DNA of 64,000 nt, taken from assembly GCA_002118135.1 (NCBI GenBank), contig BDIU01000069.1:63641-127640 (forward strand), given 5' to 3'. Below the pieces are notes generated by a model. It saw only the letters and a program-made list of their open reading frames with translations, searched no databases and was not told the DNA's origin. A program made the position numbers and the translations under genes. The stretch is from Trebouxia sp. TZW2008. Its lineage: Eukaryota > Chlorophyta > Trebouxiophyceae > Trebouxiales > Trebouxiaceae. Below are positions 1 through 64,000 of this stretch, piece by piece (position 1 is the first letter of the stretch; each line of letters opens with the position of its first letter).

Positions 1-691
1 TGTACAGGATGGTGGCTCAATGCTGGCTAGGATGTTCAGCGGCTCGTTGCCGAGCAGACGCGACGAGAAGGTGGGTGTCGAAGCGCAGAGCTCCTGCTTG
101 CTGCTACTTGTGCTCGTGCTGCTGGGACGTCGACACTCTCATCTCGCGATGCATAGCCTTGGCATAATGCTCGCAGGGACGCGTCTTTCTTGACCGAGAC
201 CCGAAGCACTTCAGGCTAATACTCAATTTTCTCCGAGATGGGGAAGTCTGCTTGCCTTCTTGCACAGTAGAGCTACAAGAGATCCTCCAAGAGGCTCTTT
301 TTTATCAGGTGAGTCTGAAATGTCAGATGCAGCAAGTTTGCCGCCATTTTGCAGTCAGTCTTTGTTCCGCCTGACTTCACTTTTGAGCTGGAATTCTTGT
401 CATGCAGTTGGATGGCCTAAGAAACGCTGTGTCATGTCAAGAGCGCTGGCTCCCCAACTCTGCTGTGCAGCTGCGGACTTCCATTTCTGAGCAGCTTCAG
501 GTGTGAGCACTGAACAAATAGTACTGGAAACTTCTCACAGCAGGAAGGTTTACAAAGCCCGCAAAATTTCACAGCAGTTTTCTGTGTAGGCTCATGCTTG
601 CTCAGAGTATCACTGCAGCATTTTGGCAAGGCATATTGTAAGGCATGTATCTAGATTATGGTTCCTGATGTCAACTTCATCTTGTGTGCAG

Positions 692-2208
692 GGTGATGGA
701 GAGCTGAAAAATGCTATTGATCTTATAGTCCTCTGCGCCTTTGGGCAGGCACCGTACAGTGACATCAGCCAGATACCTGCACAATCAACATGTGTTGACG
801 TTGCTGTGCGCGAGAGTGCATACAACCCCTTGCACCCTCAGAACCAGCTTCAACAGCAGGATGAGACGCTATACGTTGCTTTTCAGCAAAGAATTCAGAT
901 CAAGGTAATGCCTCAATTGTCAGTCTGGCATGTGATAGTCACAGTCAATGTATGACTGCACATTGTGGTAGCTTGACACAATGATGCAGTCGGTGCACAT
1001 CACGTTTAGCAGCTGCTCAAACACTGCCACCTGGTGTCTGAGAAGGGATTGGTGTTACTGCAGGGTGAAACTAAATGCGAGCTTCTTGATGCAAAGCATG
1101 AATCACATCTACTACATCTTGATGGGCAGCTATCGTATGATCCAAAACCCTATGGTGTTGACCATGCATGCAGATTTCACATCAAGACCATGCAGGTGAG
1201 TCAGCCTTGTCCCTCTGCCATAGCCACTGTGACTCTGTTTGCATCTTGTTGCCAGCCTGCACGTTTCATCTTGTCTACAAACACCAATGCCGCCTGCATA
1301 TCTCTGTGCCCAGCAACACCAGACTCTGTTTGACACTGTTCCAGGCAGTGACCAGGCATCTTGCTGTACTGCAAAGCTTGAGAATGCACGACTCCTAGCA
1401 TGCATTGCGGTACTGTCCTCCCCTGCAAGTTTAAACAGCTTAACGTCTACTGCTTGTGACAGGTGTATCGGCATCATTGCGTCAGCGCGTTATCTGCCAA
1501 GCATCAGAGGTGGCGTGATTGCGCCTTGTACATAGTGAAACACATCAATGCGGTCAAGTGGGCTCTGGATTTGTGTGGCTTTCGTGACGTGGCCATACCT
1601 GTACATTCCATGCAAGTTAATAGCAGCACAGATGGAGCTCAGTCAGCAGTGTTGGTTAACATACGCTTCAGTGTGCAGCTGGCTATCTGAGCAAGCACGC
1701 CAGCATTCATTGTTTTCCTTTATTCATCACGCATGCTAGACATGCTCAGCAGGCCCAGCTACATATGCACTGGAGCAATCGGCTGTCTTCAAATGCGCCA
1801 ACAAGATTGCCAAAAAGTTTGGGCAAATGTTCTCAGCATCCTCCAGTCATCAGAAAACTTGAGGACTGCGATAGAATCAACCATGTGTGGCGTTACAAAG
1901 AAAGCTAAGAAAACGACAGCTGAAGGATGCTGCTATCATCCAGCAATCAGGGGTGTTTGATGGGCATCATTGAGATATGCAGGCTGGTCATTGCAAATGT
2001 CAAAGAGATGATCCTGGCTGTGTCAAAGCAATGGTTACTGCAATTGCAAGAGTCAACTGTTGCCAGATGCGCTGGTCACTGCTGTCATTCCTTGATAAGG
2101 ATTTTGGTGCTTGCGATCCAAGGCCTCTATTACCCTCGTTCTTCAGATCAATGTATGATGTAACACAACAGGCATTTGGACACCCAGAGTTTGGCCTACG
2201 GTGGTTGT
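692..2208 (+). CDS. Unidentified multi-exon gene (partial model)
   Basis: I do not recognise this gene. Three exon-like blocks have clean acceptors, donors and lengths divisible by three: 692-904 (71 codons, ends before gtaatg), 1013-1195 (61 codons, contains DPKPYGVDHACRFHIK, ends before gtgagt) and 1463-1615 (51 codons, Trp/His/Cys-rich, ends before a weaker gttaat). A fourth, about 1981-2208, encodes a Cys-rich block including DPGCVKAMVTAIARVNCCQM and runs into gtggtt. All agree with phase-0 joining, which is unlikely by chance. The piece at about 1344-1398 (AVTRHLAVLQSLRMHDS) ends in a stop without a donor, and the stretch at 1750-1915 is open but has no convincing donor, so the chain is incomplete. 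Start and end were not found. It may be a diverged gene or a decaying one. Confidence 0.4.
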
Positions 2209-3911
2209 GAGTTCAGCACTGTGTGGCTAGGTCTTGTTCTGATTCAGATAACTTATTGCAGCCACAGACTGCGTGCACAATTTTGATGGTCTCAACTGGG
2301 TTTGCTCTGGTTGATTTTGGTCTAAGTACAGTAAGTGGCCTGCACTTTAAACAGTTAGGCATGCCGTGATTTCACGCAATGACAATTTTCATGTTGGTTG
2401 CCACACGAGCAAATGCAGGCAGCTTAACGTGGGGTAATGGCCTGGCTTTTGTGTACAGTAGACAAGAACGCTGAAACACACGCTGTACTTCTTCATTGCT
2501 GTAAAGTATGTTTCCAGGCAAAATCAGGGCATTAACGGTGCAATTCAGTCAGCGATTTCGGCTTGAAAATCTCCCCTGAATGGCTGTTATGCACTAAGCC
2601 TGGCCTTGCAGTCTTTCATCAGTACGCGCAGTGCATGCTGTTTGATGACAAAGAGGATGCCACGTTTCACCTTCAATTTGAGTGCAGTATCAAGACTGCA
2701 GAATCTGGTTCCATGCACAGCTGCAGCGTTGACAGAGCCATTCTGAGTCAGTGCATCAGTGAAATGTAGAACTGTCGCACCTTCTACTGTACATACAATG
2801 AATTGCTCAAGCTTTTGTCAAGGCTATGGCTCTGTGATTATACAGAATGTTTGAAAATGGCTGAACATACATCAAACTCTGCAGGTGGATTCACAGTCTC
2901 CACATCATCATGGATGATCAAACCCACGATGCCCCTGATGTACTTGTTGATGCACACAGATGTTGTCACAAACATGTGATGAAAGGCTGACAGGGGCAGC
3001 TAAATTGTGCCCAACAATCTCCGCCACTTGCTTCAATGGTACATTATTTTCCATACTTCCAATTCAACATGTTTTAATCATCTTCATAGCAAAAGTGGAG
3101 CATGTCACATGCATACGAATCTGAAACGCAAGTCACTTTGAGCTTGCAGAGCTGATTCTGACATGTTGGCAGCGTTATTTCTTGAAAAATGCCCTCAAAT
3201 GCATCAGCTTATGCTGCAGCATTCTACTTCATTGGCTGAGCTACTGGGTAGCCTCCACCAACTGTGCCTGCATGCTGTGTCGACACACCAGGAGTACCGT
3301 AAACAGGGACCTGGTATCTCTGCAGCACAATTGAAAACTGGAAATCAATAGCTGTATGATGAATCAATCAGTGCGTTGTGTTATAGTCAACAAAAGCAAC
3401 TCTGACTGTGCCTACATAGTGCAGCATGCCACCTAATGACAGGCAGGCAGGTGTGAGAGTGATGATACAAGCGAGTGGTGTACAGAGCAAGAGTAGAAGC
3501 AAATACCGATGCTTGCTGCCTTGGCAAATGTGCAAATCCAAATTCTATCATGTCATGCATTCTCACGATACACCTTTCACACTTAGTTGGGGATATACAC
3601 TTGTGTTATTTGCACATGAACTGCATGATCCACCCTGCACTGCCATCATTCAGTCAGCACTAGACCTCAGAACAGCCTACCTCATAGCACTCTGGCATCA
3701 CAAACGGAATCCAGAACAAAGGCCAGAAGAAGATCAACAGCAAAATTACAGAAATCCAGCCAGTGGGGGACAAGTTGTCACATTGGCAGCAGCCAGTCTG
3801 CAGCATCACACATTTGTCAGGTGTCAGGGCATAAGCTGTGGATCACCAAATGACTTGGCAAAAGAGCAGATTGACAGCACATACTCTTGGTTCAAAGACT
3901 TGATAGCCTAA
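2209..3911 (+). other. Exon-like open stretches, unassigned
   Basis: Short open stretches lie at 2563-2769, 3163-3351 and 3426-3911 on the plus strand. They could be later exons or the 3' part of the unidentified gene to the left. None carries a motif I recognise and I could not join them in consistent phase. Nothing convincing is seen on the minus strand. Confidence 0.2.
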
Positions 3912-4072
3912 GATGACCTGCCCTGGCTGTGGATATGCTAGAGGACCTGCAAAGATCACTCACGACTGCTGGGTGTCTGCTTCAACTCTCGATGCCGACC
4001 TGGTTGCAGTGCTATAGCAAGCTATTGACGGCAGCAAATGGTGCCCGAGCACACCTCTGACAGGAATGCCGG

Positions 4073-4343
4073 CAACCGGGTTCGGATAAAGCGATTGACC
4101 TCCAGGACCCCTCGGCTGATTGTTCTGCTGGGTCGGCTGATATTGCTGGTACTGCTGCTGTTGCGGCTGTGCCTGGGTGTTCATAGACGGGTACTGCTGA
4201 TTCTGCTGCTCTGTGTACGCTTGTTGAGCGCTCACTGGCTGCCCCTGAGTTATAGGATGCGCAGCTGCCCAAGCTCGTTCGCGTTCTTCCGGCGTGTTGC
4301 CGGGCGGCATTGGCGGCGAGTCAGGCAGGCTACCGACACCCAT
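4073..4343 (-). CDS. Gln/Pro-rich N-terminal exon of an unidentified gene
   Basis: A real ATG at 4343 on the minus strand opens a frame rich in Gln, Pro, Tyr and Asn, beginning MGVGSLPDSPPMPPGN, with a dense QPQQQQYQQYQP segment. A plausible donor follows the codons for GIPVRG near 4051, and the frame otherwise stops at 3960. The composition suggests a disordered N-terminal region. Any further exons would lie below 3960, where I cannot identify them, so this may also be a short single-exon gene. It lies about 590 bp downstream of the end of the eIF3L gene on the same strand. Function unknown. Confidence 0.4.
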
Positions 4344-4935
4344 GGCGTTGCTCTAAGGAGGACACACGCGACGTCTCCTATCCCTGCCAGCCCTTTCAAA
4401 CTTGATCTGTTCGGGGTAGAGCTTCCTCTGGGTCCTGAATGTGACGCAATGCGTCATCATCATCAGCAGGTTATCAGAGCTGACTTCTTGATCAAAACTT
4501 GCAGCTTGATCACAACTTGCACTTTGTCAATCGATCCCAACAGTGCTGTGCCTTGTTCTGTCTGTGCCATGCCTGTTGCACATTCCATTCAACGATTTGT
4601 TTGCAAAGTGAACTCTGCATCACCAGGTGCCACACACACGGTGTACACATGTGTGCTCCCGCATGTTGCAAGGGGTGTGACCTTTGCATGTGCAATCTCA
4701 GGAGACATCGAGCTTTGCATGTTGCTAAGCCATGTGGCAACAAGGTTCACAGCTGTTGATGTGCATGCCCAACCTGCTGAAGCTGTTGAAATCATTTGTG
4801 TTCTTTGGAAGAATTATAACATCCTGGTGTGCATATTTGACATTGCCAGACTCAATCGTGACAGTTGATTAGGTTAAACTCAACATTGACTGACTAAATA
4901 ACATTTCAAAGTGACTGCACAAATGTTGCGCAAGA

Positions 4936-7900
4936 TCAATACGCTGCGACACCAGCAGTCCTAGCACCAAGAGCAGGGCTGTTGAGATCTCTGACAATTT
5001 CCTGGAATTTGGTAATATGCCGTAGAATGAATTCATTGCCTTTGCTGCGTGGAGCATTGACCTCCTCTATACTGATCAGTTCTGCACCTGAGTCTGAGTC
5101 CTTGCTGATGCTGACTTCAACATCAGCTGCAGATTGCATGGTGCCTGCTGATGCATCACCTTGACCATTCCATGTTTTGCACTGACTTGTGCTCTGCACA
5201 GCAAGACAATTTCTTGAGCTTTTCAATCATGCCAAGAGAGCAGATGCGCGTTGGTAACGCGCTGTTCTATAGTGGCTGGATATTGTTGAAAGCAGCTTGT
5301 GCAAATGTGCATGCACAGACATGCTTCTACATGCAGAGTTACAGATCGCATAACCGAAAGCCATCAACAATGCAATGCATCCAAACAACCATATTTTCAT
5401 CATACGTGATTGCCCGCGTTTCACGCAGTGTCATGGCAATGCAATCAAGAAGTAAACTTGTACCAAGTCTTGCAGGAACTGCCATGATTGACACATAAGC
5501 TGTAGCCACCGCTGATGAATCACAAGCAATGCAAGCTGTTACAACTTGCCTGCAGGTTGTCGCAGGAGCATGCACACATAGAAACACAATCTAAACAATT
5601 TCCATGAGCCACGGCATGGGATGTGACGTTGGAGACTTGACACTGTGACCTGTCAGGCCTCTCAAGCATGCACACAGGCACAGGGTGGCTCAGGACCACA
5701 AGTGACAGCCAGCATTTCACCTCAAGAACTCTGAGCTGCTCTTTCACAGCAGCCTCATCTGTGTCCATGAGAGCAGCCAGCTTAGGCAGGCTGATGGTGG
5801 TGTACAGCTTCAGAAATTGCTTCAATACTGGTAGCTGCCGCTGCTGCTCCACAAAAGACATGAAGCCCCTCAGCTGCTGCCTGTAGGCTTCCTATAAGCA
5901 AGGAAAAAAGAATGCTCAGCAAAAATCTTCATTTGACAAGCGTACCGCCATGACTGCTGCGCTACTGATGGTACAGCTTCAGAAATTGCTTCAGTACTGG
6001 TAGCTGCTGCTGCTGCTCCACAAAAGACATGAAGCCCGTCAGCTGCTGCCTGAAGGCTTCCTGTAAGTATGGAAAAAATGCTCAGCAAAAATGTTCAGTT
6101 GACAAGGGTAGCGCTATGACTGCTGCGCTACTGATGGTACAGCTTGTTTGAGCACTGGTAGCTGCCGCTGCTGCTGCCGCTGCTGCTCTACAAGGACATG
6201 AAGCCCCTCAAATGTTGCCTGTAAGGCTTCTGTAAGCATGGAGAAGCAACTCTTGAGCTGCTTTGCTCAGAACAAGACTTCATGGGCAACAAGACTGATA
6301 GGACAATGGTGGTGTACAGCTTCAGGAACTGCTTCAGTACTGGCAGCTGCCGACGCTGCTCCACGAAGGACAGCAAGCCCCTCAGCTGCTGCCTGTAAGC
6401 CTCCTATAAGCAGACAAGTATCTCGCAAGCAATGCTGTTGGATGTCAATCAGGCACAGCACACGATGGCTTCAGAAACTGCTTCAGTGTGGATAGCTGCC
6501 GCTGCTGCTTCACAAAGGACATCAAGCCCCTCAACTGCTGCCTGTGTGCCTCCTGTAAGTGCCAAGAGTTCATGCTGAGCATGTTCATTACAGAGCGTAG
6601 CATATTCAGCAGAACTTTGCAATTTCCTTGAGTGATTCTACACTGTTTTGCATCAGAACCTTTGTATCACAGAGGCTGTAACAGAGACATTGATATAGGC
6701 ATTGATGGAAAGTACATGGTGCTGTGACTTTGTGCACAGCACCCAAATAGGACATGCAAGAAGGGACGCTGAAGCAGACAAACAAGTGCCTGATGCACAT
6801 CTCACCTGATTGCTGTTGACTGTCAGGTTGTCTAGCCCAGGAGGCACAGCAGCCACAAACTTGGGACAGGCATAGGTGAACAGCTCATGTACCACACCCC
6901 CAATGCCTTGAACAGTTCTCACCTGACCTGCTGTTTTGTACCACAGCACCAGCAAGGCAGCTTACATCTAACCTCTGGAAATGTACTGTCTTCTGTACAG
7001 CTGCTGATAAAAGGATGTGATGGCTGTGTTGAAAACCTTGCCTGCCCCTCAACTGAGTGCTGTGATATAGTATGAGCATGGCAGGTGACACCTGGTTCCG
7101 GCAGGTGCTGATATGCAGGCTTTTCTTTTCTTTTTCTGCAGGCATTCATACAGACAGTGTCAAAGACAGGTGGTATTGTGACTTTGCAATTGCTTGGGGC
7201 AATTCTCACCTGATTGCTGTTGACAGTCAGGTTGTCTAGCCTAGGAGGCACAGCAGCCACAAATTTGGGACAGGCATAGGTGAATAACTCATCCACCACA
7301 CCTTCCAGGCCCCTCTGCATGCGCTGCATCTTCTCATTGTACCTGCAAGGTACACAGAAACTGAACGCATCCTAAGGCAAAGCTCACATGCATTTTGGAC
7401 CATGCATGCGCTGCAGCTTCTCGTTGTACCTTGGAGACACTCAGCGATTGCACTCGCAAAAGCACCTTTGCATGCATTGACATGTACAGCAAGCTTCAGT
7501 AGGACCTATTTTGTGCACATTGAGACGGTTCACTGAGCTACCCAAGGACAAGAATGTCATGCGACTGCATGAGCAGGTTTGAGCCTGAACTCAAATGTTG
7601 TGATGACCATTGGCCTTGATTAGCATGCAAAGGCTGATTGCGGCCCCAGCATCAATGTCAGAACTTAGATCTCCTATACAGTCTTGCTTGATGTATCTGT
7701 AGCTGCTTGGCTGTAAAGAAGCACCATGCACTATCATGCTTTCCAGCTTAGCTGAAAGTATGATTCTGAGCAGTGATACTGTGTGCTGAGACTTCAAACC
7801 CGCGGTCCACAGCTTCCCACAGCAGTTGCCATGCTGTCACATAGCATCATTAAATGCAGTGGTAATGTCACCATGCAAATGCAGAGCACATGCAGTAGCT

Positions 7901-10900
7901 GTGCTTCCGCAGCATCAGCACAAACTGTGGCAGCTGAAACCAACGTCACTACATGTGCTCTGTAGCAGAAAGACTTTGACACCGCTTTGCAGCATTGCTG
8001 TGTGACAGTGCTTGAGCGGCTGCCTCTTTACAATTTCAGACTCATCTCTGCTGGTGAAAGCAATAGCATGCCGTGTTGTCTGTGCTCAATATCATATTCC
8101 GAGCCACGCTACATTGTTTACGACCCCAAGTTGAGCTCTGATGGTGAAAGCAATAGCATGCTGTGTTGTCTGTGCTAATATCAACTTCCGAGCCAGGCTA
8201 CATTGTTTAAGACCTGAAGTTGAGCAGCACTGCACCATTGACTGCAGCCAAAGTTTGGGCCATGTTCTCCGTGAACCGTTTTGTGAGTATGCGGCTCAAG
8301 GATTGGCTTGAAGAAGTGCAAACAACGAGACTTGACAACAAAAGCGTGGAGTTGCAATCCAAATTTGCTGCCATAGGACACCATATTGCTACTGGCCAAG
8401 ACCATGCAGGCTGTGTGGTATAGATAGATGAAGCCAGGGTGGTCCCTAGCTGCAGATCCTTTTCCTCAGGCTACATTACAAAACTATGAACTTGAGTGCT
8501 AGCCTGTTCGGCTCATGTATGATTTCCAAGTTCGCTATGCACCTGATCATCATGTACTTGAGGGCCAGCACTGATAGCTGCTGTGCTTTCACGGTGCATT
8601 TCGACACTATGACATTGAGTGCCGGCACTTTCAGGTCATTTGTGTTGGAGTTCACTATGTACCTGTCAGATGACATTTCTAGCTCATTCGGCTACCCCAA
8701 GCCACAGATGAGCTGGAGGGGTCAGCTGACAGGCACATAACCTACTTCAGAACAACAAATCAGCAGGAAAGTCTGACAGCCTCATAATGCACGCTTCAAG
8801 ATTAACAGGCTGCTCAGCAGGCACTTGGTGCCTGCCTGCATCTGCACCAACCATTGGAGCATGACATGAGTTGCAGCAAGCCGCAGCATGCTCAATCTTT
8901 CTTGACTGATGTGTGACTAATGTGATCACGCTTGTGCGTTCCTGCAACAATGCCTTCGATGTAAGATGAGTGGCTGACAATGTACTTGCCTTTGTTTGTG
9001 ATGTACTTTTCTTCTGTATGTGGGGCAGGAGAATGTCTGAAACAAAGACCAAGGTCAAAATATTTGCTTGAAGTACAAGCGAATCAGTGAATGACTTACT
9101 TTGAGGGTGTTGGTCACTGACTCATGCACATGTCCAAGAGATGCAGGGTACAGCCAAAAAGAGACTGATTTGCTTTTGTTTTGAGAATTTGGGCAATTTA
9201 TTTACTTTCTCTGAGGGAGTTGTTCCGACTGTCTCATCTACGTGTCTGAGCAGCATGTCTTAAGACAGGCTGGGTAGAAAATGACAGTGTCTGCCTCACT
9301 TGTCTGTTGAGAGTGTGGATGAGTGAGTGAGTGACTGACTGACTTACTTTTCTTTCAGGGTGTTGGTGACTGACTCATCCACGTATCTAAAGGATGCTGG
9401 ACACAGTGAGGTGGTGACTGCCAGCAAGGCATACATCTGCTCGTTCTTCTTCAGAATCTGGTCATACTGTGCGCTGCGCTGGTGGTATGCTTTGACCCTA
9501 CACAAAGCAGACAGCTGTTAGTTGCCATGTCAGAATGTCGCATGACATTCCCAGCAGCTACACTGAACCATTAGATCAGTATCCCGCCTGATGTTCATCC
9601 CCAGATGATCTGATGATACTGTGCGCTGCGCTGGTGGTATGCCTCGATCCCACACAAAGCAGAAAGCTTTTTATTGCCGTATCAAGTTGCTGCACATTCT
9701 TCTCAGTGTAGCATCTCATGCTGCTGACCTCTCAATGGCATGCTGCAAGACAGGCCAGAGGCTGCCCTGGATTGGACTGCAGGACATACTTGCAAAGGTA
9801 CACAGTGTGAACCATGACCATGTAGAGTGCATTCACCAACCAGCGAAAGCAATGTATATCATCAGAGTGCAGAAGTGTGATCTAGTTCTACTTTGGAGTC
9901 AGCGACCAACCTGTTAATGTAGTTGAGGACAATGTTGAAGCACCGCGCAGCATCCAGGTACCGCTGTAGCATCAGATAGGAGAAGCCAGCATAGTAGTAT
10001 AGAGCAATGTTGGCGCCTGCTACTTTTGGGGTCAACAGGTTGCCGGTCTTGAAGGGCTGAAGGGGCCCAAGTGCCTTCAGGGCTAGATCGTACTCTCCCA
10101 AAAGGCAGTGCACGCGCAACAGGCCCACCAGACTGAAGTAACCCATGGTGCGTAGCACATTGCTGGTGTGGCCTTCGTAACCTTCTGATTCCACGAAGCG
10201 CCTTTGAGCATCTGCAGCAGCATCACAGCGTATGAGACCATGGCAAACATGGGCCGAAGTGCCTTCAGGGCTAGATCGTACTCCCCTAGGAGGCAGTGCA
10301 CACGCACAAGCCCCACCAGACTGAAGTAGCCCATTGTGCGTAGCACGTTGCTGGTGTGGCCCTCGAAGCCCTCTGCTGCCACAGACCGCCTTTGAGCATC
10401 TGCAGCAGGAGCACTTGCAATGAGTGCAATGCAGTGTAAATTGTGAAGTGTGCCCTATTTATATGAATCAGACATGACGTGATGTTTTCGAGAGCATCAA
10501 CCAATGGAATTGGAGTTTATGGTGTCATTGAGGTGAAACAAGACTAAAAACAAGACACACCATCCAAAGTGAATCCCAGATGACACCTAACTTGTCCAGC
10601 GGCTACTACCTATGCATGCTCGATATGGGGACTGCAGATTTCATCATCTGTGCATGACCAGCGCTCAATGAGGTAAACAAGACAGTGCTCCACCAGCCCT
10701 TGATTTGAGGCGTATGCTGGCTTGCGCTGTACATCACAAGACACAGACGTGCAAGATGGATCTCACCGATTGAACTCAGATTCTGGATACTGCCTGACAG
10801 ATGCAACTGCTGCTACCTATGCCTGCTTATCACAAGGAGGCTGCAGACTTCACCATTCATGGTCAAGACCCTATCAGGCAACAGAACAATGAGAACAAGA

Positions 10901-12478
10901 CCTACAATCTATGCATAGTCACCATTTAATGAAGAGGGACAAGGCAGAACTCACCATCTGAAGCCAGATCCCGGACCACCCCTGACTTATCAATGAGACC
11001 AGTCAGATAATGCAAGACCCCCTGCAGGTCCCACACCCCCTCGCACTTCTTCAGCAGTTCCAGCTCGTGCGGCGACTTCTGCGCCAGCTTCCCTCTGTAC
11101 TGTGCAAAGGACTGGAACTGATAGATGAACTCGTCTACCATATCCCACAGCCTGCATGCAGTGTCACATAGTTTGGCACAGGTGTCACATTGTGAAGCAC
11201 AACTTTGCCATGGAAATCTGACAGTCTAGCTTCCTCTCATACTGTGCAAAGGACTGGAATTGATAGAGGGGCAGCTCTTGTTGTTTTGGCCTATTCATTT
11301 ACGCCACTTGTCCCACAGCAAAAAGATTTGGTCTACAAATGATGAACTCGTCCAGCATATCCCACAGCCTGCATGCAGCGCAGCGTTTTGTAGGCCCAAC
11401 TGCACATTGCAGGTCAAAAGTACTCATTGGGGCTTTGATGACCCCAGAGGTGTCTGCTTTACTATGCCAAGCACTGAAATTGATAGATGAACCCATCTGC
11501 CATATCCCATAGCCTGAATACGAGTGGGTCACCACGTTCTCCATAAATGGTCGAAACTGTGAGACTGTCTAGTGAGCAATTCAACAGTGTCCTCAATGAA
11601 CTTGATATGAACGCATCTGCAAGCTGTCCCTTTGCCAGGGCCCAACAGAAGCACCGCAACAAGCATGCGCTTTCAGTTTGTAAACATCAGTTGGTCTGCT
11701 CCATGTTGGCACTGGGCATGACAGGTCTCCATTAAGTGAAGCAACAGCTTGGGCAGGTGTTACTGCACGACGCAATGTGCACAGCTACATTTTCGCTGCA
11801 ATTTGCACAGCCTCAACAAGGTAGTCAAAAGGGTGTGGCAATCCTCACCAGCCGTTGGGCAATTGCATGTTGACATGGCTCTGGAGCAGGACTCTGAACA
11901 GGTTTACGTAGTTGTCCCATGACTCACAACGCTGCTCCAGGGTTGGCTGTGCTGTAGCATACAGATGGCGGAAATACATCTCCTGCAAGCATGAATGAGG
12001 GCTGCATACAATGTGCAGAAATTTCATCTGAATGCTCAGGCTGGCGCAAAACTTGAGGCAGTATCGAGTGCTCCACAATGTGCAACATCATTACAAGACA
12101 AGCCAATTCGTTTGTGAACACTGTGCTTGCAGACTTTAGCAGAATGAGCACCTTGTATAGCAAACAGAAGACATGATCTCCATCCACCAGATCTGCAATC
12201 ATGTGCACTGGAGGCCAGCTGGTGGTCTTGAAGAAACGCTCGCTCAGCTTTGCAAATGACACATCGTACATAGAAAAGATTTCCCGAATGTTGCGTTCCC
12301 TGCGATGGCAGAACAGGCCTGTAGTGATCAACCACTCGGTCATTGCGCAAATGCTGCTGATTCCTTCGAAGATAGCCCTGCACCTGATATGCCGATACAA
12401 GTAGACGACGAACTGCTTGACCAGGTCCGGTACGGGCTCGGAAAAGGTTTCTGGGGCACGACCTCCATAGGCTTCCAT
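4936..12478 (-). CDS. eIF3L: Eukaryotic translation initiation factor 3 subunit L
   Basis: This is a subunit of the eIF3 complex, which binds the 40S ribosome and promotes recruitment of initiator tRNA and mRNA in the cytosol. Nine exons join in phase: 12478-12384, 12299-12152, 11982-11849, 11151-10955, 10211-9911, 9497-9348, 7342-7210, 5891-5721 and 5193-4936. They give 528 residues (human eIF3L has 564). Family landmarks are clear in order: LSERFFKTTSWPP and EMYFRHLYA, then LWDMVDEFIYQFQSF, MGYFSLVGLLRVHCLLGEY, ALYYYAGFSYLML, KNEQMYALLAV, DELFTYACPKFVAAVP and, in the C-terminal PCI region, QLPVLKQFLKLYTTISLPKL. The start is the Met of MEAYGGRAP; the upstream in-frame GTG is not needed. Several introns contain partial copies of neighbouring exons, described separately. 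Identity is very secure. The junction into the last exon is the least certain. Confidence 0.95.
5960..6552 (-). repeat. Array of four partial copies of eIF3L exon 8
   Basis: Upstream of the full exon (acceptor boundary at 5891) lie copies starting at 6060, 6230, 6403 and 6552, a spacing of 169, 170, 173 and 149 bp. Each repeats the 5' end of the exon (EAYRQQLRGFMSFVEQQRQLPVLKQ, variously mutated) and most keep a TACAG or TATAG acceptor. Only the last copy in transcript order continues into the rest of the exon. The copy at 6230 has lost one base at the junction and gained a QQR expansion. Confidence 0.9.
6806..6930 (-). repeat. Partial copy of eIF3L exon 7
   Basis: The 3' portion of exon 7 (HELFTYACPKFVAAVP to LTVNSNQ) is repeated 400 bp downstream of the real exon, with its GTGAGA donor intact at the end. 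The upstream part of the exon and its acceptor are missing. Confidence 0.85.
8048..8225. repeat. Two-copy 90-bp direct repeat in an eIF3L intron
   Basis: A 90-bp unit beginning ctgctggtgaaagcaatagc is repeated at 8138 with a few substitutions, including the GAGCCA...CTACATTGTTTA segment. It lies in the 2-kb intron between exons 6 and 7 and has no protein match. No other gene is visible between 7343 and 9090. Confidence 0.8.
9090..9655 (-). repeat. Fragments of eIF3L exon 6 on both sides of the exon
   Basis: Upstream, about 9605-9655 repeats the first part of exon 6 (AYHQRSAQY, with the second half diverged). Downstream, about 9095-9130 and 9200-9245 repeat its last part (DESVTNTLK region plus the AAGTAAGT junction, partly decayed). 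The full exon is 9497-9348. The distribution fits the rule seen elsewhere: 5' pieces upstream, 3' pieces downstream. Confidence 0.7.
10250..10399 (-). repeat. Partial copy of eIF3L exon 5
   Basis: This is a copy of the acceptor and first half of exon 5, 188 bp upstream of the real exon start at 10211. It encodes the same DAQRR...GFEGHTSNVLRTMGYF...LALKAL stretch with few changes. It has no donor at its end and runs out of frame into the true exon, so it is probably skipped or used only as an alternative acceptor. Confidence 0.85.
11330..11545 (-). repeat. Partial copies of the 5' end of eIF3L exon 4
   Basis: At least two short copies of the acceptor and first codons of exon 4 lie upstream of the full exon at 11151. 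One is near 11373-11340 (LWDMLDEFI) and one near 11515-11465 (LWDMADGFIYQFQ, followed by a stop). Both are diverged. Confidence 0.75.
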
Positions 12479-12784
12479 ATTTGTCACAGCTGTTTGTTCT
12501 CTGCCTAACGCGGCAATCGGAACAAGCAGTGGTTTCTCACAAGCTGTTGTGTCTCCACTGAAAGCTGCTCACGCGCTCGATCGTACTCGATGTCGCACCT
12601 CGGTCAAAGCAAGCTGCAAGCACGGGCGGCCTTGCTTGTTAGGGTTTTCACCAATAGGCAGGGTAGCAAAGCAATTTACTTAGTTGGTGATCTGAAAGCA
12701 GATCCCAAGCAAAGCAATTTGCTTACAGCAATGCACTGTTTGCTACACGCTTGCGGCATGCCCCTCTTGGCATATACTAGCCCA

Positions 12785-14300
12785 ATATATGTATATATAT
12801 GATGTGAACGTGGCTTTTTGTGACAGCCAGTCAGTAATGTGTCTCAAGGGCCAAGTAAAGTATTGCAACCATACTGATTCTGATGAAGAGACCTGCAAGT
12901 GGTGAAGTTGTGACGAAGCATTAGATGACCGCGCAAGTCGATATCAGTCAGCACTTTGCCATAGCAAAAGTTTGCCATTACAGTAGTTGTTGGAGGATTC
13001 AGTCAAGTATGACTTTGCCAGCTGTGAGCAATGTCTTAAGCAATCAAAGGAATTACAAAGCTCACAATTTGACCAGAGATTAGTCTGATAGCAATCCCTA
13101 GTCAAGTAAGTCACTATGACAACTAATTTACTGATGTTTTGATGCTCTGGGGTATAAATAGCTCAGCCCTTTGCAGCAGAACACTCTCACTTATTGTTGC
13201 TTTCCTACAATCTCACTCAGTTGTTTCAAGCTTCATTCTGACACTGTAACATTCCACCAGCGGAGCTCTGCTTCTGCCGTCCTTGTAAGTAACACATTCA
13301 CTGGTCCATCCGCCCTGCGCTCTACTGCATACATGCTTGCATACACGCTTGCATACGTCCCTGCTTAGAGACGCCTGTGAGCGTCACAAAGTGGAGTGTC
13401 TGTGAAAGTTGACTGACATTCACACTTGTATCATGTGTGCTCATGTCTGTCTTTGCTCAAACTCTGTTGCAGCCAATACCAGTACTCTAGAGAGCTGTGT
13501 GGGTGTCTTATGACAAAGAGTTGGTTGCATCACTTGTGCAGTGTGGGGCAATGCCTGTGATGTTGCAGAATCTCTGCTGCAGGCAGAATTGCTACTCTAC
13601 ACGGTTGTGTACTGTGAGCTGGACCATAGGTGGCATTGGGTTGGCTGCATCACTTGCACTGGCTATGCTGTCACAATGTTACTGTACGCAACATTAGTAC
13701 ACGCTGTAAGGTCGGCATTTCGTGACAGTGAGTTGGCTGCATATCGATGCAAAACGGCCTGCAAGAATGCTGAAACTTTGCTATTTCACGTTGCGCTTAC
13801 CAGCAACAGCAACGGTGTTGCCGATTGGGCAGAGGTGAGCTGATCAGGTGATCAGGCATGTGCCTGTGACACTGCTTACAAGATTGCCGAGTACACACGT
13901 ACGGGCACTTCAGATACAACACCGTAAGCAGACATTGACAGCGGTGCTAATATCAGCGATGCCAGGTTGCGTGAGGTTGCTCACGCTACATGGCTTTCGA
14001 AGTCATGTGTTTGCCTACTCATACACTTTTGAACAATACCATACCCAGTAGCAGCGGCACGTTCATCTGAATGCACGGTCGCAGCAAACCTTTCTTGACG
14101 AGCTCGAAGCCATCAGGCGATAGGGGTGCAAGTTTCGATTGGGAAGCATCAAGGAGGAGCTGCACCTTACAAAGCTGACGCGTGAGTTGCGACGACTTAG
14201 CGCTCGCGTGCTGGCTTTTGGACGCAGCTCGAGCAGGTAATCACAGCTGCAACGCCAGGAACAGGCTTTGACAAGGGCTGTTGAGGGTAGGGTTTTGCAC
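12785..14300 (+). other. Possible weak coding region, unassigned
   Basis: Open stretches on the plus strand at 13171-13285 (ends before gtaagt), 13541-13833 (ends before gtgagc) and 14130-14230 (a basic, amphipathic piece with SIKEELHLTKLTRELRRL, ends before gtaatc) might be exons. A motif resembling gttggctgcatcacttg recurs at about 13520, 13637 and 13730. I could not connect them into one frame and recognise no family. Confidence 0.2.
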
Positions 14301-16643
14301 ACAGCCCTAGGGCTTTTTCAATTCAAATTGGCAAAGACAAAGGCGCGCTGTTGCAAGTTGCAACTTGCAAGCTGACACTCGCATTCGCCCAACATCTGCT
14401 TGTCGTGTTCTGTTTTTGTTGTCGCTCATGACTTAGAATGATACAACCACATAATTCAGTTGCTTGAATTAGAGTTTGCCACTTGTGGCACATGCGATTA
14501 GACTTGTTGTCTAGCTGAAGCAGGTAAAAATACTCTCTCTCTCCCCCCCCTCCACTGCACTTTCCAGCTCGCCAAGCCATATTCCCACCAAATTTTGCTG
14601 GTCCAACAAGTGCTGCCTTGCTCTTCTCTGCTGTCACTGTGCAAGCTTGCTTGACGTCGCGTCCCTTTGCTTCAATGTGCTCTGCGTCATCAACGGTCTT
14701 GCACTACCAGAATCATTTTGACAAAGCTGCATTACTTCCAGCTTGACACGCCTTGTTTGCTGACGAGCTTCAACAGCAGCTGGAGGACACAGTCAAGTAG
14801 TGTTGGTAAGATCTGCTTTGCTTTGCTTTGCAACAGTCACTTGTTTTGAATTGGAGCTGTGCATTTTAACACCGTTGAATGGTCTAAACTCCTCTCGGCG
14901 CAACTTGGCAAGCTCGTGGCAGACTCTTAGGAGACAGGCGTGCCGGCTTTGCTGGTCTCTTCCTTCGGAGTCGCTTGGATATCTACCACGTCACCTGCTC
15001 CGATCCAGCTTCCCTGTGCCTTCGATGAAGTCTTCGCTTATAATTAGAGAGGTTGGCTCAGCACCTTGGTCCGCGTCGATGGTGCAGCACCACATGGAAG
15101 GTCAGTGCGCACAACATTTCCCAATCCTGCCTACCGTTGCCAATTGCTGCTCAACCACGCTTACTGTTACACACCATTGCCTACTCCTGCTGGCCCAGTG
15201 CTGTCCAACCATGCCTACCTGCTTGCAGTTGCCTACCACTAGCCTATTGCTGGCTTACCTCTGCCTCACACTGCTTAATGCCGCCAACTGATGCCCAAAC
15301 TTGCCTTTCACTGACCACAATTGCCCAACACTGGCTATCAAAGCCCATTGTTGCCACGCTTTGCTCACCTCTGCCCACTTCTGCCTGCCATTGCTCACCT
15401 CTGCCCCACTGCTGCCCTACACAGAGCCTCACAGTTGCCCACTACAATCCAACTCCTTCTGCAACCCATCCCCTCCTTCAACCTCCTACCCACCTGGCCT
15501 GCGTAACATAGCCCACTGCTGGCATACCACTGCCCAGTCCTGCCTACCATAGCTCAACTCCGCCTATGCTGTGGCCTATCACTGCCCAGTCTTGCCTACC
15601 TTTGCCCACCATTGCCCATTGTTGACTACCTTAGCCCAACAGTGGGATGCTTATGGCCACACGTCCTCGTCGTGCATCCTGGTAACGCTTGCTTTGGCGA
15701 GCGGCTGAGATGGCCATGCTGGTTTTGATATCCAGCTTTTGATGGTGTGTTATCCACACCTTCACAAAGGAGACAACATTGTTTGTGGCATTTGGCTGGA
15801 AATTGGTTAGCGCATTGAATATTTGATCATACCAGTCTGCTTGTCCAGAAAACCAAAAGTCTACACCAATAATAACAGTACGTACACGGTGCCGGTAGGC
15901 AGCATAGAGGCATTTCAGTCCACTGCAACTTCAAGCGTGATTGGGGCAGCAACTGTGCTACAGTCTCAGATTACCTTCTCTGCTGGACAGCAAGGCATAG
16001 ATTTGTGCACTGGTCATGTGAAACAGCTATGACACATCAGCCACGTCGACGTGGCAATCATGTACAGTGGGCTGTTGTACTGACAGAACCTGCCCATTAA
16101 TGATGCTTGACAGTAAAGACGTATTTTGTCAGCTGAAGAGATTGGCTGCGGTGCACAAAGTGACCTGCACCTGTAGCCAAGCTTAGATACACTGGCAGCT
16201 CAATGCTGGTGAAGAGCACCGCTGCCTGTCACCCACAGCTGTGCCTGCAGAACTGATCTAAAAGCCTGACTGTACAAATTGATTTTCGGTTTCTCACAGC
16301 CCACATCATGCTGTGCATGCGCACATGCAGCAGACATGCTCAACAACTAGCAGTGGATACTGATTGGCACCATCATATGTAATATTCAATGCACGGCGCT
16401 CATTTTGGATGCACAACATCTTCTTCTCTGATGAGACGCCTGGCTATGCCAGAGTGTAAAGACAATTTGCTCCTTGTACACTTGCGACGCTGCTGCAAAA
16501 GACAGCACTAGTGCTGAAGTCATGTACACAGCACCCAGAAGCTGTAATCGAAGTGACGCTTTCTGTGAGCAATGCAACAGCGGGAAATACAGTACAATTT
16601 TCTCAGTAGCAGCAAAGACACCAGACAGCAGTTTGAAACAAGA
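14301..16643. other. Interval without a recognisable gene; CTGCC minisatellite
   Basis: From 14301 to 15110 there are only short open stretches. From about 15115 to 15655 the plus strand is a degenerate short-period repeat based on CTGCCCA, CTGCCTACC and TTGCCCA. From 15660 to 16640 I see a few unassigned open stretches. The right edge is the 3' end of the coiled-coil gene on the other strand. Confidence 0.6.
15115..15655. repeat. Degenerate CTGCC/TTGCC minisatellite
   Basis: About 540 bp is made of imperfect 9-12 bp units such as ttgcctacca, ctgcccactg and ttgcccaaca, with a pyrimidine-rich plus strand. The open frames through it are low-complexity artefacts. Confidence 0.75.
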
Positions 16644-19600
16644 TCACCATTCAACTGTAGAAGACACAACTCTAGGCAAAGCAGGCAAGCCACTCTGCTG
16701 TCTGTAGTCAGCAATCCTCTGCTTCAATGCAGTCACATGGTCATGGTCATCTTGCGACTGATCAAGCTGTCTGTCTGAAACATGATGCAGGCCCCCATGT
16801 GACGGCACCCTGATCAGACTTGCATCTGTGCGCCCTGGGAGCTGGTCTGAATAGACATGCTGTGCTGTGCTTTGCATGCTGTGCTTGGTTTGAACATGGG
16901 TATCCAGCTCAGCAGCCACTGACAAGGCCTCCTGTAGCAAGGCTGAAGCGCTGCCTTCTTCTTCTTCACGAGCATGCTCAAAATCCTTCAGAACAGCTGC
17001 CTCGTGAGAGCCAATGGTCTCAGAGTCAATAACATTACGGCTCTCAGGCTCCCTGCCCTCGGGGGCTGTCAAAGCTGCCCCCAGCCTTGCTGAGTCAACA
17101 GGGCTAGTGGGGACAGTCCTTTGGGCAAGGCTGATGGACACAAGCCCTGGGGCAAGGCTGGTGGGAGCAGCCCTTGGGGCAGGGCTGGTCGGGGAACGCC
17201 CCAGGCCAAAGCCCTGCCTGTTGGAGGCTGACTGAACAGGGATTCTGGCCTCAGCAGCTCCAGCTCGGCGAGCCCACAGGGTTGCTCGCTGCTCTGAGTC
17301 CTTGAGCTTGCGCTGCAAGTCTGCAACCTGCCACTGCAGCTGCTCACTGCTGGCTCTCCAAGACCTGTTGAAGAAAACAAATTGAAGAAGAAGAGAAAGA
17401 AGAAGATCACATACTGTAGCCAAGCTAATGAATTCAAGGGCGTGTACTGACAGTACAGCTTGTGTCCACAGCAACTGCTGTAGAATGAACCAACTGATCA
17501 GAATGGCCAGACCAGACCTGTTCCAAAAACAGCTGGCATTGAGCAGCATGACCATGATCTTGATGATGTCAGATGTTGCTGAGTAGTATTGTGCATGGCC
17601 AGACTGTTCGTCTGCCTGCCCTTGCAGTGCTGCAACTCATTGCTTCAACCTCACCAGCTCGGCATTTTGTCCACAGTCTCAGCCCAAATGGCATGCAACT
17701 ACGAATGCATAAGTAAAGAGAGAAAGAAAGAAGCCAACAGTGTCTGTCAGTCGTACCGTGCGCTGCCAGACTGCTCATCTGCCTGCCCCTGCAGTGCTGC
17801 AACCCGCTGCTCTAGCCTTGCTAGCTCATGCTGCTCGTCCTGGGCTTGTCTGCCAGCTGCAGTGCTGCTTGCCTGGGCCTCAGCCAGCTGCTGCCTCAGA
17901 AGGCCACATTGCTCTACACTCAGCCTCAACTGCTCCTCACCCTGCACCACAGAAAACACATGTGTACAAGTTGCATGATCTTGAGCTGTGTTGCTTACAA
18001 AAAAAGGTTGCTGTGAACGCCCGTCTTGGGTTTGCCTGCCTGCTGCAGTGCTGCTTGCTTGTGCCTCAGCCAGCTGCTGCCTTAGCAGGCCTCACTGCTC
18101 TACACTCAGCCTCAACTGCTCCTCATCCTGAGCACGCAAGTGGGAGGATTTGATGACTGGTGATGTGAAATGAGGGGACAGCATGACACTGATTTTTGGT
18201 ATGACAGTGGCAGCTGCAGTGTTACTTGCCCAGGCCTTACTCAGCTGCTGCCACAATAGGCCACACTGCTCTGCACTCAGCCTCAATTGTTCCTGATCCT
18301 GCAACCATAAGTGCTCACTGATACAAGCTGGTCTACTGGTAAGCTTGCATTTGTGAATGGAGCCTGTGCTCAGCAAGCCGTCATTTTCTGCACGCAGCCT
18401 CAACTGCTCCTCATGCTAAGCATACAGACCGTGCTTCCATCAAAGGCTGTATGACCTTGAGCGATGTGTGTGCAAATGAACCAGCACACTTGGCATGGTA
18501 TACTAGTCTGTGCTGTTGCTGTAGCTTGCATATATGGTCATGCAGATGCGTAAGCGCTTTGCTGCAGGCAGGCTGCTGATTGGAGCCAAGTGGGCTTACC
18601 TTAGCTTCCCCATGACTGTCATTGTCACAATCTTGCTAATCTGTGCTATCTTCCCACTTTTTGGCTGCAGGCAGGTTGAGAAATGGCGGCTTTGTTATAA
18701 CATCCTGAGAAAGCTAGGTACAGTCCACTTGGCCTGGCAGCCCTACCAATGTGTGTTGGTTCTCCAGCTTGCAGATATGATTGTGCAGGTGTGTAAGCTC
18801 CTTGCTGTTGGCCACGGCCAGCTTGGTCTACACAACCAGTAAGGAGAAAGAGTCCAACAGAAAGATCAGTCAAGACAGCGTCGTAAAGAGGTACTCTTAC
18901 CAGTTTGTGCTGGTTCTCCAGCTGGCAAATATGGTCATGCATCTGCGTGCTGAAGTGACCAGGCAAAGCAGCTGAAGTGAACAATAAAACAGGAGAGAGT
19001 GTCGAGAGAGTGTCACACATGGTGCTTGTAGGCGTGCAGTTGGCATGGCATGCTTACCAATCTGTGTTGGTCTCCAGCTTACATATGTAATCATGCAGGT
19101 GTGTGAGCTCCTTGCTGGAGGCAAGCAGTTTGGTAGGAAGATGAAATAGCCCTGAGACATGTCTGAAAAAGCTTAATCCACTGAGCAGACTGGCAAACAG
19201 ACTGGCAAGGCAGGCGTTTGCGCCTGTCCACCAGCTTGCGCCGATCTTCCAGCTTGCGCATGTGGTCATGCAGGTGCGTGAGCTCCTTGCTGTTGGTCAC
19301 AGCCAGTTTGGTCTGCGCGGCCAGTTGACGCAAGCATTCCAGCAGAAAGCTCAGTCATGACAGCATTGTGAAGTGGCAGCCTTACCAGTTTGTGCTGATT
19401 CTCCAGCTTGCGGATATGGTCGTGCAGGTGTGTGAGCTCCTTGCTGTTGGCCACAGTCAGCTTGGTCTGCACAGCCAGCTGGCCCAGCATGACCTGCACC
19501 TCGCCCTCTGACTCACCCACCTGCCTCCTCAATACCCCGACCTCCCCCTACACACCATGCAAAGCCTGTCTAATCACCAGAACTAATCAATGGTTGCTCT

Positions 19601-22600
19601 CGGACGGTCTCACGAGCATACAGTTACACTGATATTGCGTCTTAGTATTTCCTTGCGATTAACTGAGCTGCCGCCATTTCAACATGCACACAATGCCATA
19701 CTTGGCTTGCCAGCAGGAGCCACTTGGTTGCTATGACGCTTTTAAGAATGATTGAGGGTAATTTCAATCTTGTGTTCAGTGTGTGGACTGGCTTCTGAAG
19801 CACCAATGCTTCACCATGTGCTGTATCAAGATGTATGCAACACAAGCACTCATGGGCGTCCCAAGCTATGCAATCAGGTCCTGATGCCTGTAATGAGTGC
19901 TGCATTGACTGAGCAACAGCTATCGTTTGCTGTTCAGCTTTCTGTGTGAGTGTGAGACAATCTGCAGTCCTTCTATTGTACTCATCATAAGAGAGTCTGC
20001 AGTGCTTGTTTTGATGCAATCACAGATAGGAACCTGCGTCCATACCTTGAGTGCAGCCAGGTCACGCTGTGCAGCATACTCAGCCTGAGTGTGTGTGTAC
20101 TGTGCATGCAGGTCCTTGCTTCTCTGCTGTGCCAAACTCAACTGCACCTGTCAGTTCCATTTTGCCAGAGTCTGTAGCCTTATCTTGAGTTCAGCCAAGT
20201 CATGCTTTGCAGCCTTGACAGAGTCATAGTGATTCACAGTCATCAAGTTGCAGTAACACACAGTGCATGTCAGAGTCTGTAGCCTCACCTTGAGTGCAGC
20301 CAGGTCACACTGTGCAGCGTACTCAGCCTGAGTGTGTGTCAAAAGCTGTGTGTGCAGGTCCTTGCTCCTCTGTAGTGCAAGGCTCAGCTGCACCTGTCTA
20401 TTCTGAGTGTTCATGTGAGAGTCTGTGCTCCAATGGAGTCACAGTGTTTCACAATTGCAATGTTTCTCAAGGTACAAAATTTCGTGCGACCACACCTTGA
20501 GTGCAGCCAAGTCACGCTGTGCAGCGTACTCAGCCTGAGTGTGTGTGAGAAGCTGCGCATGCAGGTCCTTGCTTCTCTGCTGTGCAAGGCTCAGCTGCTC
20601 CTTCCTGTCCTTGACAGCATCATGCAGCTGCTGCTTCTCCTGCAACACAACCCACGTTCTTGATCAGAAGTGCAAATGTATCCTACTCTTTTTCTGGTCA
20701 GCATGACATGCCATTGTCACACCATACCATGGCAATGTGGCTAGGCAAGCCCAAAGACAGGGTTCAGTCTGACCAGTATGGCAGCAAGAGATCTGCTCAA
20801 GACACCGACTTTCTGCATGCAACATAATGAGCAACTCAAAGACAACAAAGGCATGTCGCTTGTCTTTATGCAAGCCAACTCGAAGCGACTTGATTGTGAC
20901 AAATGCATCGCTTTTGTCTGTTTGCAAGTAAAGGCTGTAGTGGGCCTGCAGGAGCTGCTTGTCACAGTCTGCCCATTATGTGACCTGCACATACATGCAG
21001 CAGGCCATGATGGCATGCACTGAAGGGGATGCTGTACCAGCTGTGTAGCTGCTAGCTGCTCAGTCTGGCTGGTCAGCTGCTGAGTCAGCTCCAGCTGCTG
21101 TGCACTGCTGCACCTCTGCAAGTCCTGAAGCTGTCTGTTGGCAGTCACCAGCTCTTCTTTTGCTTCCTTCAGCTGATCCTGCGTGGATGCAAACATTGTG
21201 TGTGAGTGTGACAACTGAGCGGTGAGACCAGCACTCACAAAAGTTACCGACCAAGTTTGGGCCTGTCTAGAAGCTATTTGCGCTACCAGCTGCCCCAGTG
21301 CCTCTTCTGAGCAGCTTATGAACACACTACATGTGGATCTGACATCTGAGCAAAGAGTTATGCATTTGCGGCAGTGCCCACGAATTTATGCCACTACAAA
21401 TGAGCATAGCATTTTGCCACGATGCTTGCACTGTGGGTTTGCTTGTGTTGGTCCTGCAGCAGTTGGTGCATGCTGTTGAGTTTATCATGAAGTGTCACTC
21501 ATTAAGGGCATTTCATCAAGAGCATAAGGTACACGTTGCTCCGTTCCTGCCAAGCACATGCCTGAAGCATTCCTGCGCCTGAAGCATAACAAAATTTGTA
21601 GCAAGATGCGTATGACCTCACCTGACTTTGCTGCACATGAGTGAAGCTTGTGCTGCGCAGTATGTGCACCTCTTCTTCAAGCTGATGGTGTGACTCATGA
21701 GCCTTGCTCAGCTGCTGAGTCAGCTCTGCAAGCTCAGCCTGCAGTGCAACTGATGCCTGCTGCCTGGTTTCAAATTCCTTGCTGTCAGCTTCCGCCCATG
21801 CTTGCAGCCTGGTTTCAGAAGCCTGCCGCTGGACTTCAGAATCCTGTAGCCTGGCTTCAGATTCCTGACCTGACTTCTGCAGCTGCTGTATCAGCTTCAG
21901 CTGAGCTTCTGACTTCCTGGCAGCTTCAGCATGCTGTGCCTGCTGTGCTTCAGTTTGACTTGTCAACCAGGCAATCTGGGTCTGCCGGGCTTGTGCTTCT
22001 GCCCTCTCAGAGCTCACAGTTTGCTCTGCAGATGCAAGCTGCTGTTGCAGTGCACTATACATCACATCTTTAGCCGCTATTCTGGTTGTGCTTTCAGTCA
22101 GCACATCAGCCAGCTGTTGCTTTGAGTTCCTGAGCTCAGCCCCAGCTGCTTTTGCTGCTGCCTCGCTTGCCTGCAGTTGCTGAGTCAGATCCGCTATGAC
22201 AGCTTGCCGGGCAGCTGCAGCTTCCTGAAACTCCTTAGTCATTTCTGATGTGGCAGCTTCCTGAGCAGCTGTCACTGCTTCAAAGTGCTGTTGAAGTGAC
22301 ACAAGCTGTTGTGCCATCCAATTCAGCTTCTGCTGAGCTGCTGCTAGTTGAGCATCTGTTGTCTGCCCTGCTGTGCTGAAGTTGCCCAGGGTCGACTCAT
22401 TCCCAGCTTCTTGGGTGTGACCTTGCTGAGATGACTCAAGCTGACCAGTCTGATTCTGCTGAGCTGACTCAAGCTGTTGAGGCTGACCCTGCCCAGGTAA
22501 GTTGCCTCTTTCGGCACTGTCAGGCACAGCCTGTGACAGCAGTGAAACATGGTGTCAGCATCTTGATGAAATAGGGAAACTCATGCACCAATGACAAAGC

Positions 22601-25600
22601 TGGTGTCGCTATGCACAGCCTGCCGCTGCTTTATACAATTGAGATAAGCTGTGAAGTTTGCTTGAATCAATTGTGCATGGCATTGGCAGCAATCTTCTTC
22701 TGCTTGCATCAATCTTGCATGGCATAGGCGGCAATTTTCTTCTGCAAAACCTTGATTGCAGGGGCATTGCCCAACAACTTGGGAGCAAGGCATTGCACTT
22801 CAATGCAGAGCCTGGTCATCCTGATTACCTTAGACTGGCTGTGCAGAACATTATCTAGAAGTCTTCCACTATTTAGCAGTACAAGTATGTGCTTTTTGGC
22901 CAAAGCAGCTTTGAAGTGTACAGCAGGAGGCATTGAGGGTGTTTGTTGATTGCCAGGTTACTTGCAAAGTAGCATTGTGATAGAGATGATTTATGGACAG
23001 TACCACAACTTCACACAGCCCTGGGCCTTCGCTTTGTCACCACAAGAAGCATCGGAAGCAAGCACAGCTCAATCTTGAATGAAGTATCCTGTCGAGCTGC
23101 AAAAGTCTGTGAAATAAGGGCCAGAAGAGGTGCATGACTTACCAGCTTTGAGATTGGGCTGTCGCTAGCAATGAATTGCAGCCCACTTGGAGCTTCAGCG
23201 CGCTGCCTGACATGCCGCCTTGTCAGATCTGAACTCCCTCCAGCACTTTGGGACCCTGCCTCGTCACCCTGTTTTTAAACACAGCGAACATTGTGAACAA
23301 AAGAACGCAGCATGAAGATGAACACAAATCCTTGGAATCAGATACATGAAAAAATGATTGCGGAAACATAAGTGAACACAGAAATATACGGAGACATAGC
23401 ACCATCAACAGACAGCATTGAACCTGTTTTGTCTGCTCAGCATGCATGCCCGTCTGGCATGCAACATTGATTTGTTTGAATGCACTGATTTGTTTGGCAC
23501 AGGCTTGAGACAAGCTGAACGTAAGTATAGATATAAGACCACAACTTGGACTTTGAAATTGTGATTGCATTCCAATATTGCCAGAGATCAACATGAAACC
23601 CAGCAACGTGCTGTGATTTGAGTGGCTTGAAAATCAATCTGCGCTGGCACAGAGTCAGTTTGGATAACATCACTTTGAGGCAATTTACTGCATCTGCATG
23701 CAGCTAGCATGGACATGGGAACTTACTAGCAAAAATGTCAATGTGGATGATACTGACCTGTTGCCTCATGAGCATGCCCAGCTGGGCTTGTATAGCAGCC
23801 AGCGCCCGCCGCAGTCGGCAGTTGTCTTCTTCTAAGCCCTCCCTGCTCCAGTCACCATAGCTAGGCTGCGCCGCCAACATTACCTGTGACAACTCTTGCA
23901 AGAGTGCTGATGCCTCATGACTGGGCAGCTGCGGCTGAACACTGCTTGGACTGCTGTAATGCGACAATGGCGTTTGCGGCTGCAGATTGTTTTTTGGCAG
24001 AGAAGGTGCCTCTGACAAGTGCTGTAGGTGTGCTGATGAGTCATGACTGTGCAGCTGCGGCTGAACACTGCTGGGAGTCTCACCTTGTGACAGTAGTGAG
24101 GCTGTATGGTGTGATGTAGAAACAAAGGGCTGTTGTGGGCCTGCCCTGCCCTGTTGCATGAATGCCCTGCCCTGCTGCGTAACTGCCCTGCCCTCTTGGC
24201 CAACCGCTGGGTCTGGAGGCAGAGATGTTCTGGCCTGTTGAGCATTGGCTGAGTCAAGCTGTGAGTCTGAGTTGACCTGCTGAGGCTTACAATCAACACT
24301 GTTGGCACGCACGATCTGCTGCTGCAGCGTGACCTGCTGCCTTGGAACTGCACCTGCACTGGCAGGACGTACAGTCCCCTGTTGCACACCTGACCTTAGC
24401 TGCTGGTTGCTGCCTTCACCATGTCCAACCTGGGAGTTCTGCCGCAATGGCACAACCCCCTGCTCACTGGAAGTGGCTGCTATCACAACCTGTGGTGATA
24501 CTGAAGCAACACCAGCAGATTGTGCTGTTGCAAATGCCCTGCTGTTGCTGTTACTCCTTGACATTTGCCTCGAGGCCGGTGAGGTCATGCCAGAGGTTCC
24601 GCCAAGACTGTCTGCCTGATCTTGACGTATGCCAGCAGCAGACTCCTGACAGGGTGATGTCGCTTCCTGGATGTCAGTGTCTGACGCCAAACACTGCTGA
24701 GTCACCTGCTGTGGCAGCTGCAGCAGTGAGTCAGCTGTGGCTGACTGTGACCGATCAGACTGCGCACGCTGTGCATGCTGTGCCTGGCTAAATTTCAAAC
24801 TGGCCTGTGAGCGCAGCTGCCTTGCCTGCTCAGCATAGGATCTGACGCCTTGTCTGCTTGGTGACAAGCACGCTTGAAACGACAGCTTACTTGTGGCGTC
24901 AGGGCTGCAGAGCACAGCTGAGCATTGACTGCTGATGCTGGTATGGCTGCTGCTGCTTGCTTGCTTGGATGACTGCTGCCTGACAGCAGTGTTGATTGTG
25001 ATTCTGGTGGTGACACCAGACTGGACACCAGTTGAACCAAGTGGCCTCCCCAGCTCATGCTGTGCATGCTGTGCCTGCTGCTGGGCATGCTGTAATTGAT
25101 GCTGTGCATGCTGATGGGTGTGCTGTGACAGTTCATGCCGTGCATGCTGTGCCTGCTGCTGGGCATGCTGTGGTGCTGCCAATTCATGTTGTAACAGCTC
25201 ATGCTGTGCCTGCTGCCGGGCATGCTGTGGTGCTGCCAATTCATGTTGTAACAGCTCATGCTGTGCCTGCTGCTGGGCATGCTGTGGTGCTGCCAGCTCA
25301 TGCTGTGCCAGACTGGACTGCTGATGATTTTGCAGCTGCTGCTGCGCATGCTGCCAATCATGCTGTGCCGTTGATTGCTGGGCTGTGGACTGTGCACGCG
25401 TCCTCTGCTGTCCATCTTGCTGATGCACATGTGGGCCCTTTCTCAGATCAAAATCAAGCGGCTCCTGATCAGCATCATGGTGGTCATACTTGCGTGCCCC
25501 AGACTCATGATACATAGCAGATGACTGCTGCTGTGGCAGCACCACAGGCAACATCTGTTCTGTCTGCTGACTATCTTCTTTGCGTGCCTGACTGTGCATT

Positions 25601-28600
25601 TGTGACAGAGGCCGGCTGCTTGATGACTCAGCCCTTGGCTGCTGTGACAGCTGCCTTGAGCCTAATGGCATGTGCATTGACTGCTGCTGCAGCTGCCTTG
25701 AGCTTGGTGACTCACCCTGTGGCTGCTGTAGCAGCTGCCTTGAGCTGCGTGACTCAGCCTGTGGTGGCTGCTGCAGCTGTTTTGAGCTGCTGCATGACTC
25801 ATCCCATGCCGCCTGCTGATCTGAGGTTGCTTCCAAACCAGATTGTTGCAGCTGAGGCTCAGGCTGATGCAGTGACTGCAGCATTGGTGAGTCTGTCTGT
25901 TCAGCGTCAAAGTCATCATGCTGTGCACTGCCTGCTGGCCTGCGATCTGGCGAATCGGCCTGAGCATAGCTGTCTGAAGGTGGCAAAGCTAGAGGACTTG
26001 CCTGTCTTGTGTTTGCGCCTTGTGGTGAGGCATCGTCACGCAGGACTGCAGAGCTAGAGCCCATCAGCCTACAGAAGAGGAAGGTCATTGCTTCAATGGC
26101 ACGTTACTGTGAAAATGCAGGCTTGATACGGAGTATTTGCCCATCAGCCTGCAGGCTGGTAGAAAAGTACAGCAAAGTACTTTTCCAGCAGAATGCACAA
26201 TTGACTCCGGTCAGCCTTCAGACGGCCTATGGCTATTGCCACCAACTTTGCAGAGTAGAGCCTTATGAGCTTGCTGAAGAAGAGGAACAGCTGAACAAGG
26301 GGTGTCATCCCCCTTGCAGACGTTCACAAGGTTCAAGGAAAGGGTTTCAATCACAACCATACTTGCAGACATGTTTGTGAGCAGTGACATCACTGCCATC
26401 ATGGGTCCTTACTGTCATTGCCAATGTTGTCTGATTCGTGAAAAAGGGTCACGTTTCTGAGCTGATTTGCATTGCTGTTATTTGAAGCCAAAATCCACAT
26501 TTTGCAACACCAAGAGCTGCTTTGCCTGACTGCACCAGCAGCAAGAATAAACAATGAAAGTCCACGCCATTAGACATCACAACAGGAGTTTAGCAGCAGC
26601 CTAGGGATGGTACAGTAACTTCTCTTTTTGAGGACACTCAATGTAACAACAGTCTTGATGTCAAGACAACGCAAGTGGGAACCGATGCCTACTTTCTGAC
26701 TGCAGTGGTCCCTCTGAGTGAGGACAGTTCAATGCATGGACCGTTTTCTTGGCAATCAAAGCAGTCGCTACCAAGGCAGTCGTTATAAGGAGAAGTCGCT
26801 GTAGCAAAGACTGACCTCAGAGCAGCAGCTGTGATCTGTTGCTCCAAGGCTTCCAGGCCCTCTTCCACAATAGCCAGCTCACTTGCACTCTCTGACAACT
26901 GCAGCTGCTGAGGCTGCTGCTGTGCTAGCTGCTGCAGCAGCTGCTGTGACGCCTGCTGCTGCTGTGATAGCTGCTGCTGCTGCTGCTGTGACGCCTGCTG
27001 CCGTGACAGCTGCTGCAGCTGCTGTGGCACCTGCTGTGTTGACTGCTGCAACAGCTGCTGTGGCTGCTGCTGACCCTGAAAGTCGTCAGCGGGCTCACGA
27101 GCCGTTGCTGGGTAGCTGGAGTACGCTGCAAGCTGCATTGGAGCAGCAGCAGCAGCTGTGCGTTTGGCATGGCTGCGCAGGATCTCCACCTCTGCCTTTA
27201 GGCACCTGCCTTCATCATCAGCAGCATCTGCAATGGCACAGTATCAGCTGCGTTCCTTTGCGTGTTTTCCATGAATCCCGATGATATGGATATATGCTTA
27301 TGAAGAGGTATGCACATATATGTATGTACAGTAACTTCTCTTTTCAAGGACACTCGATGTAAAGGCTTCCTCACTGCAAGGACACTGCACTTGGGGACCA
27401 ATCACTGCATTCTGACTGAGGCGGAGCCTCTGGGTAAGGAGATTTTGATGCAAGGACAATCTTCCTGGGAACCAAAGCAGTCGTAAAAAAGAGAATCACT
27501 GTATGTGTACGTACAAGCTTGTTGCTGACTTGCTTGATGGTGTCATAAATGTACCTAGAGCAGCAAGTGTGCTGGCCACAGCATCCTTCAAACGATAGGC
27601 GTCCTCAATCCAGGCTTGGCCTGTGACCCCCATTGCCTGCAGCTCAGCCTGTTTGGCTTCCAGCAGGCTCTCTAACTGCACCACCTTCACTGCCATTCCA
27701 GCCAAAGCAGCATCCCGCCGTTTGCTGTATACAAATAACTGTGATTAGAGTTGTTCTTGTCTCTTGTTTGTTGACATCCAGGCTTGGCTTGTGAACCCCG
27801 TTGCCTGCAGCTCAGCCTGTTTGACTTCCAACAGGCTCTCCATTTGCACCAACTTCACTGCAATTCCCGCCAGAGCAGCATCTCGCCGCTTGCTGCACAG
27901 GCCGAATTTCATTACTTTTCCAATCCCTATTTTGTCTCTTGTTCAGACGCGCACAGGCATATCTAGGCACACTCACATTCACAAGATGCAAAACTACAGA
28001 TCACAAGGCTAAGGATTGATAGCGAAAGGTCTGCTTGAGAGCGCCGTCACAGCCATCTTGAATGAGTTGAGGGTTTGTGGTACATAGTGATGATGATGGT
28101 GCTGGTGTTATGATCATGCCCAACCTTGTGTGTGTGACTGTAATGGGACTGTTTATCTATACCTGGAGCATTGGAGAGCTGTAGACACAGCACCACCAGA
28201 GTCTGCAGCCATGCCAGCTTGTATGCCACGCCTTGCAGTGCTCGGCAAGCCCCAGTCCTGTGCATCTGCCATCGCACTGAGGGAAGCGGTCCTGCTGTCC
28301 TGAGTCATGGCAGCCAGATAGACTGGCGAGTCTTCCAACAGCAGTGCTTGCTGCTCTTGCATGATCTGCAGAATAGCATGAAAAGCCTCTATGATATAGA
28401 AATGAAGAATCTGGTGTATGAGATCTGGGTGAACAGCTTTATGAGTTTCGAATTTAACGCCTTTACAGGCCAACCAGTGGGAAATGCAGCTTGCCTTGTC
28501 TTGCTGCGGAGTAACGCAGCAGGTTCAACGCTGTTCCTCAATTTAGATTGCATGGTGCACAGGGCTTGAGGGCAAAGAAGGTAAGTGTGCATGCGATGCA

Positions 28601-29562
28601 ACGCTCACAGGCATCATGGAAGCTCTGCCGTCATGATGAGCAACAACATGCGGCACCATTATGACAGTATGACGACAATTTTGTACTTCTCACACTATCC
28701 TGCTTGATGGCGTTCTGGCCGAGGTGCAAAGAACAAGCCGTCAACACCAAGAGCAGTCTGCAGTGTCAATGGAAGGCACAGCAAGAAGACGGTGCACCTG
28801 TTGCAATAGGAGCGCCCTGCGCTGCTGCTTGGCAAGCTTGCTGGCAATGGCTTTGGGCATGGCGCTCTGTGGAGACTGCGGCCAGCAAACAAAGTCTGGG
28901 GTGAGAATTCACATGTTTGCATGTCATGCAATCATTGCATTCAGCGCTAGCATGCCAACTACACACACTTGTTGAAGCATAGCTGCTTCAATATCTGTAC
29001 GCAATCATGCACTGTTGCGCAGGTGTGAAATGGCAACTTCCTATGCTGCACAGCTGAAGCAATTGGGACTGCTGCAAAGACTGTATGCTGACATGCACTG
29101 TTGTGATGCTTTTGCATACCAGCTTTCCTGGAGAGGGCGGTCTTGAGTAGGAAGAGTTGCCGGCACCATTTGGACTCCTCAGCTCAGAATTGCCTCTCAA
29201 AAGCTTTGTTGGCGAGGCAGGCACTGAGACTGGACGCTTCTTGGGGCTGACAGCCCTCTTGTTCTGCATCACAGCAAGCTTTTGCTGCTGCGGTCCAGAA
29301 GGTCTTTGAATTTAGTTTCGTGAGCGTTAGCCTCGCTGACCTGGTTAATTGCTGCGAAGTCAATTGGCCCCAAGAAGTTGTCAAGCAGTGGAGTAGTTGG
29401 GATGTCGACGTGCAAAGGCAGGCTCCTCGCTGCTCTGCTAATTCGACCCTTGGTATTTGTTTCAAGCTGATGCGAGGTCTTGCCGAGAGGCAAACCTGCA
29501 GCGCTCTCTTGCGGCCGAGCGCGCCCCTTGCGCTCTTTCAAGGGCGACTTGGCTGACGTCAT
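16644..29562 (-). CDS. Giant Gln-rich coiled-coil protein, unidentified
   Basis: I do not recognise the family. Sixteen exons join with every phase consistent: 29562-29341, 29263-29120, 28875-28798, 28365-28163, 27724-27555, 27227-26816, 26068-23758, 23268-23143, 22530-21622, 21178-21038, 20639-20496, 20393-20289, 20147-20046, 19547-19386, 17941-17757 and 17364-16644, giving about 2,044 residues. The N-terminus is basic and Ser/Pro-rich (SPKKRPVSVPASPTKLLR). A single 2.3-kb exon encodes about 770 disordered residues dominated by Gln, Ser and His. Residues about 1223-1743 are heptad-rich coiled coil, followed by another coil and a Pro/Ser tail ending SSTVEW. A scaffold at a centrosome, basal body, Golgi or microtubule array would fit, but this is inference from architecture only. 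Additional small exons between 19386 and 17941 are possible because decayed copies lie there. Confidence 0.8.
18010..18420 (-). repeat. Partial copies of coiled-coil exon 15
   Basis: Three copies of the start of the exon at 17941 (EEQLRLSVEQCGLLRQQL) lie upstream, beginning near 18418, 18299 and 18132. The middle one keeps a CAG acceptor and an open frame. The 18132 copy has an in-frame TGA after the EQ codons, and the first diverges after LRAEN. Each is followed by unrelated intron sequence. Confidence 0.85.
18503..19345 (-). repeat. Array of partial copies of coiled-coil exon 14
   Basis: Downstream of the full exon (19547-19386) lie five copies of its 3' end, encoding variants of KELTHLHDHIRKLENQHKL followed by a donor. 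Donor positions are 19385 (full), 19231, 19057, 18900, 18746 and 18503, a spacing of 154, 174, 157, 154 and 243 bp. All keep GT; the sites read GTAAGG, GTGGAC, GTAAGC, GTAAGA, GTAGGG and GTATAC. No copy has a convincing acceptor, so they are probably decoy donors rather than exons. Confidence 0.85.
20046..20639 (-). repeat. Three homologous phase 0-0 exons (exons 11-13)
   Basis: Exons 20639-20496, 20393-20289 and 20147-20046 encode 48, 35 and 34 residues that share QLSLAQQRSKDLHAQ and TQAEYAAQRDLAALK. Each has its own acceptor (TGCAG, GACAG, GACAG) and donor (GTGTGG, GTGAGG, GTATGG), and each starts and ends in phase 0, so any subset keeps the frame. A further decayed 3' fragment at about 20160-20215 (KAAKHDLAELK) has its donor changed to AT. 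Confidence 0.9.
26611..26803. mobile_element. MITE copy A (Tc1/mariner- or pogo-like)
   Basis: This non-coding element begins TACAGTAACTTCTC and ends with AGTCGCTGTA, so it has CAGT-type inverted termini at a TA dinucleotide. The interior has the family's GGACACTC, CTGACTGCAGTGGTCCCTCTGA and CAAAGCAGTCG blocks. It sits in the coiled-coil gene intron immediately after exon 6. It is diverged and has no open frame. Confidence 0.8.
27327..27503. mobile_element. MITE copy B (Tc1/mariner- or pogo-like)
   Basis: This is the same family as copy A: starts TACAGTAACTTCTC, contains AAGGACACTCGATGTAAAGG and ACCAATCACTGCATTCTGACTG, ends GAGAATCACTGTA. It lies in the intron between coiled-coil exons 5 and 6, 99 bp upstream of exon 6. 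Confidence 0.85.
27781..27893 (-). repeat. Partial copy of coiled-coil exon 5
   Basis: This copies the acceptor (TGTGCAG) and first 39 codons of exon 5 (SKRRDAALAGIAVKLVQMES...), upstream of the full exon at 27724. It breaks off after QAW without a donor. Substitutions are mostly conservative, which suggests a recent or constrained copy. Confidence 0.85.
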
Positions 29563-29830
29563 GCTCCTCCTGCGCCCGTGCGCGACACCAGTCAGGTCAA
29601 CGCTCAACACTGCGAAAGCAACAGAAGATAAATCGATGCATGCTGCTGTTGTGTTCACTTTTCCTCTTCCTCAATGCCGTTCAAAAAGTTGTCGAGCAGG
29701 TGTCGGACTCTATCGCGCTGTACTGCTTTGCGAGCTGCCTTGTTTGACTCGTTTTGCGTCCTCTTTGCGTGAGCAAGCTTGCACCTGCGTTTTTGACCTG
29801 GCTGCGATTTGCGCATCCAAGTCACTGTGC
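29563..29830. promoter_or_regulatory. Short divergent intergenic region
   Basis: About 270 bp separate the start codon of the minus-strand coiled-coil gene (29562) from the proposed start of the plus-strand small gene (29831). It presumably holds promoters for both. I see no obvious TATA box. Confidence 0.4.
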
Positions 29831-30276
29831 ATGCCTGACACCTCTGCAGAGGAGGATAAACGCCGCAAAGAAGCTGCGTTGGAAGCCTGCTCAGATTTCC
29901 ACCGTAAGATACACATCTTCAACACACTCGAGAGAGCAATGATCAATTCGCAATCGTCACCACCCTCTAGTCAGTACCTGAATTCCGCTGCAGGAGACTT
30001 GATACAGTGTTTCCGAGAGCGCTCGAGCCTGTTTGGCGCTCCTTGTCAGACCGAGCAAAAGGCTTTTTGGACTTGCTATCAACAAGAGAGGGTACGCGCA
30101 TAGCTGCCTGTATTTCGCCAGCAAAAGCACCACCAAGACTTGTTGATTTGCTGCTGTGTGAGAAGGGTGCTGAGGGGACAGTAGTCAGAAAAGCTGTGTC
30201 AGAATGGTTTGACAAGCACAGAAGAGTCAGAAAGCCGCAATCATCAGACAGTGCCAAAGATCAAGACATGACATAG
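29831..30276 (+). CDS. Small unidentified gene
   Basis: Two readings are possible from the ATG at 29831. Spliced at GTAAGA (29904) to an acceptor before 29994, exons 29831-29903 and 29994-30276 give about 118 residues, starting MPDTSAEEDKRRKEAALEAC and ending in a Lys/Arg-rich tail. Unspliced, the frame runs to 30103 and ends with CQTEQKAFWTC, a CX9C spacing of the kind found in mitochondrial CHCH proteins, although a proper twin CX9C pair is not visible. The spliced reading uses more sequence. Its downstream exons might instead belong to the 5' part of the Vps62-like gene that follows. Function unknown. Confidence 0.45.
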
Positions 30277-30518
30277 AATTGCAGGCAAGCCATCCCCAAC
30301 ATCGCTTAGCCTAATTTGCACTTTCCTGACTGTTGCTGCCACGTCGCCCATGCCCAAGATGCCCTGGTGTGCTTCAGTGCTGCTTGCATCAGTGCAGTGG
30401 CTGCTGGAAGAAATGTCAGTGGCAATTCGCTGAAATAACACATTGCAGTCTCATATCAAGACTTCAGGCAACATGACTCTCTTACATCAATCCAGACCTG
30501 ATACTGACTGCTATGCAG

Positions 30519-33339
30519 GCGGCGGCATCTGTGGCATGTCATGGTCGAATGACAAGCTCAAAGAGGTGATCGCCCAGTTTGCGCCTCAGCTGCACCTGCA
30601 TCACAAGGAGCAGTTCTTTCCCTGCTCAGTGGAGTGGTATTTTGAGAGGAGCCAACTGTGGCATATCGAGTCTCAAGAGAAGGTGTGATTGATCAGAAGG
30701 GCAGTCAACAGGATGCAGCAGGTTGCAGGTGGTAACGTGATGCTGTTAGTCTATTGCAAACATGTATGCTCTGACTGCAGGGCGAAAAGCGCAATCTGGT
30801 GCTGAAAGAGGGCGAGGTAACAGCTGTGAAACTGCTGGAGGTTCAAGAGCATTATGTCCAGTGGCAATTACATCTTGAGGTTAAGCCAGAAGGCAGATGC
30901 GGCTTCCCAAAGGTGCATTACTTGCTATAACCCTGGTTTGATGGCTTGCATTGGTCTTGAGAGATGATCACTGAGAGTGCCTGCTGCAGACAGCAAAATG
31001 CTGAAATTGGTTACATGCTTTCAGCCTGTAGCACATGAAAGGACTCAAGTGGCTTGTGTTCAATTCCACACCGCCAGACAGCTTTACTTGACATGAGTTT
31101 GACGGCCTGCTGCAAGCGCAGGGCCGACTGGACAGACACCTGGTGACGCTCTGAACAGGCTTGAACAGGAACAGCTTGAAACTGTACAAAAGTCCTGACT
31201 GTCATCCCAACAAGACGATGCCTATGATACTTTTGTAGTACAAGCTCGATGTGGCTCCACTGTATATGGCTGTCAAGGAGGTGATGAGCAAGGAAGGCAA
31301 AGTACAGGCAGTGGAAGTCATTTACTGTGAATTCTACGCCTACTCACTGTCATCTCAGAATCAGCAACGCAATACCTAGTTTGTGTTTGTAGGACAAGCT
31401 CAATGATGCTCCGCTTTATGTGGCTGTCAAGGAAGTGATGAGCAAGGAAGGCAAAATAGAAGCAGTGGAAATCAACTATTGTACATTCTACGCCTACAAC
31501 GGTCCCTACTCTATCTTTGGGGTCAAAGTTGGAGCTCATGACGGTGACTGGGAGCATTTTACTGTCAGGTATGCTTGACACAACCCAGCTGAAGCTGCTT
31601 ATGATAGTTGCTTTGCCACAAACAAGTCATCGGTAGGGTGTGCATTTGCTCCCAGACTTGTTTTGGTCATTCTGGCCTTGAAATTGGTCATTGGCATAGC
31701 TTGTGCATTGTAAGGCGATTAGATGTGTGAATAACACCTGCTCATATTGCCTTGTAAGCTTGCGTCAATGCAACAGGGTGAGCACATTAGCTACTAATGC
31801 CACCCTGAAGATGCCATCAGGGTATGCATTGTTGTTCAGCAGGGCGTCAAGTATTGGTGGACATCGTGTATATATGGATTGATGCAGGTTGGATGCCAAA
31901 GCTGAGAAGATGGTGGGCTGCTACTTTAATGCTCACAGGCCTCAGGATGGGCAGTGGCTGCCAGCAGATTGCCTGCCCAAGTCACCCACTGGCCAGCCAA
32001 TTGCCTACGTCGCCAAGGGCGCCCATGGCCTGTACAAAAGCGTGAGCCTCCTTACTCCCTCTCATCAGATGCCAATCAGTGCTTTGATGAAAAGCATGAT
32101 GTAAGCAGAGTCTGCATCACTCATGCTTGCAATAAATGCTGAGCAGCTGCTTTTTGTATTCTTGCACGTCTGCTGTGAATGAATGGGCAGTGCATCCGCG
32201 AGGGCTTAGTTTGCCAGGCCAAAAAGTGCACCCTCATGCAGCCTGTCTTTGGCTTGCAGTCTGATGCTTGCTGCTGTGCTTTGCCATCGCGAAGATACCC
32301 TGTGTCATACAGCCTGGCTGCTGTTAATGCTAATGATTTTGCACATGGAGACCCTCCAGTGAAAGCTTTCCAGGATCTCAAAACGCTGGTGCTACATCGT
32401 TGGCCCCATGTTCAAGACTGTCTCATGCTGTTCCATTGCTAAAGGACCCTGTGTAATGCAGTCTGGCGTGCAGCAGCGAGCTTTTTGTGCAGTCAATGAG
32501 CAGTGCAGCCGCAAGGGCCCAATTTGGCAGACTCAAAAGTGCATCCTCATGCAGCCTGTCTTACACTTGCTTGTATGCTTTGCCACTTTCAACAATCCCT
32601 GTGTGATGCAGTCTGGCGTACAGAGGCGGGCCTTCTGTGCAGTCAATGAGCAGTGCAGCCGCAAAGGCCCAGTCTGGCAGACCAACAAGTGCATCCTCAT
32701 GCAGCCAGTCTTCCAAGTTCCCAGTCGAGGCACAAACCTACAAGAAAGCTTTCAAAGTGACGCCACTCCTGCTCCTACCAGCGGCCCTACTGTCAAAGTG
32801 GATCTGAGAGGCGTGGATTGGCTAGGCTATAACGGTTGGTTCTCTTTTCTGTGGCTGAGACTTTTCCTCAGTCAACCAGACCGCCGGCCATCTGTCTTCA
32901 GAACAACTCATTGCCAATGTCAAGCTTGCTGCAAGCAGAGCCTGCATTATGACATGACACGTTTCATCTGTACTTTTGCAGCTAAGTTGACTTGCTCAGA
33001 GCATGTATATCGAGGATCAGGTATTGCAGCAATCATTGCAGAGCAACGGTTTGCGAGGCACGACGCCCATGATTTCTATCATATAGCTCCTTCAGCAGAT
33101 CAACTGCACAAGGACTTGAGATAACAAAAGCATGTTTGAACGTGCTGCCTTGCCCTGTGCCCTACATGACATTGCTCCAAGCTCTATGCCAATGCGTTGC
33201 AGGCAAGTTTGGCAGCATAGGGTCCCCACATGAACAGCAGTTCTGGTATGCAAAGGCTGAGCACCCAGTCTCTCGAACCTGGCTAAAAAGAGTTGTATGG
33301 CATTGTGCTCCTGGCACAGAATCCTTGCTGCTACCGTGA
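30519..33339 (+). CDS. Vps62/DUF946-family protein, copy A (5' exon missing)
   Basis: Six exons join in phase: 30519-30682, 30781-30912, 31393-31568, 31888-32041, 32612-32834 and 33203-33339, encoding about 328 residues to the stop. A first exon ending in phase 1 must lie upstream but was not found. The match is to the family of plant DUF946/yeast Vps62 proteins: HLHHKEQFFPCSVEWYF, FYAYNGPY, GAHDGDWEHFTVR and IAYVAKGAHGLY correspond in order to that family's conserved blocks. In yeast, Vps62 is linked to vacuolar protein sorting; the biochemical role in algae is not known. A Cys-containing C-terminal part (CAVNEQCSRKGPVW) follows. A second, diverged copy lies next door on the same strand. Introns contain partial exon copies. 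Confidence 0.85.
31237..31343 (+). repeat. Partial copy of Vps62-A exon 3
   Basis: This copies the 5' half of the exon at 31393, encoding KLDVAPLYMAVKEVMSKEGK...EFYAY, 156 bp upstream of the real exon. It breaks off inside the exon and lacks a donor. Confidence 0.85.
32165..32590 (+). repeat. Partial copies of Vps62-A exon 5
   Basis: Two copies of the start of exon 5 lie upstream of the full exon at 32612. One is near 32169-32260 (CILMQPVF region, diverged). One starts at 32462 after an intact ATGCAG acceptor, exactly 150 bp before the real one, and encodes SGVQQRAFCAVNEQCSRKGP. The latter stays open to about 32620. Confidence 0.85.
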
Positions 33340-34487
33340 TGATGCAGCTGCTCGCACATGAACAGAAGTTCTAGTATGCAAAGGCTGAGCACCCAGTGTC
33401 TCGAACCTGGCTCAAAAGAGTTGTATGGCATTGTGTTCCTGGCACAGAATCCTTGTCGCTACCCTCATGATGCAGCTGCTTGTGCATCTGGCCATTCGGA
33501 TTGATGGCATTCTAGTCCAGACATCACTCAACAGCCATGACTGCTGCTGTGATGCTGCATTCACTGTCTCATGCGCCTGTCAGTGATACTGCTGTCTCTA
33601 GGCAGGATCTCTATCTTTCAGCATGTTGGCTGTGCGTTTTGTTTCACAACAACACAATGCAGACTGAAAATGTTGTCTCATTCAGTTGTGCATGCACTGA
33701 AAGTAGGATCTGAGGCAGATGTACCATTGCGGTGACTTCTTTGCTGGATAACGCCTGCATGCTTAAATCATGTTGACTTTTGCTCTTTTGGCAACATTGA
33801 GAGAGAGAGAGACTTGTTTGCTTGAAATTATGGTTTCATGTTGTCAGCTGGCTCATGAGTCACCAGATTTGCAGTATGCTGCAGTACGGCGACCATCGAC
33901 CCCGGCGGTCAAGTAATGTGCTTTGCAGCTTGCATTCCGAGGTGTTTCTGACGGGCCCGAAGTAAGGTCCACGACGTATCTCGGTAAACTTCCGGCCTGC
34001 CGCCCAGCAACACTCAGTTTGCAGTACATCACACTGCTGGCTATCGCGAAGTCCTGCCGCTCAGCAATGTGTTGCTGACGCCAAAGTCAAAGCGGTAGAC
34101 CAAAGCTCTCTGACCATGCTGCTCCAGCAGCAGTTGTTGCCGCAAAGTATGATATAACGCTTGACTGCACATTTGCTCACTTGTGTCAGTCGCGGCATAC
34201 TACGGCTTCGCGGCTCGTCGGATATCAACAGAGTCAACTCACCTGCAATAATTGCCTTTGAGACTTTGACTGCCATACTCAGTGACAGTCTTCCAAGGTA
34301 TGATCCACTGATCAGCATCAAGGTCGTCAGCGCTTGCAAAGACGGCATCTGCAGAGTTGCTTGGCAGCATTCTGCCCTACGCATTGTCAGTGTCCCTGAT
34401 CTTGTTTGACTTTCAAATTCAAAAGCAAGGAACAAAAGCACGAGTCATACGATAGTGCTTTTGACAAAACTTTGTGTTTGCTTGCAG
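33340..34487. other. Intergenic interval between the Vps62 paralogues
   Basis: Just after the copy A stop, 33355-33475 repeats the terminal exon (unit spacing 128 bp, frame lost). The rest contains a short GA run at about 33800 and unassigned open stretches at 34061-34441. The unidentified first exon of copy B probably lies in its right part. Confidence 0.5.
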
Positions 34488-37400
34488 CAGAAATCCACAT
34501 GCTGTGGACAGACGACAGGCTGCGGCAAGTGATTGCCAGATACACCCCTGTGCTCCACCTGCATCACGAGGAGCAGTACTTGCCTTGCTCTGTGGAGTGG
34601 TACATGCAGAGGAGCCAGCTATGGCTTGAGGAACAAGTTGACAATGTAGGCTTCATTCACGTGTTTGCTAAAGGGCTTCCTCCAAAATATTTTTGGCAGT
34701 GTGCGCGCTTCACCTTGCGTGAAAAGATTGCATGCAAGCAGGGTGTTTGCATCCAGGGTGTCATAAGATCCTGTAGAAGGCCACAACAGTGCTGTGTTCT
34801 TGTGTGCCATTATGAGACCTGTGACACTCTTAGGCTGAATTTGCTAAACGCAATTTACTATGATTGATACTTGCGCATCACCACTGAACCATCAGGCTGT
34901 GTCAGGGACTTGCATGTTACACATGTAGTTTGATGCCTGCCAGAATATGTACAACACTCGATGCTTTGTTTATTGATGTAGCCCTTGATTTGCACGTCGG
35001 CGATCAGCAACTCGCTCTCACTTATCACATCGCCTGTTGTTCCCAGCTTAGTGTTTGTGCTGCGCAACAGATGCCTGCAAAACCTGCATTCACTTGCCAA
35101 GATGCCTGTTTTTACCCACTCACTGCCTGTGCTGCGCAACAGATGCCTCCAAAGCGTACCTTGCTACTTGATAAGGGCAAAGTGACAGCCAGCAACCTAT
35201 TGGAAGTCCAGCAACACCATCCCCAGCACCAGCTACATATTGAAATTGAGCCCCTTGCCAGAGGCGGCATGCATGCAGTAAGTCAAGCTGACTCACTGTG
35301 TTGCTACAGCATGAACAGCATTGCGCTGCCTGTGCATAGCGCCAGCAGCCTGTTAGAGGTCCAGTAACACCATTCATAGCATCAGCTACATATCGAGCTT
35401 GAGCCCCTTGCCAGAGGCGGCATGCATGCAGAAAGTCAAGCTAACTTGCTTTATTGCTAGAACATGCACAGCACCACCGTGCCTGTGCATAGCGCCAGCA
35501 ACCTGTTTGAAGTCCAGCAACACCATTCTCAGCATCAGCTACTTATTGAAATTGAGCCCCTTGCCAGAGGCGGCATGCCTGCAGTAAGTCAAGCTGACTC
35601 ACTCTATTGCTAGAGCATGCACAGCATTGCGCTGCCTGTGCATAGCGCCAGCAATCTGTTTGAAGTCCAGCAACACCATTCTCAGCATCAGCTACATATT
35701 GAAGTTGAGCCCCTTGCTGGAGGCAGCATGCATGCTGTAAGTTGGCTCAACTTTTGTCGTTGGAATATGCACTATATGCTGCTGCCTTTTACAGCATTCC
35801 CAGTCTAGATTAGAATAGCTTCCAAGCGTATTCAGAGTATGAACCATTAGTGTGAGTATGTTGTAGTTTCAGTGCTTGGCACCTCTTGCATCAACTCTTT
35901 TACAGCTGTGGGATGCTGCAGAGTGAGTTAGACCACGTGCCGCTGTATGTTGTGGTCAAAGAGGTGATGAGTCGGGAAGCGCATTTGGAGGCTGTGGAGA
36001 TCAACTACCTCACCTTCTACGCTTTCAATGGGCCTTACACCATTGGTATCCCACCTGTATCTTTCAAAGCGGGTGCACATGATGGCGATTGGGAGCACTT
36101 CACTGTCAGGTTTGCTGGAAAAAAGTAGCGACAATAACTTTTTGCAACAATGCAACATCAATGCAATTCATGGACCTTACACCATCTTTTGAAGCTGGTG
36201 CGCATGACGTCAATTGGGAGCACTTCACTGTCAGATGCAGTGGTGTTGTCTATTTGCCAATGTCAAATAATCATTTCATGTTACATGCTTGTGGAAACAC
36301 CTGCTGGCAGCGCTTTGATTCAGCACATCAAGCATACTGCGCGTTGACGTCAGCAGCCATGCAGATGCGGGGGAATGCTGACGAGGATGGTTCAATCACA
36401 TAGTGTGGTGTGCTGCTCTTGTCTGTCTGTTGCCCTACACAACGAGCCCCAATAAGGCGGGTGTTGACGCAGCTGGATCCCGAACTCAACATGGTGGGGT
36501 GCTATTACCATGCGCACAGGCCTCAAGATGGGCAGTGGCCATTGGCAGACTGCCTGTCCATTTCATGATGATCATGATTGTAATGATGATCATGCTGTTA
36601 ATGATCATTGTCATGATCCTGACGATGGCGATGATGACATTCACATCAATTCAGGCAGGTGTTGATGCAGGCTGGATCCTGAGCTCAACATGGTGGGATG
36701 CTACTACCATGCTCACAGGCCGCAGGATGGGCAGTGGCTGCCAGCAGATTGCCTGCCCAAGTCCCTCACTGGCCAACCCATCGCCTATGTTGCCAAAGGG
36801 GCTCATGGCCTCTACACTGGGGTGAGGCCATTGCTACATCATCATTTCATCAACGGCCAGCAGTGCAGTTGACAGTGGGTCCATGCAGCATCTTTGACGC
36901 CTGCATGTAGATGCTGCCAGTAGACTGTCTGCCCAAGTTGCCCACTAATCAATATTGCCTATATTGCCAAGGGGGCTCACGGCCTCTACACTGGGGTAGG
37001 TCACCTTGTTGGTATTGCATCACTTATCTAAGGGTGCTCATGGGCTGTATACTGGGTCAAGGCTCATTGCCACCTTTTAGACGCTAACCATCGCAGTTCA
37101 GACTGAATGCTAGCAGCATTGGTTTTGCCTACTGGACAGCCCATTGCCTATGTTGCCAAGGGAGCTCGCGGCCTATACACTGGGGTGACGCACCCTGACT
37201 CTTGATGTGATCGGCATTGGTAGCATTATTCTTGTCACTACTGTTGTCATGATCAGCACCAGAAGCATTCAGGGTCTGATGTGCAGCAAATCACGGCTGC
37301 AGTAACACTAATGATGATTGTTGTGTCCAAGCATCAGTGCATTGTGTGCAGCACAAAGCACGCAGGGAAGCCTGGTGTGCAGTGAATGACCACTGCAGCA

Positions 37401-38696
37401 ATCAGAGCTCAGCACACTTTCATCATGTACTGTATCACTCGCTTTTAGACCCATCCTGGTGCTCTTTCTGCAGCCTGGAGTGCACAGGCAAGCCTGGTGT
37501 GCAGTGAATGATCACTGCAGTGATCAGGGCCCAGTTTGGCGCTGCAAGAACTGCATTCTTATGGAGCCTGTCATTCGGAGGTGTCAAGCAGGGACACCAA
37601 GCTACAAGAGGCCTTCCAGATTATTATCACCCAAGCAGTCCAATCTGACCTAGCACAAAAGCTGATGAATGAATGTCTCCTTCTTTGCAGCCTGGAGTGC
37701 ATAGGAGAGCATGGTGTGCAATGCAAAATAACTGCAGTAACAAGAACTCAGCATGACTTGACCTTGAAATTCTAGTCTTACTGTCCCACCCGTTCTGGTG
37801 CTCTGTTTGCAGCCTGGAGTGCACAGGCGAGCCTGGTGTGCAGTGAACGATCAGTGCAGTGATCAGGGCCCAGTGTGGCGCTGCAAGAAATGCATTCTGA
37901 TGGAGCCTGTCATGGAGGTGTCAAGCCGGGGCACAAATCTGCAAGAAGCCTTTCAGAGCAATGTTACCCAGGCGCCCCAACCTGAATCAGATATTGAAGT
38001 AGACCTGCAAGGGGTCGAATGGTTGCAGTACAAAGGCAAGCACAGATGGCTTGCTGCTGCTGCTGCCTACGCTAATGCTGATGACCCCTTGTGCCTCTCG
38101 AAACTGATGCAGCATGCTGGTGTTGGACTTGAAAAGTCTGATGAAGCAGATACACCAGCCTGTGTCTCCTGTCGTAAACAAACTACACTTTTACAGCACT
38201 TAGAAATGCTGCATGACTGTGAGCAAAGGCACTTTGGCTTTGACTGAGGTTGCAACTCCATCTGTGGAGTTACAGCTGGAACGCCATACATCTGTGGAGT
38301 TGAAAGGTTCTGTTGATTCGTTTGCAGGCAACTTTCGTAGAAACGCTGCACCGCATGCACAGGGCTTCTGGTACTTCACAACTGAGTACCCTGTGTCAAA
38401 AAACTTGCCACATTACATCTATTGCCAGAAATGGACTTCTGCCATTTACACTTCTAGTGTCAAGAGATCTGCCACATTACAGCCTGTTCCTTGAAATGCC
38501 AGTTCTGCCTTGTATTTTGTGTTTGCTTCTAGCAATGTGACGTAGTCACTCTTGATGTGCAGGAAATTTTGGTAGAAGCGCTGCACCGCATGCACAGGGG
38601 TTCTGGTACTTCACAGCTGAGCACCCTGTGTCAAGGACCTGGTTCCAAAGAGTGCTGTGGCACTGCTCGCCCCCGACTCAGTCCTTGCTAGACTGA
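34488..38696 (+). CDS. Vps62/DUF946-family protein, copy B (5' exon missing)
   Basis: Six exons in the same order and phases as copy A: 34488-34645, 35143-35277, 35922-36109, 36671-36821, 37813-38035 and 38563-38696, about 329 residues to the stop. Exon 5 is 223 bp in both genes. Conserved blocks are HLHHEEQYLPCSVEWYM, FYAFNGPY, GAHDGDWEHFTVR, IAYVAKGAHGLY and the end FWYFTAEHPVSRTWFQR. The fifth intron begins GCAAGC, a GC-AG intron with an otherwise strong donor, where copy A has GT. The first exon was not found, and must end in phase 1. Introns are swollen by arrays of partial exon copies that differ from those in copy A, so they arose or were replaced after the gene duplication. Confidence 0.85.
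35278..35739 (+). repeat. 153-bp array of Vps62-B exon 2 ends and donors
   Basis: The exon-end to donor junction recurs at 35278, 35431, 35584 and 35737, exactly 153 bp apart each time. Each copy encodes variants of LEVQQHH...QHQLHIEIEPLARGGMHA and ends at GTAAGT, except the second, where the donor has become GAAAGT. Copies lack an acceptor. This is the most regular array in the window. Confidence 0.95.
36165..36240 (+). repeat. Partial copy of Vps62-B exon 3
   Basis: This copies the 3' end of the exon at 35922-36109 (GPYTI...WEHFTV), just downstream. A frame-breaking TGA is present and the donor GT is replaced by AT. Confidence 0.8.
36460..37184 (+). repeat. Copies of Vps62-B exon 4 on both sides
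   Basis: Upstream, about 36463-36555 repeats the 5' part of exon 4 (LDPELNMVGCYYHAHRPQDG, partly frame-shifted) after a GACGCAG acceptor. Downstream, three copies of the 3' part (QPIAYVAKGAHGLYTG) end near 36994 (GTAGGT), about 37055 (decayed) and 37182 (GTGACG). The full exon is 36671-36821. This exon shows both halves of the positional rule. Confidence 0.9.
37350..37770 (+). repeat. Partial copies of Vps62-B exon 5
   Basis: Three copies of the 5' end of exon 5 begin near 37352, at 37474 and at 37691, before the full exon at 37813. The intervals are about 122, 217 and 122 bp. They encode variants of PGVHRRAWCAVNDQCSDQGP. Two keep a TGCAG acceptor. The 37474 copy reaches CILMEPVI before diverging. 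Confidence 0.88.
38320..38420 (+). repeat. Partial copy of Vps62-B terminal exon
   Basis: It begins after TTTGCAG at 38327 and encodes NFRRNAAPHAQGFWYFTTEYPVS, then diverges. The full terminal exon starts 235 bp downstream at 38563. Confidence 0.88.
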
Positions 38697-39494
38697 TGCT
38701 CATCTCTGATGCCATCCTTGCTAGACTGATGCTGCTTTTGATCAACCCAATTGAAGTGAATGCTGACCCAGAAGCAACACTGCATTGAACATCAAACCGC
38801 TGAGGTTTCATAACAAACGATTGCAGCAACATATGAGCCAATCATGCTGCAAAGAAACTGTTGGTCCCAAATATCAGCCCAATTTAGCTGTTCACTCAGG
38901 CAGGGAGCAGGGTTGAGATGGCTATGGCTAGCTTAAAGTGTTGCCTTTGTGTTAGGAAAGCCATGACCTTGCACTTTGTGGTGAACGCATTGCGCTTGTT
39001 TTGGCTGGAGCATGGCTGTCAAAGCATTTGTCAACATTCAACTGACCTGGGTACGCTAATCATGGCATTGCCTGTGATCTCTGCATGTGTGTGAGGCTTG
39101 AGTGAGCAGATTTGCTTCGGAAAATGAGCTAAGACTAACTATCAACATGAAATCCTGGACTTCACGGCCTGATGCAAGTCAAAAGCTAATCTGGCGTTCG
39201 ACATGTCAAGCTTTGCTGCAGTACAGTCTCATCTGCTCGGCATTCAAATGTTTAGCCGTTTCAGCAGAGGTGCCAGGCCTGTTCATATTTGTTTGTGCCA
39301 AAATTGCAATGACAACACAACCTGTATAAACTCTTGAGTGCCACAGCAATCTGCACATCATTAGAGAGTTCAGGCGAAATTGCTTAGGGTGTAGCAGGGT
39401 TTCGCAATTGATATAGCATGTCTAATGCCACATTGTGATGCGCAGTGCTCACTAGCGCAGGGCAGAAACCTGTTATCTGGCTCAATTTGCAGCT
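38697..39494. other. Intergenic interval, nothing recognised
   Basis: About 800 bp between the Vps62-B stop and the NDUFB8 start. It holds the 3' end of one gene and the presumed promoter of the next. A short duplicated phrase (gatgccatccttgctagactgatgct) follows the Vps62-B stop. No other gene is seen. Confidence 0.6.
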
Positions 39495-40277
39495 ATGGCG
39501 CTTCGACCGGCGTCGCTCGCCGGTTTGTCGCGTAGAATCATGGCAGCGCAAGCAATGGCACCTACAAGGAGTGGTGGAGGAGGCCCAATTGCGTTGGGAC
39601 GACCTCCTACACAACCTGTAAGCAACTTGCCATAATTGCTTCTGCACATGTTTTCGCACATGCGACGTTGCTTCTGCTCAGACTGGGTCCACCCCTGTAT
39701 CTCGCTGATCTCGTTGATGGTGTGAGTTGCAGCTGACAGAAGAGGATGAACTGGTGTGGGATGATGGCACAGCGCATCCAGAGTACTGCCTTGATGAGTT
39801 CAAGCTGGTTGGCAAGGTATGGGCGGGTTGTGCTGTTGCTGCTCGAGCGCTCGCAGTTGAAACAGAAAGTTGTTGACTGCATGCTTTTTGTAGTGGGAAG
39901 CATTTGGAATGCTTTGGGCTGGGCTTGGCTTCTTTGGCCTGTTGGCCGCAGCAGCCAGATACAATGACAAAGCTTCAAGGATACCATATGTAAGCTTGGC
40001 ACAAATGATCTGCTAACACATGGCACAAAATAGCATTTGGCAATAACGCAAGCTGTTCAGTGCTGTTTGTCATGGTTGCATGAGCAGTTCACTATCCTCA
40101 CAGTTGAAGCGCGCCTTATTGGCAGTTGCATCGTGCTTGTGCACAGCAACCAAAGATTCACAATTCAAGCAGCACTTGCATCATGCTTGTGCGCAGGTAC
40201 CAAGAGAGTATCCGTTTGATGGCCTCAAAGAAGAGCTGGGTGGCTTTGACAGAACCGTAAAATCAACGCAGCGATGA
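39495..40277 (+). CDS. NDUFB8: NADH:ubiquinone oxidoreductase subunit NDUFB8
   Basis: This is an accessory subunit of mitochondrial complex I, in the membrane arm. Four exons join in phase: 39495-39617, 39733-39816, 39894-39989 and 40197-40277, 127 residues. The N-terminus MALRPASLAGLSRRIM is Arg- and Ser-rich like a mitochondrial presequence. Family features follow in order: DELVWDDGTAHPEYC, one hydrophobic segment (AFGMLWAGLGFFGLLAAAA, about residues 71-90), NDKASRIP and the C-terminal PREYPFDGLKEELGG. Exon 3 is short and starts inside the conserved Trp-Glu-Ala, which fixes its acceptor. This gene is compact and shows no partial exon copies, unlike its neighbours. It is convergent with the hydrolase gene. 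Confidence 0.93.
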
Positions 40278-40780
40278 CTTCATGAGCAGATCCACCATTG
40301 TATCATATCACTACTTGCAGTTGATAGCATAAATTTGCCAAGTGGCCTGTGCACAAGTGTATGCTGCCTGCCAAGGAAGGTCCTCATACATTTGCCAAAG
40401 TATCTGTGTGTGTGTGAGAACACAGCTGCTATACCTGACAAGTTGGTATGGAGTGGACAGGACAACAGTTAGTATCTTTATGGTACACACGGGTACAGAA
40501 CACAAGCTATGATAGCTGTACCAGTGGAGCTCAGCATAATGATGCTGACACTGTGAGTGCAAGGCTGGCTGGAAAATAATTGGTCAGTAATGTACACAGC
40601 TATAAAGCGCCATCACTGGCAGGCCAGCACAACAGCAAACAGCTTGAGGGGATTGTTTTATGTCATTGGGCAACTTCACTCTGTCCAGCTGTAACAGCCA
40701 CATCAACGCCATTATTTGCGTTCTTTGTCAAGGGTTCAGCATCAATTGGCTTCTCTGGCCTGCATAGCAAACAAGGGTCG
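40278..40780. other. Convergent intergenic interval
   Basis: About 500 bp between the NDUFB8 stop and the provisional stop of the hydrolase gene. It contains the 3' ends of both and, possibly, a small last exon of the hydrolase. No element is recognised. Confidence 0.5.
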
Positions 40781-43700
40781 TCAAATGAGCGCTCTACACA
40801 TGTTGCACATAGCACTCCTGCCCAGATGGGTCACATGTGTGCCAATGATGGCATGCCATACATGTGAAAAAGGGAAAACGAGTACAGCATACACACAACT
40901 CGAATGTTTTGCTTCACGCAGGATGGCCATGCAACACTGTGCAGAAGCACATGCATGCCAGATGGGGGCGAGATAATCCGTCACAGTGACAAACGCACCC
41001 CACCTGTATGGCTTAATCTGCTCCAGCAACGCTTTCATGAAAAGATCAGGCTGATCCAGGAAGGGGTAATGGCCTGCCTTAGGGATGCTGGTCACTTTGA
41101 GGTCTACGGGTGTGAGCTGACCTCTGGCCTCCCTGATCTCATTGCACACTCTAGCACCTCCCTTGGGATCCATCCAGTCATACTGTCCATATATGAAAGT
41201 CACTGGCACCTACAACAAATGCCAGAAAGCTAAGAATGAGACACATTGCACAGAGTGGGTAATGACCTGCCTCAGGGATGCTAGTCACTTTGAGGTCTGC
41301 TCGCGTGAGCTGACCCCTAGCCTCCCTGGTCTCATTGCACACTCTGGCACTGCCCTTGGGATCCATCCCGTCGAATTGACAGTATATGAATGTCACTAGC
41401 ATCTGCAACACAGTAACAAACAGCCTCAGTCTTTGTTTTCGTCCAGTCGTATTGACCATATATGGATGTCACTGGAACCTACAACACATCACCACATAGC
41501 TGTGAATGACACTGCACACTCTGGCACTGCCCTTGGTCCAGTCAACTGTCCGTATATGAATGTCACTGGCACCTGCAACACATCCCAGAGAGCTAAGATT
41601 GAGACACATTGCACAGAGTGTGTTCTGGCCTGCCTTGGGATGCTGGTCACTCTGAGGTCTGCTAGTGTGAGCTGATGCCTGGCCTCCCTGATCTCATTGC
41701 ACACTCTGGCACCGCCTTTGGGATCTATTTAGTCATATTGACCATATATAATTGTCACTGGCACCGAAAATACATCAATAGACAGGCTCAGTTGTTGCAT
41801 TTGCTCAGTCAAGTTGACTATACATATATGTCGCTGCTACTCACGACGCATCACTCGACAGCTCCTGCAATATATCACCCAACAGCCATGCATGAAACAC
41901 ATTGCATGCTCTAGCACCGCCCTTTGTTGGATCCATCCAGTCTTGTTGACCGTATACGAATGTCACTGGCACCTACAGGTCAACAAGCTGCTGGAGAACT
42001 GACGTTGTCCTTGACATTGCGCTGACAATGGCAAGAGCAGCATGCCTTGATGCCAATGCAGCCTACCAAGCCTAAAATGCTGCTGCTCACAGCTTTTCTA
42101 CCATGTTGCCTGACAGTGTACCTTTCCTGTACCCTTCTCTACAAAGTCGCAAGTCACAAGCTGGGTGCAACATTGGAAAGGCTCTGTTAACAAGTTGACA
42201 CATGCAAGCTGAACGCGACTATCATGATACTAACATCAACCGCAAGGCCTTAAGTTGGCCTTGTGGATGCATGTTGATAAGTGAAGATGAAGTCACCTTG
42301 AGATGCTGCAAACCACAAACTAAGCGCATGAATGTATGATGATGTACAGAGCTGAACAGACTTTGAGATGTTGTAGCTGGCCTTCTAGCGGGTTATGCGC
42401 CCAGGCAAAGGGCTTCAAAATGTGGCGCAAGGCATGCTCGCCACTTCCCTTTGCAGCTGTGATGTGATAGAAATAGTCCTCAAAGGCTGAGACCTCTTCT
42501 TCGCTCAGTGCCATGCCCTCCTTGAACCTGTCACACATTGACTTGTCAACATGATGCGTACTGCTCCAAAATATCCATCATGCAGGCAGAACAGCGCATG
42601 CTTGAGGAATGTTTCTTGATCCAACTGTTTGCTTGATGGCTAACTTTCACACAAAATCTTGCACACTTACATGGCATGGGCAGCTCAGCACTGCAAGCTA
42701 TAAGACTTGCAAGTTGGTAAAAGGTGATTGCAGCGCTGCAGAGCGGGCAAATTGCTCTGGGTGAAACGCGCTTGAAGAAGAGGAAGAGAGAGGAAAATGA
42801 GATGTGAGTGTGGCCTCTGCATCTAGCAGAGGGCTGACAGGTATACGTGCAAACAAGTCTGACAGGTCTGGACAGTTGTGCAGTCGCACAGCCTGAAATT
42901 TTGCGAGTTTGCTGACCTGTTGCGTGCATAGCGAGCTATGGGGCCCCTGCCCCAGGGGCCTAGAGCCCTGACCAGCCCCCCTGGGGTGGCCCCCCAAGTC
43001 CAACACCTGATGGCAAAGCGGTACAGCTGGCCTCGCCATGTCCAGGGATTGCGCACTATCTCAGGCTCCTTCCAATCATCTGCCCGCTTGGTCTGCAACA
43101 GTGAAGAAAGCCTTAGCTATCAGCGAGGTCTTGATCTTCACAGCGACCTTCAAGAACATGTCTGTCTACCTCATTTTTGATCTTTACCAGCCGATACCAG
43201 CAACAAGTTGACCATCTGCCTGCAACAACCAATCACACCACTTCAGAAAGCAGCTTGATTTCCGTCTCAATAGCAGCCCTGCAACTTTCTGCCTGCTTGG
43301 GTTGCTGCAGCAAGCAGTACAGCGGCCTCGCCACGTTCAGGGGCTGCGCACTATTTCAGGCTCCTTCCAACCTTCTGCTTGTTTGGTCTGCAGCCAACAA
43401 TGACTTTGGCCTCAGACAGCAGCACCAGTCTAATCCCTGCAGTGATGGCAAAGCGGCGCAGCTGGCCTCACCACATCCAGGGCCTGCGCACCATTCCAGG
43501 CTCCCTCCAGTCATCTGCTTGCTTTGTCTGCAGCATCGGCAAAATTGACCTCAGACAGCAGCACAATGTTGGTCATTGTAGCAGTGGCCAAGCAGCACAG
43601 CTGGCCTTGTCACGTCCAGGGGCTGTGCACTACTTCAGGCTCCTTCCAATCTTCTGCTTATTTGGTCTGCAGCCACTGATTAGTTTGACCTCAGAGCAAC

Positions 43701-45802
43701 ACGGTTGAGGTCTTGCAACCATTTGCCTGCTTTGGCTTATTAGCCAAATGGAATTTTGGACCGCAGCGCCAACCACATCGACACAGCAGCCTGGGGACAT
43801 TCTGAGCGCTTTGCTTGTGTTAGTGGCCTCTGACCTCAGACAAGAGCACAGTGCAAATTTGAAAGCAGCCTTCTCAGTATCTACTGCTATGTGTACAGCA
43901 AAGTACGACCTCAGACAGCAGCATGGGTTTGGCCTGAGCAGCAACCTGTTCATCATCTGCCTGCTTGGTCTAAAGCTTTTGGATAAGACTTCTGCCAACA
44001 TACACTCCAGGAAGAACCTCACAACTCCAGATGGACACACTGACACCAGATGGTCCACCCTCTCAGAATGCTCAACATAAAACTGAGTGACCTGACAGTA
44101 GAAAGTTCATGAGGCATGCGCTACACCAGAAACATCTCTCAGAAGCTCAGCTGGGCGCACTAACTCCAGGTGCCCACCTCTCAGGCTGCTGCAGTACAAC
44201 TAAGCAAAGTAAGTTGCAAACACGCCAAAGCTGCAGAGCGGATGTCAGGCAAGTACTGAGTCAGACAGTGGACTCACAACTCCAGCTGGGCACACCAACA
44301 CCAAGTGTTCAACCCTCTCAGGATGCTGCAGGGCATAGGTGGCTGCCAGGTAGCCTCCCATGCTGTGCCCCAGCAGTACAAACTTCTCCAGGCCCATCTT
44401 GTCTCGCCACTTGTCCAGCGCTGCAGTGAAGAAATCCTCTGCAGACTCTCGGTTTTTTGCTGTGAAAGCTGGGCGGCCTGCAGTGTGAATGCAGATATGA
44501 TGGTGTCACTTGTTGCCGTGTTGCTGTTGTTCTGAAATTACAGAAATTACAGATTACGGTGCTGCTTGCAAGTGCTGGAAGCTGACATCAATGCAGCTGT
44601 GATGATGGCGGTCTTGTACCGAGTAAGGGGAAGTGTTGATGGCTGAGTGATGTAGGCTGTGAGACTTGCAGTGTGCACCGACAAGCAGCACCTGTGACGG
44701 TGGCAGTCTTGTGAGGCTCAATGAACTGTAGCTGCTGTGCTACAGCTGGGCAGCCTTGTAGCAGCGCATGTACACACTTTGCTGCTGCTGCTGCTGCTGC
44801 TGCTGGTGTACATAAGAAGTAGTAGCTTTGTTGCAATGAAGTTTCTGCTGCTGCTGCTGCTGCTGCTGCTCATGCATGTACACAAAAGGACTGGAAGCAC
44901 TGTTCCATTGACAATTCTGCTGCTGTTGCTGCTGCTACTGCTGACACCTATTTTGCTGCCAAGCGATGCACCCATAATTGCTCTTGGGATGCTGCAGCTT
45001 GCTCAGGCTTTCAGAGCAACGGTCCTGACGCTGTTGCTGTTCCCTGCCATTGCTAGGGTTATTCATGCTGATGCCGACGCTCAACTAAGATCTGGCAGCT
45101 TTTAGACAGACGACATGCCGTCACTTTTGTGCAGCTAGCAAATAAATCACTGTTGCAAGGCCGATAATCTGACAAGGCGTGCTCACCAGACATGCCAGTT
45201 CCTAAAGGGTCCACTGCATATGTTCTGAAGTATTGACAGAACGCTGGCAGGTTGCGGAAGAAGAAGGCTGCGCCAGCGCCATAGCCTGGCATGCACACCA
45301 TTGGCGGGGCTTGTGTTGGGCCACCAATGATGCTATGCATGTATTGCTGCTTTCCGGGCCCTACAGCTGTGTTTTGCACCTCAACCTCAGTCCTGCAACA
45401 GAATTGAAGCATATCACAGGATTGCCAGATGAGAATCAGAAGGTGCAGATGCTCCATGTGTCACAAGAGCTGCGCTCAGAGCAGACATACTAGTGCTGAA
45501 TGCTGTTGAGCTCATACACACGCGCTGTGGGCCGCGGTCACAGACAGTTCTAGTGCAGCAGCTGTGTTCAGACTTACTGTGTGACTGCAAGAAGATTGCG
45601 TTCTGCCTGTTCTCTCTCATGCAGACTGGTGGGTCTCCACCGTGTATACCTGACCCACCTGCAAAGCAAGTCCTGCTGATCACTAAGTTGCATGCAGCAT
45701 ATGAGACTCAACAGAGCTGGACCAAACGCACCAGGGCAAGCTCACAGATGCCGAGGCAGCTTGTTCTGCCTCTTTTCCTGAGGCTTCCACCACCCCTGCC
45801 AT
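40781..45802 (-). CDS. CGI-58/ABHD4-5-like alpha/beta hydrolase
   Basis: This is a lipid-active alpha/beta hydrolase of the CGI-58 (ABHD5) and ABHD4 group. Plant members hydrolyse or acylate lysophospholipids and affect lipid droplets. Exons: 45802-45732, 45658-45578, 45392-45187, 44477-44278, 43092-42917, 42527-42362 and 41209 to a stop at 40781, about 442 residues. The catalytic triad is visible: Ser158 in GHSMGG, Asp311 in YGQYDWMD and His347 in AGHYPFLDQP, which also forms the HX4D acyltransferase-type motif of this group. WRPTSLHEREQAERNLL and VRALGPWGRGPI match plant homologues. The triad Asp and His both lie in the last exon. The end is uncertain: a GTGGGG donor near 40998 could remove the non-conserved tail after QIKPY. 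Three introns hold arrays of partial exon copies. Confidence 0.93.
41230..41975 (-). repeat. Array of partial copies of the hydrolase last exon
   Basis: Copies of the acceptor and 5' part of the last exon start at 41972, about 41764, 41572, 41478 and 41402, before the full exon at 41209. They encode variants of VPVTFIYGQYDWMDPKGGAR. The 41402 copy is longest, running to AGHYP with Tyr-Cys-Gln-Phe-Asp at the triad Asp position. The 41764 copy has a TAA and a lost acceptor. Confidence 0.92.
43250..43690 (-). repeat. Array of partial copies of hydrolase exon 5
   Basis: Upstream of the full exon (start 43092) lie copies near 43390-43290, 43535-43430 and 43675-43565. Each begins after a CTGCAG acceptor and encodes variants of ADDWKEPEIVRNPWTWRGQL. 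Spacing is about 140-150 bp or twice that. They differ from the real exon by substitutions and stops. Confidence 0.88.
43990..44200 (-). repeat. Partial copies of hydrolase exon 4 end
   Basis: Downstream of the full exon 4 (end 44278) are a degenerate copy near 44200-44155 and a clearer one near 44065-44010 encoding SERVDHLVSVCPSGV and then a GTGAGG donor. These are 3'-end copies carrying donors, as the rule predicts. Confidence 0.8.
44781..44942. repeat. CTG-repeat tracts in a hydrolase intron
   Basis: Three CTG tracts, at about 44781-44805, 44845-44870 and 44920-44942, are separated by related spacers that include catgtacac and gaagtttctg-like phrases. This suggests duplication of a unit of about 65-75 bp containing a triplet run. 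Leu- or Ser-rich open frames across it are artefacts. Confidence 0.85.
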
Positions 45803-47808
45803 CGCAGGGTGCAGGCCTTGCCTCAGATGGCGCAAGGACCTTCGTAGACCTCGAATGGTGACTAGAAACTGTGCGAATTGCAGGTAAATGCGTACAGCTT
45901 GCGGAACTCAAGCGACGCAAGCCGAGGGACTGATTTGTAGCAGCTGCAAGAAAAATTGCGTCACGCGCGATCGAGACGGTGCTGGAAAGCGACCAAAGGC
46001 TTACGTTGCTATGACGTCAATAGGCTTCCTGGGCTCAAGAAAGTGCTGTCAAGTCTTGTGCCTCCCTCAATTGTCAAAACCCAGGAGAAACTTCATTGAC
46101 ACAGCCTGCTGCATCAGTAGCAGTCCCTGCCCACAAGCTGGGCTGTATAGCTTATGTGCAGGCAGACTTGCACTGTACAGTTGTTTGCAAATGCACAGGT
46201 TTCCTCACCAGCTGTAAAAAGCTTGTGGTGCAGTAACTCCAGGGCTGCACACCAGGACTTGTTGATGACACGCCTGGCTGGACTTGTGAATGCCATGAAA
46301 AAGCAGTGCAGTTCAAGTTGCAAGACTGAGCTCCGCCTGCTGCAAACTTGCAGACTGACTGCAGCAGCCATTCAGGCTTGCCATTGTGGCGCAGCAAAAC
46401 ACATCTTTTCTGCTTAGTCAGCTGCATTGTTCAGAGTGTTGTCGGGTCCAACTGGCAATAAGGGCAAACAACAACACCCCTGTCATATGCTGCTATATCC
46501 AAGCAGCGTGGCTACAATGCATGCGTTGCTTGTGGCATTTCATTCATGCTTTTGATTAACAGCCTTATGCAGTGCTTACAGCCTATTGCTGCAACAAGAT
46601 TGAGGACAGCGTGCACCTTCTCAACACATGCTTACCACAGACGACGATCCAAACAGCTTCTTTTCCTGTCATACCAGACCACCTTAGCATGAAAGGAGCA
46701 GGCTGTCAGAACCAGCAGGTTCTGACAACGTGGTGCTATCTCTAACAAGCAAAGTGCTTCCCAGGTGCTTGCTGTGTCCAGGCATTTAAGGCTTAGGAAG
46801 TTGCATGCCAAGAGCTACGAACACTACAGCTGTAAAGAAAGGCTTATGACCAAGACGGTGGTATTAGGCTGCCTATGTCGCAAAGTGCAGCTGATGCAAG
46901 CTGTGCAAGTTACCGAATGTTGTCCACAACTGAGACACTAGAGTTAGTCCCAGATGCTGCTGATGCATACTGCCCTTTGGTCCTCAGCGATAATTTGGTC
47001 CAAGGCTATTTGTAGCCGAGCATGGCAATGTCCACGCATTTTGACACGCTGAGCCAATATAGAAGGGCATGCAACTGCTACAGTCAGAAACTCTTGCAAT
47101 ATACAAGACGCTCTGCACTCATGATTATTTGACAGCAAGCCCTGTGTTGCTGATTTTTCCACCTTCATGCTATGATATCGTATGTTGCATGCTAGCATGT
47201 GATCAGTGTGGTGTCCTGTGTGACCTTGCAAGCTAGAGTTGCAGCATGCATTGATCAAGACAGCTCCAGAATGACATGTGCTGTGAGCCAGCTCCTGTGC
47301 AACATATACATTGGAGCTGCCTCAATCAGTCATGAGCAAGCTCACACCAGTGCAATCAAACTGGAAAGGCTTCAACGTTTACAGCTGCAGTCTGATTGCA
47401 AGACAAGACTACCATCTGTCTTGAGAACAAACTGCGCATTTCTGCAAACTGTAAGCTTCATGCACAGGCTTATCAGCGCAATTTGCAAGCGGAAGCATGC
47501 CTCTTGATCAGATTTAGTGCCACTCCAGCCAGAAGAGCAGGTTCCACAACTGTGCGCAATTTCAGGCTCAGCTATCAGCTTCCTCAGCCCGCATCTGGTC
47601 AGAAATCCCAGGGACGCTAAGTTTCCGGACCGATCGATGTTCAAAAGTTGCCGCCTGGGGGAATCTGGCGCCGATTGCGTTGCAGGGAAGCTAGGCGTCG
47701 ACCAAGCAATGAGCACACCTTGCGAGTTGCCAATCGCTCAGACCTGACAGCAAACCCGGTACAATACACACTCAGACTTGTGACTTCTGCTAAGCAAACA
47801 CAGTCAAT
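45803..47808. other. 2-kb divergent intergenic interval
   Basis: This lies between the start of the hydrolase (minus) and the start of the C2 gene (plus). Open stretches are short and unconvincing; 45888-46090 on the plus strand (a CX2C pattern, CSSCKKNC) and 47396-47620 are the longest. I find no gene I can support. Promoters of both flanking genes must lie here. Confidence 0.5.
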
Positions 47809-49885
47809 ATGGCCACCGAAAGATTTGTGATCTCTGCTTTGGAAGCAACCTTTGAGAAGGACCACGACTTGCTCGGCAAGCAGGACCCCTATGTCATCTT
47901 CGAGCTTGGCTCTGAGAAGATTCAGACACCAGCCATCAAGTCTGGCGGAACTCACTGCTCATGGGAGGAGAGCTTCACCCTGATTGGCCGCAACAATGCC
48001 AGCGACCTGCAGGCGTTGGTATACAACAAGAACACCCTCAGGTGTGCTGATCGACTTCTGATGCTGTGTGATGGTGTCTGACCGCAATGGACTTTGCTTT
48101 GCCTTGCGCTCGCGCCGGCCTGTTTGCGTTTATTACAGCATTTGCAGCCGTCTGACGCATATGCTGCCTGTGCAGGCCCGACAGCCTGCTGGGCATGGCC
48201 ACCCACCGCATCCTACACAAGGTTGAGCCCGGAAAGCTCAAGATGGAGTTGACTGACAAGAAGGGTACCAACACTGGAGAGATCTCTTTCATCCTGCAAG
48301 CAAGCGGTGGACGCTTTGCTCAGCAGAGCGGTGCCGGTACTGGTACTGGTTCTGGTGTTGGCACTGGCTCTGGCACAGGCTCAGGAGTGGGTGCTACTGG
48401 CGCCGGCGCTGGCGCTGCTGGTCTTGCCGGTGCAGGTGCAGGTACGCTCGCTGTTGCTTACCATCTTGTGCTATAGAACACGCGTCGGACGCTCGACTGC
48501 CTCGATCACACCAGCTTTCAACTCAGCTTGTTGAATCGAGTCTGTCCTGTCACAGGCAGCCGTCGTGGAGTGGAGTCAGACGAGGGGAGGAACAGGAACT
48601 ATGAGGGTACTACAGCCACTGGTGCTCGTTCAGGAGCAACAGGTGCCACAGGCTCAGGCTATGGTACATCTGGCAGCACTGCAGGAGTGACAGAGGGTGT
48701 GCGTGGACTCAACATCACCAACACCAGCGGGGTGAGCAATTTGCAATGTACACCAAGTCCTCCACACATCAAGTGCATCTGACACTACTACTTTTGCGTT
48801 TTTATATGTTTAGATGTTGCCTCTTGTCATCCACTTTGCTGACAAAGTGCTTGCCAAATACTTCACATGCTTTTGAGCTTTGCAGTGTCTAGTATTGCTC
48901 TATTAGCGTTTGTGCTACAATTGGACCTGAACTTGTGTGCTTTTGCAGTATGGCGCTGACACTACACGTGTTGAGGGCAACCCCATCTGTGACACCAAGT
49001 ACTACACCAAGGTAAACATGATTTTGCTTTTCAGTCCTTCTGAGCAACTACAAACTGATTTATGTGCAGCAGTCCAAGATCCACTGCTGCTGCATTCATG
49101 TTGAAGCTTAACTGTTGTGCTTGACTGTTGCAAAATGTGTAGTGCACTGCGTTTGTGACGCCATGTATAACATCTGATGCTGTGTGTAATGTTGCCAACA
49201 TCATGTGCTTCAGCTGGGTGTGGTTTTGCAGGTCGAGGACAGGCCTGTTGTCAAGGAGATCAAAACATATGTGCGTGAGCACCACCCAGTGGAGAAGGAG
49301 TTTGTGGTTGAGACAAGGCCAACTGGTGAGTCATTGTCAATGCACCTTTGAATGAGCTTTTATATGCCATTTGTCTTCATTTGAATGTTGTACCATGTGC
49401 AATGGCAAGCTGCCCAGGCACATGCCAGTACATGCTGCACCAGCATTAGGTGTCTTTTTTCACATGATTGCGCACATGTCAGCTGTACCTGCATGGCTGC
49501 ACATCTGTCAGCTGCAATTTCATGTACAGCTCCATGTTTGTCAGCTGTACTTGCATGGCTGTACGTATTTTAGCTGTACCTGGCCATGTCAATCTGCCAA
49601 TCCTCAAAAGGCCCCATGTGCTGAATTTCGCCTGAATTTCGCCGTGTTACAGGTCAAGAGAGGGAGCAGACTCAGGGCAGGACATCTGAGGTGGTTGACA
49701 CCAAGGAGCGTGTTGTTGAGGTCACCCAGGCAGACCCATGTGGTGGTGTCCCCACTGGTGCGGGCGGTGTTGGCAGTGGTGTGACTGGATCAAGAAGTGG
49801 CACCACAGGCACAGGCATCACTGGGACAGGCACAGGAACTGGCACTGGTGTGACAGGCACTGGATCAAGAACAAACCAATACTAG
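47809..49885 (+). CDS. C2-domain protein with Gly/Thr-rich tail
   Basis: Six exons join in phase: 47809-48041, 48176-48441, 48556-48731, 48949-49011, 49232-49325 and 49653-49885, 354 residues. Residues 1 to about 115 form a single C2 domain (DLLGKQDPYVIFEL, GGTHCSWEESFTL, LLGMATHRI). Loop 1 has the acidic residues Asp18, Asp20 and Asp26, but the second calcium loop reads VYNKN, where Asp residues are usual, so calcium binding may be weak. The rest is low complexity: Gly/Ser/Thr repeats, then a charged segment with the repeated themes VVKEIKTYVREHHPVEKEF and TKERVVEV, then a Gly-Thr tail. Small plant C2 proteins bind membranes in stress or defence responses; that role here is inference. A TGTAA element lies 127 bp after the stop. 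Confidence 0.87.
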
Positions 49886-50011
49886 ATCAGCTTGCCTTGT
49901 ATGCGCTGTGACGTACTGTCCTCTTGCTGCACCAAAACTTTTGGTGTGGCCATCTTGTGAGACCTTGACATCTTGATATTTGTGTTCAGTCTGATCCTGA
50001 TCTTCATTTGG

Positions 50012-50016
50012 TGTAA
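50012..50016 (+). terminator. Candidate polyadenylation signal TGTAA
   Basis: TGTAA is the usual poly(A) signal of green algae. Here it follows the C2-gene stop by 127 bp, a normal 3' UTR length. A five-base match alone is weak evidence. Confidence 0.4.
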
Positions 50017-51716
50017 CAAATGCTCAGCCATCTCTTATGTAGTGCCAGAGATATCATGTCCTGATTTGCATGCGCTGCATGGATACAGTTTTGTTCGACT
50101 GTGGACAACTTGCACTTAGCTGCTATGCACTTGGTAGCTGCAAATGCATCGAGGCTGTAGAACACAACCCGACCTGGGTCTTTTGCTACCTTCATGCGAT
50201 GCATGATATGTCCAGCCAGTAACTCAAATGATGTAGCATGCCAAGAAGCCAGTTGTGAGTAGCAAAACACGACTCACTGCTGTATGATCTGCACACCACA
50301 GTGCAGCGTCCAAAGTAGCATGTTCAACACAGCACACGTCGCCTGCTACAGCACTTGAGCTCTCAGCAAAACTAAATGCTGCCAGCACAGCCATTGCAAG
50401 CAGTGAAACAACGCCTGTGCAAATGGCTTTCCACATCAGCAAATGTCATTGCTGTCAGCCATAAACTCAACAGTGACTGGCAGGCAGAGCCGTCTGAGCC
50501 GATTGTGCTGGACCATCACAGTTTTAGACAAAGCATGAATGGAGGCAGGCTCCGCAGCAGAAATGGTCTGCTCTGGTCAAGCATGTTGGGCTGCTAGCGT
50601 GCTGCGTCATCATGGTACTGCTTACTTCACTGCCATGCACCTGAGCAGGCTGCGTGCTAGATTGCCTCTCATGACAAGGTGTATGGTAACGTGCATTGGA
50701 GCTTGACACCTTGTTATCAGGTCCTTGGCCATGCCCTGACAACTGTTTCTATAGTGCAGCGCCTCAGTAAATCATATGCTATGTCTAAGAACACAGGCCA
50801 GCAGAGCATTTGGCACATCACTACGCAGTCTGCAATCTCATAATTCACATGATAGGTCTGTCTTCTAAGAGGATACTATAGCATTGTGCGATCACGGCAT
50901 CATGTGACAGCAGGGACCAAGGGCAAGTCAATGCTGTCTCCTCAATGTGATGTGCATCAAGATTGCATTGACATCTTTTTTGTGTTCAGTCACAATACAT
51001 CAAGGAGCTCAAGCGCTCATGCTTTGCACATTGGCAGGTGACCACTCTGAGGCAATGCATTTAGGCATAGCAGCTTCCGTGAATGAGACGACACAACTAA
51101 TGTGGTGCATCTGAAGTACATGTGTCACTGGGGAAATGCCCTTGACTTGCATCCCAGCTTGCCTTGAAGAGGATATGTGACTACTCTGTAGAGTAAGTGA
51201 TCACACCTAGGTAATTTTGCGGAGCCGCTTAGCAAACCTGCTTATGTGATGTCACCGTCACATAGCCCTGCCCCAGCTGTCCTATTTTGAGAAGCCACTC
51301 TGCAGTGACTCCAAGCATAGCGCTTATGACCATGGAGGCATACAGCAATGCAGTGCAACAGCTGCCATACAGTATCCCTTGGTCCAAAAGCTTGATGTTT
51401 GTCATTGAAACAGATCTGCGACAGCAATCTCTAGCATTGCTGACAATGCCAGCCAAGCCCTAGCACAAGCAACACATCCCTGATTGCTGCTTTCATCACA
51501 CACCATCTGTGCACTTTACATGCTGTTCCACACTGAGCACAGCTTCAAAGCTTCATGGCTGCTGGCAATGTGCATTGCAGGCAAGAGCAATGGCCCCAAG
51601 GAATGGAATCAGCTTCAATTGCTGTTACCCAGAAATGCTTTTGCTTAGCATTACAACACTTCATCTCTGATTGCGCATGCAAAGCCATAGTCAAGAGCCG
51701 CATAGCTCACTTTTCT

Positions 51717-51990
51717 AACTGCATACTGCATAGCACTAGACGTGCCTGACAGACATGCGCACACACCTATGCTGCAATCTTGAACGCATTCACTGACTGC
51801 AGGACAGCAGAGCTGTGCATGCTACAGCATTGAGTCTTTATGGCAGCTTGATCTCTGAACTGCATACTGCATAGAACTAGACATGCCTGACAGACACATG
51901 CACACACCTATGCTGCAATCTTGAATGCATTCACCAACTGCAGGACAGCAGAGCTGTGCATGCTACCGCATCGGGTCTTTATGGAAGCTG
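51717..51990. repeat. Two-copy 141-bp direct repeat
   Basis: A unit starting aactgcatactgcatag at 51717 recurs at 51858 with about 10% differences, through tgctgcaatcttgaa and aggacagcagagctgtgcatg to tctttatgg. It is non-coding. Confidence 0.9.
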
Positions 51991-53692
51991 ATTCAGCAGC
52001 AACAAATGCTCTGCTACCGCGAAAAGCATCTGCATTGTACAAAGAAACATCCGTGGACAGCACATGTAGAAACTCGACTTGTTCAGCATGGTTCTGCATG
52101 AAAATGGTCAGGATCTACTTGAGTAGCACCTCAAATATTCAATCAAGAACGCTCAGCTACTGGCTTAGTGTAAGCGCGTGGCATGTCAATGTCTTTGCTG
52201 AGCAACAATTGCACATGCTAGTGAGCGTACAACAGGAATGGCAAGTAAGGCTTGCACAGCTGCTGTATTGTAGTCTCTTGCCCACAATGCTGACAAGCTT
52301 CCTGTGCTTACAAAGACAAGTGTTGGCGTTGCAATTGAGTTTATGGCCAGGCATAGCTAAGATGGCTGATTTGTACAGCACACAGGTCACAGGACAGACT
52401 GCCTTGTGACTGTATGGTTGGGCAGTTACCAAGCACCAAGGAGCAGGGGTAAGGCCAGATGCACTTGGCAGACAACTAGGTACGAAGACCTTCCAAACGT
52501 CCATGCTCAATACACATGCTTTGGAACAGCACAGGACCAAACTGGTTGCAGACAACTGAATGCTCCAGTACAGACCAAGCTGGGCCTGCTGGGCCCGTCT
52601 AGCATGCCATGAATGAAAAGAAGATGAATAGTGAGGAAACCAAACCTTCTGTGGAGGCAGTTGCATGTCCTGGCAGCAATAGAGCAGGCTAGAAGGCCAC
52701 TCAAGCTACCAACAGCAACTGATTGAATTGAAGCCGTCATCTGTTGTGAGCACAGGCGCTTCAGCACCTTGCTAAGGTCTGACCTGTTTGAGCAAAGTCT
52801 TCTTGAGTGCCAGCCTGCTGTCCAACTTTGATGACCTGCATGCTTGTCCAACTGACCAACTGGTGCCTCACGACAGCAAGCTCCTGTTTCAGCACAGTGT
52901 ACAGTACGGCGGGCCAAACTTGCATTGCTGCCAGTCAGCTCTGTCCCCAAAAGCCACATTGTACTCATGTTCTGAGACCACTGCTATCAAGTTTCACACA
53001 CCAGTCGTTCAGGAAAACCAAATGCAAGGGGTGGACATAGCATACTAAGTGCGCCCAGCCAAGCAACAAGTGCCTTGCAACAACATCTCACAGTCGCATT
53101 TGACGTCATAATGTAGCATGTGGGCAAATTTGTAAGACACTGGTCATGCTGCAGGTCAACTCTGTCTCTTCATGGGTCAAGGCGAGGGCCACGTTGATTT
53201 TCAAGCGCTTGCCTTTCACATGCTTACAGGAAAAAAGTGGCGTACTGTCATGTGCCCGGTCAGGCAACAAGCGTGGATTGCAACACCATCCTGTCTGTTG
53301 CTGCCAGGCTATACTACAGCGCATGGCAACTCTACAGATTGCTATGGGACCAGTCACTGGTCAGCTGTGTCTCTGAACCATTTGGCAAGACATACTGATC
53401 TTCCAAAAGTGCTGCTGGCAACAAACATATGACTGTTGCACAGAGCGCAACAAATAACCCAACTGGCACATCTGGCTTGCCCACCTGATCAGCAAAGGGT
53501 TGTAAGAGCAAGCATCCAGTATGTTGCAGCATACAGCATAGCACGCAAGGCTTGTCACAGGTCAGTTCACCATATGGGCTGTGTAACTGAATCATAGGGG
53601 ACTGTCATGCTGCCAGTCTGCTTACATCAGATGTCTTACCTGTGCCAAAAAACTGCCCTTCCATCGGGGCACCAAGCAAAATTTGAACCTTC

Positions 53693-53765
53693 TCTTCCAG
53701 CTGGGATCGAACCAGCGACCTCACGGTTAACAGCCGTGCGCTCTAACCAGCTGAGCTATGGAAGA
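53693..53765 (-). tRNA. trnN-GUU: tRNA-Asn (GTT)
   Basis: This 73-nt tRNA has a 7-bp acceptor stem (TCTTCCA pairing with TGGAAGA), D arm GCTC/GAGC, anticodon stem CACGG/CCGTG with loop CTGTTAA (anticodon GTT at 53731-53729), and T arm GCTGG/CCAGC with TTCGATC loop. There is no encoded CCA and no intron, as expected for a nuclear tRNA. It is divergent from cullin-4, 256 bp from that start codon. Confidence 0.97.
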
Positions 53766-54021
53766 TAAACCGCTCATATTGCTGTTATGCGCATTTTAGC
53801 TCTCTATGAATGCAGATATCCAGGCCGTTTATCCGAGCAAGCATAGAGTGTCGTAGTCATTGCAGAGGCCTTGAGACTGTTGAGCAACATCGGAAGGCGC
53901 TTGCAAAGCCACTGAAGCCTTTGCGTTGACATACATATGTGCTAATCGTATCGCGCACTCGGCGTACGGCTTGTGCGACACCTGCAGTTGCAATGCATCG
54001 TTGACTAGCCACACAAGCAAG

Positions 54022-57000
54022 ATGCTCAAGGGACAATCCAATGGCAAAATGGTGAACGGCGTGCATGCCAAAAATGGCGCAAACCCCCCTCCTCGCAAGC
54101 TGGTCATCAAGCCCCTCAAGTGTATGTCACGGATCGGTCACACGCTGCTGTTGTGGCTGTCCAACGCTTATGCTGAAGCTTGTGGCCGGATTGCAGCCAA
54201 GCCGAAGCTCCCAGCAGACTTCGAAAGTTCCACTTGGGCAAAACTCAATGAAGCTGTGATGGCCGTACACAGCAAGACAGGTGTCAACCTCAGTCTGGAA
54301 GAGCTATATAGGGTCAGTGTGATCACAAGCTCAGCACGCCTTGCATGCCACATACGTTCGCCGCGAGTCTCAATTGCGCTCATTGCGGTGTTTGTGCGCA
54401 GGCAGTCGAGGACATGTGCTTGCACAAGATGGCAGATAGGTTGTACAACAACCTTCAAAAGGCATGCCTCAAACTCCCCATCTGCAAGAAGCTCAAGCCT
54501 TGCATCACAGCCAGTCAACTGCCACCTGCTTGCAGGTCTGTGATGCGCACATTCAGCAGCAGCTGCAACAGCTGGCCAGCAAGCAGACGTCAGGATCTGT
54601 GATGTTTTTGGAGCAGATGAACCAATGTTGGCAGGATTATTGCAGCCAAATGCTCACCATACGTTCAATCTTTCTGTACCTGGATCGCACATACGTCATT
54701 TCTGACTCCACAGTCCGCTCAATCTTTGACATGGGTTTGCGGCTGTTCAGAACCCATTTGGCCACACACCCAGAGGTACGATCATCTGGATGAATTTGTT
54801 GCAAATGCCAGCAACAGATTGCTGCTGCTTCAGAATGTTGCCTTTTCTACCCAGTCTGAATCGTTGTCAAACCTTGTGCATAAAACACTTTGCCTTTTGC
54901 CACAGGCACGGGTGACGGCAGCAGAGCCAGCGTGTGCGATAGCCGCCTGCAGCACCTGTGCAGTTGGTTTGTGAGTTTAGCATGTGCCAAGCCAACGCAT
55001 TGTGTGTGCCCATAGGTTGAGGACAAGACTGTGTCAGGCTTGCTATCCCTCGTAGAGGCTGATTGCAAGGGCAAAGCAGTGGACAAAGCACTGCCAAAGC
55101 ATGTGGTGCTGCTTATGTATGTTTCAAGATGCTGTATCTGCTTTCAGGCAGAAGGCAAACCAGTGTCCCGGTTGCTATGTCTCACACAGGGTCCTTTTAA
55201 ATGCTGTTAAATGCTTATGCTTGTGTCCGCTGTGAGTCAATGTCGTCCGCTTGGTCACAGGTGGAAGACAAGACAGTGAAAGGACTGTTGTCTCTCATAG
55301 AGGCTGATCGCAATGGTGAGACAGTGGACAAAGCCCTGCTGAAGCACCTAGTGCGCATGTTCATCAACTTGGGCACCTACTCTGGCAGTTTTGAGGCGCC
55401 TTTCTTGGAAACGACCACGCAGTTTTACAGCTTGGAAGGGCAGCGGCGCATGCAGGAATGCGATGTGCCTGAGTACCTGTTGCATTGTGAGGTGCGATTC
55501 CGACGCTCCCTACAACATGCAATGTGTTGTAGTCGTCATCAACATGACTCTCTTCACAATGATCATGACGTATTCTATGTTAGCAGTCACAGTCTTTGAA
55601 CTTGTACCAAAACAAGTGTCACAAAGTTTGTGGATGAGCACGATCGCTGCAATCACAATCATGTTGCGATTGTTGAAGATGGTACTGTTGATGGCATATT
55701 AGCCATGCAGAGGCCTGGCAAGTTATGACTGCAGCCACACACGTGTAGCATCTGTGCTCAAATGTGGGTTTCAACATTGTTATCATCATCATTCTTATTG
55801 AAACAATTATGGCTGATTACCAGCAGCAGGTTTTTTGGCTGCCGCTGCTGCTGCTGCTGTTGCTGCTGCTGTTGCTGCTGCTGTTGCTGCTGCTGTTGCT
55901 GCTGCTGTTGTTGTCATTACTTTTATTGTCATGCAGAGGCGCCTAGCTGTGGAGTATGAGCGGTGGCAGCAATACTTGGACACACCAACCAGGAAGCCGC
56001 TCATTGGTATTGTGGAGCAGCAGCTGCTGGCGGCCCACATGCCTGCTATTCTGGACAAGGGCTTTGACTCCCTCATGACCCAGAAACGGTGAGCTGCATG
56101 TTCTCTCTGAGCAAACTCACTGTCAGAGTCCAAACCCCTCATTTGAGTCAAGGAGAAGGGCTTTCAATCCCTCATGAACCAGAAACGGTGAGCACCAACA
56201 AAAGGACAAGAGCTGGAATTTGCTGTTGAGGGAAAACAGTACTGCCATATGCCCGCCATTTTGGTCAAAGGCTTTGACTTCTCACGACAAGATGAGCATA
56301 AAAACAAAAACCAGCTGGAAGATGTCATTGATATTGAAAATCTCTGCCGTATGCCTGCCATTCTGGACAAAGGATTGGACTGCCTCGTGACCCAGGAACG
56401 GTGAGCACAAAAACAGGAACAACTTGGCAAGTGTCATTCAGAAAAAGAAGCGTTGCCATATGCCTGCTGTGCTGGACACGGGCTTTCACTCATTCATGAT
56501 ACAGAAATGACACAGAAATGGTGAGCATTACATGTAACAAAGATAGCACATCAGCATAAGGCTGCTGTTCTGGACAAGGATTTTGATTCCCTCATGACCC
56601 AGAAACGGTCAGCACAAAACCGGGCTTAAACTCGAAATTGGAGTGGATCTGAGGAATGGCAGTGCTGCCATACTCTAACCATTTTGGTCAAGGGCTGTGA
56701 CCCCCTCATGGCCCGCACATGATGAACACAAAACCAGAAACAAGCTGGAGAATGTCATTGAGGACAAGGGAGTGTTGCTGTATGCCTGCTATTCTGGACA
56801 AAGGCTTTTGATTCCCTCACGACACAGTAACGGTGAGCACAAAACACAGGCAAGAGCTGGAAATTCCTGTTGAGGAAAAACTGTGCTGCCGTATGTCTGC
56901 CGTTTTGGATAAGGTCTCTCACTCTTTCATGACCCAAACACGCTGAGCACACAATATGGCAAAACAAGTATATCAGCATATGCCTGCCAAGCTGGACAAG

Positions 57001-60000
57001 GGCTTTGACTTCCTCATGACCCAACAGCAGTGAGCACAAACAAGAACAAGCAAGTGAACTTGTTCTTGTTAACCGAGTCAAACAGGACGTCTGCTTGCAA
57101 CAGGGAATTCACACTGGCAAGTGTTGCGCGGACCTTTTGCATGCATACAGAGTGCAATGCTTTTGTGCGATGCAATGTCCTTATAAGATTATGTCAACAG
57201 GAATAATCATAATTGTATCACATTTTAGCACATGAGCTAGATGTGCATGGCCCAAGTGATTGTAAGTTGCAAAAGTCGTGAAATACCTGTTGAATGCAGC
57301 CCTGTGGGAGCCAATCAAGCGCAAGGTCAAGATATGGTCTCAAGCTGTGATTGAACTTTGTTCAATGCCTGTTGGACCTGTTGCAACAGTTTATGAAGCT
57401 GTGCAGCATGCTTGAAAGTGAACATGCGCGTCTTGGTGTGCAGGGTGCCTGATCTGGCACGTCTGTACGTGCTGTGTGCACGCATCCAAGCCCTGGACCC
57501 CTTGAAGGCTGCCTTCAGGGACTACATTGGACGTACTGGTTTGGCCCTTGTGCTTGACGAGGAAAAGGTAATGCTACTGCCCAGCAGAGTTAGGCACAGT
57601 TGGCAACTTGTTCCATCTATGGCATCTCGCCTGTATCACTTGGCCATCTTCTTCATCGCTTCCTCTGTACAAAAGCATTGCAAGGCATTTCAAACTTGGA
57701 TTCTGGCCACGGTCTGTGTGACAACAGTCTTGCGAGCAGGATGGCATTCAGGCAGCTGCAAAAGTTCACTCATCCAGATAGCTTACGTGAGTACATGACC
57801 TTGTGCAATATATGTATCAAATGTTGTAGAAACCCGAATGGGGAGGGTGGACAGGGGGGTTCTTGGAGACACTGTCATGAGATCTACAGTAAACTCTGTT
57901 TGTCATGATACTTATTGTAAGACCAGTCTCGATGTAAGGACAACGCCAATGGTACCCAATCACTGCATTCTGCAGTAGTCCCTCTGAGTAAGGACAATTT
58001 GATGTGTGGACAAAATGCTTTGTAAACAAAGCATTTATTATGAAGAGAATTTTCTATGAAAGCATATATGCAGGACAAGGACATGGTGTCAGCTCTGCTA
58101 GAAATGAAGACTGTGCTGAACCAGGCCTTCCAGCAGAGATCACGATCAGCACCCTTTGGTTGTTGACAAGAGAAAAGATGTTGCCGGACAAAGACATAAT
58201 GTCAGCTGTTGTAGAAATAAAGTTTTGGCTTGCGAGCGCAGGACAAAGACATGGTGTCAGCTCTGCTGGAAATGAAGCTACAGCTGGACACTGTGCTGAA
58301 CCAGGCCTTCCAGAAGAATGAGCAATTCAGCAATGCCTTGAAGGAAGCCTTTGAGAAGTTTATCAACCAGCGCCAGAATAAGTAAGCCTTTTGCGTTGAA
58401 AATCAGTCCATGACTTATTTTTGGTGTCGAGTTACACACCTGTGCTTGTGCGTGCGAGCGTGCGTGCGTGTGCAAAAGCTACATAGTTGTGTGTGAGAAT
58501 TTCATCGGTCAGCGCCAGAACAAGCAAGTATCATGAGCTGGCGCCTAGATGTCCGTCTGCATGTGTTTTCCGTGTTGGCTGCAATCCACAAGCCACGTTT
58601 CTGCATATGCATTAATAAGCTGCGAAAGACAGAGGGCCTTGATTGTACAGTAAACTCTCTTTGTAAGGACACTCGATGTAAGGACAATCTCGATGTAAGG
58701 ACAAGGCCTTTGGTGACCAATCACTGCATACTGACTGCAATGGTCCCTCTGAGTAAGGACAATTCGGTGTAAGGACAAGTTTCTTGGTCACCAAAGCAGT
58801 CGTTACAAACAGAGTTTACTGTAATCGTGGTCTGCAATTGTGGTCTGAAGGCAGCTGGCCAATCAGTCAATGAGTGTGATTGGAGGCTGCCTGCCTGCTT
58901 GCTTGCTTTTGTGCTTGCTCCTTTATGCAATGCTCGATGTATTCACTGATGCATGCTGCAGGCCAGCTGAGTTGATGCCCAAATATGTCGATGTTCAATT
59001 GAGGGCAGGCACTTGCTGCCTTTTTGCTGAAGTGATGTATCTGTGATTGGCATGGACGGTGTGTTTAGAACTTTACATGACGACAAAAGACTGCAGAAGT
59101 TTGCAAGCACTCATATGCCATAGGTACAGTTGCAGGACCTTGACAGATTCACTGATGCTTGCTGCAGGCCAGCTGAGTTGATAGCCAAATATGTTGACGT
59201 TGAGTTGAGGGCAGGCAACAAGGGCCAAACAGATGAGGAGCTGGAAACCACCCTGGACAAAGCCCTCATGCTTTTTAGATACATCTCGGTAAGCCCGCAG
59301 CTCAGTGCTTGCCACCTGATCTGTCTGCTCAGCGCTGCCAAAGTTCTTACACAGACACATGTCACACACCTTAGCCCTCCCATGATGTGTTCAAAAGCAG
59401 TCTTGAGGCTCAAATTAGGCTTGGACAAAGCTCTCATGCTCTTCAGATACACCGCAGTAAGCCATCACACACCGCACACTATAGAGAGTGACCGATACTT
59501 ACAAGATTGGGTCATCCCTATCCTACAGGCATAGAACAGTTGCACATAGACCACTTTCACAAAGCTCCTGCCTTGTAGGCAAGAGCAACCTATGTGTGCA
59601 GGCAGCAAGCTCTGCATACATCAGTTGCTCACAGCCACAAGGCTCAAGCGTGTGGAACGCCTCAGAAAGTGGAGATTGGCTTTGTGACTGCTGCTTTGCG
59701 CATTTTGCTGTGTTCTTGATGCATTCAAGAGCGTATGGACTGCAATTTAGGCGAGAATGCGGATTGAGGCTTTCCTCAGGAAATGCGCATGCATTACAAG
59801 CCATTCTGTATGTACAGGGCGAGGATGTGTTTGAACCATCTCATAAGACGGATCTAGCAAAGCGTCTGCTGTTGGGACGCAGCGTCAGCACTGACGATGA
59901 GAAGAACATGATCGACAACCTGAAACTGTACTCTGTTGCAAACTTTATGTCTGCTGTCTGAAGGGCAAGGATGTGTTTGAGGCGTTTTACAAGAAGGATC

Positions 60001-63000
60001 TAGCAAAGCGGCTGCTGCTGGGGCGCAGCGCTAGCACTGACGCTGAGAAGAACATGATCACCAAATTGAAGACAGAGTGCGGCAGTCAGTTCACCAATAA
60101 GCTAGAAGGAATGTTCAAGGATGTGGACCTGAGCCGAGAGATCATGATGTCCTTCAAATCCTCTGTAAGTCCACTGCGTTTCTGAAAGCAAAGGGGAGTC
60201 ATGATGGTTCGTGAGGACTAAGGGAGAGCTTTGCATCTGTATTTTTAGTTCACTGGCTGTGCGACCGCCTTGTCAATAAGCTGGAGGGCATGTTCAAGGA
60301 TGTTGACCAAAGCCGAAAAAACCATGCTGTCCTTCAAATCCTCCGTGAGTGCTCCATATTTCTATAATGGCACTTTGTGCGTGAGCACTTTCTTGTTTGC
60401 ACTAATGTATTTGCCCAAAAAAGGACGGGCACCCAGATAGATTTGCCGGCTAGGGGCCCTTGGGTACCATGTCAACTGAGAGCATCATCTGCTTTTACAG
60501 GTTGCCAGGTGGCTGTTGGTGTGCATTGCTCGGTTCTGTCTGCTGGTAGATGATGCCAAGCTAAGACATGATCATGTCATTCAGCTCACCAAGGAACCTT
60601 GTCATCTCGCACGTGGGTTGCCTGCGTGCTGTCGTCCAAGACTATCGTATTAGTGTATCGTTTTGCTGCTACCTGGACCTGTGAAGTTGCAGGCAGTGCA
60701 TAGTGCTATTCAACTTAGAGTTTGCTGAAGAGATGTCACTTTCTAAATGCCAGGTTGATGCGCAATTGTGCAGGGGTCTGCGTCATGCCTGCCTCAAAGC
60801 ATTGACATGCATCCCCTGCGTGCTGCACACACACAATTCCACTGGCAGCATCCACGTTTCCGGCAAGATATCTCTGCACAATTAGCCCTAAGCTGTCAGT
60901 CAGGCTCAGCACCAAAACTCCCGTCATCAAGCCTCCTTATCTGTGCGCCGGCGTCTGTCAAGTCCCAAGTGCCTCTCAGCACTTGCTTTTACCATGACAG
61001 GATGCGACTGCTGGTGCATCACTCAGCAGGTGGTTGCTGAATGAACCCATCTGTTTGTATGCAGGTATCCTTGAAGTCCCGGCTGCCTGATGCTGGCATC
61101 GACATCAATGTGAATGCGCTGACCGGCGGGTATTGGCCCACCTATCCTCACCCTTTCTTGATCAGGATGGCATTGTCTGAACCTCCCTTGCCTGTGTGCA
61201 GGTATCTGTGAAGTCATGGCCACCTCTCAGCATTGACACGAATGTGAAGTGCTTGGCAAGAGCTTACTAGAGGCCGTCACCTGAATGGTGCTTGATTGTG
61301 CAGGTTTCTGTGAAGTCCCGGCCGCCTCCTGGCATTGACATGAATGTGAATGTGTTGACCAACGGATTTTGGTCTACCTATCCCCCACTTTTCCGCCAAA
61401 TAACACTCCACAAGCAGTATGAAGAAGTCTGTTGCAAACGCACTTGTCTGTGTGCAGGTATCTGTGAGGAGTCGGCTGCCTCCTGGCATTGACATGAACG
61501 TGAACGTGCTGACCAGCGGGTACTGGCCCACCTACCCACACTTGGAAGCCAAGCTGCCTGATGAGCTGTCCCGCTACCAGGCTGTCTTCAAGGTAGTTTG
61601 CGTTTCACACAGAGTGCATTGCAGAGCATACTGCATTGCAGAGTTGCCAACACTATGTGAAGGAGTTGTAGCATGCAGTACGCCAAATGCTTTTTGTTTT
61701 CCTGACTCTCACTCCTGCTTGTGCAAACATCACCAGTCCAGCAGAAGTAATGTGCCCGTGTCATGTCAGCTGTGCACTTTAATTGCCAGAAGCATGGCAG
61801 GTATTGCTACGCAGGATTTCTACCTGAGCAAGCACAGTGGACGGCGGCTGGTGTGGCACAACAGCCCTTTGTGTTGCACTGCAACAGTCATATTGCCATA
61901 TAGCAGGCTGAGCTGCTGCATCATGCCATGATTTGTGCTTCGCACTGTAATGCGGTGCAGGACTTCTACTTGAGCAAGCACAGTGGGCGGCGACTGGTGT
62001 GGCACAACAGCCTGGGCAGCTGCGTCATGCGCGCCCACTTCACCAAGGCGCCAAAGGAACTCTCTGTCTCCCTCTTCCAGGTATAATTGCTCAGGGCTCT
62101 CCTGTGCGATGCAATGCCTGTCAAATTGAGCTCTAGGGGTTCCTGATCTGAAATTGATCTCCACATTTGCAACAGCTGCTGTGATCATGATCTGTCAAGC
62201 AGAGCTTCAAGTACAGCTTGAAAATTGTGTCACAAGTCTTGAAATTGCGTCATCGCCTGGGCAGCTGTGTCATGAGGGCTCACTTCATCAAGGCACCCAA
62301 GGAACTCTCTGTCTCCCTCTTCTAGGTCTGGCCCCCACACCTGCAGCTGCTGATGCCCTGCCTGTTAAGTAGAACTCCAATTACCTGTTGCACTTGCAAT
62401 GCGTCTGCAGAACAGAGCTCTCTGCCCTTCATTCCCAGTCTGTAGTCTGGAAAGCAATGACTTTTGATTTCACATGTAAGAAGCCAATACCTCTGGTTCC
62501 CTCTCCCAGGTCTGGCCACACAACAAATCTATCTACGCCTGTCAAGCAGACACTCATTTCAGCCCATGCACTTACAAAATAAGCCTTATCACGTCAGTCA
62601 CAGGTCACAACGTGATACGATGTCTGCCGAGTAGAGCTCCCTGTTTCCTGCTCCAGGCACCTGCAACAGCCGACTTTCTGAGACATCAGGGAGGCAATCA
62701 GCATCAGAGACAAGCTGTGAATGACTGTGGTGACTCCATCGAATTCATTGCTGTTCTTGCTTTGATGCAGGCTGTGGTGCTGATGCTGTTCAATGATGTC
62801 GAGGCATTGAGCTTGACAGACATCAGGGAGGCAACTGGCATCGAAGACAAAGAGGTACGGCGCACCCTGCAGAGCCTAGCGTGTGGCAAGATCAGGGTCC
62901 TCAACAAAGAACCTAAGGTGCGCTTGTGACGCTTTGCTTTGTCATGAACAATGACAATGACTTTGTCAGCAGACCATTGTCAAGTTCATGGGTAGTGAAG

Positions 63001-63430
63001 CTTTGTCATACTGATTTGTCATATGCAGTTTGCCATTTCAACCCATGTTTTTGTGTGTGGGCATGTTCACACACGCCATGCATCTGTCAATCATGCATAA
63101 ACACAAAGCTCCATTCTCAAGAGCAGGCAGGCTTCAACCTCATCAACAGCACCATCTGCCCATACCCTGGATCTTCGGCATATGCGGTTTCAGTTGCTCG
63201 CTCATGTCAACGATTGATTGATTGCCGTGAAAACCTAACCCAGCTCTATGGCCATGGTAATCCTTGCTGTTTCACAGGGCCGAGACGTCGAGGACAATGA
63301 CGTGTTTCACTACAACAGCGGATTCACGCATCAGCTGTTCCGTGTCAAGATCAACAGCATTCAGTTGAAGGAGACAGTTGAGGAAAACAAGAAGACAAAT
63401 GACCAAGTGCTGCAGGACAGACAGTATCAG
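54022..63430 (+). CDS. CUL4: Cullin-4 (CRL4 ubiquitin ligase scaffold), 3' partial
   Basis: Cullin-4 is the scaffold of CRL4 E3 ubiquitin ligases; it binds DDB1 at its N-terminus and RBX1 at its C-terminus. Fourteen exons join in phase: 54022-54121, 54197-54312, 54402-54461, 54536-54775, 55261-55491, 55937-56088, 57444-57567, 58242-58381, 59168-59288, 59964-60164, 61458-61592, 61961-62080, 62771-62917 and 63278-63430, 680 residues. Cullin-4 landmarks in order: [52 protein letters not shown] block, [65 protein letters not shown] and DRQYQ. The last exon or exons, with the winged helix and neddylation lysine, lie beyond the window. Intron 3 begins GC (54462). Most introns from the fourth onward hold partial exon copies. 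Confidence 0.97.
55016..55120 (+). repeat. Partial copy of CUL4 exon 5
   Basis: It begins after a CCCATAG acceptor and encodes [16 protein letters not shown]...KALPKH, a diverged copy of the start of the exon at 55261, 245 bp upstream of it. A GTATGT follows at about 55116, so alternative use is possible but would drop conserved residues. Confidence 0.88.
55842..55915. repeat. TTGCTGCTGCTG microsatellite in CUL4 intron 5
   Basis: Regular alternation of CTG triplets with TTG every fourth triplet for about 70 bp, ending 22 bp before exon 6. It makes the polypyrimidine side of that acceptor unusually long. Confidence 0.9.
56095..57035 (+). repeat. Array of nine CUL4 exon 6 ends with donors
   Basis: After the full exon (donor at 56089), the last 50-60 bp of the exon ([17 protein letters not shown]) plus donor and about 50 bp of intron recur nine times with a period of about 87-120 bp. 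Donor-site positions are near 56188, 56290, 56401, 56521, 56608, 56720, 56833, 56943 and 57030. Those at 56188, 56401, 56521, 56833 and 57030 read GTGAGC; 56608 reads GTCAGC; the others have lost GT. No copy has an acceptor. Confidence 0.92.
57885..58055. mobile_element. MITE copy C (Tc1/mariner- or pogo-like)
   Basis: Starts TACAGTAAACTCTGTTTGT and contains CGATGTAAGGACAA, CCAATCACTGCATTCTG and CCCTCTGAGTAAGGACAA. The right end is decayed (AAGAGAATTTTCTA). It lies in CUL4 intron 7, 19 bp before a partial copy of exon 8. Confidence 0.85.
58074..58230 (+). repeat. Partial copies of CUL4 exon 8
   Basis: A copy at 58074, after an ATGCAG acceptor and 168 bp before the real exon start at 58242, encodes [12 protein letters not shown] then skips to TVLNQAFQ. 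A second, near 58187, encodes [12 protein letters not shown] and has lost its acceptor. A donor-end copy (INQRQNK-like, FIGQRQNK) lies downstream near 58500-58530. Confidence 0.88.
58646..58823. mobile_element. MITE copy D (best preserved)
   Basis: This 178-bp element has terminal inverted repeats TACAGTAAACTCTCTTTGTAA and TTACAAACAGAGTTTACTGTA. It contains tandem CTCGATGTAAGGACAA phrases and no coding capacity. The TA at each end fits TA target duplication of the Tc1/mariner/pogo superfamily. It lies in CUL4 intron 8. Confidence 0.92.
58963..59020 (+). repeat. Partial copy of CUL4 exon 9 start
   Basis: It starts after TGCTGCAG and encodes [16 protein letters not shown], 205 bp upstream of the real exon start at 59168, then breaks off. 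Confidence 0.88.
59395..59462 (+). repeat. Partial copy of CUL4 exon 9 end
   Basis: This 3'-end copy ([14 protein letters not shown]) is followed by GTAAGC, 170 bp downstream of the real donor at 59289. With the 5' copy upstream, this exon shows both sides of the rule. Confidence 0.88.
59816..60346 (+). repeat. Copies of CUL4 exon 10 on both sides
   Basis: Upstream, 59816-59935 encodes EDVFEP...[21 protein letters not shown], a near-complete but diverged copy of the start of the exon at 59964; it has no donor before the stop. Downstream, 60262-60346 repeats the 3' end ([14 protein letters not shown], then frame-shifted) followed by GTGAGT. Confidence 0.88.
61065..61440 (+). repeat. Array of three CUL4 exon 11 starts with acceptors
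   Basis: Copies start at 61065, 61202 and 61304, each after an intact TGCAG acceptor, before the full exon at 61458 (spacing 137, 102 and 154 bp). They encode variants of [19 protein letters not shown]; two reach WPTYP or STYP. All continue into non-homologous sequence before any donor. Confidence 0.92.
61817..62520 (+). repeat. Copies of CUL4 exon 12 on both sides
   Basis: Upstream, 61817-61870 after ACGCAG encodes [18 protein letters not shown]. Downstream, 62256-62325 encodes [22 protein letters not shown] then TAG and GTCTGG, and a shorter echo of the exon end lies near 62490-62515. The full exon is 61961-62080. Confidence 0.9.
62655..62720 (+). repeat. Decayed fragment of CUL4 exon 13
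   Basis: Sequence near 62678-62715 repeats the [17 protein letters not shown] stretch of the exon at 62771 with frame-breaking changes, after a CTCCAG acceptor-like site. Confidence 0.65.
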
Positions 63431-64000
63431 GTAAGCTTTCATCATTACTTTCATCTTATGCTGAAATGCTCTGAAATCATTGTGATAAGTACGCTGATCA
63501 CATGAATACAAAGCAAGCCAGAGTACGCTCTTATGTGTGTCACACACTACCATGCAAACGCACACCTTGACCCTCCACAGTCCTGGTCCCCCACCCCTCC
63601 CCAGGCCCCCAGGCACTGAACAAGCTCGCAAACTCACATGTGTAGACCAAACTTGAACCCCAGCATTGACTCTTGAGTGTGCAGCAACAGTAATGATTGC
63701 CGAGCAAAAGTGTGGCAAGACAGTGTTACTGCGGACATGCTGCAGATTGGTGTCCTTTTGTTTGGGTCTTTGGCAACAGTGATTAACCCTAGGCTGACAG
63801 TCTTGGCTTGCACCTGCTGTTCTTTCCACTTTGAGCTGTATGGCGTGAAGCTGTTGCCGTGAAGACTTTGAGACAACAGGTCCCAGCTGCTCACCTGCTG
63901 TTCTTTGACACTTTCAACTAGTTGATCACAGGCGCTTTTTGTACACACCCAAAAAAAGTTGAAAAAAGAAGCCGTATGGCGTGAAGACTTTGAAGCAACG
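63431..64000. other. CUL4 intron 14 (continues past the window)
   Basis: No further cullin exon is visible. A phrase resembling tatggcgtgaag...gaagactttga recurs at about 63839-63870 and 63974-63996, so another local repeat may begin here. Confidence 0.6.

Follow-up and report, generated by a model that had tools for sequence, protein, structure and literature searches.

Genes and exon copies in the window

The window, a 64,000-nucleotide stretch from the 68.5 Mb assembly of the lichen-type green alga Trebouxia sp. TZW2008, carries genes for eIF3L, CUL4 and two Vps62 paralogues (Vps62a and Vps62b), as well as a hydrolase gene and a coiled-coil gene (Table 1). The exons of the first four genes, hereafter the curated genes, were set by protein-to-genome alignment with related proteins, which gave 35 exons; before copies were sought, two very short pieces, of 12 and 8 nt, were left out, and exons 3 and 4 of CUL4 had their edges adjusted by hand. 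The CUL4 protein is 87% identical to that of Trebouxia sp. C0004, and in the related proteins P0001 (eIF3L) and P0121 (CUL4) each stretch is present once, without an added stretch. From gene-finder output, 17 ab initio exons were selected by hand for the hydrolase gene and the coiled-coil gene. The simple ab initio gene finder took several exon copies for exons, and a few of the coiled-coil copies called in this way may be real exons. Each exon with its flank was then compared by BLAST with its own gene region; the resulting match rows partly overlap, and row counts do not equal separate events.

Table 1. Genes, exon copies and an intron-only duplication in the window
Feature	Position	Strand	Details
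eIF3L gene, 9 exons	4939..12478	-	Exons 12384-12478, 12152-12299, 11849-11982, 10955-11151, 9911-10211, 9348-9497, 7210-7342, 5721-5891, 4939-5193; protein-to-genome alignment with P0001, 88% identical
Four acceptor-type copies upstream of eIF3L exon 8	5971..6560	-	5' ends near 6060, 6229, 6403, 6552; nearest is a contiguous tandem unit, 169 bp
Donor-type copy downstream of eIF3L exon 7	6783..6898	-	Short exon-only piece upstream, 7403-7431
Intron-only contiguous tandem duplication, eIF3L intron 6	8046..8225	.	Unit ~90 bp; one of four intron-only families
Donor-type copy downstream of eIF3L exon 6	9088..9153	-	
Acceptor-type copy upstream of eIF3L exon 6	9593..9684	-	
Acceptor-type copy upstream of eIF3L exon 5	10251..10414	-	
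Copies upstream of eIF3L exon 4	11228..11519	-	11228-11267 (exon-only), 11341-11378, 11457-11519
Coiled-coil gene, upstream and downstream copies	17582..20395	-	Of ab initio exons 17757-17941, 19386-19547, 20496-20639
Acceptor-type copy upstream of coiled-coil exon 27555-27724	27776..27895	-	
Vps62a gene	30536..33480	+	Upstream copies: exon 3 (31232-31343), exon 5 (32447-32565; 32170-32249 exon-only)
Copy of the end of Vps62a exon 6, downstream	33355-33480	+	Last modelled exon
Vps62b gene	34499..38693	+	Exon 2 downstream array 35341-35742, period 153
Copies of Vps62b exons 3, 4, 5, 6	36184-36234, 36455-36560, 36913-36997, 37131-37191, 37337-37738, 38323-38399	+	
Hydrolase, copies upstream of ab initio exon 41004-41209	41257..41977	-	
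Hydrolase, three acceptor-type copies upstream of ab initio exon 43007-43092	43312..43671	-	Almost full length, without donor
CUL4 gene, 14 exons modelled	54025..63430	+	Continues beyond window; alignment with P0121, 87% identical
Copy upstream of CUL4 exon 5	55011..55109	+	
Nine copies downstream of CUL4 exon 6 (55937-56088)	56152..57035	+	Seven reach donor, two exon-only
Copy upstream of CUL4 exon 8	58070..58137	+	
Copy upstream of CUL4 exon 9	58941..59011	+	Downstream copy 59422-59463
Copy upstream of CUL4 exon 10	59816..59924	+	Match stops at exon edge; downstream donor-type copy 60274-60350
Copies upstream of CUL4 exon 11	61044..61390	+	5' ends near 61065, 61202, 61304
Copy upstream of CUL4 exon 12	61811..61866	+	Downstream copy of 3' part 62255-62327

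Exon copies follow a strict rule of side

An earlier note on this DNA had claimed that introns here hold partial copies of the neighbouring exon, with its acceptor end copied upstream and its donor end downstream, and the per-exon search confirmed it. Three of the 51 matches in the curated genes were Vps62a–Vps62b paralogue matches and were excluded. We found 38 direct partial copies over an exon edge (22 of acceptor type upstream and 16 of 3'-end type downstream), and a further 10 matches held exon sequence only and lay in the adjacent intron (five upstream, five downstream). One of the 16 downstream copies has no donor: it belongs to Vps62a exon 6, the final exon in the model, and lies at that exon's end. 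None of the 51 matches was an acceptor-type copy downstream, a donor-type copy upstream, a whole exon or inverted. Equal numbers of acceptor- and donor-type copies on both sides of exons, which the same note had named as evidence against its rule, were not seen; the sides are strictly split. Copies were present for 20 of the 35 curated exons and inside 19 of 31 introns, and part of the CUL4 exon 6 array had been re-duplicated as a 420-bp block. The hydrolase and coiled-coil exons gave 22 matches (10 acceptor-type upstream, seven donor-type downstream, five exon-only), none of them contrary to the rule and none a whole-exon copy.

Tandem exon duplication, which gives rise to alternative exons, requires that an entire exon be copied along with its two splice sites. 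It likewise makes local direct copies of exon sequence, but no whole copy was found in the curated, hydrolase or coiled-coil genes, and three whole-exon rows among 16 loci sampled on other contigs all came from one suspect exon in locus L011.

Repeats are direct, short and partly contiguous

Self-comparison of the window, a check proposed beforehand, gave 93 pairs (rows counted by hand), of which 92 were direct, 81 of those within 2 kb. Within 2 kb, the ratio of direct to inverted repeats was 98:0 for the window and 143:1 for the random loci, or 241:1 combined. First-order steps had medians of 178 and 156 bp, with 104 of 149 falling at 90-215 bp, and there were arrays with steps near 150 bp; boundary steps modulo 3 were distributed 14/9/15 and 15/11/11. 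Under strict scoring 45 of the 149 first-order pairs were contiguous and 104 non-contiguous, and 39 of the 45 contiguous units measured 62-210 bp. Contiguous examples that include flank are found at eIF3L exon 8, Vps62b exon 2 and Vps62a exon 6. When scored more sensitively, 17 of 48 exon pairs with a step of at most 260 bp showed flank over more than 70% of the gap.

We consider it probable that frequent short, local head-to-tail duplications leave surplus exon-end copies in the introns of this alga. Such duplications would arise often in the genome. One falling within an exon would likely survive only if it kept the frame, while one over an exon–intron junction would survive readily, since the exon remains whole at the far end and the extra copy, splice site included, ends up in the intron. 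The copies would then decay at an approximately neutral rate and be duplicated again, which would leave rows of dead splice sites. The side rule would hold because the tandem duplication spans the splice junction and the exon must stay intact. Tandem duplication across exon–intron junctions, already suggested from the sequence, is supported by the direct orientation, the side rule, the steps of about 150 bp and flank homology in roughly half the pairs. Counting against the model are the non-contiguous majority of pairs under strict scoring and, as described below, the share of close pairs with little flank, the excess of exon-end families, the third-position excess and the shortfall of stops. 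The duplications may be made during break repair or replication, and the copies would normally not be spliced in.

Intron flank is recovered in about half of the pairs

Under strict scoring, homology stopped no more than 26 nt from the edge of the exon in 31 of the 38 pairs from the window and in 26 of the 37 from random loci. We dropped the impression, drawn from strict BLAST matches, that copies end exactly at splice sites: sensitive scoring recovered flank in about half of them, 40 of 81 pairs aligning over more than 26 flank columns. Where this scoring gave 30 or more flank columns, alignment stood at 0.726 for the flank and 0.845 for the exon part, which is near expectation if both flanks drift while the exon part drifts in one copy only. 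Among 43 close pairs, 47% had 26 or fewer flank columns. The simulated share without flank was 2-15% at a divergence of 0.17-0.20 per lineage, the range that reproduces the alignable flanks, 24% at 0.25 and 55% at 0.30. The earlier note had not foreseen the loss of intron flank in about half of the pairs, part of which is unexplained. In a test for splice motifs at repeat ends that used no gene models, 5 of 90 repeats scored against 0.24% of controls, an enrichment with too few sites above the strict threshold to be relied on.

The strict-scoring limit of 26 nt is what would be expected if template switching had pasted exon ends into the adjacent intron without flank, stopping at the splice motif via short words in common, for example TGCAG or GTRAG. 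Three tested spacers, which match only themselves in the genome and therefore look like original intron, agree with such spaced copying. We nevertheless regard it as improbable: it leaves unexplained the absence of acceptor ends downstream and of donor ends upstream, and about half of the pairs do show flank under sensitive scoring. The idea that spacers are mobile elements was also dropped, since the three tested are single-copy.

Copies decay roughly neutrally

Copy-specific changes fell on all codon positions (41/31/52), whereas exon-specific changes were distributed 2/0/15, and 16 of 18 indels in copies shift the frame. These figures favour the option of passive debris over regulatory decoys, between which the earlier note had not chosen. 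By codon position, copies differed from exons by 0.107/0.075/0.218 and from each other by 0.181/0.170/0.277. The copies decay roughly neutrally, with the third-position excess in both comparisons counting against this; that excess is unlike strictly neutral copies but would fit copies that arose at various times from an exon undergoing silent change. We rejected the possibility that the copies are coding exons, which the frameshifts and the spread of copy-specific changes oppose, though the copy–copy third-position excess remains.

AG was kept in 22 of 23 acceptor copies and GT in 14 of 16 donor copies, and 11 of the 23 and 7 of the 16 had scores that reached at least the lower quartile for true sites. 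Together with the third-position excess, this is what retention of copies for splice sites that regulate or guard splicing would predict, and the 10 stops observed against 17 expected leave it, with that excess, a little room. However, AG and GT retention is inflated because copies were chosen by their aligned site, and copy-specific changes and frameshifts look near neutral; we think such selection very unlikely.

Duplications are in excess at exon ends

The curated genes hold 27 exon-end families against four intron-only families, the latter counted under the stricter exclusion; a looser exclusion gave eight intron-only pairs, at least two of which are flank extensions of exon copies. Random placement would predict about 27% boundary events. 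This excess, too, was not foreseen by the earlier note and is unexplained. Following a first boundary-crossing duplication, unequal exchange or slippage at the constrained exon part could refresh and multiply copies while their flanks age, so that arrays would grow at exon ends and not within introns. Such turnover would supplement the duplication model and would explain both the 27:4 excess and the flank loss in about half of the pairs. Consistent with it, the exon part was more alike than the flank in copy–copy pairs (0.790 vs 0.755, higher in 9 of 13), with the same trend in three arrays (0.794/0.862/0.896 vs 0.743/0.840/0.805). On the other hand, this gap is small, and gene conversion tracts were looked for and rejected, as differences showed no clustering (mean z 0.05, SE 0.13, 40 copies). 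We hold such turnover to be possible, short of probable. More tentatively still, and with some doubt, exon edges may be favoured and not merely tolerated, with exons continually seeding or refreshing partial copies in their flanking introns, which grow outward from the edges. If so, new intron sequence across the genome would come mainly from exon edges, through exon-anchored array turnover or copying tied to splice junctions.

These introns also contain a MITE-like family, about 178 bp long with inverted ends, which is repeated across the genome, and one of the four intron-only families (58678-58794) falls within such an element. Introner-like or MITE insertion is nonetheless a most implausible source of the exon copies, which match their own neighbouring exon in direct orientation and are separated by spacers that, in the three tested, are single-copy.

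Copies occur on other contigs

Of 16 pieces of 10 kb taken at random from other contigs, 15 held near direct pairs. The 16 loci sampled there gave 25 acceptor-type copies upstream and 12 donor-type copies downstream; four contrary rows all came from one suspect exon, probably a copy modelled as an exon, and were dropped from the counts. Among 64 strong ab initio exons in these loci, 22 had a match, or 19 once a repeat within an exon, a palindrome and a suspect exon are set aside. Confinement of the copies to the window, which would have spoken against the proposal, is contradicted by the random pieces and the sampled exons alike. In genome-wide profile searches, HSP70 gave four overlapping partial matches on contigs C150 and C165, which we read from the match rows as consistent with the side rule by profile coordinates, and TCP1 gave no clear partial copy. 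An assembly artefact had been raised as a concern. Copies differ from exons by about 5-30% and are therefore unlikely to be assembly duplicates, and they occur on many contigs; we give this explanation almost no weight.

Relation to known duplications

In the potato RdRp gene, a single tandem genomic duplication over an intron–exon boundary produced a new spliced intron (Ma, Lan and Niu 2016, PMC4974935). As described in the available part of that paper, the unit there, as here, runs from the 3' portion of an intron into the 5' portion of the exon that follows, as a direct tandem copy. The units in this alga likewise span a single splice junction, with intron on one side and exon on the other, the 40 of 81 pairs with longer flank showing the intron part beyond 26 columns. 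They differ from that account in numbering dozens, involving both exon ends and forming arrays, and their sequences give no sign of a new intron or exon in use. In the Rogers model, as outlined in the same text, a duplicated exonic AGGT segment leads to intron gain, the new intron being cut from duplicated exon sequence (PMC4974935). An intron gained in this way would open with a copy of the start of the downstream exon. Tandem duplication contributes intronic material of exon origin in both cases, but the copies here bring the exon's own splice site and lie on the intron side, and none of 38 boundary copies and, by position, none of five upstream exon-only copies begins at the intron 5' end.

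Small tandem duplications also arise from induced breaks in human and mouse cells when CST and Pol alpha-primase fill in the break ends (PMC8355091). By the portion of that report available, these products resemble the present copies in being short, direct and tandem, a likeness confined to these traits. With this break-repair route and the boundary-crossing case already published, in so far as the accessible text of both describes them, the novelty suggested for a repair mechanism with a bias to 90-215 bp lacks support in the form given. Introners add intronic sequence genome-wide (PMC9860276); according to the available text they spread their own copies to many genes, whereas the exon copies here are local and gene-specific. 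We found no report of this pattern in Trebouxia in the open-licence literature, and the Asterochloris genome paper (PMC6652019) is silent on it in its accessible part. Boundary-crossing duplication is known as a way to new introns from single cases, potato RdRp being one, and the scale seen here looks new. With copies at 20 of 35 curated and 19 to 22 of 64 sampled exons, such a genome offers a system of large numbers instead of single cases, in which one can measure how often a duplicated splice site is passed over, put to use or made into a new intron or exon, in what way introns grow longer, and which repair pathway lies behind short tandem duplications. For gene annotators there is a caution, in that exon copies resemble exons.

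Partial exon copies fall on a fixed side of the exon

To look for copies, we extended each curated exon by 250 bp of flank and compared it with its own gene region, using exons modeled by protein-to-genome alignment with small hand edits (CUL4, 14; eIF3L, 9; Vps62a, 6; Vps62b, 6). The four genes gave 51 matches: 22 acceptor-type upstream, 16 donor-type downstream, 10 exon-only pieces, all in the adjacent intron (5 upstream, 5 downstream), and 3 between the Vps62 paralogues, which were left out of the copy counts. One downstream copy is of the end of the last modeled Vps62a exon, and hence has no donor. No wrong-side, whole-exon or inverted copy was found among the matches of these 35 exons, and none of the 22 matches of 17 ab initio exons in the hydrolase and coiled-coil genes (10 acceptor-type upstream, 7 donor-type downstream, 5 exon-only) broke the pattern. 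The boundary rule proposed in the earlier note, acceptor-type copies upstream and donor-type copies downstream, therefore holds in these six genes of the window; matches may overlap, so not all rows are independent events. Self-comparison likewise showed dense local direct repeats and nearly absent inverted ones, with a few short palindromes at low thresholds. The rule follows automatically whenever a duplication crosses one junction with the exon kept intact, and it is therefore evidence for tandem duplication, not a new law.

The protein stretch of CUL4 exon 6 (window 55937-56088) is absent from P0122, a public Trebouxia sp. A1-2 CUL4 model. Nine copies follow this exon in the window, and the gap is possibly an annotation error due to such copies.

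Copies also occur on other contigs

Trebouxia is a lichen-type green alga, and the window lies on contig C68 in an assembly of 68.5 Mb and 527 contigs. The CUL4 of the window is 87% identical to that of Trebouxia sp. C0004, the closest relative of eIF3L stands at 88% identity, and Trebouxia C0010 and C0005 are among the relatives of Vps62. The copies are not confined to the window: near direct pairs occurred in 15 of 16 loci of 10 kb taken at random from the other contigs, and an assembly artefact is an unlikely source of them. Of the 64 strong ab initio exons in these loci, matches were obtained for 22 and usable local copies for 19; edges are approximate, since the gene finder matched curated exons exactly in only 22/35. 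The 54 match rows included 25 acceptor-type upstream and 12 donor-type downstream. Four were contrary (3 whole, 1 acceptor-type downstream), all from one predicted exon (locus L011, 6965-7062) that in our judgment derives by copying from exon 6068-6225; the others were exon-only or inside-exon, two of these inverted and short. In the L011 stretch 6389-7124, a predicted exon has three whole-length copies at steps of ~150-340 bp; it would be either a heavily copied decoy or a genuine exon that was duplicated. In profile searches, HSP70 gave overlapping partial matches on contigs C150 and C165 consistent with the side rule, and the CUL4 exon 10 copy was visible among cullin hits; the same type of search gave no clear copy for TCP1.

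The self-trained gene finder learned a splice consensus of ~CAG/GTRAG (donor) and TGCAG/G (acceptor). CUL4 exon 10 (window 59964) has an apparently unusual acceptor context, TGAAG; its copy has TACAG.

Step sizes suggest recurrent short duplication

The median first-order step was 178 bp in the window (n = 64) and 156 bp in random loci (n = 85), and 104/149 steps fell at 90-215 bp. Contiguous steps numbered 45/149, with a unit of 62-210 bp in 39. Boundary steps were scattered across all three frames, as expected if the surplus is intronic. We favor recurrent short tandem duplication across exon-intron junctions, whose copies would then decay near-neutrally, possibly with exon-anchored turnover of arrays in addition. 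The earlier note's view that a mechanism biased to 90-215 bp would be new finds no support in that form: one report describes break repair that yields small tandem duplications (PMC8355091). A single boundary-crossing duplication is likewise described for potato RdRp (PMC4974935), whereas the alga has many, at both exon ends; the literature searched gave no counterpart to this scale or to the exon-end excess.

Simple duplication leaves missing flanks and an exon-end excess

Under strict scoring, homology usually ended ≤26 nt past the splice junction (31/38 and 26/37 pairs); under sensitive scoring, >26 flank columns aligned in 40/81 pairs. Where ≥30 aligned, identity was 0.845 for exon sequence versus 0.726 for flank; between copies of a single exon the two parts were nearly equal (exon 0.790, flank 0.755). 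Flank was still absent in 47% of 43 close pairs. Simulated tandem duplications lacked it in 2-15% of cases at matching divergence, and the share rose to 24% when divergence per lineage was set to 0.25 and to 55% at 0.30; a spread of ages might narrow the gap. In the curated genes, 27 exon ends have copies (17 acceptor ends, 10 3′ ends; 5 exon-only). Intron-only families number 4, one within a MITE-like element; mobile elements are an unlikely origin of the exon copies. Random placement predicts boundary events as ~27% of tolerated ones, a comparison allowing only roughly for the longer detectability of constrained-exon copies versus intron pairs. Simple duplication explains neither the missing flanks nor the exon-end excess (27 versus 4).

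Copies appear to decay close to neutrally

Copy and exon differed by 0.107, 0.075 and 0.218 at the three codon positions, both lineages mixed, and copies of one exon by 0.181, 0.170 and 0.277. Changes polarized where an exon has two or more copies were 41, 31 and 52 copy-specific and 2, 0 and 15 exon-specific. By these sequence comparisons the exon is constrained and the copies appear nearly neutral, apart from a mild excess at third positions. Copies held 10 stops versus 17 expected. The splice dinucleotide was retained in 36/39 copies, a set picked because the site aligned. That the copies are selected decoys is unlikely, given their near-neutrality and the frame shift in 16/18 of their indels.

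Other repeats

Tandem repeats at two places within predicted coding sequence have steps in multiples of three. A MITE-like family of ~178 bp has four related stretches in the window; genome-wide, a first look gave 1451 candidates, and the 40 scored were full-length at 88-97% identity.

Coding tandem repeats and MITE-like stretches (window coordinates unless a random locus is named)
Feature	Position	Details
MITE-like element	58641-58823	terminal inverted repeats 25 nt, 92% complementary
MITE-like element	27325-27503	terminal inverted repeats 16 nt
MITE-like related stretch	57885-58055	no terminal inverted repeats
MITE-like related stretch	26606-26774	no terminal inverted repeats
Coding tandem repeat	random locus L004, 799-1137	step 150 bp
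Coding tandem repeat, glutamine-rich long ORF	23704-26103	steps 42, 57, 84 bp
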